DNA from: Romanomermis culicivorax
Taxonomy: Eukaryota > Nematoda > Enoplea > Mermithida > Mermithidae
Assembly (NCBI GenBank): GCA_963922205.1
Contig: CAWUHX010000112.1
Span: forward strand, 682,001-746,000
DNA: 64,000 nucleotides
Direction: 5' to 3'
Made by a program: the position numbers and the translations under genes. How positions within the stretch are numbered: the stretch's first letter is position 1; each line of letters starts with the position of its first letter. Under the pieces are notes generated by a model. It saw only the letters and a list, made by a program, of their open reading frames with translations. It had not been told where the DNA came from and made no database searches. This document shows, piece after piece, positions 1 to 64,000 of this stretch.

Positions 1-1029
1 TGGCACAGAGCGGAACAAGTTTGCCCATCACATTAACAAACATAGGGATAAGTGATTAGGGAATAGTGTTTCGTTTGTGAGTGCCTGATACAATTTTGTT
101 TCATGTAAAATCAAACATGCATCCATTTAGAGACATAAGTTTGGCGATGCTGATTGTGTCAAAGTAGTAAGTGCTTTAAAGGCATTTTTGTATGCTTTAT
201 TCTGTTGCCCTGTTTGAAGGTAGTGCGCCATGATTGTAACCAAGTCCCATATCTACTAAAAGTTTAATCTCGAGCTCAAAAAGATAATCTCGAACAAAAC
301 AGCGATCATCTCAGTTTCAGCAGTTGCACGAACATGTCAATGACATAAAGTGTTTGCTATAATCTCTATGTCATCAGGATTATCCTCGTCTCGAGCTGTT
401 GGGTTGCACTATTTTCTCAAATTTTTTCATTTCTAAACTGAAATTCCTGAATCTGGGCACCTTAGTATTAGCTAATCTTAAGCCTGATGTGAGGATTGTT
501 ATCTGCAAGAAAATAATTTTGACATTTATTAGTGCTTAACACTATGAAAATATTATGACCTGGATACCCAATCATCACAGTACTCATATTACCGAGGTAT
601 TTTGCATATCCAAACTGAGTACTATATTTAAATACTGAAACATTGGAGAATATAAGTGTTTTAGTCATACAATATCTTGCTAGAAATCAGAGTAAACCGG
701 TCACCTGAATATTTAGGTAGCACCCAGGACCATAGTACATAGGTACCCAGTATGATGCACGACTGAGGATCAGCGATTTAATTCAGACATTCAGATTATT
801 CTTAGTTTGGTTCAGTGCAACTAACAACAGTTTTTTAAAGTGCCTAATGACGCCCTTTCAATCACAGGCATGAGTTGAAAAAACAAAATGTCTATAATAG
901 GCCAATCTCTCACTATTTTTCTTGCAAGTTAGAGGCATAGTTATAGGCATAGATTCTTACGATGCTATATTGGTATTGGTTTAGCATTTCTCCACATTTG
1001 AGTGAAGTCAACGATTAGCTTGCATAAAA

Positions 1030-1262
1030 TTTTCATTCAGAAAAATTTTACTGTGGTTGATACAAAAATTCTTCTTCACAGACATGAAAAATTTTGTAAT
1101 GAGAAAGAATGAAAATCCAATTTTACAAAAGTGGATTTTTCAAACTTTAACTCAAGTTCTCAAAAATTTACTTCACTCTTTTTTCTAGCTTGGCAACTAT
1201 CCAAGCAAGTATATTGTTTTTTTTCTGCTCCGTCGGGAGAGTTTCTAATAAACTAGTCATTA
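1030..1262 (-). repeat. Family R1, reverse copy
   Basis: On the minus strand it matches the R1 consensus seen at 9095, 12077 and 16464: TATACTTGCTTGGATAGTTG, GGATTTT and GTATATTCTGCAG-like pieces in the same order. The neighbouring 1-1030 corresponds to the sequence that follows R1 at 9280-9600 and 11220-11700, so this is a longer diverged copy. Confidence 0.8.
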
Positions 1263-1799
1263 ATATGTCTGAGTCAACTTTCGACAATTTGTATGAAATT
1301 TTCTTGAAACAATAGTATTTTAATGTTTAATGTGGGGTATTTCCAGAATATCTAATATTAATATATGCTTTGTATGAGAAGAATTAGAAATAATTGATAA
1401 ATATTGCTTGACCAATATTAGCAGACCTCAATGAAATTAAACGTGAAAAAATTACCAATTTGTTTATGAAATTTTCTTGAAAAAATAGTATTTTAAAGTT
1501 TAATGTGGTGTATTTCCAGAATACCTAATAATGCTTCGTATGAGAAAAATTGGAAATAATTGATAAATATTGCTTGACCAATAGCAGGCCTCAATGAAAT
1601 TAAACGTAAAAAGATTTCGAATTTGTTTCTGTCATCCTCATTTGTACTTGTGGCTGCAAACAAAAATTCAGAATGAGAAATTCAGCGTATCTTAGTAATC
1701 AAAAAATGCTGTGTAAGAACAATATCATGAAGGATACCAAGCATATAAATCCGATCATTTGAAAATTTTCAATTCTCAAAACAGTCCGAATGAATTGAA

Positions 1800-2270
1800 G
1801 TTCATTGGCTGATTGGATGGTAGCTGCCCTGCCACTGACTGCACATCCATGCATCACCTGTTGCAACAGCTGCAGTTCCGTCACAAAAATCCAGATCTAG
1901 AACCATGGCTTGGATATGAAACGTCAAGTCTGCAGGTTTCGGAGGAAATGCATGACTGCACCGTTTGTGCATCACTACATTCTTCTAGGGAAGTATGAAG
2001 CTCTCAATCATCACACCATTCACCCTGCTGAGGCAGGCAAGGTCACAATATAACTGTTCTCGCAAACTGGGTAGTAGCTGTTTTGTGACCGCACAGCCAT
2101 GCATGGCTTGGCGCGTCCATCAAAAACCGCAGGTCTGAGCTCATGGTATGGATATGAAAGATCAAGTTTGCGAGTTTCAAAGTAAATGTACTTCTGTATT
2201 CTTTTTTGTCATCACATTCTCCTCCTAGTGAAGAACGAGGCCCTGATTCGTCACATCATCCTCCTACCGA
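1800..2270. repeat. Diverged tandem duplication, unit about 240 bp
   Basis: Two successive units share GCACATCCATGCAT / GCACAGCCATGCATG, CATGGCTTGGATATGAAA / CATGGTATGGATATGAAA, then CATCACTACATTCT / CATCACATTCTCC and a TCATC-rich end, in the same order and spacing. Clearly related but strongly diverged. Not recognised as coding. Confidence 0.7.
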
Positions 2271-3270
2271 GCATACATGTAACGGGGCCCCAAGGTCTGG
2301 GGGGTCAAAGAACTTTTTTGGGTTGGAGGATCATATATTGCTCTAAATTTGATGGGGATCCCTGACAAAAAACGATTTTTTAACCCAAAAAATACGAAAG
2401 ATGGTTCGAAAAAAATTTAAAATATATCATTTGTCTTGAAAAACCGGAAAAATGTATTATTGACGTCTGTTAACATTGGTCATGCAATATTTTGTGTTTA
2501 TTTTTAAATTCTCCTCATGCAGAGCATATATGGATATTAGATTTTATGGGAATATTAGGTTCGATTTTTCAATGCCAAATACTGAGTTGCTGCATCACAC
2601 ATGAAAATTGGTCAATTGTAAAAATTTCATTTTCTAAAATGTCATCGAATATAGCAATGTAATTGACTATTCAAAAAACCACCGGATCAACCGTTTGAAA
2701 GCCACATTAAAATATAATTTTTTGAGAAAATTCAAAGGAAAATTGTCGAAAATTGACTAAAACATATTAATGATAATCTGACAAAAAAAAAGTACTATTA
2801 ATAAAATATAAAACTGGGGTGTGATTTACGTATGCTAAACTTGGTCAAAGGGTCTTTATCGTATAGCCATGAATTTTCACCATGCGGTTAGGCACATGAA
2901 TAGTACATGTTGGGGTGGAATAGGTTTCGGTTCTATATGACCTAATTTGTAATTTTTAAAGTGTAAATTTGTCAAGAACAAATGTTTAATTTTTTTAGTT
3001 TCATCACATGTTGCAGTGAAACTAAAAGTCATGGAAACCACTGGACCAACTGTTTGAATGCCGCATTAAAATATTATTGTTTTAAAGAATCATGAAACAT
3101 TGTCGAAAATTGACCAAGGTATAATGATAATTTGAAGCAAAAATGTACTACGAATGATATGTAAAGCAGGAGTTTAATTTACATATGCCGAAATTGGTCA
3201 TAGGAGTCTCATTGTGTGATTCTAAATTTTTGCATGCAGTTAGTCGTATGGATGTGCATGTTGTAATGAC

Positions 3271-3516
3271 ATACAGTCTGGTTTTTTATTAAATGCTTCT
3301 AAATTGAAAAATGACAAAAATCAGTACTATCGTAAAAATCGTTCGCACAAAGCATTTGAAGTAATATTTTTTGCTCAAAAAATTACTAACGGTTAGTAAG
3401 CTCACAAATTTGCAGTCCGTTGTGACATATGGTCCAGCGGCAAATCGTAAAAGTATGGAATAGTATTTGCTTTCCGCTTTTATTATTTAGAAGTATTTTA
3501 GGAAAAACAGATAATA
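3271..3516 (+). mobile_element. MITE family B copy (old)
   Basis: Starts near CAGTCTGGTTTTTTAT and ends AAGTATTTTAGGAAAAACAG. Internal motifs such as AAAATCAGTACTATCGT and GACATATGGTCCAGCGGC match the clean copy at 32196. Terminal repeats degraded. Confidence 0.7.
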
Positions 3517-4230
3517 GGGTTCGACTTTATTTAATCGATCACGATTCGAGGTGAAAATTTTTCAATTGTTAAAAGTTAATTTTTTCGACTTTTGTGGGAC
3601 ACTCTGGATGGACAGATGCTAGTATATTTTCAAAACTCTATTCAATGTATTATCGACTGCACTAAAAATATTAAAAATTAAGAAAAATATGAGGGGGACT
3701 ACGGAATTGTGAGTTTGGGGCACTTCACAATACAATAGCTCAATGAAAAAACTTTGTGCAAAATGCTTATCGGACTCGAAAGCAGCGTAAAAGTTGTACA
3801 AGACATCTAAAAACGAACAAATTTTTGACATATCCACACTCAAGGTGGTCCTTAGGGAAATTGATACAGCATGCTAGCTTTATACCGTTTTACGGGATTC
3901 GAAGAGCTACTTGAAAAAAAGCAATTACTCGAAAAACTTTGTCAGCGCTTTGAGGGTCAGCGTTTTTCCAAGACATACCATCGCTAAAAAATTAAGACGT
4001 GATTGTTTTTTGATGCTAGGCCATCTGATAACATACCTAAAAAATTGGGAATTCTTAAACAAACCACGTTCCACAAAGTAAAATGAACATGATACAATTT
4101 TTTGGAACAAACCATCAAAAGCTTTTCTCCACCTTCATTCCGTTGATAATTTGGGAATGGTAATTAATATGTGTTCCGGGCAAAAACATCTTTTTGATAT
4201 TACGGTTAGCAATGGAACTTAATCAGCAAT

Positions 4231-5488
4231 ATATAGTCTGTCTTTTATAAAATGCTTCCAAATAGGAAGGTGGCACAAGTCGTCAAAATCGTTTTCATAC
4301 AACTCTTACTGAAAAATTTTTCACTCGAAAAATTTTTGAATGTTAGGTCAGTAAGCTTACAAAGTTCCAGCCTATATGCAGGGCCGTTCTTAGGGTTTTA
4401 GCGGCTTTTAACTTGAAATTAAAAATAGTACGAAAAATTGAAAAGAATGATCAACAAAGTGCTGTATCATGAAGGAAAAATTTATTGAATAGAGTAAATG
4501 AGCCTTCCATGATTTTGATTAAAAGTTTGACTGTGACCTCGCTGCATTGATCATTTCAAAATGAACGGCATATAACACGGAAAACTTCCAAAACCAGAAA
4601 AAGTATAATTTCATGAAATTCGTTTCAATTTCATCATGTACAAAATAATTTATGTCATACAAACCATCTCTCATACGAGTATTATGCTTTAGCTGTTCTT
4701 CGATCGGAACAGTGAATCTCATTGCATCACTAAGCTTTCAGTAGCTGGACATTGTAACTAAAAGTGAGCCTCCAAGATATTTCTTAATATTCATTAATGA
4801 TAAGGTTATAGCAATCATTGAGTTGGCAAACATAACATCAGCAGAAAAGTTAAAATTCTAATTACTCTTCAAAAAGCGTTAAATATTAATAAGAGACGAA
4901 ATCGATCTACAGATGCACTAAAATTTTAATTGAGTAATGATTATAGACTTCCTATGTGCACTTTAGCTAAAGCCAAATAAATAATGATACTAATATTTAA
5001 AACTGGTGCGAGGCGAATGCGAAATTTTGATGTTTTGAACTTTTAAAATGCAAATTTGGATTATCATGCAATAATTCGGGCTTATCTTGCTATAAAAACA
5101 ACTACATCATAACAATCTAAATAGACATTCTCTGACTTTTCCAGGTTTTTCAGGAACAACTTTTTTCCATGGCTTTTCCATATTTTCTAATTGCTGGACA
5201 CCCTGCTAACAGCAAAAGAATTTATTAAACTGGCACCAAAATTATGTTTGTGGACTACTGTTTGCATACAAAAATAAAAAATTTTATTAAGGGTCGCTAA
5301 AAACGGCATTCTCCAAGTATACACTAAAAGATTTTTAGCGGCCCTGAATTTTTAGCGGCAATGGGCAGCCGCCCAGCTCGCACCCTAAAAATGGTCCTGC
5401 ATTGTTTACCAGAAAATCCTGAGAATCTGAAATACTTCTTGCTTTCTACTTTCATTATTTAAAAGCATTTTAAGAAAAACAGACTATG
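4231..5488 (+). mobile_element. MITE family B copy split by a nested insertion
   Basis: Left part 4231-4380 starts TATAGTCTGTCTTTTATAAA; right part 5398-5488 ends AAGAAAAACAGACTAT. The two parts together reconstitute one family-B element, with about 1 kb of foreign DNA between them (see next entry). Confidence 0.75.
4381..5397. mobile_element. Nested DNA transposon with GGGCCGTTCTTAGGG termini
   Basis: Left end GGGCCGTTCTTAGGGT, right end ACCCTAAAAATGGTCC: imperfect terminal inverted repeats, flanked on both sides by TGCA. A second inner inverted motif, TTTAGCGGC, occurs at both ends. The TIR resembles hAT-type CAGGGCC ends, but an 8-bp duplication is not visible. The interior shows only short frames, no recognisable transposase, so it is non-autonomous. 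Confidence 0.7.
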
Positions 5489-6243
5489 CATCAAGAGCGA
5501 AGAGACTGGTCCATATTACTTCTCTGATTGGTCGCATTGCTACAATAATTTCAATGATGCCATGATAGTCTACACACAAGTGTAACATGATCACAGAGAC
5601 ACGCCTTTGTTCGATTTTCCGGTGACTTGAATCAGACCAGTGATTGAAATACAGAAGTTCATCGCGAACAAGTATTTGCTACGGGCAAACACGATCTCGT
5701 AATAAATGTTTTGACACTATATATGCTAGAAATGCCTTTCGCAACTTCTTTTCCAAGTCAGGAAGTATTATTATCCTAAACTGCATGAATTTTCCAGTCT
5801 GCTTTGACAGTCCTGGCTTTCTTTTGTGAATCAAAAAAACATTGCAGCATCAAACTAACGGCGCAGTATGTATGCATCGCTTTGAGTAGGTTTGAATGTC
5901 TATGCATGGTTTGAATGTCTAAGCACTTCATCAATTTTCGTGTGTGCCCCTCCGCACTGTTGACACAGCAACAATCTAGTGCAAAATAGACCCGTTATTT
6001 CGGCGCTGATATGCGCTCGAAGATAAGAGTTTTTGTTCTAACTACAAAAGTTTTTGATGCAAAGAAAATTACCACTGCTTTTTAGGCACTACCATCAAGA
6101 AAGTGCCACATACGAAATAAACCGTTGGGCACGGTCATTTTTAACACAGGAATTTTAACATAATAGCAAATTTCGTATCAAATTTCGGGAGCGAAATTTA
6201 GTCTTTTTTATCATAATAATTGTAGTAATAACGACCGAATATT

Positions 6244-6370
6244 ATGAAAAGTGATCACTGTTTATTATTAACTCTATTTTCGTTGACCACATTATCGGAT
6301 CTTACGTGTCAATCTTCGGACGTGATTACCGAGTTGGCAACATTTAGAAATAGAAGAAGCTTCAAGTCGA
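6244..6370 (+). CDS. Exon 1: initiator Met, signal peptide and RNRR site
   Basis: Short open segment of 42 codons plus one base, too short for most ORF filters. It begins MKSDHCLLLTLFSLTTLS, a typical signal peptide with a short charged n-region and a Leu/Thr-rich core, with likely cleavage near the LTC/QSS region. It is followed by RNRRSFKSS, which fits the furin-type pattern R-X-R/K-R. A GTAAGG donor at 6371 leaves phase 1, exactly the phase required by the next recognised exon at 8856. The frame hits TAG soon after the donor, as expected for an intron. This places the translation start of the large gene inside the window. The assignment rests on phase, the donor and the signal-peptide character; no upstream promoter or 5' UTR border could be defined. 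Confidence 0.7.
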
Positions 6371-8855
6371 GTAAGGATCATTAGTGAGAAAAATACTTTT
6401 CTGTTGAGTATTTTTGACGCTATCGTTAAGGGATGAGTTTATTGCGTTTGTTTTAGTTGCTCTGCTTCTTGATAAAAATTACTATGTATCTAATGGAAGT
6501 GGGCTGAGTGGGCGTCACGCCCTGCGAGAACCTACGCGAGGGAAAGAGTAAGAACTTTTCTAAACCACTGGTATTTGTCAGCATACTAAATTAACCATGT
6601 ACAATTTTTGAGAGTGAAATCGTATAGTAAGAGCTTCGTATAAATGCTTTGGACGACATCACTAATTTGTGGCATTTTTCTATTTAAACGCAGAATCAGA
6701 TCAGTCGACGATGCGCAGCTTTCTTTGAATTCTGAATTTGAATAGTAAAACAAAACTTGCGTTGACTTTTTTAATGCTTACAAATATTGATTATTTGAAG
6801 CTCTAACTACTGAGCTATTGATGTGCCAGATTTTTGATGTACGGGAACTATTAGGTCTCCAACTGCAGTCGGAGTTTAACAATCTCCGAAACTTAGACCA
6901 CAGACTACAGAACCACTGGGTCGCTGGTAGTTTCCAACCGAAGGTCAAATTTTTTTGAATATTTTGAATTACAACCTGGAATTGCTGAATATGTTGCACA
7001 AGCATCAAGATAACTGAAACTTGCCCATATGTTCGCAAGTTATGATTATAGTCTTCTCGTTTGGTTTATACTCAATCACTCCTTTAGACAGCAAGTTTGA
7101 GATTCATTCTGTGATTCGATCTCAAAAGTCACATTGCTCTGAACTGCAACACAAATTATTTTGCTGAGAACGCACTTGCGTAGTTTTTCAGTCCACCGAA
7201 AATCTAGTTGCCAGTTGCGCTATAAGAAGTTCAGTATCTTTTTGTGCACTGAATAACGACAATGTAATTTCATTATTTGAGAATGTGCTGCGGCTAAGAA
7301 TTCACAAGTCATTAGTATCATTCAAAACAACTCGTAATTTGTTAAAAATAAAATGACCTATGACACCATGAATAACGACCATTCCAAAAACTGGAGAACA
7401 TCTGGTTATAAAAAACAAACACAAAAATATCCAATCCCTCCGTTTTCACCGTTCAAGTATTACATCCCAGCTACAAATTCTAATCGCCCAGTGGAGCGTA
7501 ACAAATGGCGCCAAAGAGTAAGGCTTTCGCTTTTTTCGGGCCAAAAAATGATGTGAATGATGAATCGATAAAAATTAGGATGCGATGATTCAGTGCAAGA
7601 AATCTTGTACGATTAATTAAATTATTATGATCACGTTTGCAACTGTGATTACGAAAAACATTTTCGGATCAGTTTCATGCCATTGCTTTGCCTTGAAGGG
7701 ACTACGAAAAACAGAGCTTCGATGGCTTTGCGACATTTTTTACTTGTTAAACTATGTTTTTGATATTTTGATGGGTTTATTATTGTAAATTTTCACTCAA
7801 AGAATGTGTTTTAACTGGGGCCTACCATCATACATGCACAGCATAGAAATTCTGCTGGGGTCAGCCAGGACAGGTAATGGAATACAAATTTTTTAAGGTC
7901 TTTGATAAGTTTTCTAACATATAAGCAGCATATTCTTCAACTTACATTAGTCAGATAAGTGAAATTATTTGTTTAGACTGCACTTTTAAAAAGTTTTAAT
8001 ATTACATTTTTGGAATCATGTATGCTTTGTTTAGAAAAATTGTTAAACTCATCATTCATATTTTCATGATGACTTTCTCTTCTCTCTTGCTCATTTTCCT
8101 TCGTCATCATCTCTATCATTGCTAGCCTGCTAAGGGTCAGCAAGAATCTGCTGGGGGTCAATCAAGGTCTGCTGGGGGTCAAAACCCCCAAACCCCCCAC
8201 GTGCATGTATGCCTACCATCCACACCTTCATCGAAAGCAGTTTTGAAACACAAGCCGTTTTTTGGAGTTTTTGTTGTATAGCAGCGGATGTGGCCATGGC
8301 AGCGGATTTGCGTTAGGTAGAGATCATACACTACGTGGCGGATGTGCAGTAGGAAGCAGACATGAACTATAATCTGTTTTTCGTGGAAAAACTGGAGAGC
8401 AAATACTATTTCGTTTCCAAAATGCTCGGCTAAAGTATGTGTCGCATAAGACTCAAATTTATGAGCTTGTTCAACTGACCTATATTAATTTTTTGAGTAT
8501 AAAGTTGTAGAATAAAATCTTTAAATAAACGACTTTGAAGGCAGTACCAACTTATGTCACTTTTCAATAGTATTTCGTAAAAAACGGGCCATAACCCAAT
8601 CGAATCTACCGGGGACCAATGCAGTTATGCTATACAAAAGTCTGATTTTTCCGGAATGCTCACCAAGTGAAATTAAAATGTTCCTATTGTGGTTCTATGC
8701 ATGAAATTTACTTGCCTTGAGCAACGTGATATACAAGTGAATATTCATTGCTGCAATTTCATTAAGCAGTGTCAATATGTTTGCAGTTTGAGTCTAGATT
8801 TTTTTGCTATTCGTTGTATTGTTTTTTCGAGTCTGTATATTTTCCTTCTCTTCAG
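6371..8855. other. Intron 1
   Basis: About 2.5 kb with no further exon recognised. A stretch at 7800-8215 contains repeated GCTGGGGGTC motifs and ends in ACGTGCATGTATG, a terminus that recurs beside other G/C-tract repeats in the window. Short frames here (for example at 7353-7556) show no domain. Confidence 0.6.
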
Positions 8856-9021
8856 GACTGGAAAATTTGTTTCCCACGGAATATTCGGGTCGTTGCTTAA
8901 CTTCACCCAAGTCTGGTCGTGACATTTGCTACCCCGATTTGTCGAAATTAGATTATTCTTGCGTTAGTAAGAATCAACAAGGTCACAGATCAGTGCCGCC
9001 ACCCCGTATAATACACGGACA
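8856..9021 (+). CDS. Exon 2: Cys-containing linker and start of sushi domain
   Basis: Acceptor TTCTCTTCAG at the end of a pyrimidine-rich tract, donor GTAAGT at 9022. It starts in phase 1 and ends in phase 2. The translation holds three cysteines (GRCLTS, DICYPD, DYSCVS) and ends SVPPPRIIHGQ. The PPPxIxHG pattern is the usual opening of a sushi/CCP domain, after its first cysteine. The remainder of that domain lies in exon 3; the intron between them has phase 2, the only non-phase-1 border in the N-terminal half. The preceding 20 residues contain no recognised domain. Confidence 0.8.
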
Positions 9022-9094
9022 GTAAGTCTTTTTCAGTCTTTTTTCAATCCTGTGACGTGTAGTTCAGCAGAAAATTAGTTTATTGAAAAATACA

Positions 9095-9290
9095 CCTATG
9101 GGGAAGAAATAAAATATACTTGCTTAGATAGTTGTCAAGCTAGAAAAGGGAGTGGACTAGATTTTTACGAACTTGGATTAAAGTTTGAAAAATTCACTTT
9201 TGTGATATATTGGATTTTCATTAGTTCTCATTAAAAAATTTTTCATGTCTATGGAAATGTATATTCTGCAGCTTCGTGCATTTTGTCCTA
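9095..9290 (+). repeat. Family R1, forward copy
   Basis: Contains ATATACTTGCTTAGATAGTT, AGTGGACTAGATTTTT, ATTGGATTTTCATTAG and GTATATTCTGCAGCTTCGTG in R1 order. It is followed by its usual neighbour sequence (about 9360-9655) which resumes at 11212-11700 beyond a foldback insertion. Confidence 0.8.
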
Positions 9291-9663
9291 ACATAACATT
9301 GTATCAATCAAGTAGAATTTTTATCAATGTAAATTATATACAAGCTAATGGTTAACTTCACTCAAATGTGGAGAAATGCTAAGCCAATAGCAATATAGCA
9401 TTGTAAGTCCCGACTGATCCGAATCTATACCTCTAACTATAACTGACAAATAGTGAGGAATGGGCATATTATAGTCATTTTGTTTTTTTTTCAACTTGAG
9501 CCTGTGATTAGAAGGGCGTCATTAGTCACTATAAAAAGCCTGGGGTTAGTTGCACTAACCCATCTGAGAATAATCTGAATGCATGGATTAAATTGTTGAT
9601 CCTCAATCGTGCTTCATTCTGGGTACCCAGGTATTTTGGGTACCTGGGTGTACCTACCAGGTC

Positions 9664-11204
9664 GACATAATTGCAGTTTGGCGGACCCGTACTTTCTACA
9701 CACACGCTAAGTATAGGAGGATCCGCCGACCATATTTTCTACAGGTAATGCAAAGTACGGCGCGGCGTACTTTCTACACGTTTGTGCACAAAGTACGATG
9801 AGGACCAGGGTTCGCTGAGACCAACCGTACTTTCTACATGTTCTAAAAATAGAATTCTATAAAAATTATCCAAACGGTTGCGGTTTTATGGCCAATATTT
9901 ATCGAATTTTCATGATAATTTTTTTATCAGATACAGCTCAACAAAAGCTTTCGGAAAACATGTAACATGTCATTGGCACATAATTGATCACAAATATGCA
10001 AATTATATTCAAAGCATAAATGATGAGAGAAATCCCTGTTAGGAGCACGTGGTTCATTAGTTGATATTGAAGTAAAAATCGTTTTTGATTTCAAAGTAAT
10101 GCACAAGAGACAGGGTGTCTCATCTAGCATATGCATTAAAAATAAGAGTATTGCTATTAACCAAAACAGGAAACTGAAAAATGCAGTCCAAATGCAAAAA
10201 ATTATGCCATCCTCAAAATGTGTGTACTCATCTGCATTAGTGTGTTATCATTTTTAAGTTCTTATTAAAAAACTTGGAATAAAAAATTTCGAGGATAATT
10301 AGTTGGCCAACACTGTATATACATCTAATTTGCAAATTTGGGAGAAGTTACTGGATTATTTATGATGTGTTATATACTAATTGAAAGCTGTAGCCAAACT
10401 GTATCTAGTGAAAAAATAATTGCTGAAATCTGATAAATATTAGCTACAAAACTGTAGCCTCAACTTTTTGATCATTTTTATTCAATTTAAGTTTGGAATC
10501 TAGTTTGCATATTGGTGACCAATTATGTGGGAATGACATGCTATGCGTTGTTCGAAAGCTCTTGTTGAGCCGTATCTGATAAAAAAATAATTATGAAAAT
10601 TCGATTAATATTAGCCATAAAACCGCAGCCTGAAGTTTTGGATAATTTTTATTGAATTCTATTTTTAGAACATGTAGAAAGTGCGGTTGGTCTCAGTGAC
10701 GCTGAGGCCGGTTTCATCAAAGAGACTTAAGCTCCAGCTGAGCTGCAGCTACATCTGTAGCTTAACTCTATATGTTATACCATTGTCGTTAAGCTGCATC
10801 TCAGCTGTAGCTTAACTCATACACACAAAAAATATCGGGAAAGTTAGCTGCAGCTGAGCTGCACCTTAACGGCAATGTTATAACATACAGAGTTAAGCTA
10901 CAGCTCAGCTGCAGTTTAACTTTCTCGATATGTTTTGTGTGCATGAGTTAAGCTTCAGCTGAGCTACAGCTTAACGGCAATGTTATAACATATAGAGTTA
11001 AGCTACAGCTTAGGCTGCAGCTCAGCTGGAGCTTAAGTCTCTTTGATGAAACCGGCCCCTGGTTCTCGCTGTACTTTGTGCACAAACGTGTAGAAAGTAC
11101 GCCGCGCCGTAGTTTGCTTTACCTGTAGAAAATATGGTCGACGGACCCTCCTATACTTAGCGTGTGTGTAGAAAGTACGGGTCCGCCAAACTGCAATTAT
11201 GCCT
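9664..11204. mobile_element. Long-TIR foldback element with nested MITE A
   Basis: Two arms of about 350 bp face each other: the left starts GACATAATTGCAGTTTGGCG and the right ends CGCCAAACTGCAATTATG-CCTC. The arms share ACTTTCTACA-rich motifs through GCGGTTTTATGGCC. CCAGGTC occurs immediately outside both ends (9657-9663, 11205-11211), a candidate 7-bp target duplication. The centre carries two direct repeats of about 190 bp (from about 10310 and 10500). No transposase. The right arm is interrupted by MITE A at 10705-11058. Confidence 0.8.
10705..11058. mobile_element. MITE A copy 1
   Basis: 354 bp, terminal inverted repeats AGGCCGGTTTCATCAAAGAG / CTCTTTGATGAAACCGGCCC, followed inward by several inverted CAGCTGAGCTGCAGCT blocks. 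It is flanked by CTG on each side (10702-10704 and 11059-11061). It matches the copy at 47311-47663 along its length. Strong hairpin potential; no coding capacity. Confidence 0.9.
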
Positions 11205-12076
11205 CCAGGTCAATTTAAAAAATGAAACCTGGGTGCTACCTAGGTATTCAGGTGACCAGTTTACCCGAATTTCTGACAAGATATTGTATGGGTAAAACAC
11301 TTATATACTCCAATATTTAAGTACTTAAATATAGTACTCAGGTTGGGTATGCAAACTATCTGGGTAACATAAGTACTGTGAAAACTGGGTACCAGGGTTA
11401 TAAGATTTTCAAAGTGTAAAGCACTAATCCTCAGTTTCAGCTAATCACAATGTCAAGATTATTTTCTTACAGAACCAACAATCCTTACATCAGGCTTAGA
11501 ATTAGCTAACACAAAGATTTAAGCCCAGGTTCAGGAATTTCAGTTTAGAAATATAAAAATTTAAAAAATAGTGCAACCCAACAGCGCGAGATATGGATAA
11601 TCCTGATAATCATAGCAATCATTTGATACTATTGACATGTTAGTGCAGCTGCTGAAAATGAAATGATTGCTTGTTCGCGATAATCAATCTTATTTTTGAT
11701 TTTTTCCTCATCTGTACAATTTTAATGCATGGCACACAATTGATCTAGTTCTAAGAAGATTTCGTGCTGTAGTTTTTTCTCTAAAAAACCTTAGTTGGAT
11801 TTTATCCTTTAAACACATTTGATCCTTTTTAATTTACATTAAATAAAGTAAAAAAGCTTAGTGCACTTGGAAGCATACATGTGTGAGGCGTGATATGGAA
11901 GGTATGTACCCCAGAGTTTCGAAATTGGAAGTCTTTTCCTGTATTAAACAAAATTTTAGTAAACTTTTTGGGATTTTGGTACCAAAAAACCATGGTCCAC
12001 TCCTTCAGTAATCATTCTCCCTATAAGTTTCACAGCTGCACATGTATGGTTGGAAGTAGAGATGCACTAGTTTAAT

Positions 12077-12440
12077 ATAAAATGCCCCGATGGGGCAAAA
12101 AAAGAAGAATATACTTGCTTGGATATTTGCCAAGCAAGAAAAAGGATTGAACTAGTTTTTGAGAATTTGAGTGAAAATTTGGAAAATCCACTGTTGTTAT
12201 ATTGGATTTTTATTCTTTCTCATTGAAAAATTTTTTATGTCTGTGGAAAAGTATATTCTGCAGCTTCGTGCATTTTTTCCCCCATAACATTGTATCAACC
12301 ACATGCAAGCTAATGGTTGACTTCACTCAAATGTGGAGAAATGGTAAACCAATAGCAATATAGCATTGTAAGTCCGGACTGATCCGAATATATGCCCCTA
12401 ACTCCAGCTGAAAAATAATGAGCGACTGGCATATTATAGT
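12077..12440 (+). repeat. Family R1, forward copy
   Basis: Begins with the hairpin AAATGCCCCGATGGGGCA, then GAATATACTTGCTTGGATAT and the remaining R1 blocks to GTATATTCTGCAGCTTCGTG, then its adjoining sequence (ACTTCACTCAAATGTGGAG). It stops abruptly at the minisatellite near 12440. Confidence 0.8.
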
Positions 12441-12444
12441 CAAT

Positions 12445-13490
12445 TTTTTCCCTTTTGAAATCATTGCAGTCGAAAACCCCTTTCACCAAGAATTCACGAA
12501 AAAAGCTTGTTAACACCCTGCATAGTTTTTTGTGTGAAGTGACCGTGACCGTCTCCATTGAATTCCCAATTGTCGAAGTGCCCTCCCCCAAAAAGACCAC
12601 GAAAATATCTTTGTTTTACACGCACGATAACTGGTCAAAATCCCCTTCCACCAAAAAATCACGAAAATACACTTATTTGCACCCGGGATTTTTTTGTGTA
12701 AAGTGACCGCACCTATTGAATTCCCCACGGTCGGAAACTCTTTCCACCAAAAAATCTTGAAAATACGCTTGTTTACGACTGGGATAATTTTTTTGCGTGA
12801 AGTGACCGCATCCATTGAATTCCCCGCCGTCGAAAACCCCTTATGACGGAAAATCTCAAAAATACGCTTGTTTACAGCGGGGATAATTTTTGTGTAAAGT
12901 GACCGCATGTATTGAATTCCCCGCGGTCAAAAACTCCTTCCACCAAAAACTAACGAGAATACGCCTGTTTACACCCGGGAGTATTTTTTTGTGTAAAGTG
13001 ACCACATCCATTGAATCCCCAATAGTCGAAAACCCCTTCTCCAAAAACACCACGGAAATACCTTCGTTTTACATGCAGGATAATCAGATAACACTACACC
13101 CGTTCCACAAAAAATTTTTTTGAACCCAAACGAAGGGGATTTTCCCGAACTTTGGTTACTCCCTCAAAAAATAAAAAAAGCATTTCGAGAGGACACGTGA
13201 TAGATGCACGGGTAAAAGTACCAAGGTCCAGGGATGCATATCCATTGAGGAACCTGCTGCAACTGGGGGCCCTAAAAAAGGCCGTTTTTGCATGTTTTTG
13301 GCGCCCCACCGAGCACCATTTGATTATAGACCTCCAATGACCTTTGCCACCCCTATGTTTGCCCATATGGCGGATATTATGCAAAAAACCTCATGTCTCT
13401 ATCTATAACTGTTTTTGCTCTGGGGGGGGGGGGTTAGTCAGATTTTAGGGGGCCAAGTATATTATAGGTTGACGCTACCGCGTCACCTAT
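12445..13490 (+). repeat. Minisatellite-bearing element, copy 1
   Basis: About six to seven units of roughly 96-100 bp (12445-13110), each with TCCATTGAATTCCCC, GTCGAAAACCCC, ATACGCTTGTTTACA and GGATAATTTTTTGTGTAAAG. A unique tail (13120-13490) follows with AAAGGCCGTTTTTGCATGTT, ACCTTTGCC and AAGTATATTATAGGTTG. Overlapping frames on both strands are by-products of the repeat. A run of 12 G lies at 13422-13433. Confidence 0.8.
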
Positions 13491-13727
13491 GATGGGAAGA
13501 ATTTTCGAGAGGGGCATTGAAGAGCAAAAAGTGGATTTTCAATTTTTGCTAATTCGTGTCAAAATACCTGTTTTTTCACATTTTTTAGAGTTTGAAAAAG
13601 TCCAGGAGGAGTCAATTGAATTTTTTCATAGGCCAGCTAGGAGTATCCAGAGTCTCATAGGTAAGGTTTACCACCCCACCCTATGCGCATCAATGGTTGG
13701 TTGGTAGGTGTACTGATGGACTTGGCT

Positions 13728-13928
13728 GTAGAATATACTTTTCCACAGACATGGAAAATTTTTTAATGAGGAAGAATGAAAATCCAATAATATAAAAAAA
13801 GGATTTTTCAAACGTTAACCCAAGTTATTAAAACTCTAGCCTACTCCTTTTTCTATCTTGGCAACTATCCAAGCAAATACCACTGTTTTTTTTCTACCCC
13901 ATCGGGGCATTTTCCTACAAACTAGTCC
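13728..13928 (-). repeat. Family R1, reverse copy
   Basis: The reverse complement carries the hairpin AATGCCCCGATGGGG, the TATCCAAGCAA core and AGAATATACTTTTCCACAGA-type ends of R1. It is immediately followed by the 160-bp head of minisatellite element copy 2, as R1 precedes copy 3 at 17940. Confidence 0.8.
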
Positions 13929-13929
13929 C

Positions 13930-14742
13930 TCATAAATGCATAAAAGCCTCCAAAGAAGCAAATTGACGTTTTAAATTTGGCCATGTTCACACCAAATAAC
14001 CAATAAAAAACAATCTTAAAGCTCCTAATTCTCTTTTTCGGTAGAAGTAAAAGATGAGTAAACTGTACAGTACTTAAAGCACGTTATAAACAAAGTGTAA
14101 AGTGACCATATCCATTAAACTGCCCATGATCAAGAACCTCTCAAGCCAAAATATCGCGGAAATCCGTTTGTTTACACTCAGGATAATTTTTTATTGTAAA
14201 ATGACCGCGTCAATTGCATTCCCCATGATGGAAAACACTTGCACTCCGAAAATCTCTATAACGCTATTGACTCAATTGAAACTGCAAAAAATTCTGGCAT
14301 CGCAGTGCTTTATACTGCGAAAAATTATTTTGAAGCCATAAGTATTATATGATAAAATTGTCGAATTATGCGGTTCCCGGGACTCTGCACCACTGTACAA
14401 GTGGATTGGGCTATATTTTTAAAAAAGGAAAAAACTCATTTGAGATTACACTCCCAGGATGCTCTGGCCGGTGTATGGAGCCTGGATATGGCACACTCAT
14501 TTAGGAGCATGGCGGAACTGGGAGCACTTTAAAAGTGCGTTTTTGCATGTTTTGGGGGTCCCACAGAGCACCACCTGTAGATAGAGGCGAAATGACAGCA
14601 GAAAACCCATATTTTGCCCCTATGCCCGAAATTATGAGAAAAACCCTAGGTTCTAGCTGTCACCATTCTGGCTCTATTGGGGTAACATGACTGTGGGGGT
14701 CCAAGTATATTACAGGTTGATGCTATGATAAGTGAAATAACA
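13930..14742 (+). repeat. Minisatellite-bearing element, copy 2 (two units)
   Basis: A 160-bp head (13930-14100; contains CAATAAAAAACAATCTTAAAG), two repeat units (14101-14270), then a tail with AAAGTGCGTTTTTGCATGTT and CCAAGTATATTACAGGTTG. Same architecture as copy 3 but with far fewer units. Confidence 0.75.
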
Positions 14743-14867
14743 ATTCCGTGCTAGGAAATAGTTGGAAGTAAAAATTTGCAAGTTGAAAAGCTCCGCCCAT
14801 CTATCACGTATCATTAAATACAATAAACTTACCATATATCGCCTGTTACATTTTCACTATCTCTAAG

Positions 14868-15082
14868 ATACAAGGCGCTAATTACGAAATTTCGACCGAA
14901 TCCCGCTTTCGCTCCAGATCAAGCATCGTCTATTGATCAACAAAATCAGCATGCGTCATTCAAACCGTTTTTGGTCGTACAATACGAATGTTACTCCGGT
15001 TATGAGTTCCTCGACGAAGCAGAATTTTTGTTCTGCAAAAATTACAATTGGCACCAAACTATGCCCGTGTGCGTTCCTTCTA
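14868..15082 (+). CDS. Exon 3: remainder of sushi (CCP) domain
   Basis: The frame needs one base to complete the codon left by exon 2. The acceptor CTATCTCTAAG ending at 14867 supplies it, and no later AG tested in 14868-14950 does. The exon first encodes about 34 residues without a recognisable motif (includes NPAFAPDQASSIDQQNQ), then VVQYECYSGYEFLDE, FLFCKNYNW and MPVCVPS. Those are the second, third and fourth sushi cysteines, with the conserved GY and the Trp between the last two cysteines. The donor TAGTAAGTTT leaves phase 1. The insert between HG and the VxYxC strand is longer than usual for a CCP module. Sushi modules mediate protein binding in complement, adhesion and synaptic matrix proteins; the partner here is unknown. 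Confidence 0.8.
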
Positions 15083-15290
15083 GTAAGTTTGTCTTGGTAT
15101 GCAGGAAATGTAAGGTTACGATATTGTTTTACATATCCTGCGTACAGTGCAAAAAGCTCTTTTGTTTTTTACGTTGTCAATATCAGTAAATATTCCATCA
15201 AACAATGTTGATGAAAGGAACTTTCTCCGACTCCGACAAGGTGTAAAACCATGTCATGTACAGTTCAATTTAGAAGCATTACAACAAACT

Positions 15291-15546
15291 ATTGTCTGTT
15301 GTTATAAGATGCTTGTAAACCGGAAAAATGACAAAAACTTCCATTGCCGCCAAAATCGTCCACACCAAAATTTTACACTACACTTTTTCTAAGAAAAACG
15401 TCGAAGTCTTGTCGAATTAGCTCAGAAATTTTCAGTCCTGTGACATGTTGGTCAATCCTGTGACATGCTGTTCTGCAAAAAATATGAAATATTACTTGTT
15501 TTCCACTTTTATTATTTACAAGCATTTCAAGAAAAAAAGATCACAT
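15291..15546 (+). mobile_element. MITE family B copy
   Basis: Starts TTGTCTGTTGTTATAAGATG, ends CAAGCATTTCAAGAAAAAAAG. It shares AATTTTCAGTCCTGTGACAT and TTTCCACTTTTATTATTTA with other copies. Confidence 0.7.
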
Positions 15547-16463
15547 AGATAGGTAACTCGTAATAATTTCAGTTCTCTACAGACATTTTTGAATAAATTC
15601 AACATCAGAAGACGCAGGGAATTATCGGCTGCAAAAAAGTTGGTGTCTTCTTAAATCTTGCTTTTCGGATAGCGAAAGCCTCACACTATTGTAATATTGA
15701 TCTCGTATGGGTGGCGCACTTATCTATGCGGAACTTTGATTTGTGGCAAAACATAAAGCTTTTGTGTAAACATGACAGAAATTTCCTCGAATGTAAAGCG
15801 TCATTGGAATATAATTGGTAAAAGTTTCATGATTGGATCTTGCGTTTTGATGCAGCTATATAAGTTTGTTCGCGGCGTATTCGATTTTGGAAAGTGCAAA
15901 TTTTTCGTCCTGGTTTGAGTGGACTGGGGGTGTTGTCAACGTTCGCTGAACTAAAGTCTGTTTTTTTAATGCTTGTAAAGCAAAAATGCTGAAACTAAGC
16001 ATGCATGCAGCTTTTCGTGTATAATATATCGTTGTTGACTGTATGTTAGGAATCGATTAACCGGCGGCGGTAAACCGTGAATAAACTCGATAACTCTTTT
16101 AAAAATAATTTCCGTCTGGTGCGAGGAATGTCCCAAATAATTTTCGCACGGCTAAAAAAATGTTCGCTCCGCGCAGAAATGCCTAGCAAATGACCAGCGC
16201 TGCGGCGCGATGCGCCTGATTTTGAGATTTCAACCAATTTTTTTCGTTAAATGAGAACCATATTCAGAAAATTTTTTCTCATTTCAAACTTTTTTCCTAA
16301 CAAATAAATAGCCTTCAATTCCGTGGGTCGCGTTTTTCTCCGTAATACAGCATAGTGTGCGCACGGGCGGTAATTAAATACTTTTGTTGTTGTCGCTGCA
16401 TCTATCAATTCAAAGTAAATGTGATATATAATTTTTTCAGTCAATAGTCTACTAGTTTGTTAG

Positions 16464-17200
16464 AAAATGCCCCGGTGGGGCAGAAAAAAGAAGAATATAC
16501 TTGCTTTGATAGTTGCCAAGCTGGAGTGAACTAGATTTTTGATAGCTTGGGTTAAAGTTTGAAAAAATTCACTTTTGTAATATTGGATTTTTATTCTTTC
16601 TTATTAAAAAATTTTCCATGTCTCTGAAAAAGTATATTCTGCAGCGTCGTGCATTTTTTCCTTCCCATGGCAAAGTACAGTAAATTTTATCGATATGAAA
16701 GTTATATGCCCGAAAAATAGTGAGGGAGGCATACTATAATCATTTTCAGAACTATAAAGAAACCTGAAGTTGGTTGCACTAACCAACATGAGGATAATCT
16801 GAACATCGGGATTAAAGTGCTATTGCTCAGTTTGAGCTAACGCGACGTCGGGATTATTATTTTGTGCCACTGCATGAAAAATATTCATTTCAGGATTAAC
16901 TAATACTGAGGTTTAAGTTCTAGTTCGGGAATTGAAAACATTTCCATGTTTATTTTCTTTAAAGATAAAAAAATTGTGCGAAAATGTTGTGCAACCAGAC
17001 AGCTCGAGCTGGGGATAATCTCGACATTGAGCTCGTTATAATCCTGATGACATTGAGATTATACCAAACTTGAGATCAAACCCAGTTGCCTTTTTGTTCG
17101 AGATTACCTTGAACTCGAGCTTAGACCTCTTTAGTGCAACTGGGACTTGACTACAGTCATTGGGCACCATCTGCAAATGGGGAAACACGAAAAAGCATAC
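16464..17200 (+). repeat. Family R1, forward copy with adjoining sequence
   Basis: Starts with the hairpin AAAATGCCCCGGTGGGGCAG, runs through ATACTTGCTTTGATAGTTGC to GTATATTCTGCAG, and continues into GGTTGCACTAACCAACATGA, GATAATCTGAACATC and CTCGAGCTGGGGATAATCTC. These match 9480-9600 plus 11400-11700 and, inverted, 240-900. This is the most continuous view of the longer R1 unit. Confidence 0.75.
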
Positions 17201-17939
17201 AAAAACGCGATTAAAAAGCTCCTGATTCAACCATGCATATACTAGGGGTGTGCGCTAAATCATGTTCCCGCTTCTCCCCCACTCTACTCACACTCCCACA
17301 GCAACAGTACGAATTTTTTGAAAGCAGGACGGGAGCGATAGGGATAGGTGAAATTGCTTTCCGTCTGTGATTCCGCAAAAAGTACATTCTGCAAATTTCA
17401 ATATAAATCCAAAAAGTGTGAATGATGCTATTTTGTTGTATAGTGTCAACAAACACTTGTGATAGCATCATTTCGAGTACTTTTATTGACAGCATAAATT
17501 TGCTTATCGCTTGTAATCAGTAAAACCTACTGAGATAATTCTATACGATATATTAAATAAAATGACTGAATTAAGTATATCCCGCACAATCAATTTAGTT
17601 CTAAGAAGACTTTGTGTCGTAGCTTTTTTTCTAAAAAAAACCTGAGTGTGATTTTATGAGTCACTTTTTCCCAGTTGATTCCCGTTTGATTGACACTAAA
17701 TTTAGTGAGACAGTTCAACGCAGTTGGAAGCACTTATGTGTGGGGGAGGAAATAGGGGGTGCAAACTACCCCAAGAGTTTGGAAACTGGAAGATTTTTTA
17801 CGAACAAAAAATGTTTGGCCAACTTTTTTTGGACTTTTGTCTCAAAAAACGCCAAAAAACCTTGGTCCACCTCCTGTACCCTGTTCGAAATTTCGGAGAT
17901 GCACATGTATGGTTGGAAAGTGCGTCGATGCACTCAGCT

Positions 17940-18145
17940 GCAGAATATATTTTTTCGGAGACATGGAAAATTTTTTAATTAGAAAGAATAAAAATAAAAA
18001 TAAAAATCCAATATTACATTTCAAACCTTAACCCAAGTTCTCAAAAATCTAGTTCACTTCCTTTTCTAGCTTGGCAAATATCCAAGCAAGCATCTTCTTC
18101 TTTTTTTCTGTCTCATCGAGGCATTTTCTATTAAATTAGTCCACC
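17940..18145 (-). repeat. Family R1, reverse copy
   Basis: Reverse complement carries the R1 blocks (TTGCCAAGCTAG, ATTGGATTTTTATTTTTAT, CTCCGAAAAAATATATTCTG). It lies directly before minisatellite element copy 3, like the copy at 13728. Confidence 0.8.
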
Positions 18146-18149
18146 TCTT

Positions 18150-19995
18150 TTTAGTGGGATTCAACCATGCATGAAAACGTTTATACAAGCACATTGAAGT
18201 TTTAAATTCGGTCAACCTCATATCAAAGAAACAATAAAAAACAATTTTAAAGCTAGGAATTCTCATTTCGGATAAGTAAAAATAGGGTAAAACTGCATAG
18301 TACTTAAAACACGTTGTAAATAGAGTGCAAAGTGACCATATCCATTGAATTCCCCATGATCAAGAATCCCTCAACCAAAAAAATCGCAGAAATACCCTTT
18401 TTTACAAACAGGATAATTTTTTGTGTAAAGTAACTGCGTCTATTGAATTCCCCATGATCAGAAACCCAATCAATCGAAAATCGCGGAAATATGTTTGTTT
18501 ACATTAGGGATATTTTTTGAGTGACATGACTGCATCCATCGAATTCTCCATAGCCGAAAACGCCTCCCTCATTAAAAATCGCAGAAATAATTTTTTTACA
18601 CTTGGGATAAATTTTTGTGCGGGGTGATCGCACCTATTGAATTCTCTGTGGTCCAAGATCCCCCCCCCACCAAAATATGACAAAAATAAGCTTGTTTACG
18701 ACCGAGATAATTTTTTGTGTAAACCATTAAATTCTCTGCGGTCGAAAACGTTCCGCCAAAAATTCGCGGCAATACGTTTGTTTACACTCAGGATATTTTT
18801 CCGTGTGACATGGCTGCATCCATTGAATTCTCCATAGCCAAAAACCCCTCCCACACTGAAAATCGCAGAAATACATTCGTTTACATTTGGGATAAATTTT
18901 TGTGTACAGTGATCGCCTTTATTGAATTCTCTTGCTTACACCAGGGATAATTTTTCTATGTGTGAAGTGAACGCATCCGTTGAATTCCCCGCAGTCATGA
19001 ACCCATTCCACCAAATAATCATGAAAATACGCTTGTTTACACTCGGGGAATTTTTTGTGTAAAGTGACTGTGTCCATTAGACGCCCTATGGTAAAAAACC
19101 CCTAACCCAAAAATCGCGGAAATACGCTTGTTTACACTCGGGATAATTTCTTTGTGTACAGTGACCGCGTCCGTTTAATTCCCTGCAGTTGAAATACCCC
19201 CCCCAACAAAAAATCGCAAAAATAGATACACTTGACATTATTTTGTGTGTAAAGTGACCGCATCTATGAAATTAACCCGCAGTCGGACATTCCTCCCCAA
19301 GAAATCGCAGAAATATATTTGTTTACACTTGGGATAGTTTTTTTGTGTATAGAGATCGCGTTCGTTGAATTCTCTGTGGTCGAAAAGTCCTTCTACCAAA
19401 AAATCACAAAAATACGCTTGTTTACACCCGATATAATTTTTTTACGTAAAATAACCGCGATTTCCAGCGGTTTTTCCTGAAAACGCAATTTCCAACAATT
19501 TCATAAGGTCAAACACCCTTCGCCCCAAACATTATAGAAACCTTATTTCTCATATGGATCAACAGTTTTATGTTTTTCTAAAAAAATATTTTTTTAAACT
19601 CAAATGATGCGTAATGCAAAATTGTCAAATTCAGGGATTTCTTGGACTTTGGTCACTCATATAATTTGAACAAGTTGATATTTTCAAAAAATATGAAAAA
19701 GCGTCCGGTAAGTCACTTAGTAGATGGACGCTTCGAAATATTGAACTCGCAGATCAAATACCCAATGTGGAACCCACAAGTACATAATGCCCAAAAAAGG
19801 CCGTTTTTTGTATGTTTTTGGTGCCCCTCCGATCACCATTTGAATGAAGAGCCCCAACGACCTTTGCCCCCATGTATGCACCTAAGCCGGATATTATGCA
19901 AAAAACCCCTTCATCTGTGACCGTTTTGGCTCTAGAGGGGGACCCTAAAAAAGGGGGTCTAAGTATATTATAGGTTGGCGCGTTCGCGCCATCTA
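18150..19995 (+). repeat. Minisatellite-bearing element, copy 3 (about 12 units)
   Basis: Head 18150-18330 (CAATAAAAAACAATTTTAAAG). About twelve units of roughly 96 bp follow (18325-19465), one of them shortened near 18918-18977. Their TTGAATTC blocks recur at about 18343, 18439, 18535, 18633, 18725, 18820, 18918, 18977, 19073, 19170, 19264 and 19351. The tail 19470-19995 has AAAAGGCCGTTTTTTGTATG and CTAAGTATATTATAGGTTGG. Non-coding; possibly a non-autonomous Helitron-like or TIR-less element. Confidence 0.8.
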
Positions 19996-20204
19996 TGATT
20001 TATTTTCAAACGAGCCTTTTGTGGGCAGATAATAAACCTGCACCCTATGCCCAAGTTGAAGTACTAAATGCTACAGTTAATTCAAGAAAACAAGGTATAG
20101 ACGCGTGCAGGTGTATTATTTGTATAAACAGTTCTCTCATTCAATAAGACTCATTTAGAAAAATTGGCCATACTCTGATTAGATGATACATAACCAAAAA
20201 CGAC

Positions 20205-20435
20205 TGATTTATCGTCTGCTTTTTATAAAACGCAAGTAAATTTTACTCAAACTCAAACTCGTTTACTCAAAGCTTCTACTGTAAAATAATTTACTGAGAT
20301 GATGGTAAGAGTAAATGAATAGGATCACAAATTTTCAGTCCTATGCGACATATGGCTTAGCAGAATATGACAAGAACAGGAACCTGTAATTGCTTTCCAC
20401 TCAATGTTTACAAGCATTTTAAGGAAAATAAACTC
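20205..20435 (+). mobile_element. MITE family B copy
   Basis: Starts GTCTGCTTTTTATAAAACGC and ends AAGCATTTTAAGGAAAATAA; internal ATTTTCAGTCCTATGCGACA is typical. It sits next to the initiator tRNA gene. Confidence 0.65.
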
Positions 20436-20475
20436 GTTTCCCTTATGTATCGTTTTGAAAATTTGGCAAAACGTT

Positions 20476-20547
20476 TAGCAGAGCGTGGTTTCGATCCACG
20501 GACCTCTGGGTTATGGGCCCAGCACGCTTCCGCTGCGCCACTCTGCT
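20476..20547 (-). tRNA. Initiator tRNA-Met (CAT)
   Basis: Read on the minus strand it is 72 nt, starting AGCAGAGTGGCGC and ending CTCTGCTA. The acceptor stem pairs 7/7 with the A1:U72 pair typical of eukaryotic initiators. The anticodon CAT is at 20513-20515. The T stem CGTGG/CCACG is perfect, with loop ATCGAAA, and A54 in place of T54 is another initiator hallmark. The internal A and B boxes are intact. TTTT on the minus strand (20468-20471 on plus) sits four bases beyond the 3' end, a Pol III terminator. It lies antisense within intron 3. No CCA is encoded. It looks functional rather than a SINE head. Confidence 0.95.
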
Positions 20548-21819
20548 GAGTGAAGATTTGTCTATTCAACTATCCGTCATTTTTCATTCGATACTTTATT
20601 CACTAACGTCTATAAATGGTTATCACTGTAACTATTGAACAATGTCTACATGGTTACAATAAGTTAAACAGATGCCATTTATTTACAAAAGAGAGCATAT
20701 TCCATTTTCGAAGTATAACGCCATTTATTTGAAATGTAAGATGATTGAATTACCTGAAAAATTAGACTTTTCATCCATGAAATAAATAGTGAAAACATTC
20801 GTGATTCAGCTTTTTAGGATATCAAAATCCAAAAGTTTTTTCTGGAATTTTGCGCTGGAATCAATGATTTCAAATCCAATAAGATGTCTGCAGCTACATT
20901 TTCTACAATCCTGTTTATGCTTCACATTATTTGAAAATCAAAAAATCGAAAGCATTTTATAAATTTTTACCATTATCTGAATCAGAACACAACAAATAAT
21001 TTTTTTCAATTTTGGATCACTCAGGAAATACTAAAATGTTGAAATTCAGAAATGCATCTGTCCACATTTTTGAGTGAAAAAAAAGAAAATAACTGAAACA
21101 ATTTTGAGCACCTCCTCCAAATGGCGAAAAGTTCCATGCGGTAAGAGCACATAAGATCATTCTTTATCTTCATTCTCTGGACCCAATCAGAAAAATTCGA
21201 CCAGACAAAATGTATATTGGTAAAAGGAGTTTTCGAGTGTCAGAATGCCGAACAATACGGTAAATACTTGAAACTGCACCTGAAAAAAATAGCAATTAGT
21301 GATGATAACATTCAAATAATTAAACACAATGAAAAATGATTATCGTAAAATTCTAGCAGATTTCAAATTAATAAACCATGGATGTTCCTCGAAAGTTCAT
21401 TCGAAGGTATACAAAGTTGTTTATATTTTCGGGCTTTTACGTGCCTGACTATTGTGGCCCGGGCCGACAAAATTTTCTCACGGCCTGAGGGCGGGCCGGG
21501 CATTCTTATTATTGCGATAAAGTGTGACGGAGTAAAGCCCTATGCAGAAGTGAAAAATCCTCTGTCGGCGATTCTAAGGAATGGATAGAATGAATTGGCA
21601 AGATGCAGAAAGCTCAATTCAGAAGTAAAAAAATCCTGGATTTTTGTCGCCGACAATCGGCGACAGTCGGCGACCGCACTTCTGAATTGGGCTTATTTGG
21701 GTTCCTTTTGGCTTGTGTAGACTGATCATAAATGACCGTAATGAGCATCTTGTATTTTGAATGTGTCAATCTCAAACAAAAGTTCCAGTTCGTGTTCAAT
21801 GTTATTTGTTTATTGTTAG

Positions 21820-21969
21820 ACTTCGTGGCTGAATATCGCCGGAAATCAAATCCGTGCCAAGAGAACAATGGCGGCTGCAGTCACGTCTGCAAACATGACG
21901 GTGGCTCGGGCGTACGTTGCGAATGTCTGACCGGTTGGGAACTACAAGACGATCAGAAGACGTGCTTGG
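21820..21969 (+). CDS. Exon 4: EGF module 1
   Basis: A symmetrical phase 1-1 exon of 150 nt between TTATTGTTAG and GTAAAG. It encodes NPCQENNGGCSHVCKHD, then GVRCECLTGW and QKTCLG. The six cysteines are spaced as in the EGF-like class found in LDL-receptor-like and fibrillin-like proteins (C-x5-NGGC-SHxC, CxC, final C). The NNGGCSHxC signature is the strongest evidence. I see no full Asp/Asn calcium-binding consensus at its start. It is a structural extracellular module, probably an interaction or spacer unit. Confidence 0.92.
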
Positions 21970-22379
21970 GTAAAGATATGCTGGTGTCGGTTGTAGTATT
22001 CAAACCTAAAGGATCATTTATACTTGCCGTTTTCGGCGGAACGGAAAGAATGCAATCGACGGAACGGAACGGAACCGAAATTTCCGTTCTGTTCGGTTCG
22101 GTTGGAGCTTGCCATCGGTTGTTCTCCGCAAAATCGCAATTATACTTTCCGATCGAAAAAGGAAATTGAAACTCAAACAAAAATTGCGCAATTTTATTAA
22201 TTTCTGTGTACAAAAATTTTTCTTGCATCCGTCTTTAAATTTTATTCGAGACGGAAATATCGCCCCGCAAAAAATTGGATTTCATTTTCAGACTGGTTTT
22301 TCTGACCATTGTTTTTCCCCAAATCTTGCTTTTTGAGGGGAAAAAATTTGGAAGAGTAAAGAAATTTTGGCGCTAGGAT

Positions 22380-22626
22380 CAGACACACATTGCAAGAATT
22401 TCTCAGGGGTGTCCTCGGACTTTTCATCGAGGGGGGCATAAGGGGTGGGTGAGCACAGAAACAAAAAAAGTTCCGCAAGCATGTTTTTTCTACAAAATAT
22501 GCATAAAAATCATCAAAAGAGCCATATTGGAAAATGTTTAGGGAGGGGTGTTTTTTTCGGGACAGGTGGTGCCCAGGGTCTCAGGTAGGAGGGTATACTC
22601 TCCTACCTCCTCTATGTGCATGTATG
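22380..22626. repeat. Low-copy repeat, copy 1 (pair with 24560)
   Basis: Shares with 24560-24822 the ordered blocks GCAAGAATTT, AAAAAAAGTTCCGCAAGC, ACAAAATATGCATAAAAATC, AAGCTCAGGG-like G-rich text (AGGGAGGGGTGTTTTTTTC) and CAGGGTCTCAGGTA, ending in TGTGCATGTATGGC. Confidence 0.7.
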
Positions 22627-24559
22627 GCAAGGATAGGGAACAGATGCATTTTGGCGAATTTTAGGGGGTCCGAATTTCAAAATTTTCTTTAATTACGTCA
22701 ACTTTCTAAACTTTTTGGAACGATTGTTTCTTCCTTAACGTAAATTGAATTCAAAAGCTTTATGGAAGTAGTTGTCGGATACTTGTACTCGTAGCTTTTC
22801 TAAATTTCAAGGACATAGAATTTTTGAACAGAAAATTTGAATCTAATTCTTGAAGTAAATTTCCGGAAAATCGATTTTCCAGTATCGCAGCACTGTTTAT
22901 TTCTTCGCCATTTTCCCCCATCCTCCCCAAGTCATTTTTTGCATGAAAATGCTCATATACGCTTTATTCAAGTGTTTTTGAGCTTTTTAGAACATTCTGA
23001 TATTTTTAGAGACATTAACTCACTAAAATTGAAGAGAAATTAAAATTTTCGAGTTTGAAGTCTACGCATTGTGTAACATATTTTCTAGCAGACTATCCAA
23101 TATGTTAGGCTGCTGTGGGTGAAGGATGCTGTAACTGGCCTTTGGGTTTAGACAAAGGAAGTTGCAACAGTTCTGACCACAGGCTAACAAAAACAGTAAA
23201 CTAAAAACTCTCTCAGACGTTCCACCAGATACTCGCCAGAACTTTCACCAAACCTCAGGCAGAACACCTTGGCACGTACCTCAGGAGATCCTACCCAAGT
23301 CTCCACACCTAATCTCAGAAGAGCCTCCACTACGCTCACAAAACAATACAAGTTACCTGTCCAACCTGTATTGGGAAAACGACGGGCAACGCCAAAAATA
23401 ATAATAAGAATATTATAAACAAAGATGTTGGCGGCGAGGCTCCAAATAAAAACATATTTTTTATACACTGACAAATAAACACAAAATCTGCGAAACAGTG
23501 GCCGCATCTCTCTATGCAAATTTTATCATTCTTTTTCGCCACTTTTGAACACGTGCACCTGTGGCAACCCGGACAAATAGCATAATGACTTTTAATTAGA
23601 TAGGAAATCGACTGTTTAGGCAACTACGATGAGAAGTGCGAGGCTAAAGAACATGTTATGCTTCTGGTGCTCGGCGCCGGAAAAATTTTTGGGTCTTGAC
23701 ATTCTGCGGTGCTGGAAAATCAATTTTCCCAACACTTACGTATTCCAAGAATTACATTCGAAATTTTTGCTCCAAAATCGTAATTTCTAGAAATTCATCA
23801 TTTGAAAAATTTTTAAATCAGTTATTTATTCGTAAACTTTCAAAAATTTGACCGAAACACAAAAATACTTTCATTAAGCTTTCGAATTCAATTCATGTTA
23901 AGAGGGAAACAATTGTTTCGAAAAGTTTAGAAAGTTGATGTGTTGATCTTTCTCAAAAAATGTTTCAATGGAAAAATGCAGATCTTAATGAAATATAAAG
24001 ATAAAATATTGAAGATAACCAATTAAAACATGAGGTAATATTTTTTAGGTGATGAAAACTATTAAAGATTAAATGTTAAGTGAAGGTAGACATGCTAAAA
24101 GCCGAGCCTGAACTAGGTAATAAATGATATGATTATTTAAGTTATAACTGGCGCGGAGCGCCTTAAATTTTGAGATTCAGACCTGCTAAAATGCATCAAA
24201 ATGCATCTTTTCTGTATCTGTACCCAAAAATTTTTTCCCTACAATCCAAAAAATTTTCGACGTCTTCAAACACGGTTATATCGTAAAGGTTCTGGTGTTT
24301 TCAGAGTGACTAAATTGCAAAAATGAGGAAAATACTAGTCTGGTAAGTCACATTGAGGTAGTGAACAAGACATGGGTATTTAACAACAATTGAAAGCATA
24401 TTAATGATAGATTTCCCATGAAATGAACTGACATTAACCTTTCTGTGATTTAAATTAAGAATATCGAAGTTTATTTATTTCTTGTTCCGGAACGCCAGAA
24501 CAAATTTAGGGACCTGGAAAATGAGTTTTCGCAACATTTAAATGTAGGTTTAAATCCAA

Positions 24560-24822
24560 CTAATAGATTGTAAACAGACATGCATGGCAAGAATTTTCCA
24601 GGGAGGAGGGCCCAGGGGGGTAGGGGGATGTGAGTGCAAAAAAACAAAAAAAAAAGTTCTGCAAGCCTATTTTTCATACAAAATATGCACAAAAATCATC
24701 AAAAAACCTGTCTTGGAAAAAGTTCAGGGGGGTGTTTGACGATTTTTTTGGCCAGAGGGGGTAGCCAGGGTCTCAGGTATGTGGGTTTACCCCACCTACC
24801 CCATATGTACATGTATGATTGT
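24560..24822. repeat. Low-copy repeat, copy 2
   Basis: Second copy of the repeat at 22380. Blocks: GGCAAGAATTTTCC, AAAAAAAAAGTTCTGCAAGC, ACAAAATATGCACAAAAATC, CAGGGTCTCAGGTATG, and the same GTACATGTATG end. Confidence 0.7.
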
Positions 24823-27156
24823 AAATCGCTTTTCATTTTGCCCAAAAAATGTTCGAACTTTTATATTCTATAATGTTGTATTTGTAAATGTGAATGGGCG
24901 TTTGGGGGCGACTACGACCGATTTCTTGCCTCCTTGATCCATCAGGTCGGAGGACGGGGTGTAAAATCGGCAAGGGGAATTGATGTGCAGGAGAGATAGC
25001 CAGGGATCGACCTCAACGCCAGTGCTTCCCTGCGCCTGCTCTAAACGTCGGAATGACTCCTCACTCAGGGGCGAGAAGTCAAGAACAGAATAATACCTGC
25101 CCAGGGAATGCCTGACTAAAACTAGTCAGACAAGGTAACACACTTTTTGGACATAAATAAAACGCTTTCCTAACTAAACATTTATTTATATAACTCACCT
25201 AAAAATCGCCCCTTCCAAAAAAACATGACGTCTTACCAATATAAAAACCAGGCGAATAATGCATGGGCGAAAATTATAATTATTATATGAGAGGCGAGAC
25301 GCGCGAGAATAATCAATAATAAACACTAACTAATTCACAAAAACCTTCTTCTACAGTAACCCTCGCGCTGGGCCAGGTTGGGCATGGTTGGATGTGTTGT
25401 ACTTGTGGGCATTTTTATAAATTGACAAATCTATTGGAAAATCGTGAAAAATCAGTGGAAACACACTACAACAATAAGGCTGGAAAATGAATCTATGCTA
25501 CAGACTTAAAATTTTGGGGTGGGGTTCCAAAACTTTCGAAATTTTCGGGTTTTTTCAACGTGTTTTGGGGATTTTTGGGACTCCGCCGCAAAAGGCCACT
25601 TTTTTGCAAATAAAAATAAGAAATGGGATATTTCAATTGATAGAAACTGTTGTTGGAGGTTAATTTGCTCGGCCACACTTGACAGAAAATAACGACTATC
25701 ATATGCATACAGCGCTTGGCACCGGAAAATTTTCACCAAAATGGATCTTCTCGATTCTGTACTCCTAAATTTTTTTTCAAAAATAAAAATCTTGCCAAAA
25801 ACTTTTTTCTCATACATAAATTTTTTTCCTCAAAAGACCCCATTTGAGGGAAAACGGGTGCTTCGGGGGGGGGGGGGTAAACCCCAAATTTGGAGGGGGG
25901 TCGAAAAAACTCGAAAACTTTCCCAAAAAAGGCGGCCCAACCTAAAAAGCCTATGTAGCCAAGTTGGCGTATAAAAAGGCATTTATTGGCGTTTATGCGA
26001 GGCGTTTATTCGATACATGCTTTATGTAAATATACAAGCAAGTACTGCCACAAGAGTAGACACAGAAAAAAAATTGCTGCTTACCCAGCGCACCTATGGC
26101 AATGGCTAACATCAAGAAATTGATGAGCATTAGCAATTAGCATATGCAATGATGGTTTGCTTGAAGGCATAGAAGAAGAAGAGCAAGAATGAATATCAAT
26201 TATTGCTTAGTTTGTACCTTTGAAAAAATTAATTTTTTTACGTTTTTTGACTTTTTACGATTTGCAATAGGCACTCGTACTTCACATTTATAAAACAGTT
26301 TTTCTCACATTTGTCTGCCAGTTTGCATAACACTTTTTCAAACATAACATATCACTATTGCATGCTTTTTAAATTAAACTTTGGAAGAAGTTTTCTTTTT
26401 CCTTCATAAGTCCCTCTTACTTGAAATATTTTAAAAATTTCATGATGCAAATTTTAAAAAATACTATCTTTCAGAAACAGAAAAAGGAAAAAGTTATTAT
26501 GGATATTAATATTGTGGACATCATTTTGTTGACAATTGATAATGATAAGCTAATTTCTTTTCTAAAGGACACAGGATTAATCAAAAATCAAAGAATATAT
26601 CATGCTGATCAGTGCGGTTACAATATGGCCTTGGTAAAAAACGTCAACTTACTGATGGCTACGTCTGGAATTGCGGAAAATGCAAAGCACAAAAATCAAT
26701 TCGAGCTGATTCAATTTTTCAAAATAGCAAATTACCTTTTGGAACTGGTTTGTTGTTGTTGTTTCTTTTCTGCACTGATGTGCCACCATATTTGGCCAAC
26801 CGAATTATTGGCTCCCGTGCAACTTATGACACAATCCTTGAATGGTACAAGAAGTTTCCTGATTTTTGTTCAAAAATTCTTTTACAAAATCTATTGCTGT
26901 TCAATGACGACGTTTTTGTAGCATGCCACAATCATGAAATAGAGCTGCACGAGTCTTTCTTTGGCAAAAAGGCCAAAAATGACAGAGGTACAAGTAAACA
27001 AACCACAATGGTCTCTGGTATGGTACAAGCAGGTCAAAAATGTGTTTTTTTATGTCGCTCCAACAAATTCACGTGCCGAATTACTTCCACTTATACAAAA
27101 ACACGTGCCAACTAGTACAAAAATTTTCCATGACGGCTTGACGACCTATTCTAACC

Positions 27157-28092
27157 CAGGATTGGGATGCAGAAGCGCTACCTAGTGCACGAGCGCTATG
27201 GTAGTCACAAGCGCTACCAAATTAGAAAAAAACGCCATATACACTTTGTGTTGAAAGTGGTTTTATCATGCATCGTGTTTATAAAACAATGACAGTTGGA
27301 CAACAAAATGGTCCTGTTCAACAACAAAATCCGAAAATCCTACAGAAAAATAAAATCCACAGAAATGGTCATCGATGCGACCACCCTGTTACAATAACAA
27401 AATGTGGCACACTTCATGTTATCGTCGACGTGATATTCCTGTATAAAACAATGTTTTATGCAAAAATCTGAACAATGACCTAATGAAGATGGTGATAGTA
27501 ATAAAATCATCAAATCATAGACAGAAGTTTAGGAATCAGAAAAAAACAAGATACCAGACCAGACAGCATTCCTTTACTCACATTGTACACAATGGACACG
27601 GAAAACTGTCTTAAGTATTAAATTTAAAAAATCGATGGTTCAATGCGATTATGTCAATTTAGATAATCGTATTCACAATGCGCGCTTGAATTTTATTCAA
27701 ATTACGGGTGACCTTTGGCAGATCAATAATTTTGATGTCAATGCTTCACAGGTTGATGTTTTAAATTTTTTGATGCACAAAATTCATCATTTTTTCCGTT
27801 ATATGTGTCATTTAGTGGTTAAACAATTGCATTTTGTTTTCCATGATGATAACTTGTAAGATATAATATGAAAAAAATTGTTTCACAATCATTCCTATTT
27901 TCGTGATTAATGCAGAGGCAAAACGAGTGTGAAAATTCTGCTTCAGCACACAACGTATATAGGATATTTTTTTCCAATTTGGTAGCGCTTCTGACCATGG
28001 CAGCACTCGTGCACTAGGTAGGGCTCGTGTACTAGGTAGCGCTCGTGCACTAGGTAGTGCTCGTGCACTAGGTAGTGCTCGTGCACCATACC
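27157..28092. mobile_element. TIR element inserted in the Merlin transposase
   Basis: It splits the Merlin frame. The inner ends form inverted repeats: GCTACCTAGTGCACGAGCGC plus GAAGCGCTACCAAATT-type blocks at left, mirrored by AATTTGGTAGCGCTTCTGAC and CTCGTGCACTAGGTAG at right. CTAACC borders both sides (27151-27156, 28093-28098). Interior frames (27268-27471, 27635-27859) show no recognised domain. The right end carries an expanded 18-bp tandem repeat. Confidence 0.75.
28005..28087. repeat. 18-bp tandem repeat at TIR end
   Basis: About four to five copies of GCACTAGGTAGTGCTCGT with single-base changes, an expansion of the terminal motif of the inserted element; it accounts for the apparent RALPSARALPS frame on the minus strand. 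Confidence 0.85.
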
Positions 28093-28561
28093 CTAACCTA
28101 CATAGCTCGGTTATTGCCATAATATTGTATTCCATAACAAGGAATTTGTCACTCAAGAACGCGTACATACAAACACAATCGAAGGATTGTGGGGACTTGT
28201 TAAGCAATGAATAGCTGCAATGCACGGAATTAAAAATATTGATCACTTAGCTGCGCATCTTGATGAAATTTCGTTTAGACAAAATTAAAAAACAAAAATG
28301 GTTCTATTTTTGCATCATTTTTGTCAATGTGCAATAATCATTAGCGATTTTTTGTATTTAGAACATGTTTTTGCATTCAGAAAGTGGTTTTGTTTTCGAA
28401 TAAAATTTGTGAACTTTTATGTATACCCTTTTTACATTTCCTTCAAAGCACACAGTGATTCGAATATAATGACAAGTAATGAAAATAATTAAAACCTTGA
28501 AGTATGACTGTAAACCTTTAACATTTTAATTTCTGAGGCATTGATTCCATAGAGACCTTAA

Positions 28562-28874
28562 ATGCCAAGTAGAAACCATAAAAGCCTTAAACGCCAAGGC
28601 CTGAAACGCCATATTTGTCTTAAACGCCATAAAAGCCTTAAACACCATAAACGCCATAAACGCCTTAAACGCCATAAACGCCTTAAACACCATAAACACC
28701 TTAAACGCCTTAAACGCCATAAACGCCTTAAACGCCATAAACGCCTTAAATGCCATAAACGCCTTAAACGCTTTAAACGCCGTAAACGCCTTAAACGCCA
28801 TAAACGCCTTAAACGCTATAAACGCCTTAAACGCCATAAACGCCTTAAACGCCGTAAACGCCCTAAACGCCATA
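28562..28874. repeat. 9-bp minisatellite (AAACGCCWT)
   Basis: About 34 near-identical 9-bp units alternating TAAACGCCT and TAAACGCCA. Because the unit is a multiple of three without stops, both strands are open (KRHKRLKRH on plus, FKAFMAFKA on minus). No start context or homology supports a protein. Confidence 0.95.
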
Positions 28875-30179
28875 TCATAGAAAGAATTGTATGCTTTCAA
28901 TGACGGAGGCTTTCTCGGTTGGGCCAAAAAGGCAGTTTTTTCCAAATTTTCTCCAATTTTTCTGAGTCTGGGGGGGGGGGGTTGAGAAAAGGATTGGCCA
29001 AGTCGAGGGGGAGGTCACCCCCCATTCCACCCCCAAATTACAGGTATATATGACTTTAAACTCGAAACTTTCAATATTTTCCTTCGATTTAAATGAATTA
29101 ACACCTCTTAAAATATCAGAGTGTTTGGAAAAGCTCACAAACATTTGAATAAAGCGTATTTGAGCATTTATAGGCGAAAAAAACGACTTGGGGAAAGATA
29201 GGGAAGCAAATTTTGGCCCCTTACCGCATTTGGAGAAAGATGGGCGGGAAAAAACCGTGATTGCCACGGAAAATTGCGTATGAGAACAAGAAAAGTAGTT
29301 CCGATTCGTTAAATTTGCCAAAAAAATTTTAAAGCATCAAAAAACATGCGAAATTCGCTCAAATATCGGAAATAAAAATTGAATTTTTCCGTCGGAGTAC
29401 GCGTGCAGACGGAGCATTCAAACCGAAATTTTTTAGCACGACGCAATCGAAATGCTTCGGTTCGGTCGACTTCGGTTGACTTCATTTATATTTTTCATCA
29501 TCCTTCCGCGCGATGAAAACTGCTATACTCTCTCAACGCGCGAAAAAACTGCTTCCGTTCCGTTCCGCCGAAAAAGGCAAGTATAAATGACCTTTAAGTT
29601 TAAACGCGGCCTCGGTTTTAGCTTTAAAGCCGAAGTTCACCTGAACTTGACGTCGGTTTTAACTTTTATGCGTATCAATAAAAATCTCGAGCTCTGTTTC
29701 AACTAAACCTCAGGTTCAAGTCCGAGCTTCTCATCCACAGAGAAAAAACGCAGAAAATATATTCATTTCTCTTCGTGCAACGACCAACACCCATTGTTTT
29801 GCTCTTTCACACTAGAAGTCATATAAAAACGTGTAGAAGTCCTACTGTAGCCAATTTTTTCATGAGGAAATAATGAAGAGAATCGTTTGTGGACATGTAC
29901 AGAATGCAAACAAGAGCTCGGACTTGAACATACTACCTCACCTACCAGGTTTAACTTGTACATTGCGTTGAAACCGAGCTCGAGTTTTTAAACCTGAGCT
30001 CGTTTTTTTAAACGGTGATTTTTTATTGAAACAAAGTAATGAGTTCGAGATTTAATTCGAGCTAGAGTTTATATTCCCTTCATTGCAACTGCTAAACTTG
30101 ACGCTCGGCTTTGAATGCTGGCGCTATTGCGTCGGCTCTAGAAAAGTAGCGCTGCAATACGCTTTTGCTCATACTTTAG

Positions 30180-30302
30180 AATTGGACCTTTGCCAATCGA
30201 ACAACGGCGGCTGCAGTCATTTTTGCGAAGTTTTAGATTCGGAATTAGTGTGTTCATGCCCGGACGGATTTATGTTGAGGTCGGATGAGAAGACTTGCAT
30301 AG
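30180..30302 (+). CDS. Exon 5: EGF module 2
   Basis: A symmetrical phase 1-1 exon of 123 nt (acceptor CTCATACTTTAG, donor GTAATA). It encodes [17 protein letters not shown], then [10 protein letters not shown] and EKTCIG. All six EGF cysteines are present and the NNGGCSHxC core matches exon 4, so the two probably arose by tandem exon duplication. The intron between them (8.2 kb) has since been filled by transposons. This module is about ten residues shorter than EGF 1, which has a Gly-rich loop between the fourth and fifth cysteines' neighbourhood. Confidence 0.92.
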
Positions 30303-32708
30303 GTAATACATGCACTGTACAGACTTCTATATAACCTGTACTAATGAAGTGAGACATGCTTGAGGGCCATTGCATTTCATAGTAGTTTATCTATTGTACT
30401 TTCTTGTTCGAAAATTGGGTTTACATCGTTTCAGTAATCACTGAGCAGCACTTAAATCGTCGCTTCTTAGCTTCAACGTCTGCAATATTTTCTGCGAATC
30501 AAGAAAGTTAAATGCTCATTTTACTGCGAAACATTACTGTAGTACCACACATCAGAATTTCACGAATTTTCGGGAACCACAGACTGGTTGGTACAGCTTA
30601 TAAGGCAGAACCACTCATTTTGGTGGTTTTTTGTATTATTCCAGCAAAATCAATAATTCAACTGAAAATAAAACTTGATAGTTCGGTCCCAGAGAAAAAG
30701 TTCTTAATAAGATCGTTTTATCTGTCAAAATTTGATTTCAATATGCTTTAAAACCAACTTCGGATCGTTCTGCATTTCTCAACTCTTTTGCTCATAATTA
30801 TTCAAATCAACGGTTATAGGTTAGAAACCGGACGTTCACTGTTTGGTCCGTCCAGTATTCATAAAAGTTGGAGCATTTACAGTAAACTAATATTGTAATG
30901 AGCGGGCACGACAGATAAAATTTAAAATGGAAAATAGAAAAGATAAAATTTAAAATCGGAAATAGAAAACTAAAATTTAAAAGAAATATAGTGGAATCGA
31001 AATAGAAAAGCAGTGGTTTACCATGAAAGAATACACCTAATGTATACTGTATTTATTGAGACGAAATTGTAAATATAAGAAACTAGAGTAGGTAGGCTAT
31101 CTAATGAACAAAACGCGAACGCTGTCAGTTAACTTGATGGGGTGCTGTAGGGACTACTTGGGACAATTTTTTGCGATTGTCATCAGATCTTTTCGCCTAA
31201 TTTAATACATTTTTGTTCAGTTCTGATCAAAATTTAGCAGAAATATGAAAAAGATAATTAGCTTCAACTTTCAAAGCTGTAGGTGGGGTAGGGACCAAGT
31301 TTTTTGGAAATAAAGGGGTGTCACAAGTAGCCAAACGGTTGAGTCTACTTGGCACACAAAATTCTTTCAATGTAGTGATAATTTGGCCAATGATCATTAG
31401 GAACTTGTCTTTTCCAGGTGGCATGGGAAAATTTCAATCAAATATGACTGCCGCACCCGGCGAACCCATGAATTTTACTTAAACACAGCAACATTTGCAC
31501 TCATTTCGACCACAGCAACTCAATCGCCAATCATCAAAGCATTCGAATCGAATACATTTTTAACAAATTTGTGACCCAAATTTTGATCTTGATTTCCATT
31601 GGTGTCAGGCTGAATTTCATTCTCATTTTCTCGAAATCGCGGTTCGCCTTCGTTTCATTTTAGTTCGAATTAGAATTTCTTTTACCTCATTCCAAATCTC
31701 CATTCTGATTTTTCCAACCTTCATCTGCTTATACTAGAGGAACTTCAACATTTTTTAGTTAGAATGTTCAACTTTGACCGTTTTTTGGCGCAAACTTTGC
31801 GGGTATTCCAGTTAAGATTGATTGCAAGCAGAACTGTAAACAGATTCATTTTAATAGTCAGAAAGCGTTGAAAAATTTATCTGTGAACAATTTTTCTTGT
31901 CTCAAGTAGCCACTTTCTTGCTGACCTTAACGGGGCTGCCCGGAACGGGAAAAAAGTTGTGCGACAAATTTTACAAATGCAGGATGTGCTATACATTAGC
32001 AGAATTGCCGTTCCCTACTCTACAAGGTACAAGCCTCATTTCGCGAAAAGGCACAGATGAGAGGGCAGGTTAAAGTTTGGCACCCTTGAGACCAGAAGAA
32101 ACAAATCGTCTCATCAAAGCTTTCGTAACACGAAAACCAGACTTGAGATCAAAATTAACACTGCACCATTGGAAAGAGAATATCATACACAGCTATAGTC
32201 TGTTTTTTATAAAATGCTTCCAAATAGAAAAGTGACAAAAATCAGTACTGTCATTAAAATCGTTTACATAGAGTAAAAAATACTGTAAAATTTTTCAGTA
32301 GAAAAATTGTTAAAGGTTAGTTCAGTAGTCTCACAAATTTCCAGTCCCATATGACATATTGTTCATCAGCAAATCGTGAAAAAATGAAATAGCACTTGCT
32401 TTCCACTTTCATTATTTAGAAGCATTTCAAGAAAAACGGACTATAGGTCAGTTATAATTGGATTCATAAGCAACAATTTTTACACGACAATCACAAACGA
32501 AACATTGTGTCGGAAGTGTCCCAAGTTGCACCGTTCTTCGCTATTTCAGACTTTTAGGAGGACCGTTTTTTGGGGCTTAACGATTCCTACGATTGGAACC
32601 GATTCTTACTGCAGAGTTCTTACTGCTTACTTCTTACTGCATATAAACGCGAAAGTCGCGATCCGTGCGTTCTTTGAAAATAACATTCCGTTTTTCTTTC
32701 CATTCTAG
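30303..32708. other. Intron 5
   Basis: 2.4 kb. It includes a purine-rich degenerate direct repeat at 30900-31010 (AGATAAAATTTAAAAT-like units) and a clean MITE B copy at 32196. No additional exon or gene recognised. Confidence 0.6.
32196..32443 (+). mobile_element. MITE family B, best-preserved copy
   Basis: 248 bp with terminal inverted repeats TAGTCTGTTTTTTATAAAAT and GCATTTCAAGAAAAACGGAC-TA, flanked by TA on both sides as for Tc1/mariner-type elements. Internal blocks AAAATCAGTACTGTCATTAA and CCAGTCCCATATGACATATT are shared by at least six other copies in the window. No coding capacity. Confidence 0.85.
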
Positions 32709-32885
32709 AGGAGATTTATGAAATTTCGGACTTTCTGCCCGAAAAATCCGGCATGTGCCCGCAGGTGGCGTTCGGCTTTCCTGATCAAAAATGTGCCAGC
32801 ACTTGCAGAAGAGATCAAGATTGTGTGGGCAAGACTAAATGTTGCAGCAACGGATGTGCTAACGTCTGTTTAGAACCAGAGCCAG
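32709..32885 (+). CDS. Exon 6: WAP four-disulfide core domain
   Basis: A symmetrical phase 1-1 exon of 177 nt (acceptor TCCATTCTAG, donor GTAAAA). It encodes EKSGMCPQV, then QKCASTCRRDQDCVGKTKCC, then SNGCANVC. The eight cysteines and the CxxDxxCxGxxKCCxxxC core match the WAP fold. WAP domains act as small protease inhibitors or antimicrobials, or as structural modules next to FN3 in anosmin-like proteins. An acidic leader (EEIYEISDFLPE) precedes it. The donor is only a few bases from the left end of a nested transposon block, so this splice site sits at the border of inserted DNA. Confidence 0.95.
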
Positions 32886-33004
32886 GTAAAATACACGGAT
32901 CCGTGACGGATCTCCGGAACCAATCAACATAGTCACGTGCTTCCGTCAAAGTAAAAACGCAAAAAATTTTCACGGATCCGTCACGGTTCCGTGACGGAAA
33001 GTAT

Positions 33005-34613
33005 CAGGGTTCATACAAAGTTGTAGAAAAAAAATTCCCTGTGTTTTCCAGGTTGACAAATGAAATTTGTCCAGGTGTTTATAATAATGAAATATACTAT
33101 CCTGAAGAAAAATACTGAATAATAAAAACATGTGTGAGCTGAAGTATCATCAAAAATAGAGTACTAAATCGAAAAATTTATTTCAAATTATTGCATAACC
33201 TAGCGCCGAAAAATTTTGATTCCGAGGCCTTTAAAACGTCGGAAAATTAATTTTTCAGCACATTCTTATGCAGCTACCGATGATCAATCGTGATCTTTTC
33301 ACCATTTGATTGGTGGAAGCGTTAAAACATTTTCCTAACGTTTTCGTATATCAAGAGCCAGTAATTTTCCAATCATAATTATTTATGATAATATATAAAC
33401 CAAAGTATAAACCATAAAAAAGTGTGATAGATATTTTACTTCGGACTCGGATATCGGTAATTAACGCGGTGCAGAGCATCGGAAAAAATTTGGATTTCGA
33501 TATTCTATATCGTTGGAAAATGACTATTTTTAATATCTATTTCCTGCCTGAAAAGTCTAATTTTTCAACGAATTCAACATGTTTTCAGTCAGGCAAACTA
33601 AAATTCAAAAATTAGGCAAGCAGCAATGAATTGAATGACTTTTTCAGACAGAAGAACCTCTGCTATTGTCCCACGCTTAATCATTTTCCAAGTGCAAAAA
33701 GTTATCTTCACGAAAGTCGAAAATTCTAAAGAACCAAAAACGATTTTGTGGAAACAATCTAGAAAAATCTAGGTTTTAGTCAAATATGTGAAAAAACAAT
33801 ACAAGGTCAAACATTCATCCATAACATGTTGATGTTTAAAAGCTATAAGCCAGCGTAAGCTAGGCCGACATTTTCCAACCGCACGACAGAAATGATAATA
33901 AGAATCATAAGTGATTTGAAAATCGGCGCGAAGCGCCGGAAAATTTTCAATATGTTTTCTTAAAAACGCATAAGAATGCATCTCTGGACAGGAAACTCAC
34001 CTAAACGTAAGGGTTGTTAGGCTCTGATTTTTTTAAGCCATGTTCGCTTGTGCCCCTAAATTTTTAGGAGTCAATCAGAATTTTTAGAAGCAATGGCTCC
34101 TAATTGACCTTAAAAAAACCCTGACCAGACTCGATTTTTTTTCGCGCGCAAATATGAATGCTCTATATAGCCGAAAACATTCTGTTGATTAGTCTAAAAT
34201 TTTCTGGCATAAATGAGGAGTTTGAATGTTTTCTCGAATATTATCCTTACAATCCAATTGAAACGTTGACTTTGACATAGTAATATAAAGGCTAAATTAA
34301 AAGTCGAAGTTGAAAAACTAAAAAAACGATCTCAAATACTCGATGATTTTGAGAAATCTCACTTTCAATGTGCATAGTCGAATAAGCAAACTCGCCGCAG
34401 CGCGGCGAAAAAATTTGACGATTTTCCTGTAATTTTCAACACAAAATATTTATTTTTCCTTAAAATTCCCTGTGTTTTCCAGGTTTTCCAGGTTTTCCAG
34501 ACCTGAAAAAAAATTCCCTGTGTTTTCCAGGTTTTCCAGGTTTTCCAGACCTGAAAAAAAATTCCCTGTGTTTTCCAGGTTTTCCAGGTTTTCCAGGTTG
34601 TGTATGAACCCTG
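33005..34613. mobile_element. DNA transposon with CAGGGTTCATACA termini
   Basis: Left CAGGGTTCATACAAAG, right TTGTGTATGAACCCTG, with AGTAT on each side (33000-33004 and 34614-34618). The end next to the right TIR carries three tandem units built of CCCTGTGTTTTCCAGG and TTTTCCAGACCTG (34455-34600); the same CCCTGTGTTTTCCAGG occurs once at the left. Interior non-coding, with hairpins CGGCGCGAAGCGCCG. Probably a hAT-related, non-autonomous element. Confidence 0.8.
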
Positions 34614-34663
34614 AGTATATCCCGGATATTTAGAAAATTATCTAAACATCCATTATTTTTCGT

Positions 34664-34908
34664 CCGCGACGGACAGTTGCCTAGTCAGTTTTCTTCCGTT
34701 TTTGAACTGATATCTGCCCCAAATTCGATTGAAACTTGTTCTAAAAGCCTCAATATGTTGTTTAAATGTCTGTTTAGTGAAATTCACAAGGAAAACTCAG
34801 CTAGGAGTGGTCGTCCATGATGGACAGTTTACCTGGTCGGTTTTGTTCTATTTTTAAACTGATATCTACCCCAAATTCGATTGAAACTCGTTTTAAATAC
34901 TACGATAT
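34664..34908. repeat. Tandem duplication, unit about 145 bp
   Basis: Two units share GACGGACAGTTGCCTAGTCA / GATGGACAGTTTACCTGGTC, AACTGATATCTGCCCCAAAT and ATTCGATTGAAACT. A partial third (TCAGTCTAGGAGTGGTGG) resumes after the hAT insertion near 36330. Confidence 0.8.
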
Positions 34909-34916
34909 GTTGTAAA

Positions 34917-36293
34917 CAGTGTTGCCAGATTAAAAAATCAAAACCGGCCAAAGGCCTCACAAAAACCGGCCAAAAGGCCAAAAAAAACGGCCAAAACCGG
35001 CCAAGTGGTTTTTTCATCAGAAAACGCATATAAACATAATTATATAAGTACTCAAACATATTTCATGTAAAATAAGCAACAGGTATTTCTAAAATTTATT
35101 CGATGTGAACACAGTTTAAAATATCGTTATCCAGAATTCTTTCAATATAATTTTCAGTCTCGCTGATTTCATCATTGTCATCACAGGTTTGTATATCAGC
35201 ATCAGTATCATGGATAAATTTTTAGTTGCTCACTCTAAAATCGATAGATTTGCTTAAATTTATCAGAAAAACCATCGCAAACTGTTTTCTTGACATTTCA
35301 TTCGATCCGCATCGGTTTTAGGCATTTAAAACCTAATTTTTTGAGTTTTGGAGACCAAATGAAAAAGGTAATGACTAGACTAGAGTAATTAGTTCGGCGC
35401 GTAGCGCCGAAATTTTTTCTGGATTTCAATATTCTGGAACGCTGGAAAATGAATCTTTTCACCTTTTATTTCCCAGACAGAAGGTTTGATTTCTCGGTGA
35501 ATTTAATGAATTTTCAGTGGGAATCAACTGAAATCCAAAAACTAGGCAAGCGGCTTTCAACCGCCAAAAATTTCTAGCATTGTCTTACACTCAAAATGTT
35601 TTAATCACATGAAAGTCAAAATTCAAATTTTTTGTGAAAATCGCAGAAAATTTTGGGAAAATTATCGAGAAAAATGTTGGTTTTCATAAACTTCGTCAAA
35701 AAACAATACAGGATCAAACATTTAACCATAATATGATGATAATTAGAACCTTTAAGCACTAACTAGAATGAACTTTTCCAACCGCGCACTAGAGAATAAT
35801 ATAGAAAATTATAAATGAATTGAAACCCGGCGCCAAGCGCCGGAAAATTTTCACATTTCTCCATTTTAGAACGCATAAAAATGCATCTCCGGACAGGAAA
35901 CCCAATAACCTTATCAAAAGAGCAGTCAGGCCTCAAGTTGCACTGCGCAACTTAGCAGAAAAATTTGGTTGCACAGCCCGAAATTTGGTTGCTGTGTGCA
36001 AAAAAAACCCTTGTGAACAAGAATCTGACAAAACACAAAATTGTGAATTATTTGTCATTGTCCGCGGCTTATTTTAAGTTAAAAATTGAACTACAGTAAA
36101 TATCTGAACGAAAACAAGCTTTTAGAAAGTCAATCTTACGTTGTCGGTAAAATTTCAAAACCGGCCAAAAACCGGCCAAGTCGAAAAAAAACCGGCCAAC
36201 AAAACCGGCCAAGGCATAAAACCGGCCAAAAACCGGCCAGAGCCCAAAAAACCGGCCAATTTTGGCCGGTTTCCGGCCAATCTGGCAACACTG
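34917..36293. mobile_element. hAT element, non-autonomous, perfect 8-bp TSD
   Basis: TIRs CAGTGTTGCCAGATT and CCAATCTGGCAACACTG; the target duplication GTTGTAAA is identical at 34909-34916 and 36294-36301. Both subterminal regions are packed with AAAACCGGCC motifs (about 5 at left, 8 at right), likely transposase-binding arrays. The only frame of size (35820-36077) has no recognised domain, so this 1377-bp copy lacks a transposase. Confidence 0.93.
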
Positions 36294-36478
36294 GTTGTAA
36301 ATGGTGGTCTATTTATTGAAATTCAATAGGAAAATTCAGTCTAGGAGTGGTGGTTGGGAGTTATTGTGTGAAAGGCAGTCTTGAAATATTATATTTATAT
36401 TTTTTTAGATTCTGATTTTATTAAATCAGTTAGCCTAAACTATTCGTCGTGGCGTAAAATTATTTTTGGCGATTATTT

Positions 36479-37030
36479 CGATTGAATTATTTCTTTCTTT
36501 TAAATTTTTAAAATTTTTGAATTTTCAAATTTCTAGATTTTTAAATTTTTTTTAATTTTTTAAATTCTGAATTTTCAAATTTTTTAAATTTTTAAATTTT
36601 TGAATTTTCAGATTTCTATATTTTTAAATTTTTTAAATTTTTAATTTATTTAAATTTTCAAATTATTTTAAATCTTTAAATTTTTGAGATTTTTAAATTC
36701 CTAAATTCCAAATTTTAAAATTTTAAATTTCAAATTTTAAAATTTTAAATTTTTAAAATTTTTAAATTTTTAAATCTTTCAAATTTTTAAATCTTTCAAA
36801 TTTTTAAATCTTTCAAATTTTTAAATCTTTCAAATTTTTTAATTTTTTAGATTTTTAGATTTTTTAAATTTTTTAACTTTTAAAATTTTTAAATTAAAAA
36901 ATTTTTTTCAACTTTAAAATTAAATTCTGAATTTAATTTATATATATTTTTTTTAATTTTAAATAAAATTTTAAATTTAAAAGATTGAATTTAAATTTTT
37001 AAATTTTCTTAAAATTTCGATCAAATTAAA
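36479..37030. repeat. Low-complexity TTTAAATTTT field
   Basis: About 550 bp composed almost wholly of A/T runs such as TTTTTAAATTTTT, with a short tandem AATCTTTCAAATTTTTA repeated four times (36774-36838). No coding or RNA signal. Confidence 0.9.
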
Positions 37031-37044
37031 TTGATCAATCAAAA

Positions 37045-37347
37045 ATGGATGTTAGAAATAATTTAAAACGTAAAAAACGTAAGTTAAAACTGCCGATTAT
37101 GTTAAATATGATTAACGAATTAAATCGATTAAAACAAGAATGAACAATTTATTGCGCCATACCTTATTTAATTAGAAAACAAGAAGGCGAATTTAGTAGA
37201 TTAGTTAAAATTTGATTAAAATTAAATTCGTTTTAGCAAACAGGAGTGGAATGGCGGCTAAAAACAAAGTTTAAAAAATACATTAAAATCAATAACAATA
37301 TCCACTTCAAATGATTATACGGAGAAGTCACGGGATCCGTCAAGTAA
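37045..37347 (+). other. Odd frame interrupted only by TGA and one TAG
   Basis: From ATG 37045: MDVRNNLKRKKRKLKLPIML, then NRLKQE, TGA, TIYCAIPYLIRKQEGEF, then a second TGA, LKLNSF, TAG, QTGVEWRLKTKFKKYIK, TGA and TGSVK, ending at TAA. No TAA occurs in about 100 codons despite the A/T richness. The peptide is basic and unrecognised. It could be a decayed transposon gene, or an insert from a genome reading TGA as Trp. Confidence 0.3.
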
Positions 37348-38363
37348 ACGGAAAATCTAAACATCCGTTAAAAAAAGGCGTGGTTAGATGATGAATGGTG
37401 ATTGGCTAGTTGGATATCCGTCATGGATCCGTGACGGAGATCCGTTGAAGTATAAACACACCTTTAGTGACATTAGTATGAAGTCTGTGACATATTTATT
37501 CGAACTTTAATCCCGATCACACTAAATATTTGAATGCGAAAATCATTAGTATGGCCAAATTACTCACCTGGCATTTTTCCACTGAATAAGTGCAATGACA
37601 TATATTGACAGAATCGATAAGAAAAGTATTCATCAAAATTTGATATATTGGGTAGCTTCTTGTGGTGAGAATCATGGTGACAGCCGTTTCACTGAAAATA
37701 AAAATTGTGGGGCGCAAGCGTCCCAAACCCAAGATTTTTGTGATCGTTGTTGGAAAATTGTTTGAGAGAAAAAATAGTGGAAGATGTAAATCTAAAATTT
37801 TGTAAATTTACATTAAAGAGGACGGCTTCCTACTGATATGCACCGTGTTGCATTTTCCAAAATATATTTTAGAAACCAATAACCAGTTTTCTTTTTTCTT
37901 CTTTATTATACGTCAAGCAGTAATACAAGCATGCAAGCAGGAGCCTACAACCCTTATACACATTAAAAAATGAATTGAAAAGGCACTATACACTGAGCTA
38001 GCAATGTATAAGCAGAGACTCTTTGCCACAGGCCATTTAAACAAAATTGATGCTCGACGTCGTCTGGCAAGCATCAAATTTATGAGTGAACATGATCACG
38101 AACTCGCACGTGTGTCCCGTTTGGAGATTCAAAAATGGAGCGTATTTGTGTTTCTGGATGATTCTCAATGAGATCTATAGGTTCATGTCAATGTTTTAAC
38201 GAGTGATCAAGAAGTAAAAAGTCACTTTGAGGCCAGTGTCTAATCAGGAAAAAAGTAACTGAGGAAATTCCCTTAGTTTAAAACTTCTATTCATTGTGAC
38301 ATCAGCATGCCATTGGTAAAATCATATTTTACCCGTCTCCACTATTTCATGTTCTCTTTTCAG

Positions 38364-38480
38364 GCAGTGATCTCATTCAAAGGCCTATATTAGAATGCAC
38401 GTCCACAGAGGGCTGTCGTTGCGTTGTTATCGATGAGTCTCGGCAAAGGTGCCAATGCCCGCTTGGAGTTGTATGTCAGT
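38364..38480 (+). CDS. Exon 7: small Cys-rich, EGF-like module
   Basis: A symmetrical phase 1-1 exon of 117 nt between TTCTCTTTTCAG and GTAAGT. It encodes ILECTSTEGCRCVVIDE then RCQCPLGVVCQ. There are six cysteines in the order C-x5-C-x-C-x9-C-x-C-x6-C, resembling a degenerate EGF or a follistatin-type half-module, but the spacing is not canonical. It is accepted as coding on its ideal splice sites, phase and position between WAP and Ig1. No exact domain name can be supported. Confidence 0.82.
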
Positions 38481-39018
38481 GTAAGTAAAAAGTTATGAGT
38501 ATAGCTTTTTGGAGATTTAGAAAAGATTTCTCCTTCATCAACTGATTAAAAAAGCTTTCGTGTCATATTTCGTGGCAAAAAGACATTTTTTCCTTGGAAT
38601 GAATATCCTCAGCTTCAGACACTGCCGAAGTCTCACCCATCGCAGTGAGCATCGCGGTTTTGACGTCTTTTTTCTAATTTTCAGAGATTTTGAGACATGC
38701 TGAAGTGTATTATATCAAATTCATCGAAACTGCAACTGACTAATGTTTAATCTTCAAATGTAAATTGTATTATAAGTTCTTGTGCAACGCTATACTAAAA
38801 TATTTCTGTCACGATCCAAAAATTTGTTTAAAGACAGTTTAACTTCGGAAAATACTGACTTCTATTGATATACCAGTAAATCTTTTGATAGTTTTAACTT
38901 CAGGCCCAATTTGCATATTTGGTCTTTTCAGTCTGATAAGTGTCCAAGAAGTAGACTCATCTTGACAGTGTACAGTCGTCTTGACAGTGTACAGTCGTCA
39001 CATCTTAAATTTTTACAG
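38481..39018. other. Intron 7
   Basis: 538 bp. A 17-bp direct repeat, CTTGACAGTGTACAGTC, occurs twice in tandem at 38962-38997 just before the Ig1 acceptor. Nothing else recognised. Confidence 0.7.
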
Positions 39019-39330
39019 TAACCAGATCAGCGCCAGATGTCACGATTTCACCGTCCGGCGTGGCCGAAATACGACCCGGCGCCTCCTTGAATTTAACCTG
39101 TTCAGCTAGCGGATTTCCGCACTCCAATCTAACGTGGTTTCGCGACTCCTTAGTCATGGAAGCGCAAGAAAAATCAGTTGGTGCTAGCGGCTCCAGCGGA
39201 AGCCATCACTACGAAAAAACGACCACAAAACGTTTGCTGATCAAAGAACTGTTCAAGTCAACGGTTTTCTCTTGCGAAGCAGTCAACGACGTGGGGTCGA
39301 GCGTCGCTGACGTCGAAGTCGTCGTTACAG
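39019..39330 (+). CDS. Exon 8: Ig domain 1
   Basis: A phase 1-1 exon of 312 nt (acceptor AAATTTTTACAG, donor GTAACG). Ig signatures: APDVTISPSGVAEI (strand A), SLNLTCSASGFPHSNLTWFR (Cys and Trp core), STVFSCEAVNDVGSS (second Cys). The usual D-x-G-x-Y before the second Cys is replaced by S-T-V-F-S-C, a feature shared by the other Ig domains of this gene and so a marker of one internally duplicated family. It carries a longer Ser/Gly-rich loop (GASGSSGSHH) than its sisters. A competing AG at 39024-39025 would break the phase. Confidence 0.93.
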
Positions 39331-40065
39331 GTAACGTTTATTTGGAATCATCCATTGGTGACTGACATGACCTCTGACGACATCGACAATTCGAAACACT
39401 TTTACTATGAGGTGATCATGACCAGTGGATGACCTTCGATTATCTTCACAGGTTTCAACATTTTTGACTCTAAAGAATTGAGAGTGATGAGTGGTCACTG
39501 CTGTTATTCAGATTACTTCCAGTCATTACATAAGCGATATATTATATTTCATGATCATGTTGTAAGAAGGTTATTTAAGTGACCGGCATGTAGTAGTATG
39601 CTTTCGGTTAGGTTTCATTTGAATTCAGCCGAAGCAGAGATAACAAAAGTATAAAAAGTCTTACATTCAGTCAAAACGAATGAACGAGTTTTTGGTCTGA
39701 TAACAACTGTTATCCAAAAGTCAGGATCTCTGGACTGCACTCCGTTTCGGATAGATCTGATTTTGAATTTTAAAACCATATCTAAGCTGGTATCTGGTTC
39801 TGAATATTACGTGAAAATATACCGGCGAATTCTGGCTCCGGATTTCACGCGATACGTATCCGGGAGGATCCAGTCGGATTTTATCCACACATGAACCATC
39901 ATACGTAAACTGTAAAAGCAATGCATCAGTAACCTCATTTGCAAAACTGACATCAAAAAAGATGGGCTCCTGTGCAACTGATAAACAACTCAACACTCGA
40001 TGATTTACCAATATGAAATCTTTGGCCGAAGAACTACAGTGATGCTACAGATTAAATCTTTTCAG
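39331..40065. other. Intron 8
   Basis: 735 bp between Ig1 and FN3-1. No repeat or gene recognised; the minus-strand frame at 39721-40011 has no domain. Confidence 0.7.
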
Positions 40066-40163
40066 GTCCTGGTTCTCCCCCGAACAACATCCAAGCTAAA
40101 ACCACGGGAACGAGCGTGACAATTAGATGGGCTCCACCCACGTTGCCCAACGGCAAAATGAAG
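40066..40163 (+). CDS. Exon 9: FN3 domain 1, first half
   Basis: Acceptor AATCTTTTCAG, start phase 1, end phase 0. It encodes GPGSPPNNIQAKTTGT, then VTIRWAPPTLPNGKMK: the Pro-rich A strand and the B-strand Trp of a fibronectin type III fold. Its length of 98 nt equals the equivalent exons of FN3-3 and FN3-4. The frame stays open into the downstream intron and beyond, so a simple ORF view fuses it with exon 10. The sister domains place an intron exactly after the PNGxxx residues. Confidence 0.88.
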
Positions 40164-40223
40164 GTTTATTCGAATTTTACAAAAGTTGACCAAAAGTGTC
40201 ATCTCACCACTGATGATTTTCAG
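40164..40223 (+). other. 60-nt in-frame intron inside FN3-1
   Basis: This segment runs from GTTTAT to TGATGATTTTCAG. It lies where the other three FN3 domains have introns of about 2-2.5 kb, and removal joins PNGKMK to GYQVYY as in its sisters. It is 60 nt long and lacks a stop, so retention would add 20 residues (VYSNFTKVDQKCHLTTDDFQ) to a loop without changing the frame. The insert includes a potential N-glycosylation site (N-F-T) and an extra cysteine. The donor GTTTAT is weak, which makes retention plausible. Confidence 0.75.
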
Positions 40224-40419
40224 GGATATCAAGTTTATTATATAGCCACGGAGGTTCGAAAGCCGCTGCGCCATTGGAAAACAATGGGTGCCGTTGATCC
40301 CAGGATAACTCTTGATAATTTAGAACCGGAAACGAGATACTTTTTTAGGATAATGCCCTATAACGAAAGGGGATCCGGCGTTATGACCAATGTTTTCAGC
40401 GTAAAAACTGAAAAGAAAG
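40224..40419 (+). CDS. Exon 10: FN3 domain 1, second half
   Basis: Starts in phase 0 after TGATTTTCAG and ends in phase 1 at GTGAGA; 196 nt. It encodes GYQVYYIATEV, then LDNLEPETRYFFRIMPYNER and GSGVMTNVFSVKT. Leu-x-Pro-x-Thr-x-Tyr and the N-E-x-G-x-G turn are standard FN3 markers. Same length as the matching exon of FN3-2. Confidence 0.92.
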
Positions 40420-41185
40420 GTGAGATGCTTTTCGAATTTTCGACAACCCAAATTTGTGAGCAGGAATGTTTACATGATCGGTGAGAATTAAATTTAAGTT
40501 GAATTTGCAAAAATGTTTATTTATACAAAAAGAAAAAATTAGCGGAAAACTTGGCCAAATATGTGGAAATTCGAAAAATAACACTGGAAAGCGCTGAATC
40601 TTTAGCGGCAAGCAGACTCTATTCAGAATTTCAAAAAAACATAAAAATACTGCACTGCAGTAACTCTATCAAATCTGAGGTTCAAATCTATTCCATTTGA
40701 TTCAATGTTGTATCACATGTGCCAGCATTCTATATAAAAATTAACAAACTGATTGAAATGGCTTAACTTGAAGCAACTGAATTCTATGATTTTTCATGGA
40801 TTTTTCCAGCAGATCATTACGAAAATAGATAAATTTGATGGAAATAGTATTGAAGTTTCATTTTGAATAAAGAGCGCTTAATAAAGACTCGCAAAAAAAA
40901 GTTCCATAAATTAAATTTCAGCCAAGTTTTTGACGGAGTTCTTGTCGACGAAAAAAATAACGAAAATTTTGAAACTTGGAGTTTTGCTTCTCATATTTTT
41001 GAAAATGGCTGCAGCTCTGACGAGAGATATTGGCTGTTCAGTTCGTTCAATTTTCAATTACTCTTATTTTCCGGGTACTGAGAAAACAGTGGTTTACTGG
41101 AATTGGCTTCAGCTGAGTACGTACTGTATCTATGTGCAACGACTTGAAAGCAAAGAATTGAAATCAATGGGCTATTGTTATTCAG
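40420..41185. other. Intron 10
   Basis: 766 bp between FN3-1 and Ig2. Its 3' part is open in the Ig2 frame by chance. No repeat or gene recognised. Confidence 0.7.
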
Positions 41186-41547
41186 AAGTGCCTCCAATCA
41201 TCAATGTCTTGGAAGGCAGCGTGGTCGAACTGGAGCCTGGCGAAGGGGTCAACTTAACCTGCGTTGTTCTGGATGGCTTCCCGGCACCTCACTTGGCCTG
41301 GTATCACGAAGAAAGCCGCTTGGAAGAACCGTTCGAAACTAAAAAATTGACCCGAATAGTTAGTAAAGTGTTCGAATCCACCTCCTTCGAATGTCGAGCC
41401 CATAACTCCAAAGGGGCGGCCAATTTTACTGTCAAAGTCGACGTACAAGGACCGGGTGCTGCCCCAGGTCAGATACAGCACAGGGTCGACGGCAATAATT
41501 TGGAGTTGTCGTGGGGTTCGCCGCAGTATCCAAACGGCCTCATTAAA
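41186..41547 (+). CDS. Exon 11: Ig domain 2 fused to first half of FN3-2
   Basis: Acceptor GCTATTGTTATTCAG, donor GTAAGA; phase 1 to phase 0; 362 nt. The Ig part reads EVPPIINVLEGS, GVNLTCVVLDGFPAPHLAWY and STSFECRAHNSKGAANF. It runs straight into GPGAAPGQIQ, LELSWGSPQYPNGLIK, the first half of an FN3. In all other modules Ig and FN3 halves are separated by a phase-1 intron immediately before the GPG motif; here that intron is missing, most simply a precise intron loss. The open frame extends far upstream of the acceptor by chance; the Ig begins at the acceptor. Confidence 0.93.
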
Positions 41548-41652
41548 GTAAGATTGTTTAAATATGAGCAATAATAAATTTTGCGTGACTTGCCAAGTTC
41601 CGGAAAATGTCAAACATCAAGATGAGAGACTTTGAGTAATATTTTCGGCCAG

Positions 41653-43736
41653 GGCCCACTTGCACTAACGACTTATGAACTTTTCTAAAGGTTTATAAGT
41701 TCATGAGTCTTAAAATTCGCTTGCAATAACGCGGACGCACGTGAATTTAAAAAAAGTTCATTAGTTCTTAGGTGTGGATAATTGGCTTGCATCAATGTGT
41801 GCGCCTGTGAACCTATAGAAGGGTTCAGAAGACTTTTAGAAAGGCCCAAAATTCACCTATAGAAAAGTTTGGCTTGTACCAAAATGTATAAGTTGATATG
41901 CTTCAAAGGTCATAGGCGACATAATATGGAGTTTTGAGTCGGAAGAGACCTTTGATAAACGTTTATTTCGTAAAATATATGCATATATGAAAATGTTTAT
42001 GAGCAGTAGAAGCGACCATACATGCACACGCACATGACCCTCTGAAGATTCTTGCTGACCCTCAGCAGATTGAATCATGGCCCAACATTGATCAGGAAGA
42101 TGATAAAGGAAAATAAAAAAAAGAAAAAGAAATCATAAGAATGGAAATGATTCTGTAGTTAAACGGATTTTTTTAACAAAGCGTAAATACTTGATTCCAA
42201 AGGAGTAACATTTAAACTGTAAAAAGTGCTGACCAAGCGAATAGTTTCACATATTTGACTAATATAGATGGAAGAATATGATACTTGGATGTTAGAAGAC
42301 CTTTCTTTTTTGTTATGAAAAAATTCTATCCCGCCCTCCTCTCCAGGCTGACCTCCAGCAGAATTTCCATGCAGTGCGTGTATTTCCATGCAGTGCGTGT
42401 ATGCGACGATGAAAATGATAATAATGAACCACTACCGAAAATACGCCTTGTGCGTCCTCGAATTAATTTTGATTTGGAAAATTTTGAAGATCGACTTAGG
42501 CAGTAGTTGTACAAAGATGGAAAATATACTCACATGCTTGGGCCGAAAAATTTCTTAGAATTCTGATTGGAATTTTCCTCTTAGCCCCAGAAGAACAGTT
42601 ATTGTTAGCTACTAGATTTTACGCAACTAAAGCATTTATGAAAATTTTTGGCGATACCCATGTGGGCACACGAGTTTACTGTATCAGAAGAACTTCGAAA
42701 AGTTACGCGTTGCTAATCGAACATTATTTTGATTCGATTATATGTTAGCCGGATAATGTAATCAAATTTTCAAACAGCTTGTATAACAAAGGAAAATACC
42801 ATATGTCATTGATTGAATAGATGGCACCCATATTCCTGTAAAACCATCACCGGAGAATGAGCCTTCAATTGGTAAATAGACGTGGTACTCATTTGTTAAA
42901 CTACATGATGGTTTGTGGCAAACTATGAGTTTTATTATGTTTCAAGACAGCCAGGTAATGTTAATGATGCTCGGGTATTTCGTAACAGCAAATTACTTGA
43001 TGAGGGTTGTTCGTCCATTGGAGACGATACTATTTCAACAGATTCTGAATATGCTTGTGCATATAAATTTCTTATGCCAGTTTTGAAGTCTGAAAATAAA
43101 TTTACCGCATCAGAAAGATTGGAGAATAATTGAAAATTCATCTGGAATTTTGAAACAACGATTTGCGTGTCTGCAGTACATACACGTTCATCCTACATAT
43201 GCCGGAAAAATTACGACTGCTTGCTGCATTTTGCATAACTTAATTCTTCAGAATGAACCGACTAAACTGCTTGAAGGGGAGAGTGATCATGAAGATGAAC
43301 CGGATCGGATCGGTTGGATGAGTTTGATGTTGATGAATTTAACAGAGATGAAAATGAAACTTCCAGGGCTAAAGTAATTTTAACCTATTTTTCTTCTTAA
43401 AGGTTTTCGTATTTTTTTCTGTGCATTTTTGAGAATTATTAATGAATAATAACTAGTTTTAGAAGTTTTACTATCTTAATTAAAAGAATCATTTAGATTA
43501 TTCACAAAGCATCGACCACAATCATTCAAAAGGATTTTGCAAAAAATGTTCTACACCTTGAATCGACTTTTCTAAAAGACTTTGGTGAAATTGAACGCCC
43601 ATGAGTCTGTGAAGGTCGCCTTTGATATTGTGAAGGGTTGACTTTGGTGTACGCGAGTACCTATGAACTTATGAAAGGCGCCCATGATCGTATAAACAAT
43701 TGAACTTATGAACTTATGTGTTGGTGCAAGCGGGTC
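41653..43736 (+). mobile_element. PIF/Harbinger element 1
   Basis: TIRs GGCCCACTTGCACTAAC and GTTGGTGCAAGCGGGTC, flanked by CAG on each side (41650-41652, 43737-43739). A second inner ACTTATGAACTT motif is mirrored at both ends. It carries a broken transposase at about 42340-43378. It sits in intron 11, between the two halves of FN3-2. Confidence 0.9.
42340..43378 (+). pseudogene. Harbinger (HARBI1-type, DDE_Tnp_4) transposase remnant
   Basis: N-terminal piece PRINFDLENFEDRLRQ; catalytic start IDGTHIPVKPSPENE (about 42812); GNVNDARVFRNSKLLDEG with the second Asp; C-terminal LKQRFACLQY-like segment and ACCILHNLILQNE. These are diagnostic of HARBI1 nucleases. Several frameshifts and stops separate them, so it is dead. 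The MADF/Myb-like partner gene of Harbingers was not found. Confidence 0.92.
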
Positions 43737-44082
43737 CAGATCTTGAACTTGTCTGTCGATTCTAGGGATATAATTTGAGCGGAGCATCGAAGTGCTCTGA
43801 GAACCCTCAAAACTTTTGATCGTATGGCTTGTGGATATTCAATGCACTGTCAAAATTTTCGCTTTTCGAACATTTTTTCATGTTTTTCGGCAAAAATTTA
43901 GAACTTTTTTCAGACTCAACGAATGTCGAATTGATTGCTCAGACCCCATTTTTCAGTTCCCCAAACTCCAGGAGCTGTATGATAAATATTTGGAGGAAGA
44001 ATTAATCACCTGAAGCAATACGTTCCAAGTCCAAACTCGTATGAGATTTAACCATTATTTGTTTCTTTTCTTCTTCTTCAAG

Positions 44083-44278
44083 GGTTACATAGTTTATTAT
44101 ACAACTGACCCATCGTTATCGCTAGAAAGTTGGAGCGCGGAAATGATACACGGTCGACAATCTACGATTTTGAAAGATCTGTTACCCGTGACGACCTACC
44201 ATTTGAGGATCAAAGCCTTTAATGAGAAAGGATCCGGTCCTTTGAGCGACGTATTCTTGGTCAAGACCAATTTGAGAC
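44083..44278 (+). CDS. Exon 12: FN3 domain 2, second half
   Basis: Acceptor TTCTTCTTCTTCAAG, phase 0; donor GTATGA, phase 1; 196 nt. It encodes GYIVYYTTDPSLSLESW, then LLPVTTYHLRIKAFNEKGSG and PLSDVFLVKT, all typical FN3 strands. It continues exon 11 across an intron largely occupied by a decayed Harbinger transposon. Confidence 0.92.
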
Positions 44279-46835
44279 GTATGAACTTTTTATTCTTACT
44301 TCACATCAATTTTTCTTGGTTTTTCAAAGTCTAGGGTTTTTTTTCATATTTTCCTGGATATTTTTATCCTGCTGTTTTTTTCCTACTTTATTCAGCTGGA
44401 CTGTCTTTCTTTATTTTATTTTATTGACTAAATTATTTAGATTTTTCAGATTATACCTTTTATTTAGAAGAAATTGCGCGGTCTATTTTCCAATTTTTCA
44501 ATTGTATGGGCTTGCCTAGCTTTGTGGAGAATGCCATTTTGCTTTCTGGCTGTATTGTAATTTAAAAGCCACGAATCTTTGTTTAGAGAGAAAAAGTCCT
44601 TGTTGCAAGCGCATGCACAAGATTTCATCAAATGAGACTTTATATGTCAATGTATTAAGTTTTCACTCACTATAACCACAATATTCAATTATTTTTTCTG
44701 CCCATGGTTTCGTAATTGTTGATCACTATTGGGGTCAAAATGTGCTGAATTTCCTATTTGATTTACATACTCATTTGATCTTGTCAGCATCTCACACTTA
44801 AATAGTTCAATCTTTACTATGTCTAAAATTATTACATGATTTCGAAGAAACGATCTTATGTGTAACATCGAAACATTGCCGTCCTGAAATCCCTGAACTT
44901 GAAGTCACAAGAGAATTGTGACCGAAACATTTAAATTTACTTCCTACTAATCCAATCGACGAAATCAAGCGGTAACTTTTCATCTGATGTGCAGCCCATC
45001 TACTCATATAAAAGATAGAATGCAAATCAGTAACTCACAGGGACGATTGCATTTATGAACCGCGAAATTAAAAATGGTTATGCATTTGCAGGCCCTAACA
45101 GCCAAAGTAATGCTATTGCGCGCATATTTCCTCATAAAGAAAGAAACTGAATGAAGAGAGATGGTATGTGATGTTCACAACGAAAAGTCATTAACTGTAA
45201 TCATTAACTGTAGATCATCAACCGTTGATTGCCTAAAGTATGCAGGTTATGACCGGAAATTTTGTACCCGTGTCATGTGGAATACGTTTCAGCCACTGTA
45301 CCTCTTCCGTAAGTAGCATTTTTCAAGGTCGAAAATTTGTGTTGGATCACCATTTTTGTAAATCAGTCTTTATTTATTTACTAGCACTCTGTTGAGTTTC
45401 AATTTGCCAGTTCAACAAAATTTTCAATGACTACAAACTGCAACGTTCAATTAAAGCATCCCTTGAAAGGAAAAAATTTATACTCTAAGTCAATTTCGGA
45501 TTTGCTGTTCAGTATCATACTCATCGTTTAGATGGGGAATAATGACTTATGCGAAAGGGCAGATGAAATTCAGCAATAACAGGACGAAAAATTGCTTAAC
45601 GCGTCATTAGGACTCGAGAGATTAGGATTCGAGACATTAGGACGCAAGGGCATTAGAACGCTGGACATTGGGACGCAAGGACATTAGGACGCAGAGATTA
45701 GACCGCAGAACTAAGGACGACTGAATGATGGAAAGGTTACTTCTACGTACCAAACGTGATCGTATGCTTATTTCTGGCAGCTTGGTACTCAAATTAATTT
45801 GTGATAGTCGAGTCGACATTCTGGAGTTGTGTCAATTTTGAACAAAGGTCAACCAGAGTATGTTTTCAATTCAGACCATTGAAAATATCGGCCTAACATT
45901 TGTACAGACCGATTACGATGTACAACATGAAAATGCTTGTCCTAAAATAATTGAAGTTTATGTATTTTTTGATAGTCAATCATTGTGAAAGTCACGCAGA
46001 AGGGTATTCACCGTTCTGGAAGAGGTGGGATTAAGGAACCGGAGAACCTCGAATGTCTGCCACATTGCAACTTTTTCGTGTTTGAAGAATAAATTAGACA
46101 AATCAGGAAGTCCAAGACGTTTAAAAAGTAGTATCAGTGCAGACTATGGTACAATGTCGTAAACAATCTATTTTAAAAGCAATCGGCTCAGTGATCTCTA
46201 AAAATGGAAATTGTACGAACGCCCACACATTAAATCAATCAATATTTAATTTTCAAAATCAACTATGAGATTTTGTAAACGCCGATTGATCAGTCGACAA
46301 ATCGATTTCGTAAACATTGGATGTTGATAGCGAGCGTTAATCTGTTGTCCACGAGTTTCTATTGGCGACCGTTTCACTCTAAGTGTTTCTATCAACTGGT
46401 AAATGAGTTCACTATCGTCTGAATAAGAAAACAACCTTGGACAGCGTTTTGAAAACATGCTCAATTTTCAAAAATCACACTATGCCATTAGGAGACCAAT
46501 CGAAAAAAGTCTACACTTATCGTTCTCGGATATTTTGGGTACTGCATCCTAGTGTTCTTGTGTCCTCATGTCCTGCGTCGTAATGTCTTCCGTCCTAACG
46601 GCAAGGCGTGGAAAAATTAGTCGTCATTGATTTTTCCAGTGTGCGCGAAAACTATGTCTCAAATGGATTGAGAAAGTCAAACGCCCAATTAATCGATATA
46701 TTCCTTTACTGACAAGTGCTATCCTACAAACTGCACATAAAAACATTTAAAATATCATCTAATTTATCTTATAGGTAATAAAACCAGCATTCACGCAAAT
46801 ATTTATAGTATTCTCCGAGATTTCTGAAAGAATTA
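44279..46835. other. Intron 12, first part
   Basis: No exon recognised. 45605-45720 holds short tandem units around CATTAGGACGCAAGGA; 46560-46610 holds a related inverted stretch (TCCTGCGTCGTAATGTCTTC), so 45605-46610 may be a small TIR element. The rest shows nothing identifiable. Confidence 0.5.
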
Positions 46836-47139
46836 AGGCCCTGTCATACTTCACCGCGCGGCGCCGGTTGTTCTATTCATACTAAAAAGCGGCGCCGCGC
46901 AGTACCGCCTTTGAAGTATGAATAGGTTTTTGTAATTTTTGCGGCGCCGCGCGGCGCCCCATTAGGTTTCAACTAAACCAATACACATTTTTTGAGAAGA
47001 GCAAAATCCAAAAGTAAAAAAGCGGCGCCGTACGGCGCCGCGCGGTACCGCGCGGCGAAGTATGACAAGCCACCGCGCGGCGCCGCCTGTTAGTATGAAT
47101 AGGACAACCGGCACCGCGCGGCGACGTATGACAGGGCCT
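46836..47139. mobile_element. GC-rich MITE with TTA duplication
   Basis: 304 bp with TIRs AGGCCCTGTCATACTTCACC and mirrored GACGTATGACAGGGCCT, flanked by TTA on both sides (46833-46835, 47140-47142). The inside is full of GCGGCGCCGCGCGG motifs, very unlike the AT-rich surroundings. The 3-bp TTA fits the PIF/Harbinger TWA preference. No coding capacity. Confidence 0.88.
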
Positions 47140-47310
47140 TTAAACGTGAAAGAACCGACGTATAAAAATGTCAATCGGCGATTGATTACCCTCCTAGTGA
47201 TAGTTTTGTGACGGAATCTTCGCGCTGCAGGGTTTCCCAACGAAGGTGATAGTTTGTGCCGCAGGAGCGGGCCAATGTCCCTTGCAACGGGACAACTTCA
47301 CGTGAAGCAG

Positions 47311-47663
47311 GGGCCGGTTTTATCGAAGAGACTTAAGCGCCAGTTGAGCTGTAGTTTAAGCTGTAGCTTAACTCTATATGTTATACCACTGCCGTTAAGC
47401 TGCGGCTCAGCTGTAGTTTAACTCATGCACGCAAAACATATCGAAAAGATTAAGCTGCTGCTGAGCTGTAGCTTAACTCTGTATGTTATAACATTGTCGT
47501 TAAGGTGCAGCTCATCTGCAGCTTAACTTTCCCGATATGTTTCTTGTGTATGAGTTAAGCTACAGCTGAGCAGCAGCTTAACGGCAATGGTATAACATAT
47601 AGTTAAGCTACAGCTTAAACTGCAGCTCAGCTGGAGCTTAAGTCCCTTTGATGAAACCAGCCC
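47311..47663. mobile_element. MITE A copy 2
   Basis: 353 bp, TIRs GGGCCGGTTTTATCGAAGAG and CCCTTTGATGAAACCAGCCC, flanked by CAG (47308-47310, 47664-47666). Same inner CAGCTGAGCTGTAGCTTAA blocks as copy 1 at 10705. Confidence 0.9.
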
Positions 47664-48986
47664 CAGTCCTGCCGTCGAAGGGATCTTTGCGAAGTGGAGG
47701 TTTATGCAATCAAACCATCAAAAAATTTCAAGGTGCTTCACAAAAATTTCAAGATGCATCGCAAAAAAATTAAGATTTAAGAATTTTCTTTATGTTCGAT
47801 CTTCTTTTCCAGTGCATCTCAAGAAAATCGAGAAAAAAATCAAGATTTCATTTTGAAAGAAAATCAAAATGTCGTCTTGAAAAAATCAAGATCCCATCTC
47901 GAAAAAGACAAGATCACATCTTGAAAAAAATCGAGATGAGTGGCGTACCAAAAGACGGAAACCATCCAATTAAAGGCGTTGCTCCGCCTCCTATGTTTAT
48001 ATATACGAGAACTCTTCGAAGTAGATTTCTGATCGAGATTTTTCAGAAAAACGTCAAAAGTGCTTGTTTTTAACCAAAAATGCAGTGATTCCGGAAAATA
48101 ATCCCAATTTTGGACTTTGTCGGCGGTTCTGTGGTCATTTCCTGCCTACTCAGAAACGCGACAAAGAAACGATAAACAAAAGTCTTACATCTTGATTTTT
48201 TAGGATACATCCTGAAATTATCGCGAAGCATCCTAAAATTTTTCTGATGCATTTTGAAAAAATGTTGTTCATCATGTTCGAAGGACCATTTTTTAAAAGT
48301 GGTAACAAGTTTTCTCAAGTGGTAACGACTTTTTTTCAAATGGCCCTTCTCGTATTCCTATGTACTGCATTCCCATCATTTTTGCTCATAGCTCATTCTG
48401 TACTACCATTTGTAACAGTATGGTCAAGAATGATAACTCTGTCAGTAGGTTACCTTGCAAAGATTATTGTAACATAATATCACACTGCATGCGTCATACA
48501 TAGTCTGAAAACCTGCAATAATGTCGCATAATCAAGCGTATACTTCAATATTTTTTTATGCAGCTATAAATTTTTGGGGTTTGACAGTGTACGATTTTAC
48601 AAAAGTGTAAGGACAGTCTACAATCTGCCATTAGATGAGAAACTGTTCGTAATTCATCAGATTGCATCAAGTGTAACTATATTTAGATGCTTTCATTCTT
48701 TTTTTGTTCGTGAACTAAAACTAATTAGGCCTTTGCATTGCTTGACACCCTAATATGCAAATTATAGCGTAAACGGAACGTATAAGCGATTACGATCAGT
48801 AAAAAATAACACTATCTTTATGAACTATCTGCACTATACGGAGTGCTACTTTATACACGAAGGTCTTCCCTAATCTGTTCAGCGTGGATGTCGAACGCAC
48901 TTTGACTTTGGTCATTTAACAGCTTTTACCAGCGGCAGCAGAACTGTTCAAGTAATCCTAATCAGATTTTATATTTTCATCCACAG
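47664..48986. other. Intron 12, last part
   Basis: 47730-47940 consists of degenerate repeats of TTGAAAAAATCAAGAT type with related inverted text at 48185-48260, suggesting a foldback remnant. 48480-48986 has no recognised feature before the Ig3 acceptor. Confidence 0.55.
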
Positions 48987-49274
48987 ATCAACCACCCAAA
49001 GTCCGAATCGTCGAACCTGCGACGGCCGGCCAAATCAGAATCCGCCCGTTCGGTAACGTCAATCTTACCTGCGCCGCTAGCGGTGTCCCCGAACCGTCAG
49101 TCAGTTGGAAACAAGACGGCGAAATTTTACGTTCGTTCGGCAGACAAGGACCGGCCGCCAATGAAACGTCCAAATCGGTCTTCATTCAACGTTTGGTGGA
49201 AAATACGGCCTTCGTTTGCGAGGCCATCAATCAAATCGGTTCCGATACGGCCAAGGTCGACGTGGTCATCATGG
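48987..49274 (+). CDS. Exon 13: Ig domain 3
   Basis: Acceptor TTTTCATCCACAG, donor GTAGGG; phase 1-1; 288 nt. It encodes QPPKVRIVEPATAGQIRI, VNLTCAASGVPEPSVSWKQD and NTAFVCEAINQIGSDTA: two Ig cysteines, the core Trp and the family-specific x-A-F-x-C ending. The longest open frames overlapping this stretch are in other frames and on the opposite strand, so this exon is easily missed; the domain match and phases settle it. Confidence 0.93.
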
Positions 49275-51135
49275 GTAGGGTATCATGCTTCGAAAGAGGT
49301 TTATATAGTTAAAATAGCTTTTTATTCCATTGATAAAACCTCATCCGATAAGTTAACTACAATTCCTCTGATAATTTTGGAAACATTTGAGATGACCGCG
49401 GAAAAATAAAAAATGCTAAATATTCGACACAATAGGATTCTCTGAGGATTCACAAAAAAGTTCAAACCGACCATTTATTCGATTCGACACTAAACACTAA
49501 TTTTGTACGCAGTTAAATTCCTGATATCTGTATGTGATAAATTTGCTAGTGAAATATCTGTTGAGATTGGCATTATTTTAGATAATGGCAGTTTTTGAAC
49601 ATCAAGTTGTTTAGTGGTCATCAAGAAAGACATATTCAGAGTTTAGATATAAACTCAAAAATCGGGCATGCAATTACGCATCAATAATTTAAGTAGCGTT
49701 AGAGTATCAATTTAAAAAACACTAAAATTTCCATGAACATTGTTCAATAAAAGTATTGTAAGCAACCCTTGTTTACAGGAGCAGTACAGTTCGTGCTGCC
49801 AAGCCAACATCTTTCATATTTTTGAACTTAGTTTTCACCCCTTAATTTTGAAATTATGGTTCTGAAGCAGAGCAGAACTACTCTATCGGCACATAAGAAT
49901 TTTTTGGCAATCAGCGAATTCGGCGGTATAAGATGTAATAACAAAAAATACTTCTGAATGTTTAACTCGAAAATTTTATTGTAAACAATGTAAGGGACAG
50001 TAGCCAGAAGAGGCGCTTGTGTGGCTTGTAAAACGCAATCTTGATGCTTGTCAATATCGTGTAAGCACATTGCACTGATTCAGATGTCAATTGATTCGCA
50101 CAAAACTATACTTTATACAATTGCCAAAAAGTAAAAAGTATAAGTGAGGTAATTATACTCCATTCATTTTAAAATGATCGACGCAGCTACGTCGCAGTCA
50201 AACTTTTATTCAAAATTATGGAAGACTCATTGACTGCATTCAGTAGATTTTTTCTTCATGATACAGGGTCTTTGATAATCACTCTTTTCAATCATGTCAA
50301 GATTATCGAGATTTTCTGATAATATCTGGGAAGGCTGCATTTGCTCAAACTCCACCCGCTGCATCAATCCTTTGAAAACGAATGGAGTGTAGTACACTCT
50401 GTAATCATTCCGGTTTTCCACTCAAAAAGACGTAGGCTTCTTACCATCTTCAGAGAATAACTACAGTCTATTTATTTTAAAATGAGACCCGGAACTTAGA
50501 AGAGTGATTTTGCGAATAAAGTACCTGCAGTGCCCGTGGATATCTTTTTTCCTCAAATATACCAACCTTCTGCAGTCAATTTGTGAAGGAAGGTGTCTGC
50601 GAATCATGGTTCTTTTTTATCACGGCGCTAATGAAATCCGAGCAGTGATAATAAAACTTTCAGACGTTACCACGCGTGCTAATGACCGAAAATGAGAAAA
50701 TTTTAAGGAAAGTTCGAGAAGAAAACTAAATGGAAGATACCAACAAATTGTGATCGAAAAACGCCGTTTTCTAACATTTATTCCATAATTTCCAACAAAT
50801 GAAAAATACATCCTGAATGCTTTCTTTTTTGTTCAAATTCCTTCTAAAAATATTAACATCAAGCATGATTTCATGAATCGATAACACAATAGAAACAGGT
50901 TATTAGAATCGACAAACTCGCACGTTAGTTTCAGATCAACGAAGTATCATTCGTCAACCATGCTAACTAAAGACCTTTTTACTAGCACGAGTTCTAATGG
51001 GACTCGTTCTAAAAAAACCCTGCTGCGAACTATAGGTCGTTTGCCCCCTGCCTAAACATTTTTTGCATTCCAAATCTCATTTAGAAAAAGATGAACTGTA
51101 CTTACCTAATATTCTGAGGTATTTAACAACTTTAG
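49275..51135. other. Intron 13
   Basis: 1.9 kb. Contains a MITE C copy (50101-50485). Otherwise no gene or repeat recognised. Confidence 0.65.
50101..50485. mobile_element. MITE C copy 1
   Basis: Begins near TACTCCATTCATTTTAAAAT and ends CTACAGTCTATTTATTTTAA. Shares CAAACTTTTATTCAAAATTA and GATAATCACTCTTTTCAA with the copy at 59368, which is split by Harbinger element 2. Confidence 0.7.
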
Positions 51136-51233
51136 GGCCAGGATCGCCACCGGAAAACTTAGATGTCAACGTGCACCAAAATAATGTAAACATGCAATGG
51201 AAACAGCCAATTATTACGAATGGAATCGTAACG
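51136..51233 (+). CDS. Exon 14: FN3 domain 3, first half
   Basis: Acceptor TTAACAACTTTAG, donor GTAAGC; phase 1 to 0; 98 nt. It encodes GPGSPPENLDVNVHQ then VNMQWKQPIITNGIVT, with the GPGSPP opening and B-strand Trp shared by the sister domains. Confidence 0.92.
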
Positions 51234-53229
51234 GTAAGCTTTCATGCAAATTTTAGAATTTGAGACGGAAAAACTATAACATACCCTTTTTAATGCTTTA
51301 TTAATGCATTAAATAACACAAGAAAAATGTCACGATATGTACAAATAGATAGAAAAAGGATTAGTTAATGGTTCTAAACTCGAGGGAAGCAAGAATGCAC
51401 AGTCACATTGTTCTATCTGTGAACTTTCTCCGTATTTCAGTTAAATCTTCATCGATATTTTTCTTCACGAGATTCATGTGAGCTCTCATGGAAAAAAGAG
51501 AATGTTTGTAGAGGATTTATTTTCTCTTCCTACATTATATTATACTATGTAACACTTCGCAAAGATCAGAGTTGTATTAATTGTCATGATTTCTTTTAAA
51601 TGCCAATTATCTGAAGTGCACAGACTGATTGTATGTTCTGATATTTTTACTGATTTTTGATCCTTTTCATATTCATTCCAGAATGACTTTACCGAAGGCC
51701 GACCAGTTGGGGGGAGGTTAACTCAGAATTTTAGGAAAAAAGTCGAAAAAAGCCTTTTTGCCCAACTTTTTCGAGCAGGGGGTGGTGTTCGGGAGATTCC
51801 GGAAGTGGGACGTTTCTCTCCCCTCAATCCCCCAACTACAGGTATCTAGCTCTGCATACTGGGTCAAAGTATGCAGAATTTCATCTATCAACTGTTCACA
51901 TTAATGACAATTTGATCTTTCTTTAATTTTATATTTAATCAGCAGTTGAGGTGTTACCAGTGTGAAATGGAGAATTTTGAATTGCAGTATTTTATTTGTG
52001 CTTTTTGTGTGGTAATGTGTGGTAAATTTTTATTTGTGGTAATGTGTGGTAATTTATTTATTTGTGTTATTTATTTATTTATTTATTTATTATTTATTTA
52101 TTTGTTTTATTTGTGGTAATTATTTGTGGTAATGTGTGGTAAATTTTTATTTGTGGTAATTTGTGCTGTGTTTTTATGCAATTTTAAGCTCCTGATCCCG
52201 TAAATTGAGAATATTTTTTTCATTTTTGTTCTCCTGTTGGTGCACATTTGCATTGGTTCAATAATTTCTGCTTCATATTAAGAATGTTCTTGATGTCAAA
52301 AGTTTCAGGTTCAAAACTAATCTCATGCTTGCTTTCTTCTGCATTCACGAATATTTTTTTCCAGTCCCTCGGTAAGCAACTTATAACTCTAATTTAGTCC
52401 ATCTATTAAGTGATACATCCTTCCCCTTTCATTGGATCCAGAATTTTGAATTTCTAATTGTTGCCTGACCGATAATACATGCATTTGAAAATATTCCCAT
52501 AAATTTATATCACGAACAGTGATATCTTATTTTGATTACTGTTTATTCCTTTTTCACATAAGTTGCTGAAGATAGTGAATTTACCTTTTTATCTTTTTTA
52601 ATAACATTCATTATATGAGACTAAAATTTCGGTACATTTGTCTTTAGTGTTTTCTGGTAGAAATTTGATGTTAGTTATATATGCAAACCATCGATATTTT
52701 TTATGCCAATCATGTCGATTTCTGAGCATTTACTTTTTCCCAATAGTCTTTGTCTCTATTGTACTTTCATCATGCCCACTCTTGTCTTAATATCAAGTGT
52801 TTTGACACCACCATGAACATGTTCTTAGATCATCAAATCATGCTATATTTTCGGCGTAAAATCATTCCATAACAATTAATTTATCCTGTGCTAAGTTTTC
52901 TTATTTATTTCATTGCTGAGTTATAGGTTAGTCATACTGTAAATTAATTTTGCAGCTGTCAGTTAATTACATATTGTTATTTTTCTGTATAGTGTCAAAC
53001 CACTTTTCCGCCAAACATTATACCCTTTTTTACATTTTTTCAGTTTATCATAGAAATTTAATTGTCAAATTTCTTGGTCATCATGAGAAAAATACATTCC
53101 TAGCATATTAATTGTGTCCACTATTTGACATTCTTCAAAAATTAGGCATTCATAACTCTTTCAACTACTGTGATGGTAGTGTTAGATCACTTTGAATTTA
53201 CCTAATGGTTTTTTCATTTTTTTCTCAAG
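51234..53229. other. Intron 14
   Basis: 2.0 kb. 51690-51850 carries a G/C-tract repeat (GTTGGGGGGAGGTTAACTCA, CTACAGGTAT end) like that at 28920-29050. ATTT and GTGGTAATTT microsatellites are at 52010-52160. Nothing else recognised. Confidence 0.65.
52010..52165. repeat. ATTT / GTGGTAAT microsatellite cluster
   Basis: Runs of ATTTATTTATTT (about 52050-52103) between several copies of TTTATTTGTGGTAATGTGTG. Simple sequence expansion, non-coding. Confidence 0.9.
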
Positions 53230-53475
53230 GGTTATAACATCTATTACACGACTAATCAAAGTTTACCCATCAAAAAATGGAACATGATACCGGTACACAG
53301 CACAGCTCGTCAAACAACTTTCAAGCTCGAAAATTTGGAAGAGGAAGCTCTTTATTATATCCGGGTCGCTGGAACGACTATTTTGGGTGAAGGCGTACAT
53401 ACGCAAACTCACCAAGCCTCCACACAACGTAGAACTTACGCTCCAGAGGCGACCCTTACGCCGCCAGATTCGAAG
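53230..53475 (+). CDS. Exon 15: FN3 domain 3, second half, plus linker start
   Basis: Acceptor TTTTTCTCAAG; donor GTTAGT; phase 0-0; 246 nt. It encodes GYNIYYTTNQSLPIKKW, then LENLEEEALYYIRVAGTTIL, then THQASTQRRTY and ATLTPPDSK. The first 60-65 residues finish the FN3; the last 15 or so form a linker absent from other modules. The usual L-x-P-x-T-x-Y is altered to LEEEALYY. The phase-0 end differs from the phase-1 end of the other FN3 domains and is resolved by the following linker exon. Confidence 0.88.
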
Positions 53476-53760
53476 GTTAGTTGTCATGTGCTTGACATCA
53501 TTTCATCTGCATAAAAAATACCTGTTACATCTTTTATAACTCTATACTCCATAGTTCGGTTTTCCATCTTCCAAGACACGATTTCTGAGAGATTCGACCT
53601 TTTGTTCCGTTGACCTATAATAAGTTAAAAATTAATTATATCTGAAAATGAGATATTTTGGCTGAGTATTGTGGCGACATTTATTTCGCAACAAAGTCGA
53701 AATTCGCATAGCTACAGTATCCCGAAGTTTAGAATTTTTACATTTTTTGACATTTTTCAG

Positions 53761-53854
53761 TCTGTATACATGTTTCGAAATAACACGGCTCAGAAAAGGC
53801 CTTACTCTGTAGCCAAATATTCATTATATGCAGAAGACAATGCTCTATATTCAG
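53761..53854 (+). CDS. Exon 16: inter-domain linker exon
   Basis: Acceptor GACATTTTTCAG, donor GTATGA, phase 0 to 1, 94 nt. It restores the phase-1 rule after exon 15. The peptide begins SVYMFRNNTAQKRPYSVAKY and ends DNALYS. It contains an N-glycosylation sequon (NNT) and a basic pair (KR). No known domain. It may be a flexible linker with a cleavage site, or strand A of Ig4 if the following microexon is wrong. Skipping it would shift the frame. Confidence 0.7.
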
Positions 53855-56396
53855 GTATGAAAAAATTTTTAATCATTTGCTGTACATCTTTTATGCTATT
53901 TTAAGGTGTCAAAAATAAGTCGGAATAAACCGAAAAAGTAATTCAGAGCTCCATTATGCACTTTCCCATATGATGCCACTGAACGTTTTTCTTTATTTCT
54001 ATAGCCAAATGTCCAGCACATTGTGATGAAATTTCAATCAGATTTATGCACCGTTTTGGCAGCTGTAGATGTCTGCACATTCTAAAACTCAGTACAAAAA
54101 TGCTGATTAATCCCACTAAATATGACATCAGCGAGATGCAGATAAAACTGAATACGTCCAGATTAGACGAATAAAAAAAAGATATGAGTCGAATCACTGG
54201 TAAAATTTTATCCATCTATTCACAATGGTTGTGCAACAAGATGTGTCAGAAGAGATGCAACAAAAATTCCTTTCTTCAGGAATTTGATCGAAAAAATCAA
54301 AGCTGCGAGTTTAACGTTATAAAATAACTATCGCTTGTCTGATGTTATGAACTGTGAGAAAGTGCTCTATAGTTGGAGGCACCCTGTTCCACATCACGTA
54401 ACGTCAGCCTAACAAAAATAAACCAAATGACAGTAGATTGCAGTGCCTTTCCAATGCAGCAAAAGGCATCCGAATAACTCTTGCCGTTTTCCTGTAAATG
54501 AATTTGAAATAATCACTCAATTTCTGAAATTTATTGAAAATTTTCGGAATTTTCGATTTTTCATTTGAGGCGTTTTGTTCAGCAACCATCAAACCTAGAT
54601 CAATGAAAATTTATTAGGATTTCGAGTCACATTTTTTGTTCTTATGTATCAGGCAAAGAAGCATACTGTCCTCCCAGAATTTAATTGATTTGTCCACGTT
54701 CAAGAAATTTTTGAATGACAGTTCAGTGTGTGCAAATCTCTACAGCTCCCAAGACGGTGCGTGATAAGGACCATATTATTTTCATAGCTGCTGTAGGAAT
54801 GTATGAACTAAAGAATAGAGATATAATTCGGTAGTGAAGGTGCTCGGGAGTGCCCTTAAACAGAATTATTCTTTTTCTTCCTTATCATTTTCGACAGTTT
54901 AAACTTTTTTGCCTAGTGTAAAATGTTCATTTGAGAATCAAACTATAGTCTGTTGATATTCGATACTTCTGTAGTACAGATAATAAGTATCACAAGGGCT
55001 AGACAAGGGCAGCCTGTAAAATGCAGTGATTTTGGAGTGATTTCCATGAGTATGTCTTCTTCAGAGCTGTGCATCTCTCCAAACGCTGCAAAACTTTTGA
55101 TGAAAATTTTACAAATACAGCGGGAAAGCATTAGCTAAAAAATAAGAAATTAAAACTCTGTGACATAGTATGTGAAAGTGCTCGTGAATGCTCATAAAAT
55201 TATTTTTTCAATCTTGACGGCTCGTTTTCGGTGCTTTAAACTCTTTTAATAAGTTTATATTGACAGTATTACATCAAAAGACATGAAATTTTCTCCTGTG
55301 TAAACTGAGTATTCATTCATTGAATAAGATCACTCTAATCTTGAAATATCACTTGGCTAGCAAGACCACTAAAAAACGCCAAAAAATCATCAATTTTAAA
55401 ACTTCTGCATAATGTAGCTGCGTGAATTGTTTTTTAAAAATCAAAACTAATGATACCATGAAACGCAGAGCACGAAAATACGTAAAATGTTTCACTTTGA
55501 GATATGATTAATTTTCAACTTATAGAGAAGGTCGAACCTATCGAAATCGTGTCGTAAAACTGTTTTTCGGAGCGTGAAAAGCAAAGAATTAACGTGAGTT
55601 GAGGCTTATGTCTTTAAAAGCATGAAATAGCGGTGCATTCTACATAATATATGGCCATGATTATGTGAACATTAATATCGTGAACTAGAACTTATTATGG
55701 CGTAATTTCGTTCCAATCGGTTTATGTTAGATGTTAAGCTCAATGGAAATCAAGATCGAGATGATACAGGGTCAAGTTTTTAATGTGAAAAAAGTGTATG
55801 GTTACATATGCTTCTTTAGTTCGAAGATCAGAACCAAGTAGACATGCTTCACTCTAAATCTTTTCATATGTTTGAGTCCTAAAATTTATTACTCGGATAA
55901 AGATTACGGTCAAGTTCTAAAATATATTACTCTCATAAAGACTGAGTTGCAAAGCGATCCTTGAAAGTCCCAATCAAGCCGTTACTGTTCCTACAAAACT
56001 AACTACAACACCCTTCAGATCCTAAGGTTGGACAGGCGTAATATGACCTAACATTTTGCTACGCATTTAGCTGTAAAGTTCAAGGTTCAAGGCTAGTTTG
56101 TATTGTGTATCTTAAAAATGAAGAAAACAATAAATAATCCATTTTTTCTCAAAACTGATCCTGTACCACGGGTCTTTTTTCTTGAAATGCTTCGAAATTA
56201 TAAAACTATAAGGCAATTAAGATTCAAGAACTCTGAGTACAAAGTTCTGTGGTAAAATTTCCGACTCAACGGCTTTGACGACAGTAATAATTTTTTTTTT
56301 GTTTTTTAAATTTACAAGCATTTTCTAAAAAGTAGGCTATAAGTCATGTCTCTTAAAATTCTATATTCGGTGAACCATTTTCGTGACCACAGGTAG
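53855..56396. other. Intron 16
   Basis: 2.5 kb without recognised genes. 56300-56340 resembles a truncated MITE B end (ACAAGCATTTTCTAAAAAGT). No clean transposon is visible, so this is the largest stretch of the Ig/FN3 part without an identified insertion. Confidence 0.55.
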
Positions 56397-56428
56397 GAGT
56401 AATACCCTCATCATATCTTTCCTTCGAG
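56397..56428 (+). CDS. Exon 17 (predicted microexon): strand A of Ig4
   Basis: Ig4's main exon opens in phase 0, whereas the previous exon ends in phase 1, so an intervening phase 1-to-0 exon is needed. This 32-nt segment (acceptor ACAGGTAG, donor GTAGTC) encodes VIPSSYLSFE. It gives the spacing to the first Ig cysteine seen in Ig2 and Ig5 to within one residue. The splice sites are weak and the match is by spacing only. An alternative is direct use of a later AG at 56624 in phase 1, with the linker exon supplying strand A. Confidence 0.4.
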
Positions 56429-56602
56429 GTAGTCTGTATTGATGCAGAAGTAATGGTAGTTTTTCCCGTGTTCGTCCTTGAAATACTACACTGTGGTGTG
56501 ATGTGCTCTCAATTCGCTACATCTCACTGCATTACTATACAGGAGACCTGTTGAATCTGTCAAAAATCGAACTGACCAACATAGCACTACCTGTCATTCC
56601 AG

Positions 56603-56840
56603 GTGAGTCTGAAGTTCGATCAAGAGTACGCGGTCACGTGCACGGCCGATGGCTACCCACAGCCTAAATTGGTATGGTACAGGGACGGACAACCGGTTGG
56701 TTTCCGGGCCATTACTGACGATGTGAAATCCATATCGGCCGTACTCACTGTTCAAAACCTTTTAACGTCCAGCCTTTTCCAATGCAAGGCCGACAATGAT
56801 TTGGGGTCGTCCTTGAAAGAGGTGTTCATCGAAATATTAG
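56603..56840 (+). CDS. Exon 18: Ig domain 4
   Basis: Acceptor TGTCATTCCAG, donor GTAAGC; 238 nt ending in phase 1. It encodes VSLKFDQEYAVTCTADGYPQ, PKLVWYRDG and SSLFQCKADNDLGSS, with both Ig cysteines and the core Trp, and the S-L-F-x-C ending typical of this gene. Strand A is missing from this exon (see the predicted microexon). The acceptor overlaps a perfect donor-like string CAG/GTGAGT, which may affect its recognition. Confidence 0.88.
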
Positions 56841-58734
56841 GTAAGCTGATCAACTTATCGACCAAACAGAGAAAGGATAGACAATGTTTGGAGTGATAAG
56901 AGAGGAAAAATAATATTTGTTTTTATGAAACATTTTTAATCGCTATCAGTGTTTAGTAAACAATATTGTGATATGCCATGAGTATAAATGTCATCTATTA
57001 TCTCACTATATATTTGGTGTGAGAAATAAAGATTAAGTACCGTTTGATTTGATGACTAATATTCAGAAACAAACTAAAAATTCTAGTCATGAGCTAAAAA
57101 ATGTTCTATCTATGCAGTCTATTTCTTGCTATGCTATATTTATATATTATTATATATGTTATATATTTTTGATTTTCTGCTGAGCTATGTCACATAGGGC
57201 CAAAAATCAGCGAACATATCCATCTAACCTTTAATAATTTTTGTGGAAATAAATTCTATCTTAAAGCTTTGTGTAAACGATTTAAATGACAGTGATAATT
57301 TTTGTCACTTTCCGATTTACGAAAATTTTATAAAAAACCGACTATAGTTTGTTCTCTTTTATTCTCTTGACGAACTTACGAGGGAACGTTTCCAAGTGTA
57401 AATTTTAAAATTGTCTACGCTTTAGTGCGTTCGACAGTGCACAGCAATTGTGGGTCTTATTTACACTAAAAATTGCATGAATGTGGTAGATAATTGATAC
57501 CATCTACGTCCAGTTTCAGCAACTATCGAAGCATATTTATTCGCAGTGTGCGTTCGATAGATCATTTTAGCTCATACAACTAATCATCGAGCCATAGCTT
57601 CTGAGATACAGAATAGTTCCGCAACAATCTAAAGTCAGTCTTTTGTCACATGAAGCATTTTTTTAATGTTTGCTGTTTCTATCAAGTGCGACATGTTAAC
57701 ATCTTTCGTGGTTCCTTATATAAAGTATGGGCCATCTTTCTATTTTTCTGCATATTTATGCAAATTTCTGTTTAAGGAAGGATCACGGGGAGAACGGTTA
57801 GTGCAACATTACTCCTCCCACAGTGGGATATCGAATGTGCTATAGCATGGGCAATATCAGAATTTACACATGGAAACGTTCTCTAGTTAGACTATAGCTT
57901 AATGTCAAGTCAGACAAGCTAATTTTTCACTCCTTATAACCTGGCTGAGGCTACAGTTTATCCTTCGAATCAGTTGCCTAGCATTAGCAGAACTAATTCA
58001 ATTATAGTGCATGGTCCCTCCATCGTAATTACAGTGACTAAACAGATGGTCAAAGAAACGGCACACCTAAAAGTCTTGTGGAACCGTAGCTAACGGGCTA
58101 GAATATTCAAATTTTGCTCGTTACGTAGTCTATCTATTTTAATTTATTGCTTCAACAATATTTACCGTACATGTTGGGCTATCGTTTTACAATATACAAA
58201 GCATTTTTGGTATAGATTCCAATTACCTTATTTGAATATAGGGCAATCGGCAGAATTCAGCTGCAGCTGTGAACGCTTTATTCTGACAAGGCTTCATGAT
58301 TATTGAAAAGTTAGTGATCTAAAAGTAGACTGACCGCAATGTCCTATTTTGATAACCAAGTTTAAATTTACAGTTTTCAGTCTAATTTATGATTTTCCAA
58401 AATTATTAGTAGTTCTTTAACTGCAGAGCTGTTTACCGATCAAAAATCTTTAGAATAATTAAAACCAAGTCTTTGTTGATTATTGAACTCTTTTTATCAC
58501 CACGCTTCCTTCAAATTTGTCGATTTTTTTTAAACTGTCAAAAGACAATCCAGGAAAAATAATCAGAATCAGTGGTTTTACACAAGGCTACGTCGATCAG
58601 TTTGTGACTTTCGAATGAGAATGAAATTCTGGCTATCAAACGCTAATAACTGGATTTTCAGACCTGCAATGTATACTATAATGTATCACATTTAAGCGGA
58701 TCTTTTGGACTGAATTTAATTTTTTTACTTCCAG
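56841..58734. other. Intron 18
   Basis: 1.9 kb. Contains an inverted MITE B copy (57111-57347). The rest shows no recognised feature. Confidence 0.65.
57111..57347 (-). mobile_element. MITE family B, reverse copy
   Basis: The end AAAATTTTATAAAAAACCGA followed by CTATAG mirrors the family's left end. Internal AACCTTTAATAATTTTTG and CACATAGGGCCAAAAATCAG are inverted matches to other copies. Confidence 0.75.
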
Positions 58735-58832
58735 GACCAGGATCTCCGCCAAACAACGTGAAGTATATGCCATATAGTACGAACATTGCATTAGTGTGGG
58801 ATAAACCAGAGATACCCAACGGCGAAATCACG
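58735..58832 (+). CDS. Exon 19: FN3 domain 4, first half
   Basis: Acceptor TTTTTACTTCCAG, donor GTAAGT; phase 1 to 0; 98 nt. It encodes GPGSPPNNVKYMPYST then IALVWDKPEIPNGEIT. Closest to FN3-1 and FN3-3 first halves in length and opening motif. Confidence 0.93.
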
Positions 58833-59150
58833 GTAAGTTTGTTAATGACAGTTTCATTAGAATCGAAAAGAGCTAATGGTAATTAGAGGAGTTATTGTTG
58901 AGTTTTCTTTGAAAGCCTCAGCGTGCACTGTATATTTCATGGAATTATACGCAATGCCTGATGGCAGTAAAAACCGTAGAAAAAATACTAAATTTCTTAA
59001 TGATAACGGAGAGGGCAAAACCCCAAGAAAAACATAATGCTTATCGACTGTTGACTTGGGTAGAACTGTGTCGACACCCTGACCATTTGACTTGGTTATT
59101 GAAAGAGATTTTCAGTATTTCTGTTTGCCGCTCAGTGATAAGCTTACTTT

Positions 59151-59367
59151 AGTCTGTTTTTTATATGCTCCAAATTGACAAATGACTAAAAATAAGCATT
59201 GTCGTCAAAATCGTCAACACAAGACTTTTAAAGTAATATTTTTTACTCAAAAAGTTGTTAGTCGTTGTTTGAACAATATCATAAATTGTCAGTCCTATGT
59301 AATCTATGGTTTAGCAGAAAATCCCAAAAATAGGAAATACTACCTGCTTTCTAGAACAGACTATATG
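59151..59367 (+). mobile_element. MITE family B copy
   Basis: Starts AGTCTGTTTTTTATATGCTC and ends TTTCTAGAACAGACTAT; CATTGTCGTCAAAATCGTCA and ATTGTCAGTCCTATGTAATC are family blocks. It abuts MITE C copy 2. Confidence 0.75.
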
Positions 59368-59513
59368 CTCCATTCATTCTAAAATGATCGATGAGTAAAA
59401 CTTTTATTCAAAATTATGGAGAGCTGGTTGACCCTGTTTAATTTTTTTTCTAATGTTACCGACTACTTGATAATCACTCTTTTCAACCATTTAAAGTCGA
59501 GATTGAATTCCTG

Positions 59514-60609
59514 GGGCCGATTCCACAATGCATACTTTGTGAAAGAATACTTTGCGTCGCCAAAGTATACTTTGAGAGCCCAAAGTATACTTTGAAAAGT
59601 AGGCTTCAAAAATTGATTCCACAATGCGCACTAACAATCCTACATTTCAAAGTATACTTTGCAATTTCCATAGTAAGCTTTACATTGCTCAAAGTATGCT
59701 TTACATTGCTCAAAGTATGCTTTGATGTTGACAAAGTGTACTTTGGTCTGAAAATAACGCCAATATCGATTTTAACACACTGTTTAAACATACATATTAC
59801 GCATGAATCATATTATCTACATTATTGTGCATACATTTTAATGTGCGTAGGACAACCAACGCATTAGACGGGTTGGATTGGAAAGAATGATTTTTTTGGT
59901 TTTTAGAGAATTACGTAAACATATTCTTGGTTCTTTGGCACAATTAACCTCACATGAGTTCCATCAACTAAACCAACCACATTCGGAAAATTGGCTATAG
60001 CATAAAATCCACGTTTGATAGAGCCAATTTCTTGATTCGACGGAAATTTAACAAAATCAGGAAAATGAGAACTAGGGCATTCAATACCCTCCTAATTGAA
60101 TGGTTAATAGTACTTGTGGAAAAATTCGATGTATCACCAACAACCATTTGAAAAGAATTACTAGCACATAAAGTACAACAAACTTGCTGTAGTGGATTAA
60201 GCGTGGCACTTCGATTTGTAGAGTGTTCAATTTTTTCTTTTACCAAATCAGTGATGAAATAAATCACCATTGGTGGAAATAGATATCTGTTGTAAATTTC
60301 ATCTTTATTAAATCCATCAAAAGGATGTAAGTGATCACCGGAATTTTTTCCTAGGAATCAACACAAGATCGCCTCACAATTTACTATTTCATCAATCACC
60401 CGACGAGCCCTATTTACCACAATAAAATTACCTAAAGTATGGTCCAAGGGGCGGTCTAGAGCGCCCCAAGCCAAAGTATACTTTGGCAAAGTATACTGAG
60501 GCAATTTTTTTTCAAAGTATGCATTGTGAAATCGGACTTTGCCAAAGTAAGCGAGCTTTGGGGTTCCAAAGTATACTTTGGGCCAAAGTAGGCATTGTGG
60601 AATCGGCCC
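59514..60609 (-). mobile_element. PIF/Harbinger element 2 (internally deleted)
   Basis: 1096 bp with TIRs GGGCCGATTCCACAATGC and GCATTGTGGAATCGGCCC, flanked by CTG (59511-59513, 60610-60612). Subterminal arrays of CAAAGTATACTTTG, at least six per end, look like transposase-binding sites. It carries an N-terminal transposase fragment on the minus strand and lies in intron 19. Confidence 0.93.
59880..60420 (-). pseudogene. Harbinger transposase N-terminal fragment
   Basis: On the minus strand: LNPLQQVCCTLCASNSFQMV, GDTSNFSTSTINHSIRRVLN, then NFPNVVGLVDGTHVRLIVPK with the first catalytic Asp of HARBI1-type nucleases. The frame breaks near 60090, and everything after the first Asp region is deleted, so no active enzyme could be made. 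Confidence 0.9.
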
Positions 60610-60807
60610 CTGATCTCTAGCAAGGCTGCGTTTACCGAAACTCCCACCACTGCATCGACAATTTCGACATGAAGGAAGTATAAATTTTCTTGTTGAAATA
60701 ACTTTTATGGTATCGCTGCTTCAATCATTTCCAAATAAATAGACTATAGTGATCTTATCTTAGTCTCTCTTTATTCAAATTAACTTTAATCCATAGTATT
60801 TTCTCAG

Positions 60808-61006
60808 GGCTATGAAATAGTCTACACGCTCAATCCCGAAGATCACTTCAATAATTGGTCAAGAGTTACGTTGGATAACGGTCAAAAAGAGCACAAACTA
60901 ACCGGTTTAGAGCCTTTACGACCGTATATAATACAAATAAGGGCATTCAACGATAAAGGTCACGGTCCGTGGACGCCGCCATTCGTGGTCACAACTGGAC
61001 GTGCAG
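60808..61006 (+). CDS. Exon 20: FN3 domain 4, second half
   Basis: Acceptor AGTATTTTCTCAG, donor GTAATC; phase 0 to 1; 199 nt. It encodes GYEIVYTLNPEDHFNNWSRV, then LTGLEPLRPYIIQIRAFNDK and GHGPWTPPFVVTT. Typical FN3 C-terminal half. Its acceptor lies about 200 bp downstream of a nested Harbinger insertion. Confidence 0.94.
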
Positions 61007-62945
61007 GTAATCTGGAACGAAAATCTTATTTTGGATCCCAAGTAGTGCAGGGTGATCTGCAAAAATCTGGACCAGGATTAAAAATATTGAAAGAAAAAGT
61101 GATTTCCCGAATCGGAGTTTTATGTTTTTATGTTGAAATTCTTCGATTTTACATTTTTGCTTGTTTTTTCATTTCTTTGTTAGTTATTCGTTATTTTCGT
61201 TGGATAGTCAAGTCTTTTTACTATCGGAGTCGATTCTTATGGACTTAGACTTCCGACTTCCGAGGTCTGAGTCGTCAAAAATCAACGATTTTTATACGTT
61301 TCACTTCGTATTCTCCAACTTTTTCCGATCTCCACGAATTCGAAATTCCAAGTGATTCCACCTTGCGAAACTCCATTTTAACAAGTATCGGTTCGTACGT
61401 TCTGAAAGTTTTTGACTTGGATTGTTCTAAGACTTCGAAGATTCAGCTGAAAAAAATATTGAATTTCTTTCTATTGAAATATTAGTTACAAATTTTTACA
61501 AGTCTATTATTTGTGCATAAAAACGCACACTAACATAGTCTTCGTTACAATAATCAACGATTGTGGTATGTTTGATGAAGGATCAAGCTAGAACACGTCA
61601 TTTATTTTTTTATTTTCTGGCCATATCAAGAACTGATTTTCAAAGTGCACATAGTGAACATTATTTTTTTGGATGGCAGTAGAATTTAAAAAAAAACATT
61701 TGATTATGTTGGTCAATTGATGGAACCGAGTTCACTTTGAGCGACATGCACGTCAATAGAATGTAAATATTAATTTCAAAGAAAAAGCGTAAAAAAAACG
61801 TAAATATTTTTCATGTAATGTGATAATTGTGAACTTGAGATTGACACACTTTCTGAAATGTTTGACCTTTGCTATAATAAGTAAAAAATTAATATCATAA
61901 ATCAAAATGAGATATGCAATGTAATTTTATGTGCTGAACTTCGCTGTAACATTCACGTCGCCTGAAAAATGAAAAGCCTCATAGTTACAGTATGATAAGT
62001 TCGAAAATTTGTAATTTTTTAACCCTTTTAATTAATTATACTTGAGATGATATAATTCAGCTCTGGGAAGACGTTATTCAATTGATAAATATTCATTTTA
62101 CTCCGCATATATGAACCTGTCCTCTTGTCTAAAAACCATTCTTGCCGTGCGCTTTATATTTTTTCAACTGTTTAAGCAAACAGAAAATCAGGTGGAAAAA
62201 GAAAAACATCTTGATTGTGCGCACAGCCGAACATCTTCTCATAGGATGCTGCAGAATTTAAGTTTTTTTATTGTATGAGGCATGGAGTACAGTAGATGTA
62301 GAAGTTTTATCACGATTTTCTTACCCAGTAAGGAGCTGCACTGCTTACGTTCAAAGCAACAAATCTGAAAATTGAAAAAATCTCCTTGATGCACATTACC
62401 GAGTAGTATTAAATAGGATGCCTCAAAATTTTATTGTGTTGCTTGATTACTTCTTCAATCTTGCAATGCTCGAAATGTACTAAATATGACCTGTCTCAAC
62501 AAATTCTTAAAGCCCTGCTGTGTGTATACGAACCGATACTTGGAAACTTGGAAAATATTTTTTTTGAGAGAAAAGATAAATAGAGAAAAAACGACTTGCA
62601 AATTTTAATTTATTTTACGAACTAAAAATTGAAGGCCTTGGAAACCTTGAACTTGGAATCTGAAGTTTAAAATAATTACAAACTGGTCACATGGTGACGG
62701 ATTCAATCAGATTTCAATTTAAGAAAACGTTAATGTGAATTTTCTAGTTTATCCTTCGATTCAGATTCAGTTATGCAATGACGTAACGAAAATTTTTGAT
62801 GCCCAAAAATTTTTATCATCTGGCTAAGTTTCTTTATTAATTCTGCACATATGTCTTTCGCTATCCGAGCCATCTAGCGCCTTAGTCCTTTTGACACCTA
62901 TGCGGCAGTGTATAACTCAGAAATAATGATTTTTTCTGATCGCAG
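61007..62945. other. Intron 20
   Basis: 1.9 kb, no repeat or gene recognised. 61240-61450 is a less AT-rich stretch (GACTTCCGACTTCCGAGGTC) without a domain. Confidence 0.6.
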
Positions 62946-63206
62946 AAACTCCTCCCGTCATCACTTTGACCCCTAAACAGTCACTCGTAGCCGTTGAACC
63001 CGGTTCCTCGATCAATTTGACTTGCTCTGCCGACGGTTTTCCACAACCGACAGTCTTATGGTTCGAAGGAAAAAATCCAGTATCCTACGACTCCGGTTCG
63101 GAAATTACGATATTAAAGGAAAATATACTCGAACCTACTGTTTTCGAATGCAAGGCGACCAATTTGTTCGGCGTCCAACAGAAAAGCATAACAGTGGATG
63201 TGACAG
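62946..63206 (+). CDS. Exon 21: Ig domain 5
   Basis: Acceptor TTTCTGATCGCAG, donor GTAAAC; phase 1-1; 261 nt. It encodes TPPVITLTPKQSLVAVEPGS, INLTCSADGFPQPTVLWFEG and PTVFECKATNLFGVQ. The most canonical Ig of the series; closest to Ig1 in the TVFxC ending. The phase-1 donor implies at least one more module beyond it. Confidence 0.94.
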
Positions 63207-63919
63207 GTAAACCTTGACTAAAATGTACGCGCCTTTCACTTAAAATTTCTTGTCATCATCATCATCGACTATATACTCCACTAGTGTTGGAAATGATGCT
63301 ACTTTTCCTCAAGAGCAAATGCTTTCTGATGAAATTGTGAAATTACAGATGTTATAGTGCATTTCAAGTTGCTAGAGGCATCAGTAGTTTTCAGTCTAAG
63401 ACAGTCCCGCCCTGCCATTTCGGCGCCAGCCGTCTCCGCACCAGCTGACTTTTTTGATCGTGAGATGCTAATGGTGATTCAAATGTTGTAAAGGAATTGA
63501 GAAAGTGGAAAATCGATAGTGATAAGGAAATGAAATTTAAAAAGTAAAATATCAGGTGTATTGTATGATACATCAATAATTCTCAAATTCAGGATTATAA
63601 TACAGTAATAATACTTGAATTCCATTCTAAGCCTAAGGCTAAGCCTAAATCCAATCACCGAGCACTCGGATGACCAACGTTATACTTATTTTAATTTAAT
63701 GCAGGGCGTTTATGATTTCACCAACTCTTACCCTTACTACAGTAGTTCTGTGTCAAACGACTGTATAACACGATTTTTTCTCGAACAAAATCTGGCGTTG
63801 AAATGGCGGTGTGGTCTCGGATACTTGACTTAGGTGAAGTTACTGCTTTGATGCAAATTTTGGTGTAAGGTAGGTCGACCGAAATGCGCAGTTAGTGTAA
63901 TACAAACGCTCAGTTTCAG
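63207..63919. other. Intron 21 (partial knowledge)
   Basis: No FN3 first-half exon with the GPGSPP motif seen. 63405-63450 is more GC-rich (CCCGCCCTGCCATTTCGGCG) but reaches a stop in the phase-1 frame. 63625-63650 has AAGCCTAAGGCTAAGCCTAA, a short tandem. Confidence 0.5.
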
Positions 63920-64000
63920 TTTTACGTGTACCATTTTGAAGGTTCCATCGAGGAACATTACCTGGACAAAATCGGCACCGAAGATCATTTTCACATGTGC
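63920..64000 (+). CDS. Possible next exon at the edge (FN3 second-half-like)
   Basis: After CAGTTTCAG the phase-0 frame is open to the edge: FYVYHFEGSIEEHYLDKIGT then EDHFHMC. Position, phase 0 and the YVYH start resemble FN3 second halves, which begin GYxVYY, but the Gly is missing and no first-half exon with a GPGSPP motif was found between 63207 and 63919. An alternative start at 63942 in phase 1 would follow Ig5 directly. Tentative. Confidence 0.3.

What the first reader, a model, noticed from the sequence alone, without database searches (positions are those of the whole stretch)
6244..63206. Unusual protein architecture: SP-sushi-EGF-EGF-WAP-Cys-(Ig-FN3)n
The exons seen give an order of modules I cannot match to a named family: anosmin-like proteins have WAP plus FN3 but no sushi, EGF or Ig; hikaru genki has Ig and sushi; WFIKKN has WAP and Ig with Kazal, Kunitz and NTR. 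The chain is open at the right edge, so the C-terminus (transmembrane, kinase, phosphatase or none) decides its role. It may be a lineage-specific receptor or matrix protein built by phase-1 exon shuffling.
Basis: partly seen in the sequence, partly recalled or inferred. Interest (0 to 1): 0.85.

Follow-up and report, generated by a model that had tools for sequence, protein, structure and literature searches.

The report
Start of worm matrix gene dig-1
This stretch of a mosquito-parasitic worm genome holds the front part of dig-1 (mesocentin), a known giant matrix protein that keeps nerves in place, here carrying two extra small modules not seen in the relatives examined.

Summary
The exons are real. 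A 19-exon GT-AG chain (6244-63206) reads 1,222 codons without a stop, in the reported order: signal-peptide-like start, sushi-like module, EGF, EGF, WAP, six-Cys module, (Ig-FN3)x4, Ig. The species is Romanomermis culicivorax: its predicted protein A0A915J0Y4 agrees with exons 1-10 at 556 of 559 aligned residues.

The claim that no named family fits is wrong. Chromadorean nematodes carry one protein with sushi-EGF-Cys-(Ig/FN3)n, named dig-1 in Pristionchus and mesocentin in Dirofilaria. Profiles from 18 of them recognise the N-terminal modules in order. C. elegans DIG-1 is a 13,000-residue matrix protein that maintains neuron position and fasciculation, so this is probably not a receptor.

What differs is an insertion of one EGF plus one WAP between EGF and the Cys module: that linker is 0-1 residues in 22 of the 24 chromadorean relatives where it could be measured. 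An expected FN3 between FN4 and Ig5 was not found. No hit labelled as another enoplean was returned, so whether the insertion is mermithid-only is open. A new variant of a known kind.

The parts
6244..6370 (+). exon 1: signal-peptide-like start and linker (ends phase 1)
   Evidence: identical to start of P0001; hydrophobic stretch residues 6-24
8856..9021 (+). exon 2: Cys box (GRC..GRDICYP..LDYSC) and first half of sushi-like module
   Evidence: DIG-1 NT profile 36.3 bits; no Pfam hit alone
14868..15082 (+). exon 3: second half of sushi-like module
   Evidence: NT profile 46.2 bits; Pfam Sushi 18.7 bits, sub-threshold
21820..21969 (+). exon 4: EGF 1 (FXa-inhibition type)
30180..30302 (+). exon 5: EGF 2 (extra relative to chromadorean DIG-1, or exon 4 is)
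32709..32885 (+). exon 6: WAP domain, 8 cysteines (not seen in chromadorean DIG-1)
38364..38480 (+). exon 7: six-Cys module, counterpart of the CC module of DIG-1 (P0001 uses another junction to exon 8, about 4 bases further on)
   Evidence: (23.6 bits)
39019..39330 (+). exon 8: Ig 1
40066..40163 (+). exon 9: FN3 1, first part
   Evidence: the following 60-base intron is open in frame, spliced out in P0001
40224..40419 (+). exon 10: FN3 1, second part
41186..41547 (+). exon 11: Ig 2 and FN3 2 first part
44083..44278 (+). exon 12: FN3 2 second part
48987..49274 (+). exon 13: Ig 3
51136..51233 (+). exon 14: FN3 3 first part
   Evidence: Pfam fn3 15.2 bits, sub-threshold alone
53230..53475 (+). 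exon 15: FN3 3 second part and start of Ig 4
   Evidence: Pfam fn3 22.1 bits, sub-threshold alone
56603..56840 (+). exon 16: Ig 4 remainder
58735..58832 (+). exon 17: FN3 4 first part
   Evidence: tblastn to P0002; no Pfam hit alone
60808..61006 (+). exon 18: FN3 4 second part
62946..63206 (+). exon 19: Ig 5; gene continues beyond the window
   Evidence: best match is DIG-1 Ig5, 64.9 bits

Best explanation
The window holds the 5' part of the Romanomermis culicivorax orthologue of dig-1 (mesocentin), a giant extracellular-matrix protein. Shown: one in-frame GT-AG exon chain; N-terminal modules characteristic of DIG-1 in the DIG-1 order; an Ig/FN3 array; a species-matched predicted protein. Inferred: as in C. 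elegans it is secreted into the matrix around neurons and other tissues, and its Ig/FN3 rod helps hold cells and neurite bundles in place mechanically. It carries an inserted EGF plus WAP between the EGF and Cys modules, which I take to be a lineage-specific extra adhesive or glycan-binding (or protease-inhibiting) unit.
For: P0001, an R. culicivorax predicted protein, joins sushi-like, EGF, WAP, Cys, Ig and FN3 modules and agrees with exons 1-10 (556 of 559 aligned residues). P0002 covers 87% of the draft at 1.4e-163, 27% identity. P0072 is named dig-1, P0100 Mesocentin, P0069 Mesocentin by inference. DIG-1 profiles: NT 82.8 bits, EGF 41.4 and 44.1, CC 23.6, Ig5 64.9 against 40.8 for the next. 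The CC profile hits no protein outside the orthologue set among the 99 held then. C. elegans DIG-1 has Ig, FN3, EGF, VWA and one sushi (passages).
Against: Only 8 of 13 comparable modules match best at the same position; FN1, Ig3, FN3, Ig4 and FN4 match another repeat better. The EGF, Ig and FN3 profiles are not specific: they also hit proteins outside the set strongly. The NT profile hits five outside proteins, the best two at 24.9 and 20.2 bits. FN5 and the N-terminal RCVLSADRASHFCG box of chromadoreans were not found. The central repeats and VWA domains lie outside the window. No transcript was seen. P0001, itself a prediction, contains extra stretches between the EGFs and before WAP that my model omits.
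Confidence: 0.93

Rival explanations
1. The gene is dig-1, but the extra EGF and/or WAP exons are not part of the main mRNA (cassette, rarely used or pseudo-exons).
For: Chromadorean relatives have no room for them; no RNA seen; P0001 includes doubtful stretches in the same region.
Against: Both are phase 1-1 exons with GT-AG ends, complete cysteine sets (6 and 8), strong Pfam scores, and are kept in P0001.
Confidence: 0.1
2. Two neighbouring genes: a small sushi-EGF-EGF-WAP secreted protein and an Ig/FN3 adhesion protein.
For: Long introns (up to 8.2 kb); no transcript seen.
Against: Relatives hold sushi-EGF-Cys and Ig/FN3 in one predicted protein; P0001 joins both halves; phases join.
Confidence: 0.03
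3. A receptor tyrosine phosphatase (LAR-type), as the automatic name of P0002 and P0071 suggests.
For: Names; PTP-delta/LAR among the best solved-structure matches of the Ig/FN3 part.
Against: No tyrosine-phosphatase domain in P0002 by Pfam or in the listed Pfam domains of P0071; none of the five proteins outside the set that the NT profile hits is named LAR or PTP, and the CC profile hits none.
Confidence: 0.02
4. An unnamed lineage-specific protein newly built by exon shuffling.
For: No WAP is listed for any of the 30 chromadorean relatives, and the linker leaves no room for one in 22 of 24 measured.
Against: The rest of the order is that of DIG-1.
Confidence: 0.02

Closest known systems
DIG-1 / mesocentin (C. 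elegans K07E12.1 and nematode orthologues)
   Same: Cys box and sushi-like module; FXa-type EGF; six-Cys module; Ig/FN3 array, same order
   Different: Romanomermis has a second EGF and a WAP before the six-Cys module; FN5 and the extreme N-terminal Cys box were not found in the window; several repeats match out of register
Anosmin-1 / KAL-1
   Same: WAP together with FN3 in an ECM protein (recalled); best solved-structure match of this WAP is anosmin-1, 26.9 bits, barely above nawaprin at 26.5
   Different: no sushi, EGF or Ig (recalled); overall architecture unrelated
LAR-type receptor tyrosine phosphatases
   Same: Ig and FN3 domains
   Different: no sushi/EGF/WAP/Cys N-terminus (recalled); no tyrosine-phosphatase domain in the relative P0002
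Hemicentin
   Same: giant matrix protein with Ig, EGF and VWA (recalled)
   Different: no alternating FN3 (recalled); weaker hits than the dig-1 relatives

Membership tests
DIG-1 / mesocentin | N-terminal Cys box plus sushi-like module | tested here: met
   NT profile 82.8 bits on the joined module; among 1,670 six-frame ORFs the two exons score 46.2 and 36.3 bits, the next 6.3; outside the set the best of 99 proteins is 24.9 bits
DIG-1 / mesocentin | FXa-type EGF after the sushi-like module | tested here: met
   one extra EGF present; the EGF profile is not specific
DIG-1 / mesocentin | six-Cys module just before Ig1 | tested here: met
   23.6 bits, best of 22 profiles; 18.1 bits in the six-frame ORFs, next 9.1; no hit outside the set among 99 proteins
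DIG-1 / mesocentin | alternating Ig/FN3 array in register | tested here: inconclusive
   array present; 8 of 13 comparable modules best at the expected position; FN5 not found
DIG-1 / mesocentin | central PTD-type repeats and VWA domains towards the C-terminus | not testable with these tools
   outside the window; own-genome search not answered
DIG-1 / mesocentin | secreted, no membrane anchor | tested here: inconclusive
   the most hydrophobic 19-residue window is the N-terminal one, 1.17 on the hydropathy scale; C-terminus unseen
Anosmin-1 / KAL-1 | WAP plus FN3 without Ig, EGF or sushi (recalled) | tested here: not met
   Ig and EGF present
LAR-type receptor phosphatase | intracellular tyrosine phosphatase domain | not testable with these tools
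   outside the window; absent from the relative P0002 by Pfam

The most novel reading that the evidence does not exclude
Mermithid DIG-1 has absorbed the WAP module that C. elegans supplies in trans through KAL-1/anosmin. In C. elegans dig-1 alleles suppress kal-1-dependent branching (PMC4199693, passages), and the top solved relative of this WAP is anosmin-1, narrowly. The inserted EGF-WAP would make one matrix protein do both jobs, a fusion that hints at a physical DIG-1/KAL-1 partnership in other worms. Against it: one separating allele (dz136) is predicted to affect a repeat region, not the N-terminus.
Probability: 0.1. Interest if true: 0.6.

Novelty: new variant of a known kind. Interest (0 to 1): 0.3.

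Why it matters
It places a dig-1 orthologue in an enoplean (clade I) nematode, so the giant nerve-maintenance matrix protein is likely older than the Chromadorea. It also suggests that its N-terminal tip can gain or lose modules. The EGF-WAP insertion gives a testable link to anosmin biology. For annotation, the automatic name protein-tyrosine-phosphatase on some orthologues (for example P0002) looks mistaken.

Tried and rejected
C25G4.10 and IGEG proteins (recalled leads): IGEG papers describe Ig-EGF ligands (listing); C25G4.10 appears only as a name in a Trichinella antigen table; neither name showed among the hits that carry a name. Dropped.

First E2-E3 junction (acceptor at 14950) broke the frame; P0001 showed the longer exon 3, and the corrected chain reads through. 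A sushi-like reading at about 9080-9150 had no acceptor in phase that I could see and was dropped.

P0001's extra stretches (window 21970-22085, 26463-26669, 30062-30179, 31906-32067) have no counterpart in the chromadorean linker; I left them out of the model as probable prediction artefacts, not proven.

Structure prediction of P0001: mean pLDDT 53. Most blocks of NT, EGF1 and Ig1 are above 70; EGF2, WAP and the six-Cys module are below 50. The alignment used placed other proteins' letters under the insert (about 17 of 19 rows under WAP), that is, it was misaligned there, so the model says nothing for or against those modules. Foldseek listed Ig/FN3 proteins in its top 50.

Enoplean relatives: three protein searches (cut-offs 1e-3, 1e-20, 1e-60, the last two scoring only the candidates sharing most words) returned no hit labelled as an enoplean besides P0001; some hits carry no organism label and clusters show one name. 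C. elegans DIG-1 itself is outside the search's length range. Search of the window's own genome did not complete.

In print: searches for mesocentin, dig-1 with whey acidic, dig-1 with Trichinella and basement membrane, Romanomermis with dig-1 listed five, one, zero and zero papers. Of these six I opened one (PMC6267963, one passage); I saw no description of a WAP in DIG-1.
Full report
OBSERVATION. Stop-to-stop reading of the + strand and Pfam scans of 16 ORFs holding candidate exons (4 intronic ORFs were scanned besides) gave EGF (FXa-inhibition) twice, WAP, Ig and FN3; 11 of the 16 held a family above its cut-off, the sushi half scored 18.7 bits against 20.7, and the rest were weaker or empty. 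Splice sites were placed by eye on the sequence and assembled. The final chain has 19 exons, 18 GT-AG introns of 60 to 8,210 bases, 1,222 codons and no stop. Only 1 of 38 alternative frames of these exons is open, so the exons are not chance. Exons 4-8, 13 and 19 are phase 1-1; each FN3 is split by a phase-0 intron.

SPECIES. The best database hit, P0001 (UniRef A0A915J0Y4, Romanomermis culicivorax, 751 aa), begins with the same letters as exon 1. Over exons 1-10, 559 residues align and 3 differ: one in the WAP exon (Gly against Ser) and two at the exon 7/8 junction, where P0001 splices differently. R. culicivorax is an enoplean, clade I parasite of mosquito larvae (PMC10879605, passages).

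IDENTITY. The next hit, P0002 from Heligmosomoides, covers 87% of the draft. Searching with it returned 17 further chromadorean relatives (P0068-P0084), one named dig-1 (Pristionchus) and one Mesocentin by inference (Nippostrongylus); a profile search added 12 more (P0100-P0111), one named Mesocentin (Dirofilaria). In a Loa loa paper Mesocentin is listed with dig-1 as its C. elegans name (PMC6267963, one passage). C. elegans dig-1 is described as a 13,084- or 13,100-residue ECM protein with N-terminal Ig and FN3 repeats, EGF-like domains, VWA domains and one sushi (PMC8544517 and PMC1904197, passages). The automatic name protein-tyrosine-phosphatase is unsupported for P0002: Pfam finds no such domain.

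TEST OF ORTHOLOGY. From an alignment of 18 chromadorean sequences I cut 22 domain profiles (10 to 18 sequences each) and scored each Romanomermis module against them. The NT module scored 82.8 bits, the EGFs 41.4 and 44.1, the six-Cys module 23.6, each best with its own counterpart. Among the repeats Ig1, Ig2, FN2 and Ig5 were best at the expected position; FN1, Ig3, FN3, Ig4 and FN4 were not. In total 8 of 13 comparable modules agree; the WAP matches nothing (2.8 bits at best). Ig5 prefers DIG-1 Ig5 strongly (64.9 against 40.8). As controls: among 1,670 six-frame ORFs of the window the NT profile scores exons 2 and 3 at 36.3 and 46.2 bits, the next 6.3; the six-Cys profile scores exon 7 at 18.1, the next 9.1. 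Of the 99 proteins held then, 19 are the orthologue set; outside it the six-Cys profile hits none and the NT profile hits five (24.9, 20.2, 10.7, 7.1, 5.4 bits). The EGF, Ig and FN3 profiles tested hit outside proteins strongly and are not specific. The non-repeat modules therefore carry the orthology. The repeats appear remodelled: Romanomermis FN4 is nearest chromadorean FN3 (71.1 bits), and Ig4 nearest Ig3, though narrowly (38.9 against 38.4 for Ig5).

DIFFERENCES. Of 30 chromadorean relatives examined, the distance between the EGF and the six-Cys module could be measured in 24: 0 or 1 residue in 22, 11 and 16 in two; in six one or both modules were not found. In Romanomermis it is 70 residues plus a second EGF. 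No PF00095 is listed for any of the 30 (these lists also omit the weak sushi). FN5, between FN4 and Ig5 in chromadoreans, was not found: between exons 18 and 19 no FN3 profile tested (FN1-FN7) scores above 4.2 bits apart from the ORF of exon 18 itself. The RCVLSADRASHFCG box, seen in 8 of the 9 chromadorean sequences that cover that stretch, was not found in the window (best 8.1 bits, E 1.7, elsewhere). Whether the EGF-WAP pair was gained in the Romanomermis line or lost in Chromadorea cannot be told, because no hit labelled as another enoplean was returned.

MECHANISM. By analogy with C. elegans (established there, inferred here): DIG-1 is an ECM component required for dendrite fasciculation and for maintaining axon and cell positions, with basement-membrane defects in mutants (PMC8544517, start of abstract and passages; PMC3400552, passages). 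One paper calls its role purely maintenance, another reports a developmental role too. The Ig/FN3 rod is suited to adhesion. The start is signal-peptide-like and no other strongly hydrophobic stretch is seen up to residue 1,222. No RGD occurs in this part, whereas C. elegans DIG-1 has two. The WAP could bind matrix glycans, as anosmin does (recalled), or inhibit proteases; its best solved relative is anosmin-1 at 26.9 bits, nearly tied with nawaprin at 26.5. In C. elegans, five dig-1 alleles from one screen suppress kal-1-dependent branching (PMC4199693, passages). This makes a fused DIG-1/anosmin-like function worth testing but does not show it.

LIMITS. No transcript evidence; C-terminus outside the window; own-genome search did not complete; C. 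elegans DIG-1 itself not retrievable by the search's length limits; Benard 2006 and Burket 2006 seen only as citations.

Noticed in passing
window 20476-20547 (-): A tRNA-Met (CAT) gene lies on the opposite strand inside intron 3 of dig-1.
   Followed up: partly
window 26943-27182 (+): Remnant resembling an ISXO2/IS1595-type transposase, below the Pfam cut-off (17.8 against 27 bits). P0001 takes a doubtful exon from 26463-26669 near it.
   Followed up: partly
window 42909-43374 (+): DDE_Tnp_4 transposase remnant split over two frames inside intron 11 (26.8 and 28.7 bits, cut-off 24.8).
   Followed up: partly
window 12633-13084, 28579-28871, 34462-34596, 36498-36906: Tandem arrays in introns: a 99-base unit (a similar 97-base unit at 18340-18551), a 9-base unit, a perfect 48-base unit and an AT-rich 8-33-base array.
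   Followed up: no
window 40164-40223: The 60-base intron inside FN3 1 is open in frame and far shorter than the other introns (538 to 8,210 bases); retention would add 20 residues.
   Followed up: partly
P0001 (A0A915J0Y4), residues about 220-350 and 392-445: The public gene model of this protein probably contains spurious stretches and stops after FN3 1, losing the rest of the array.
   Followed up: partly
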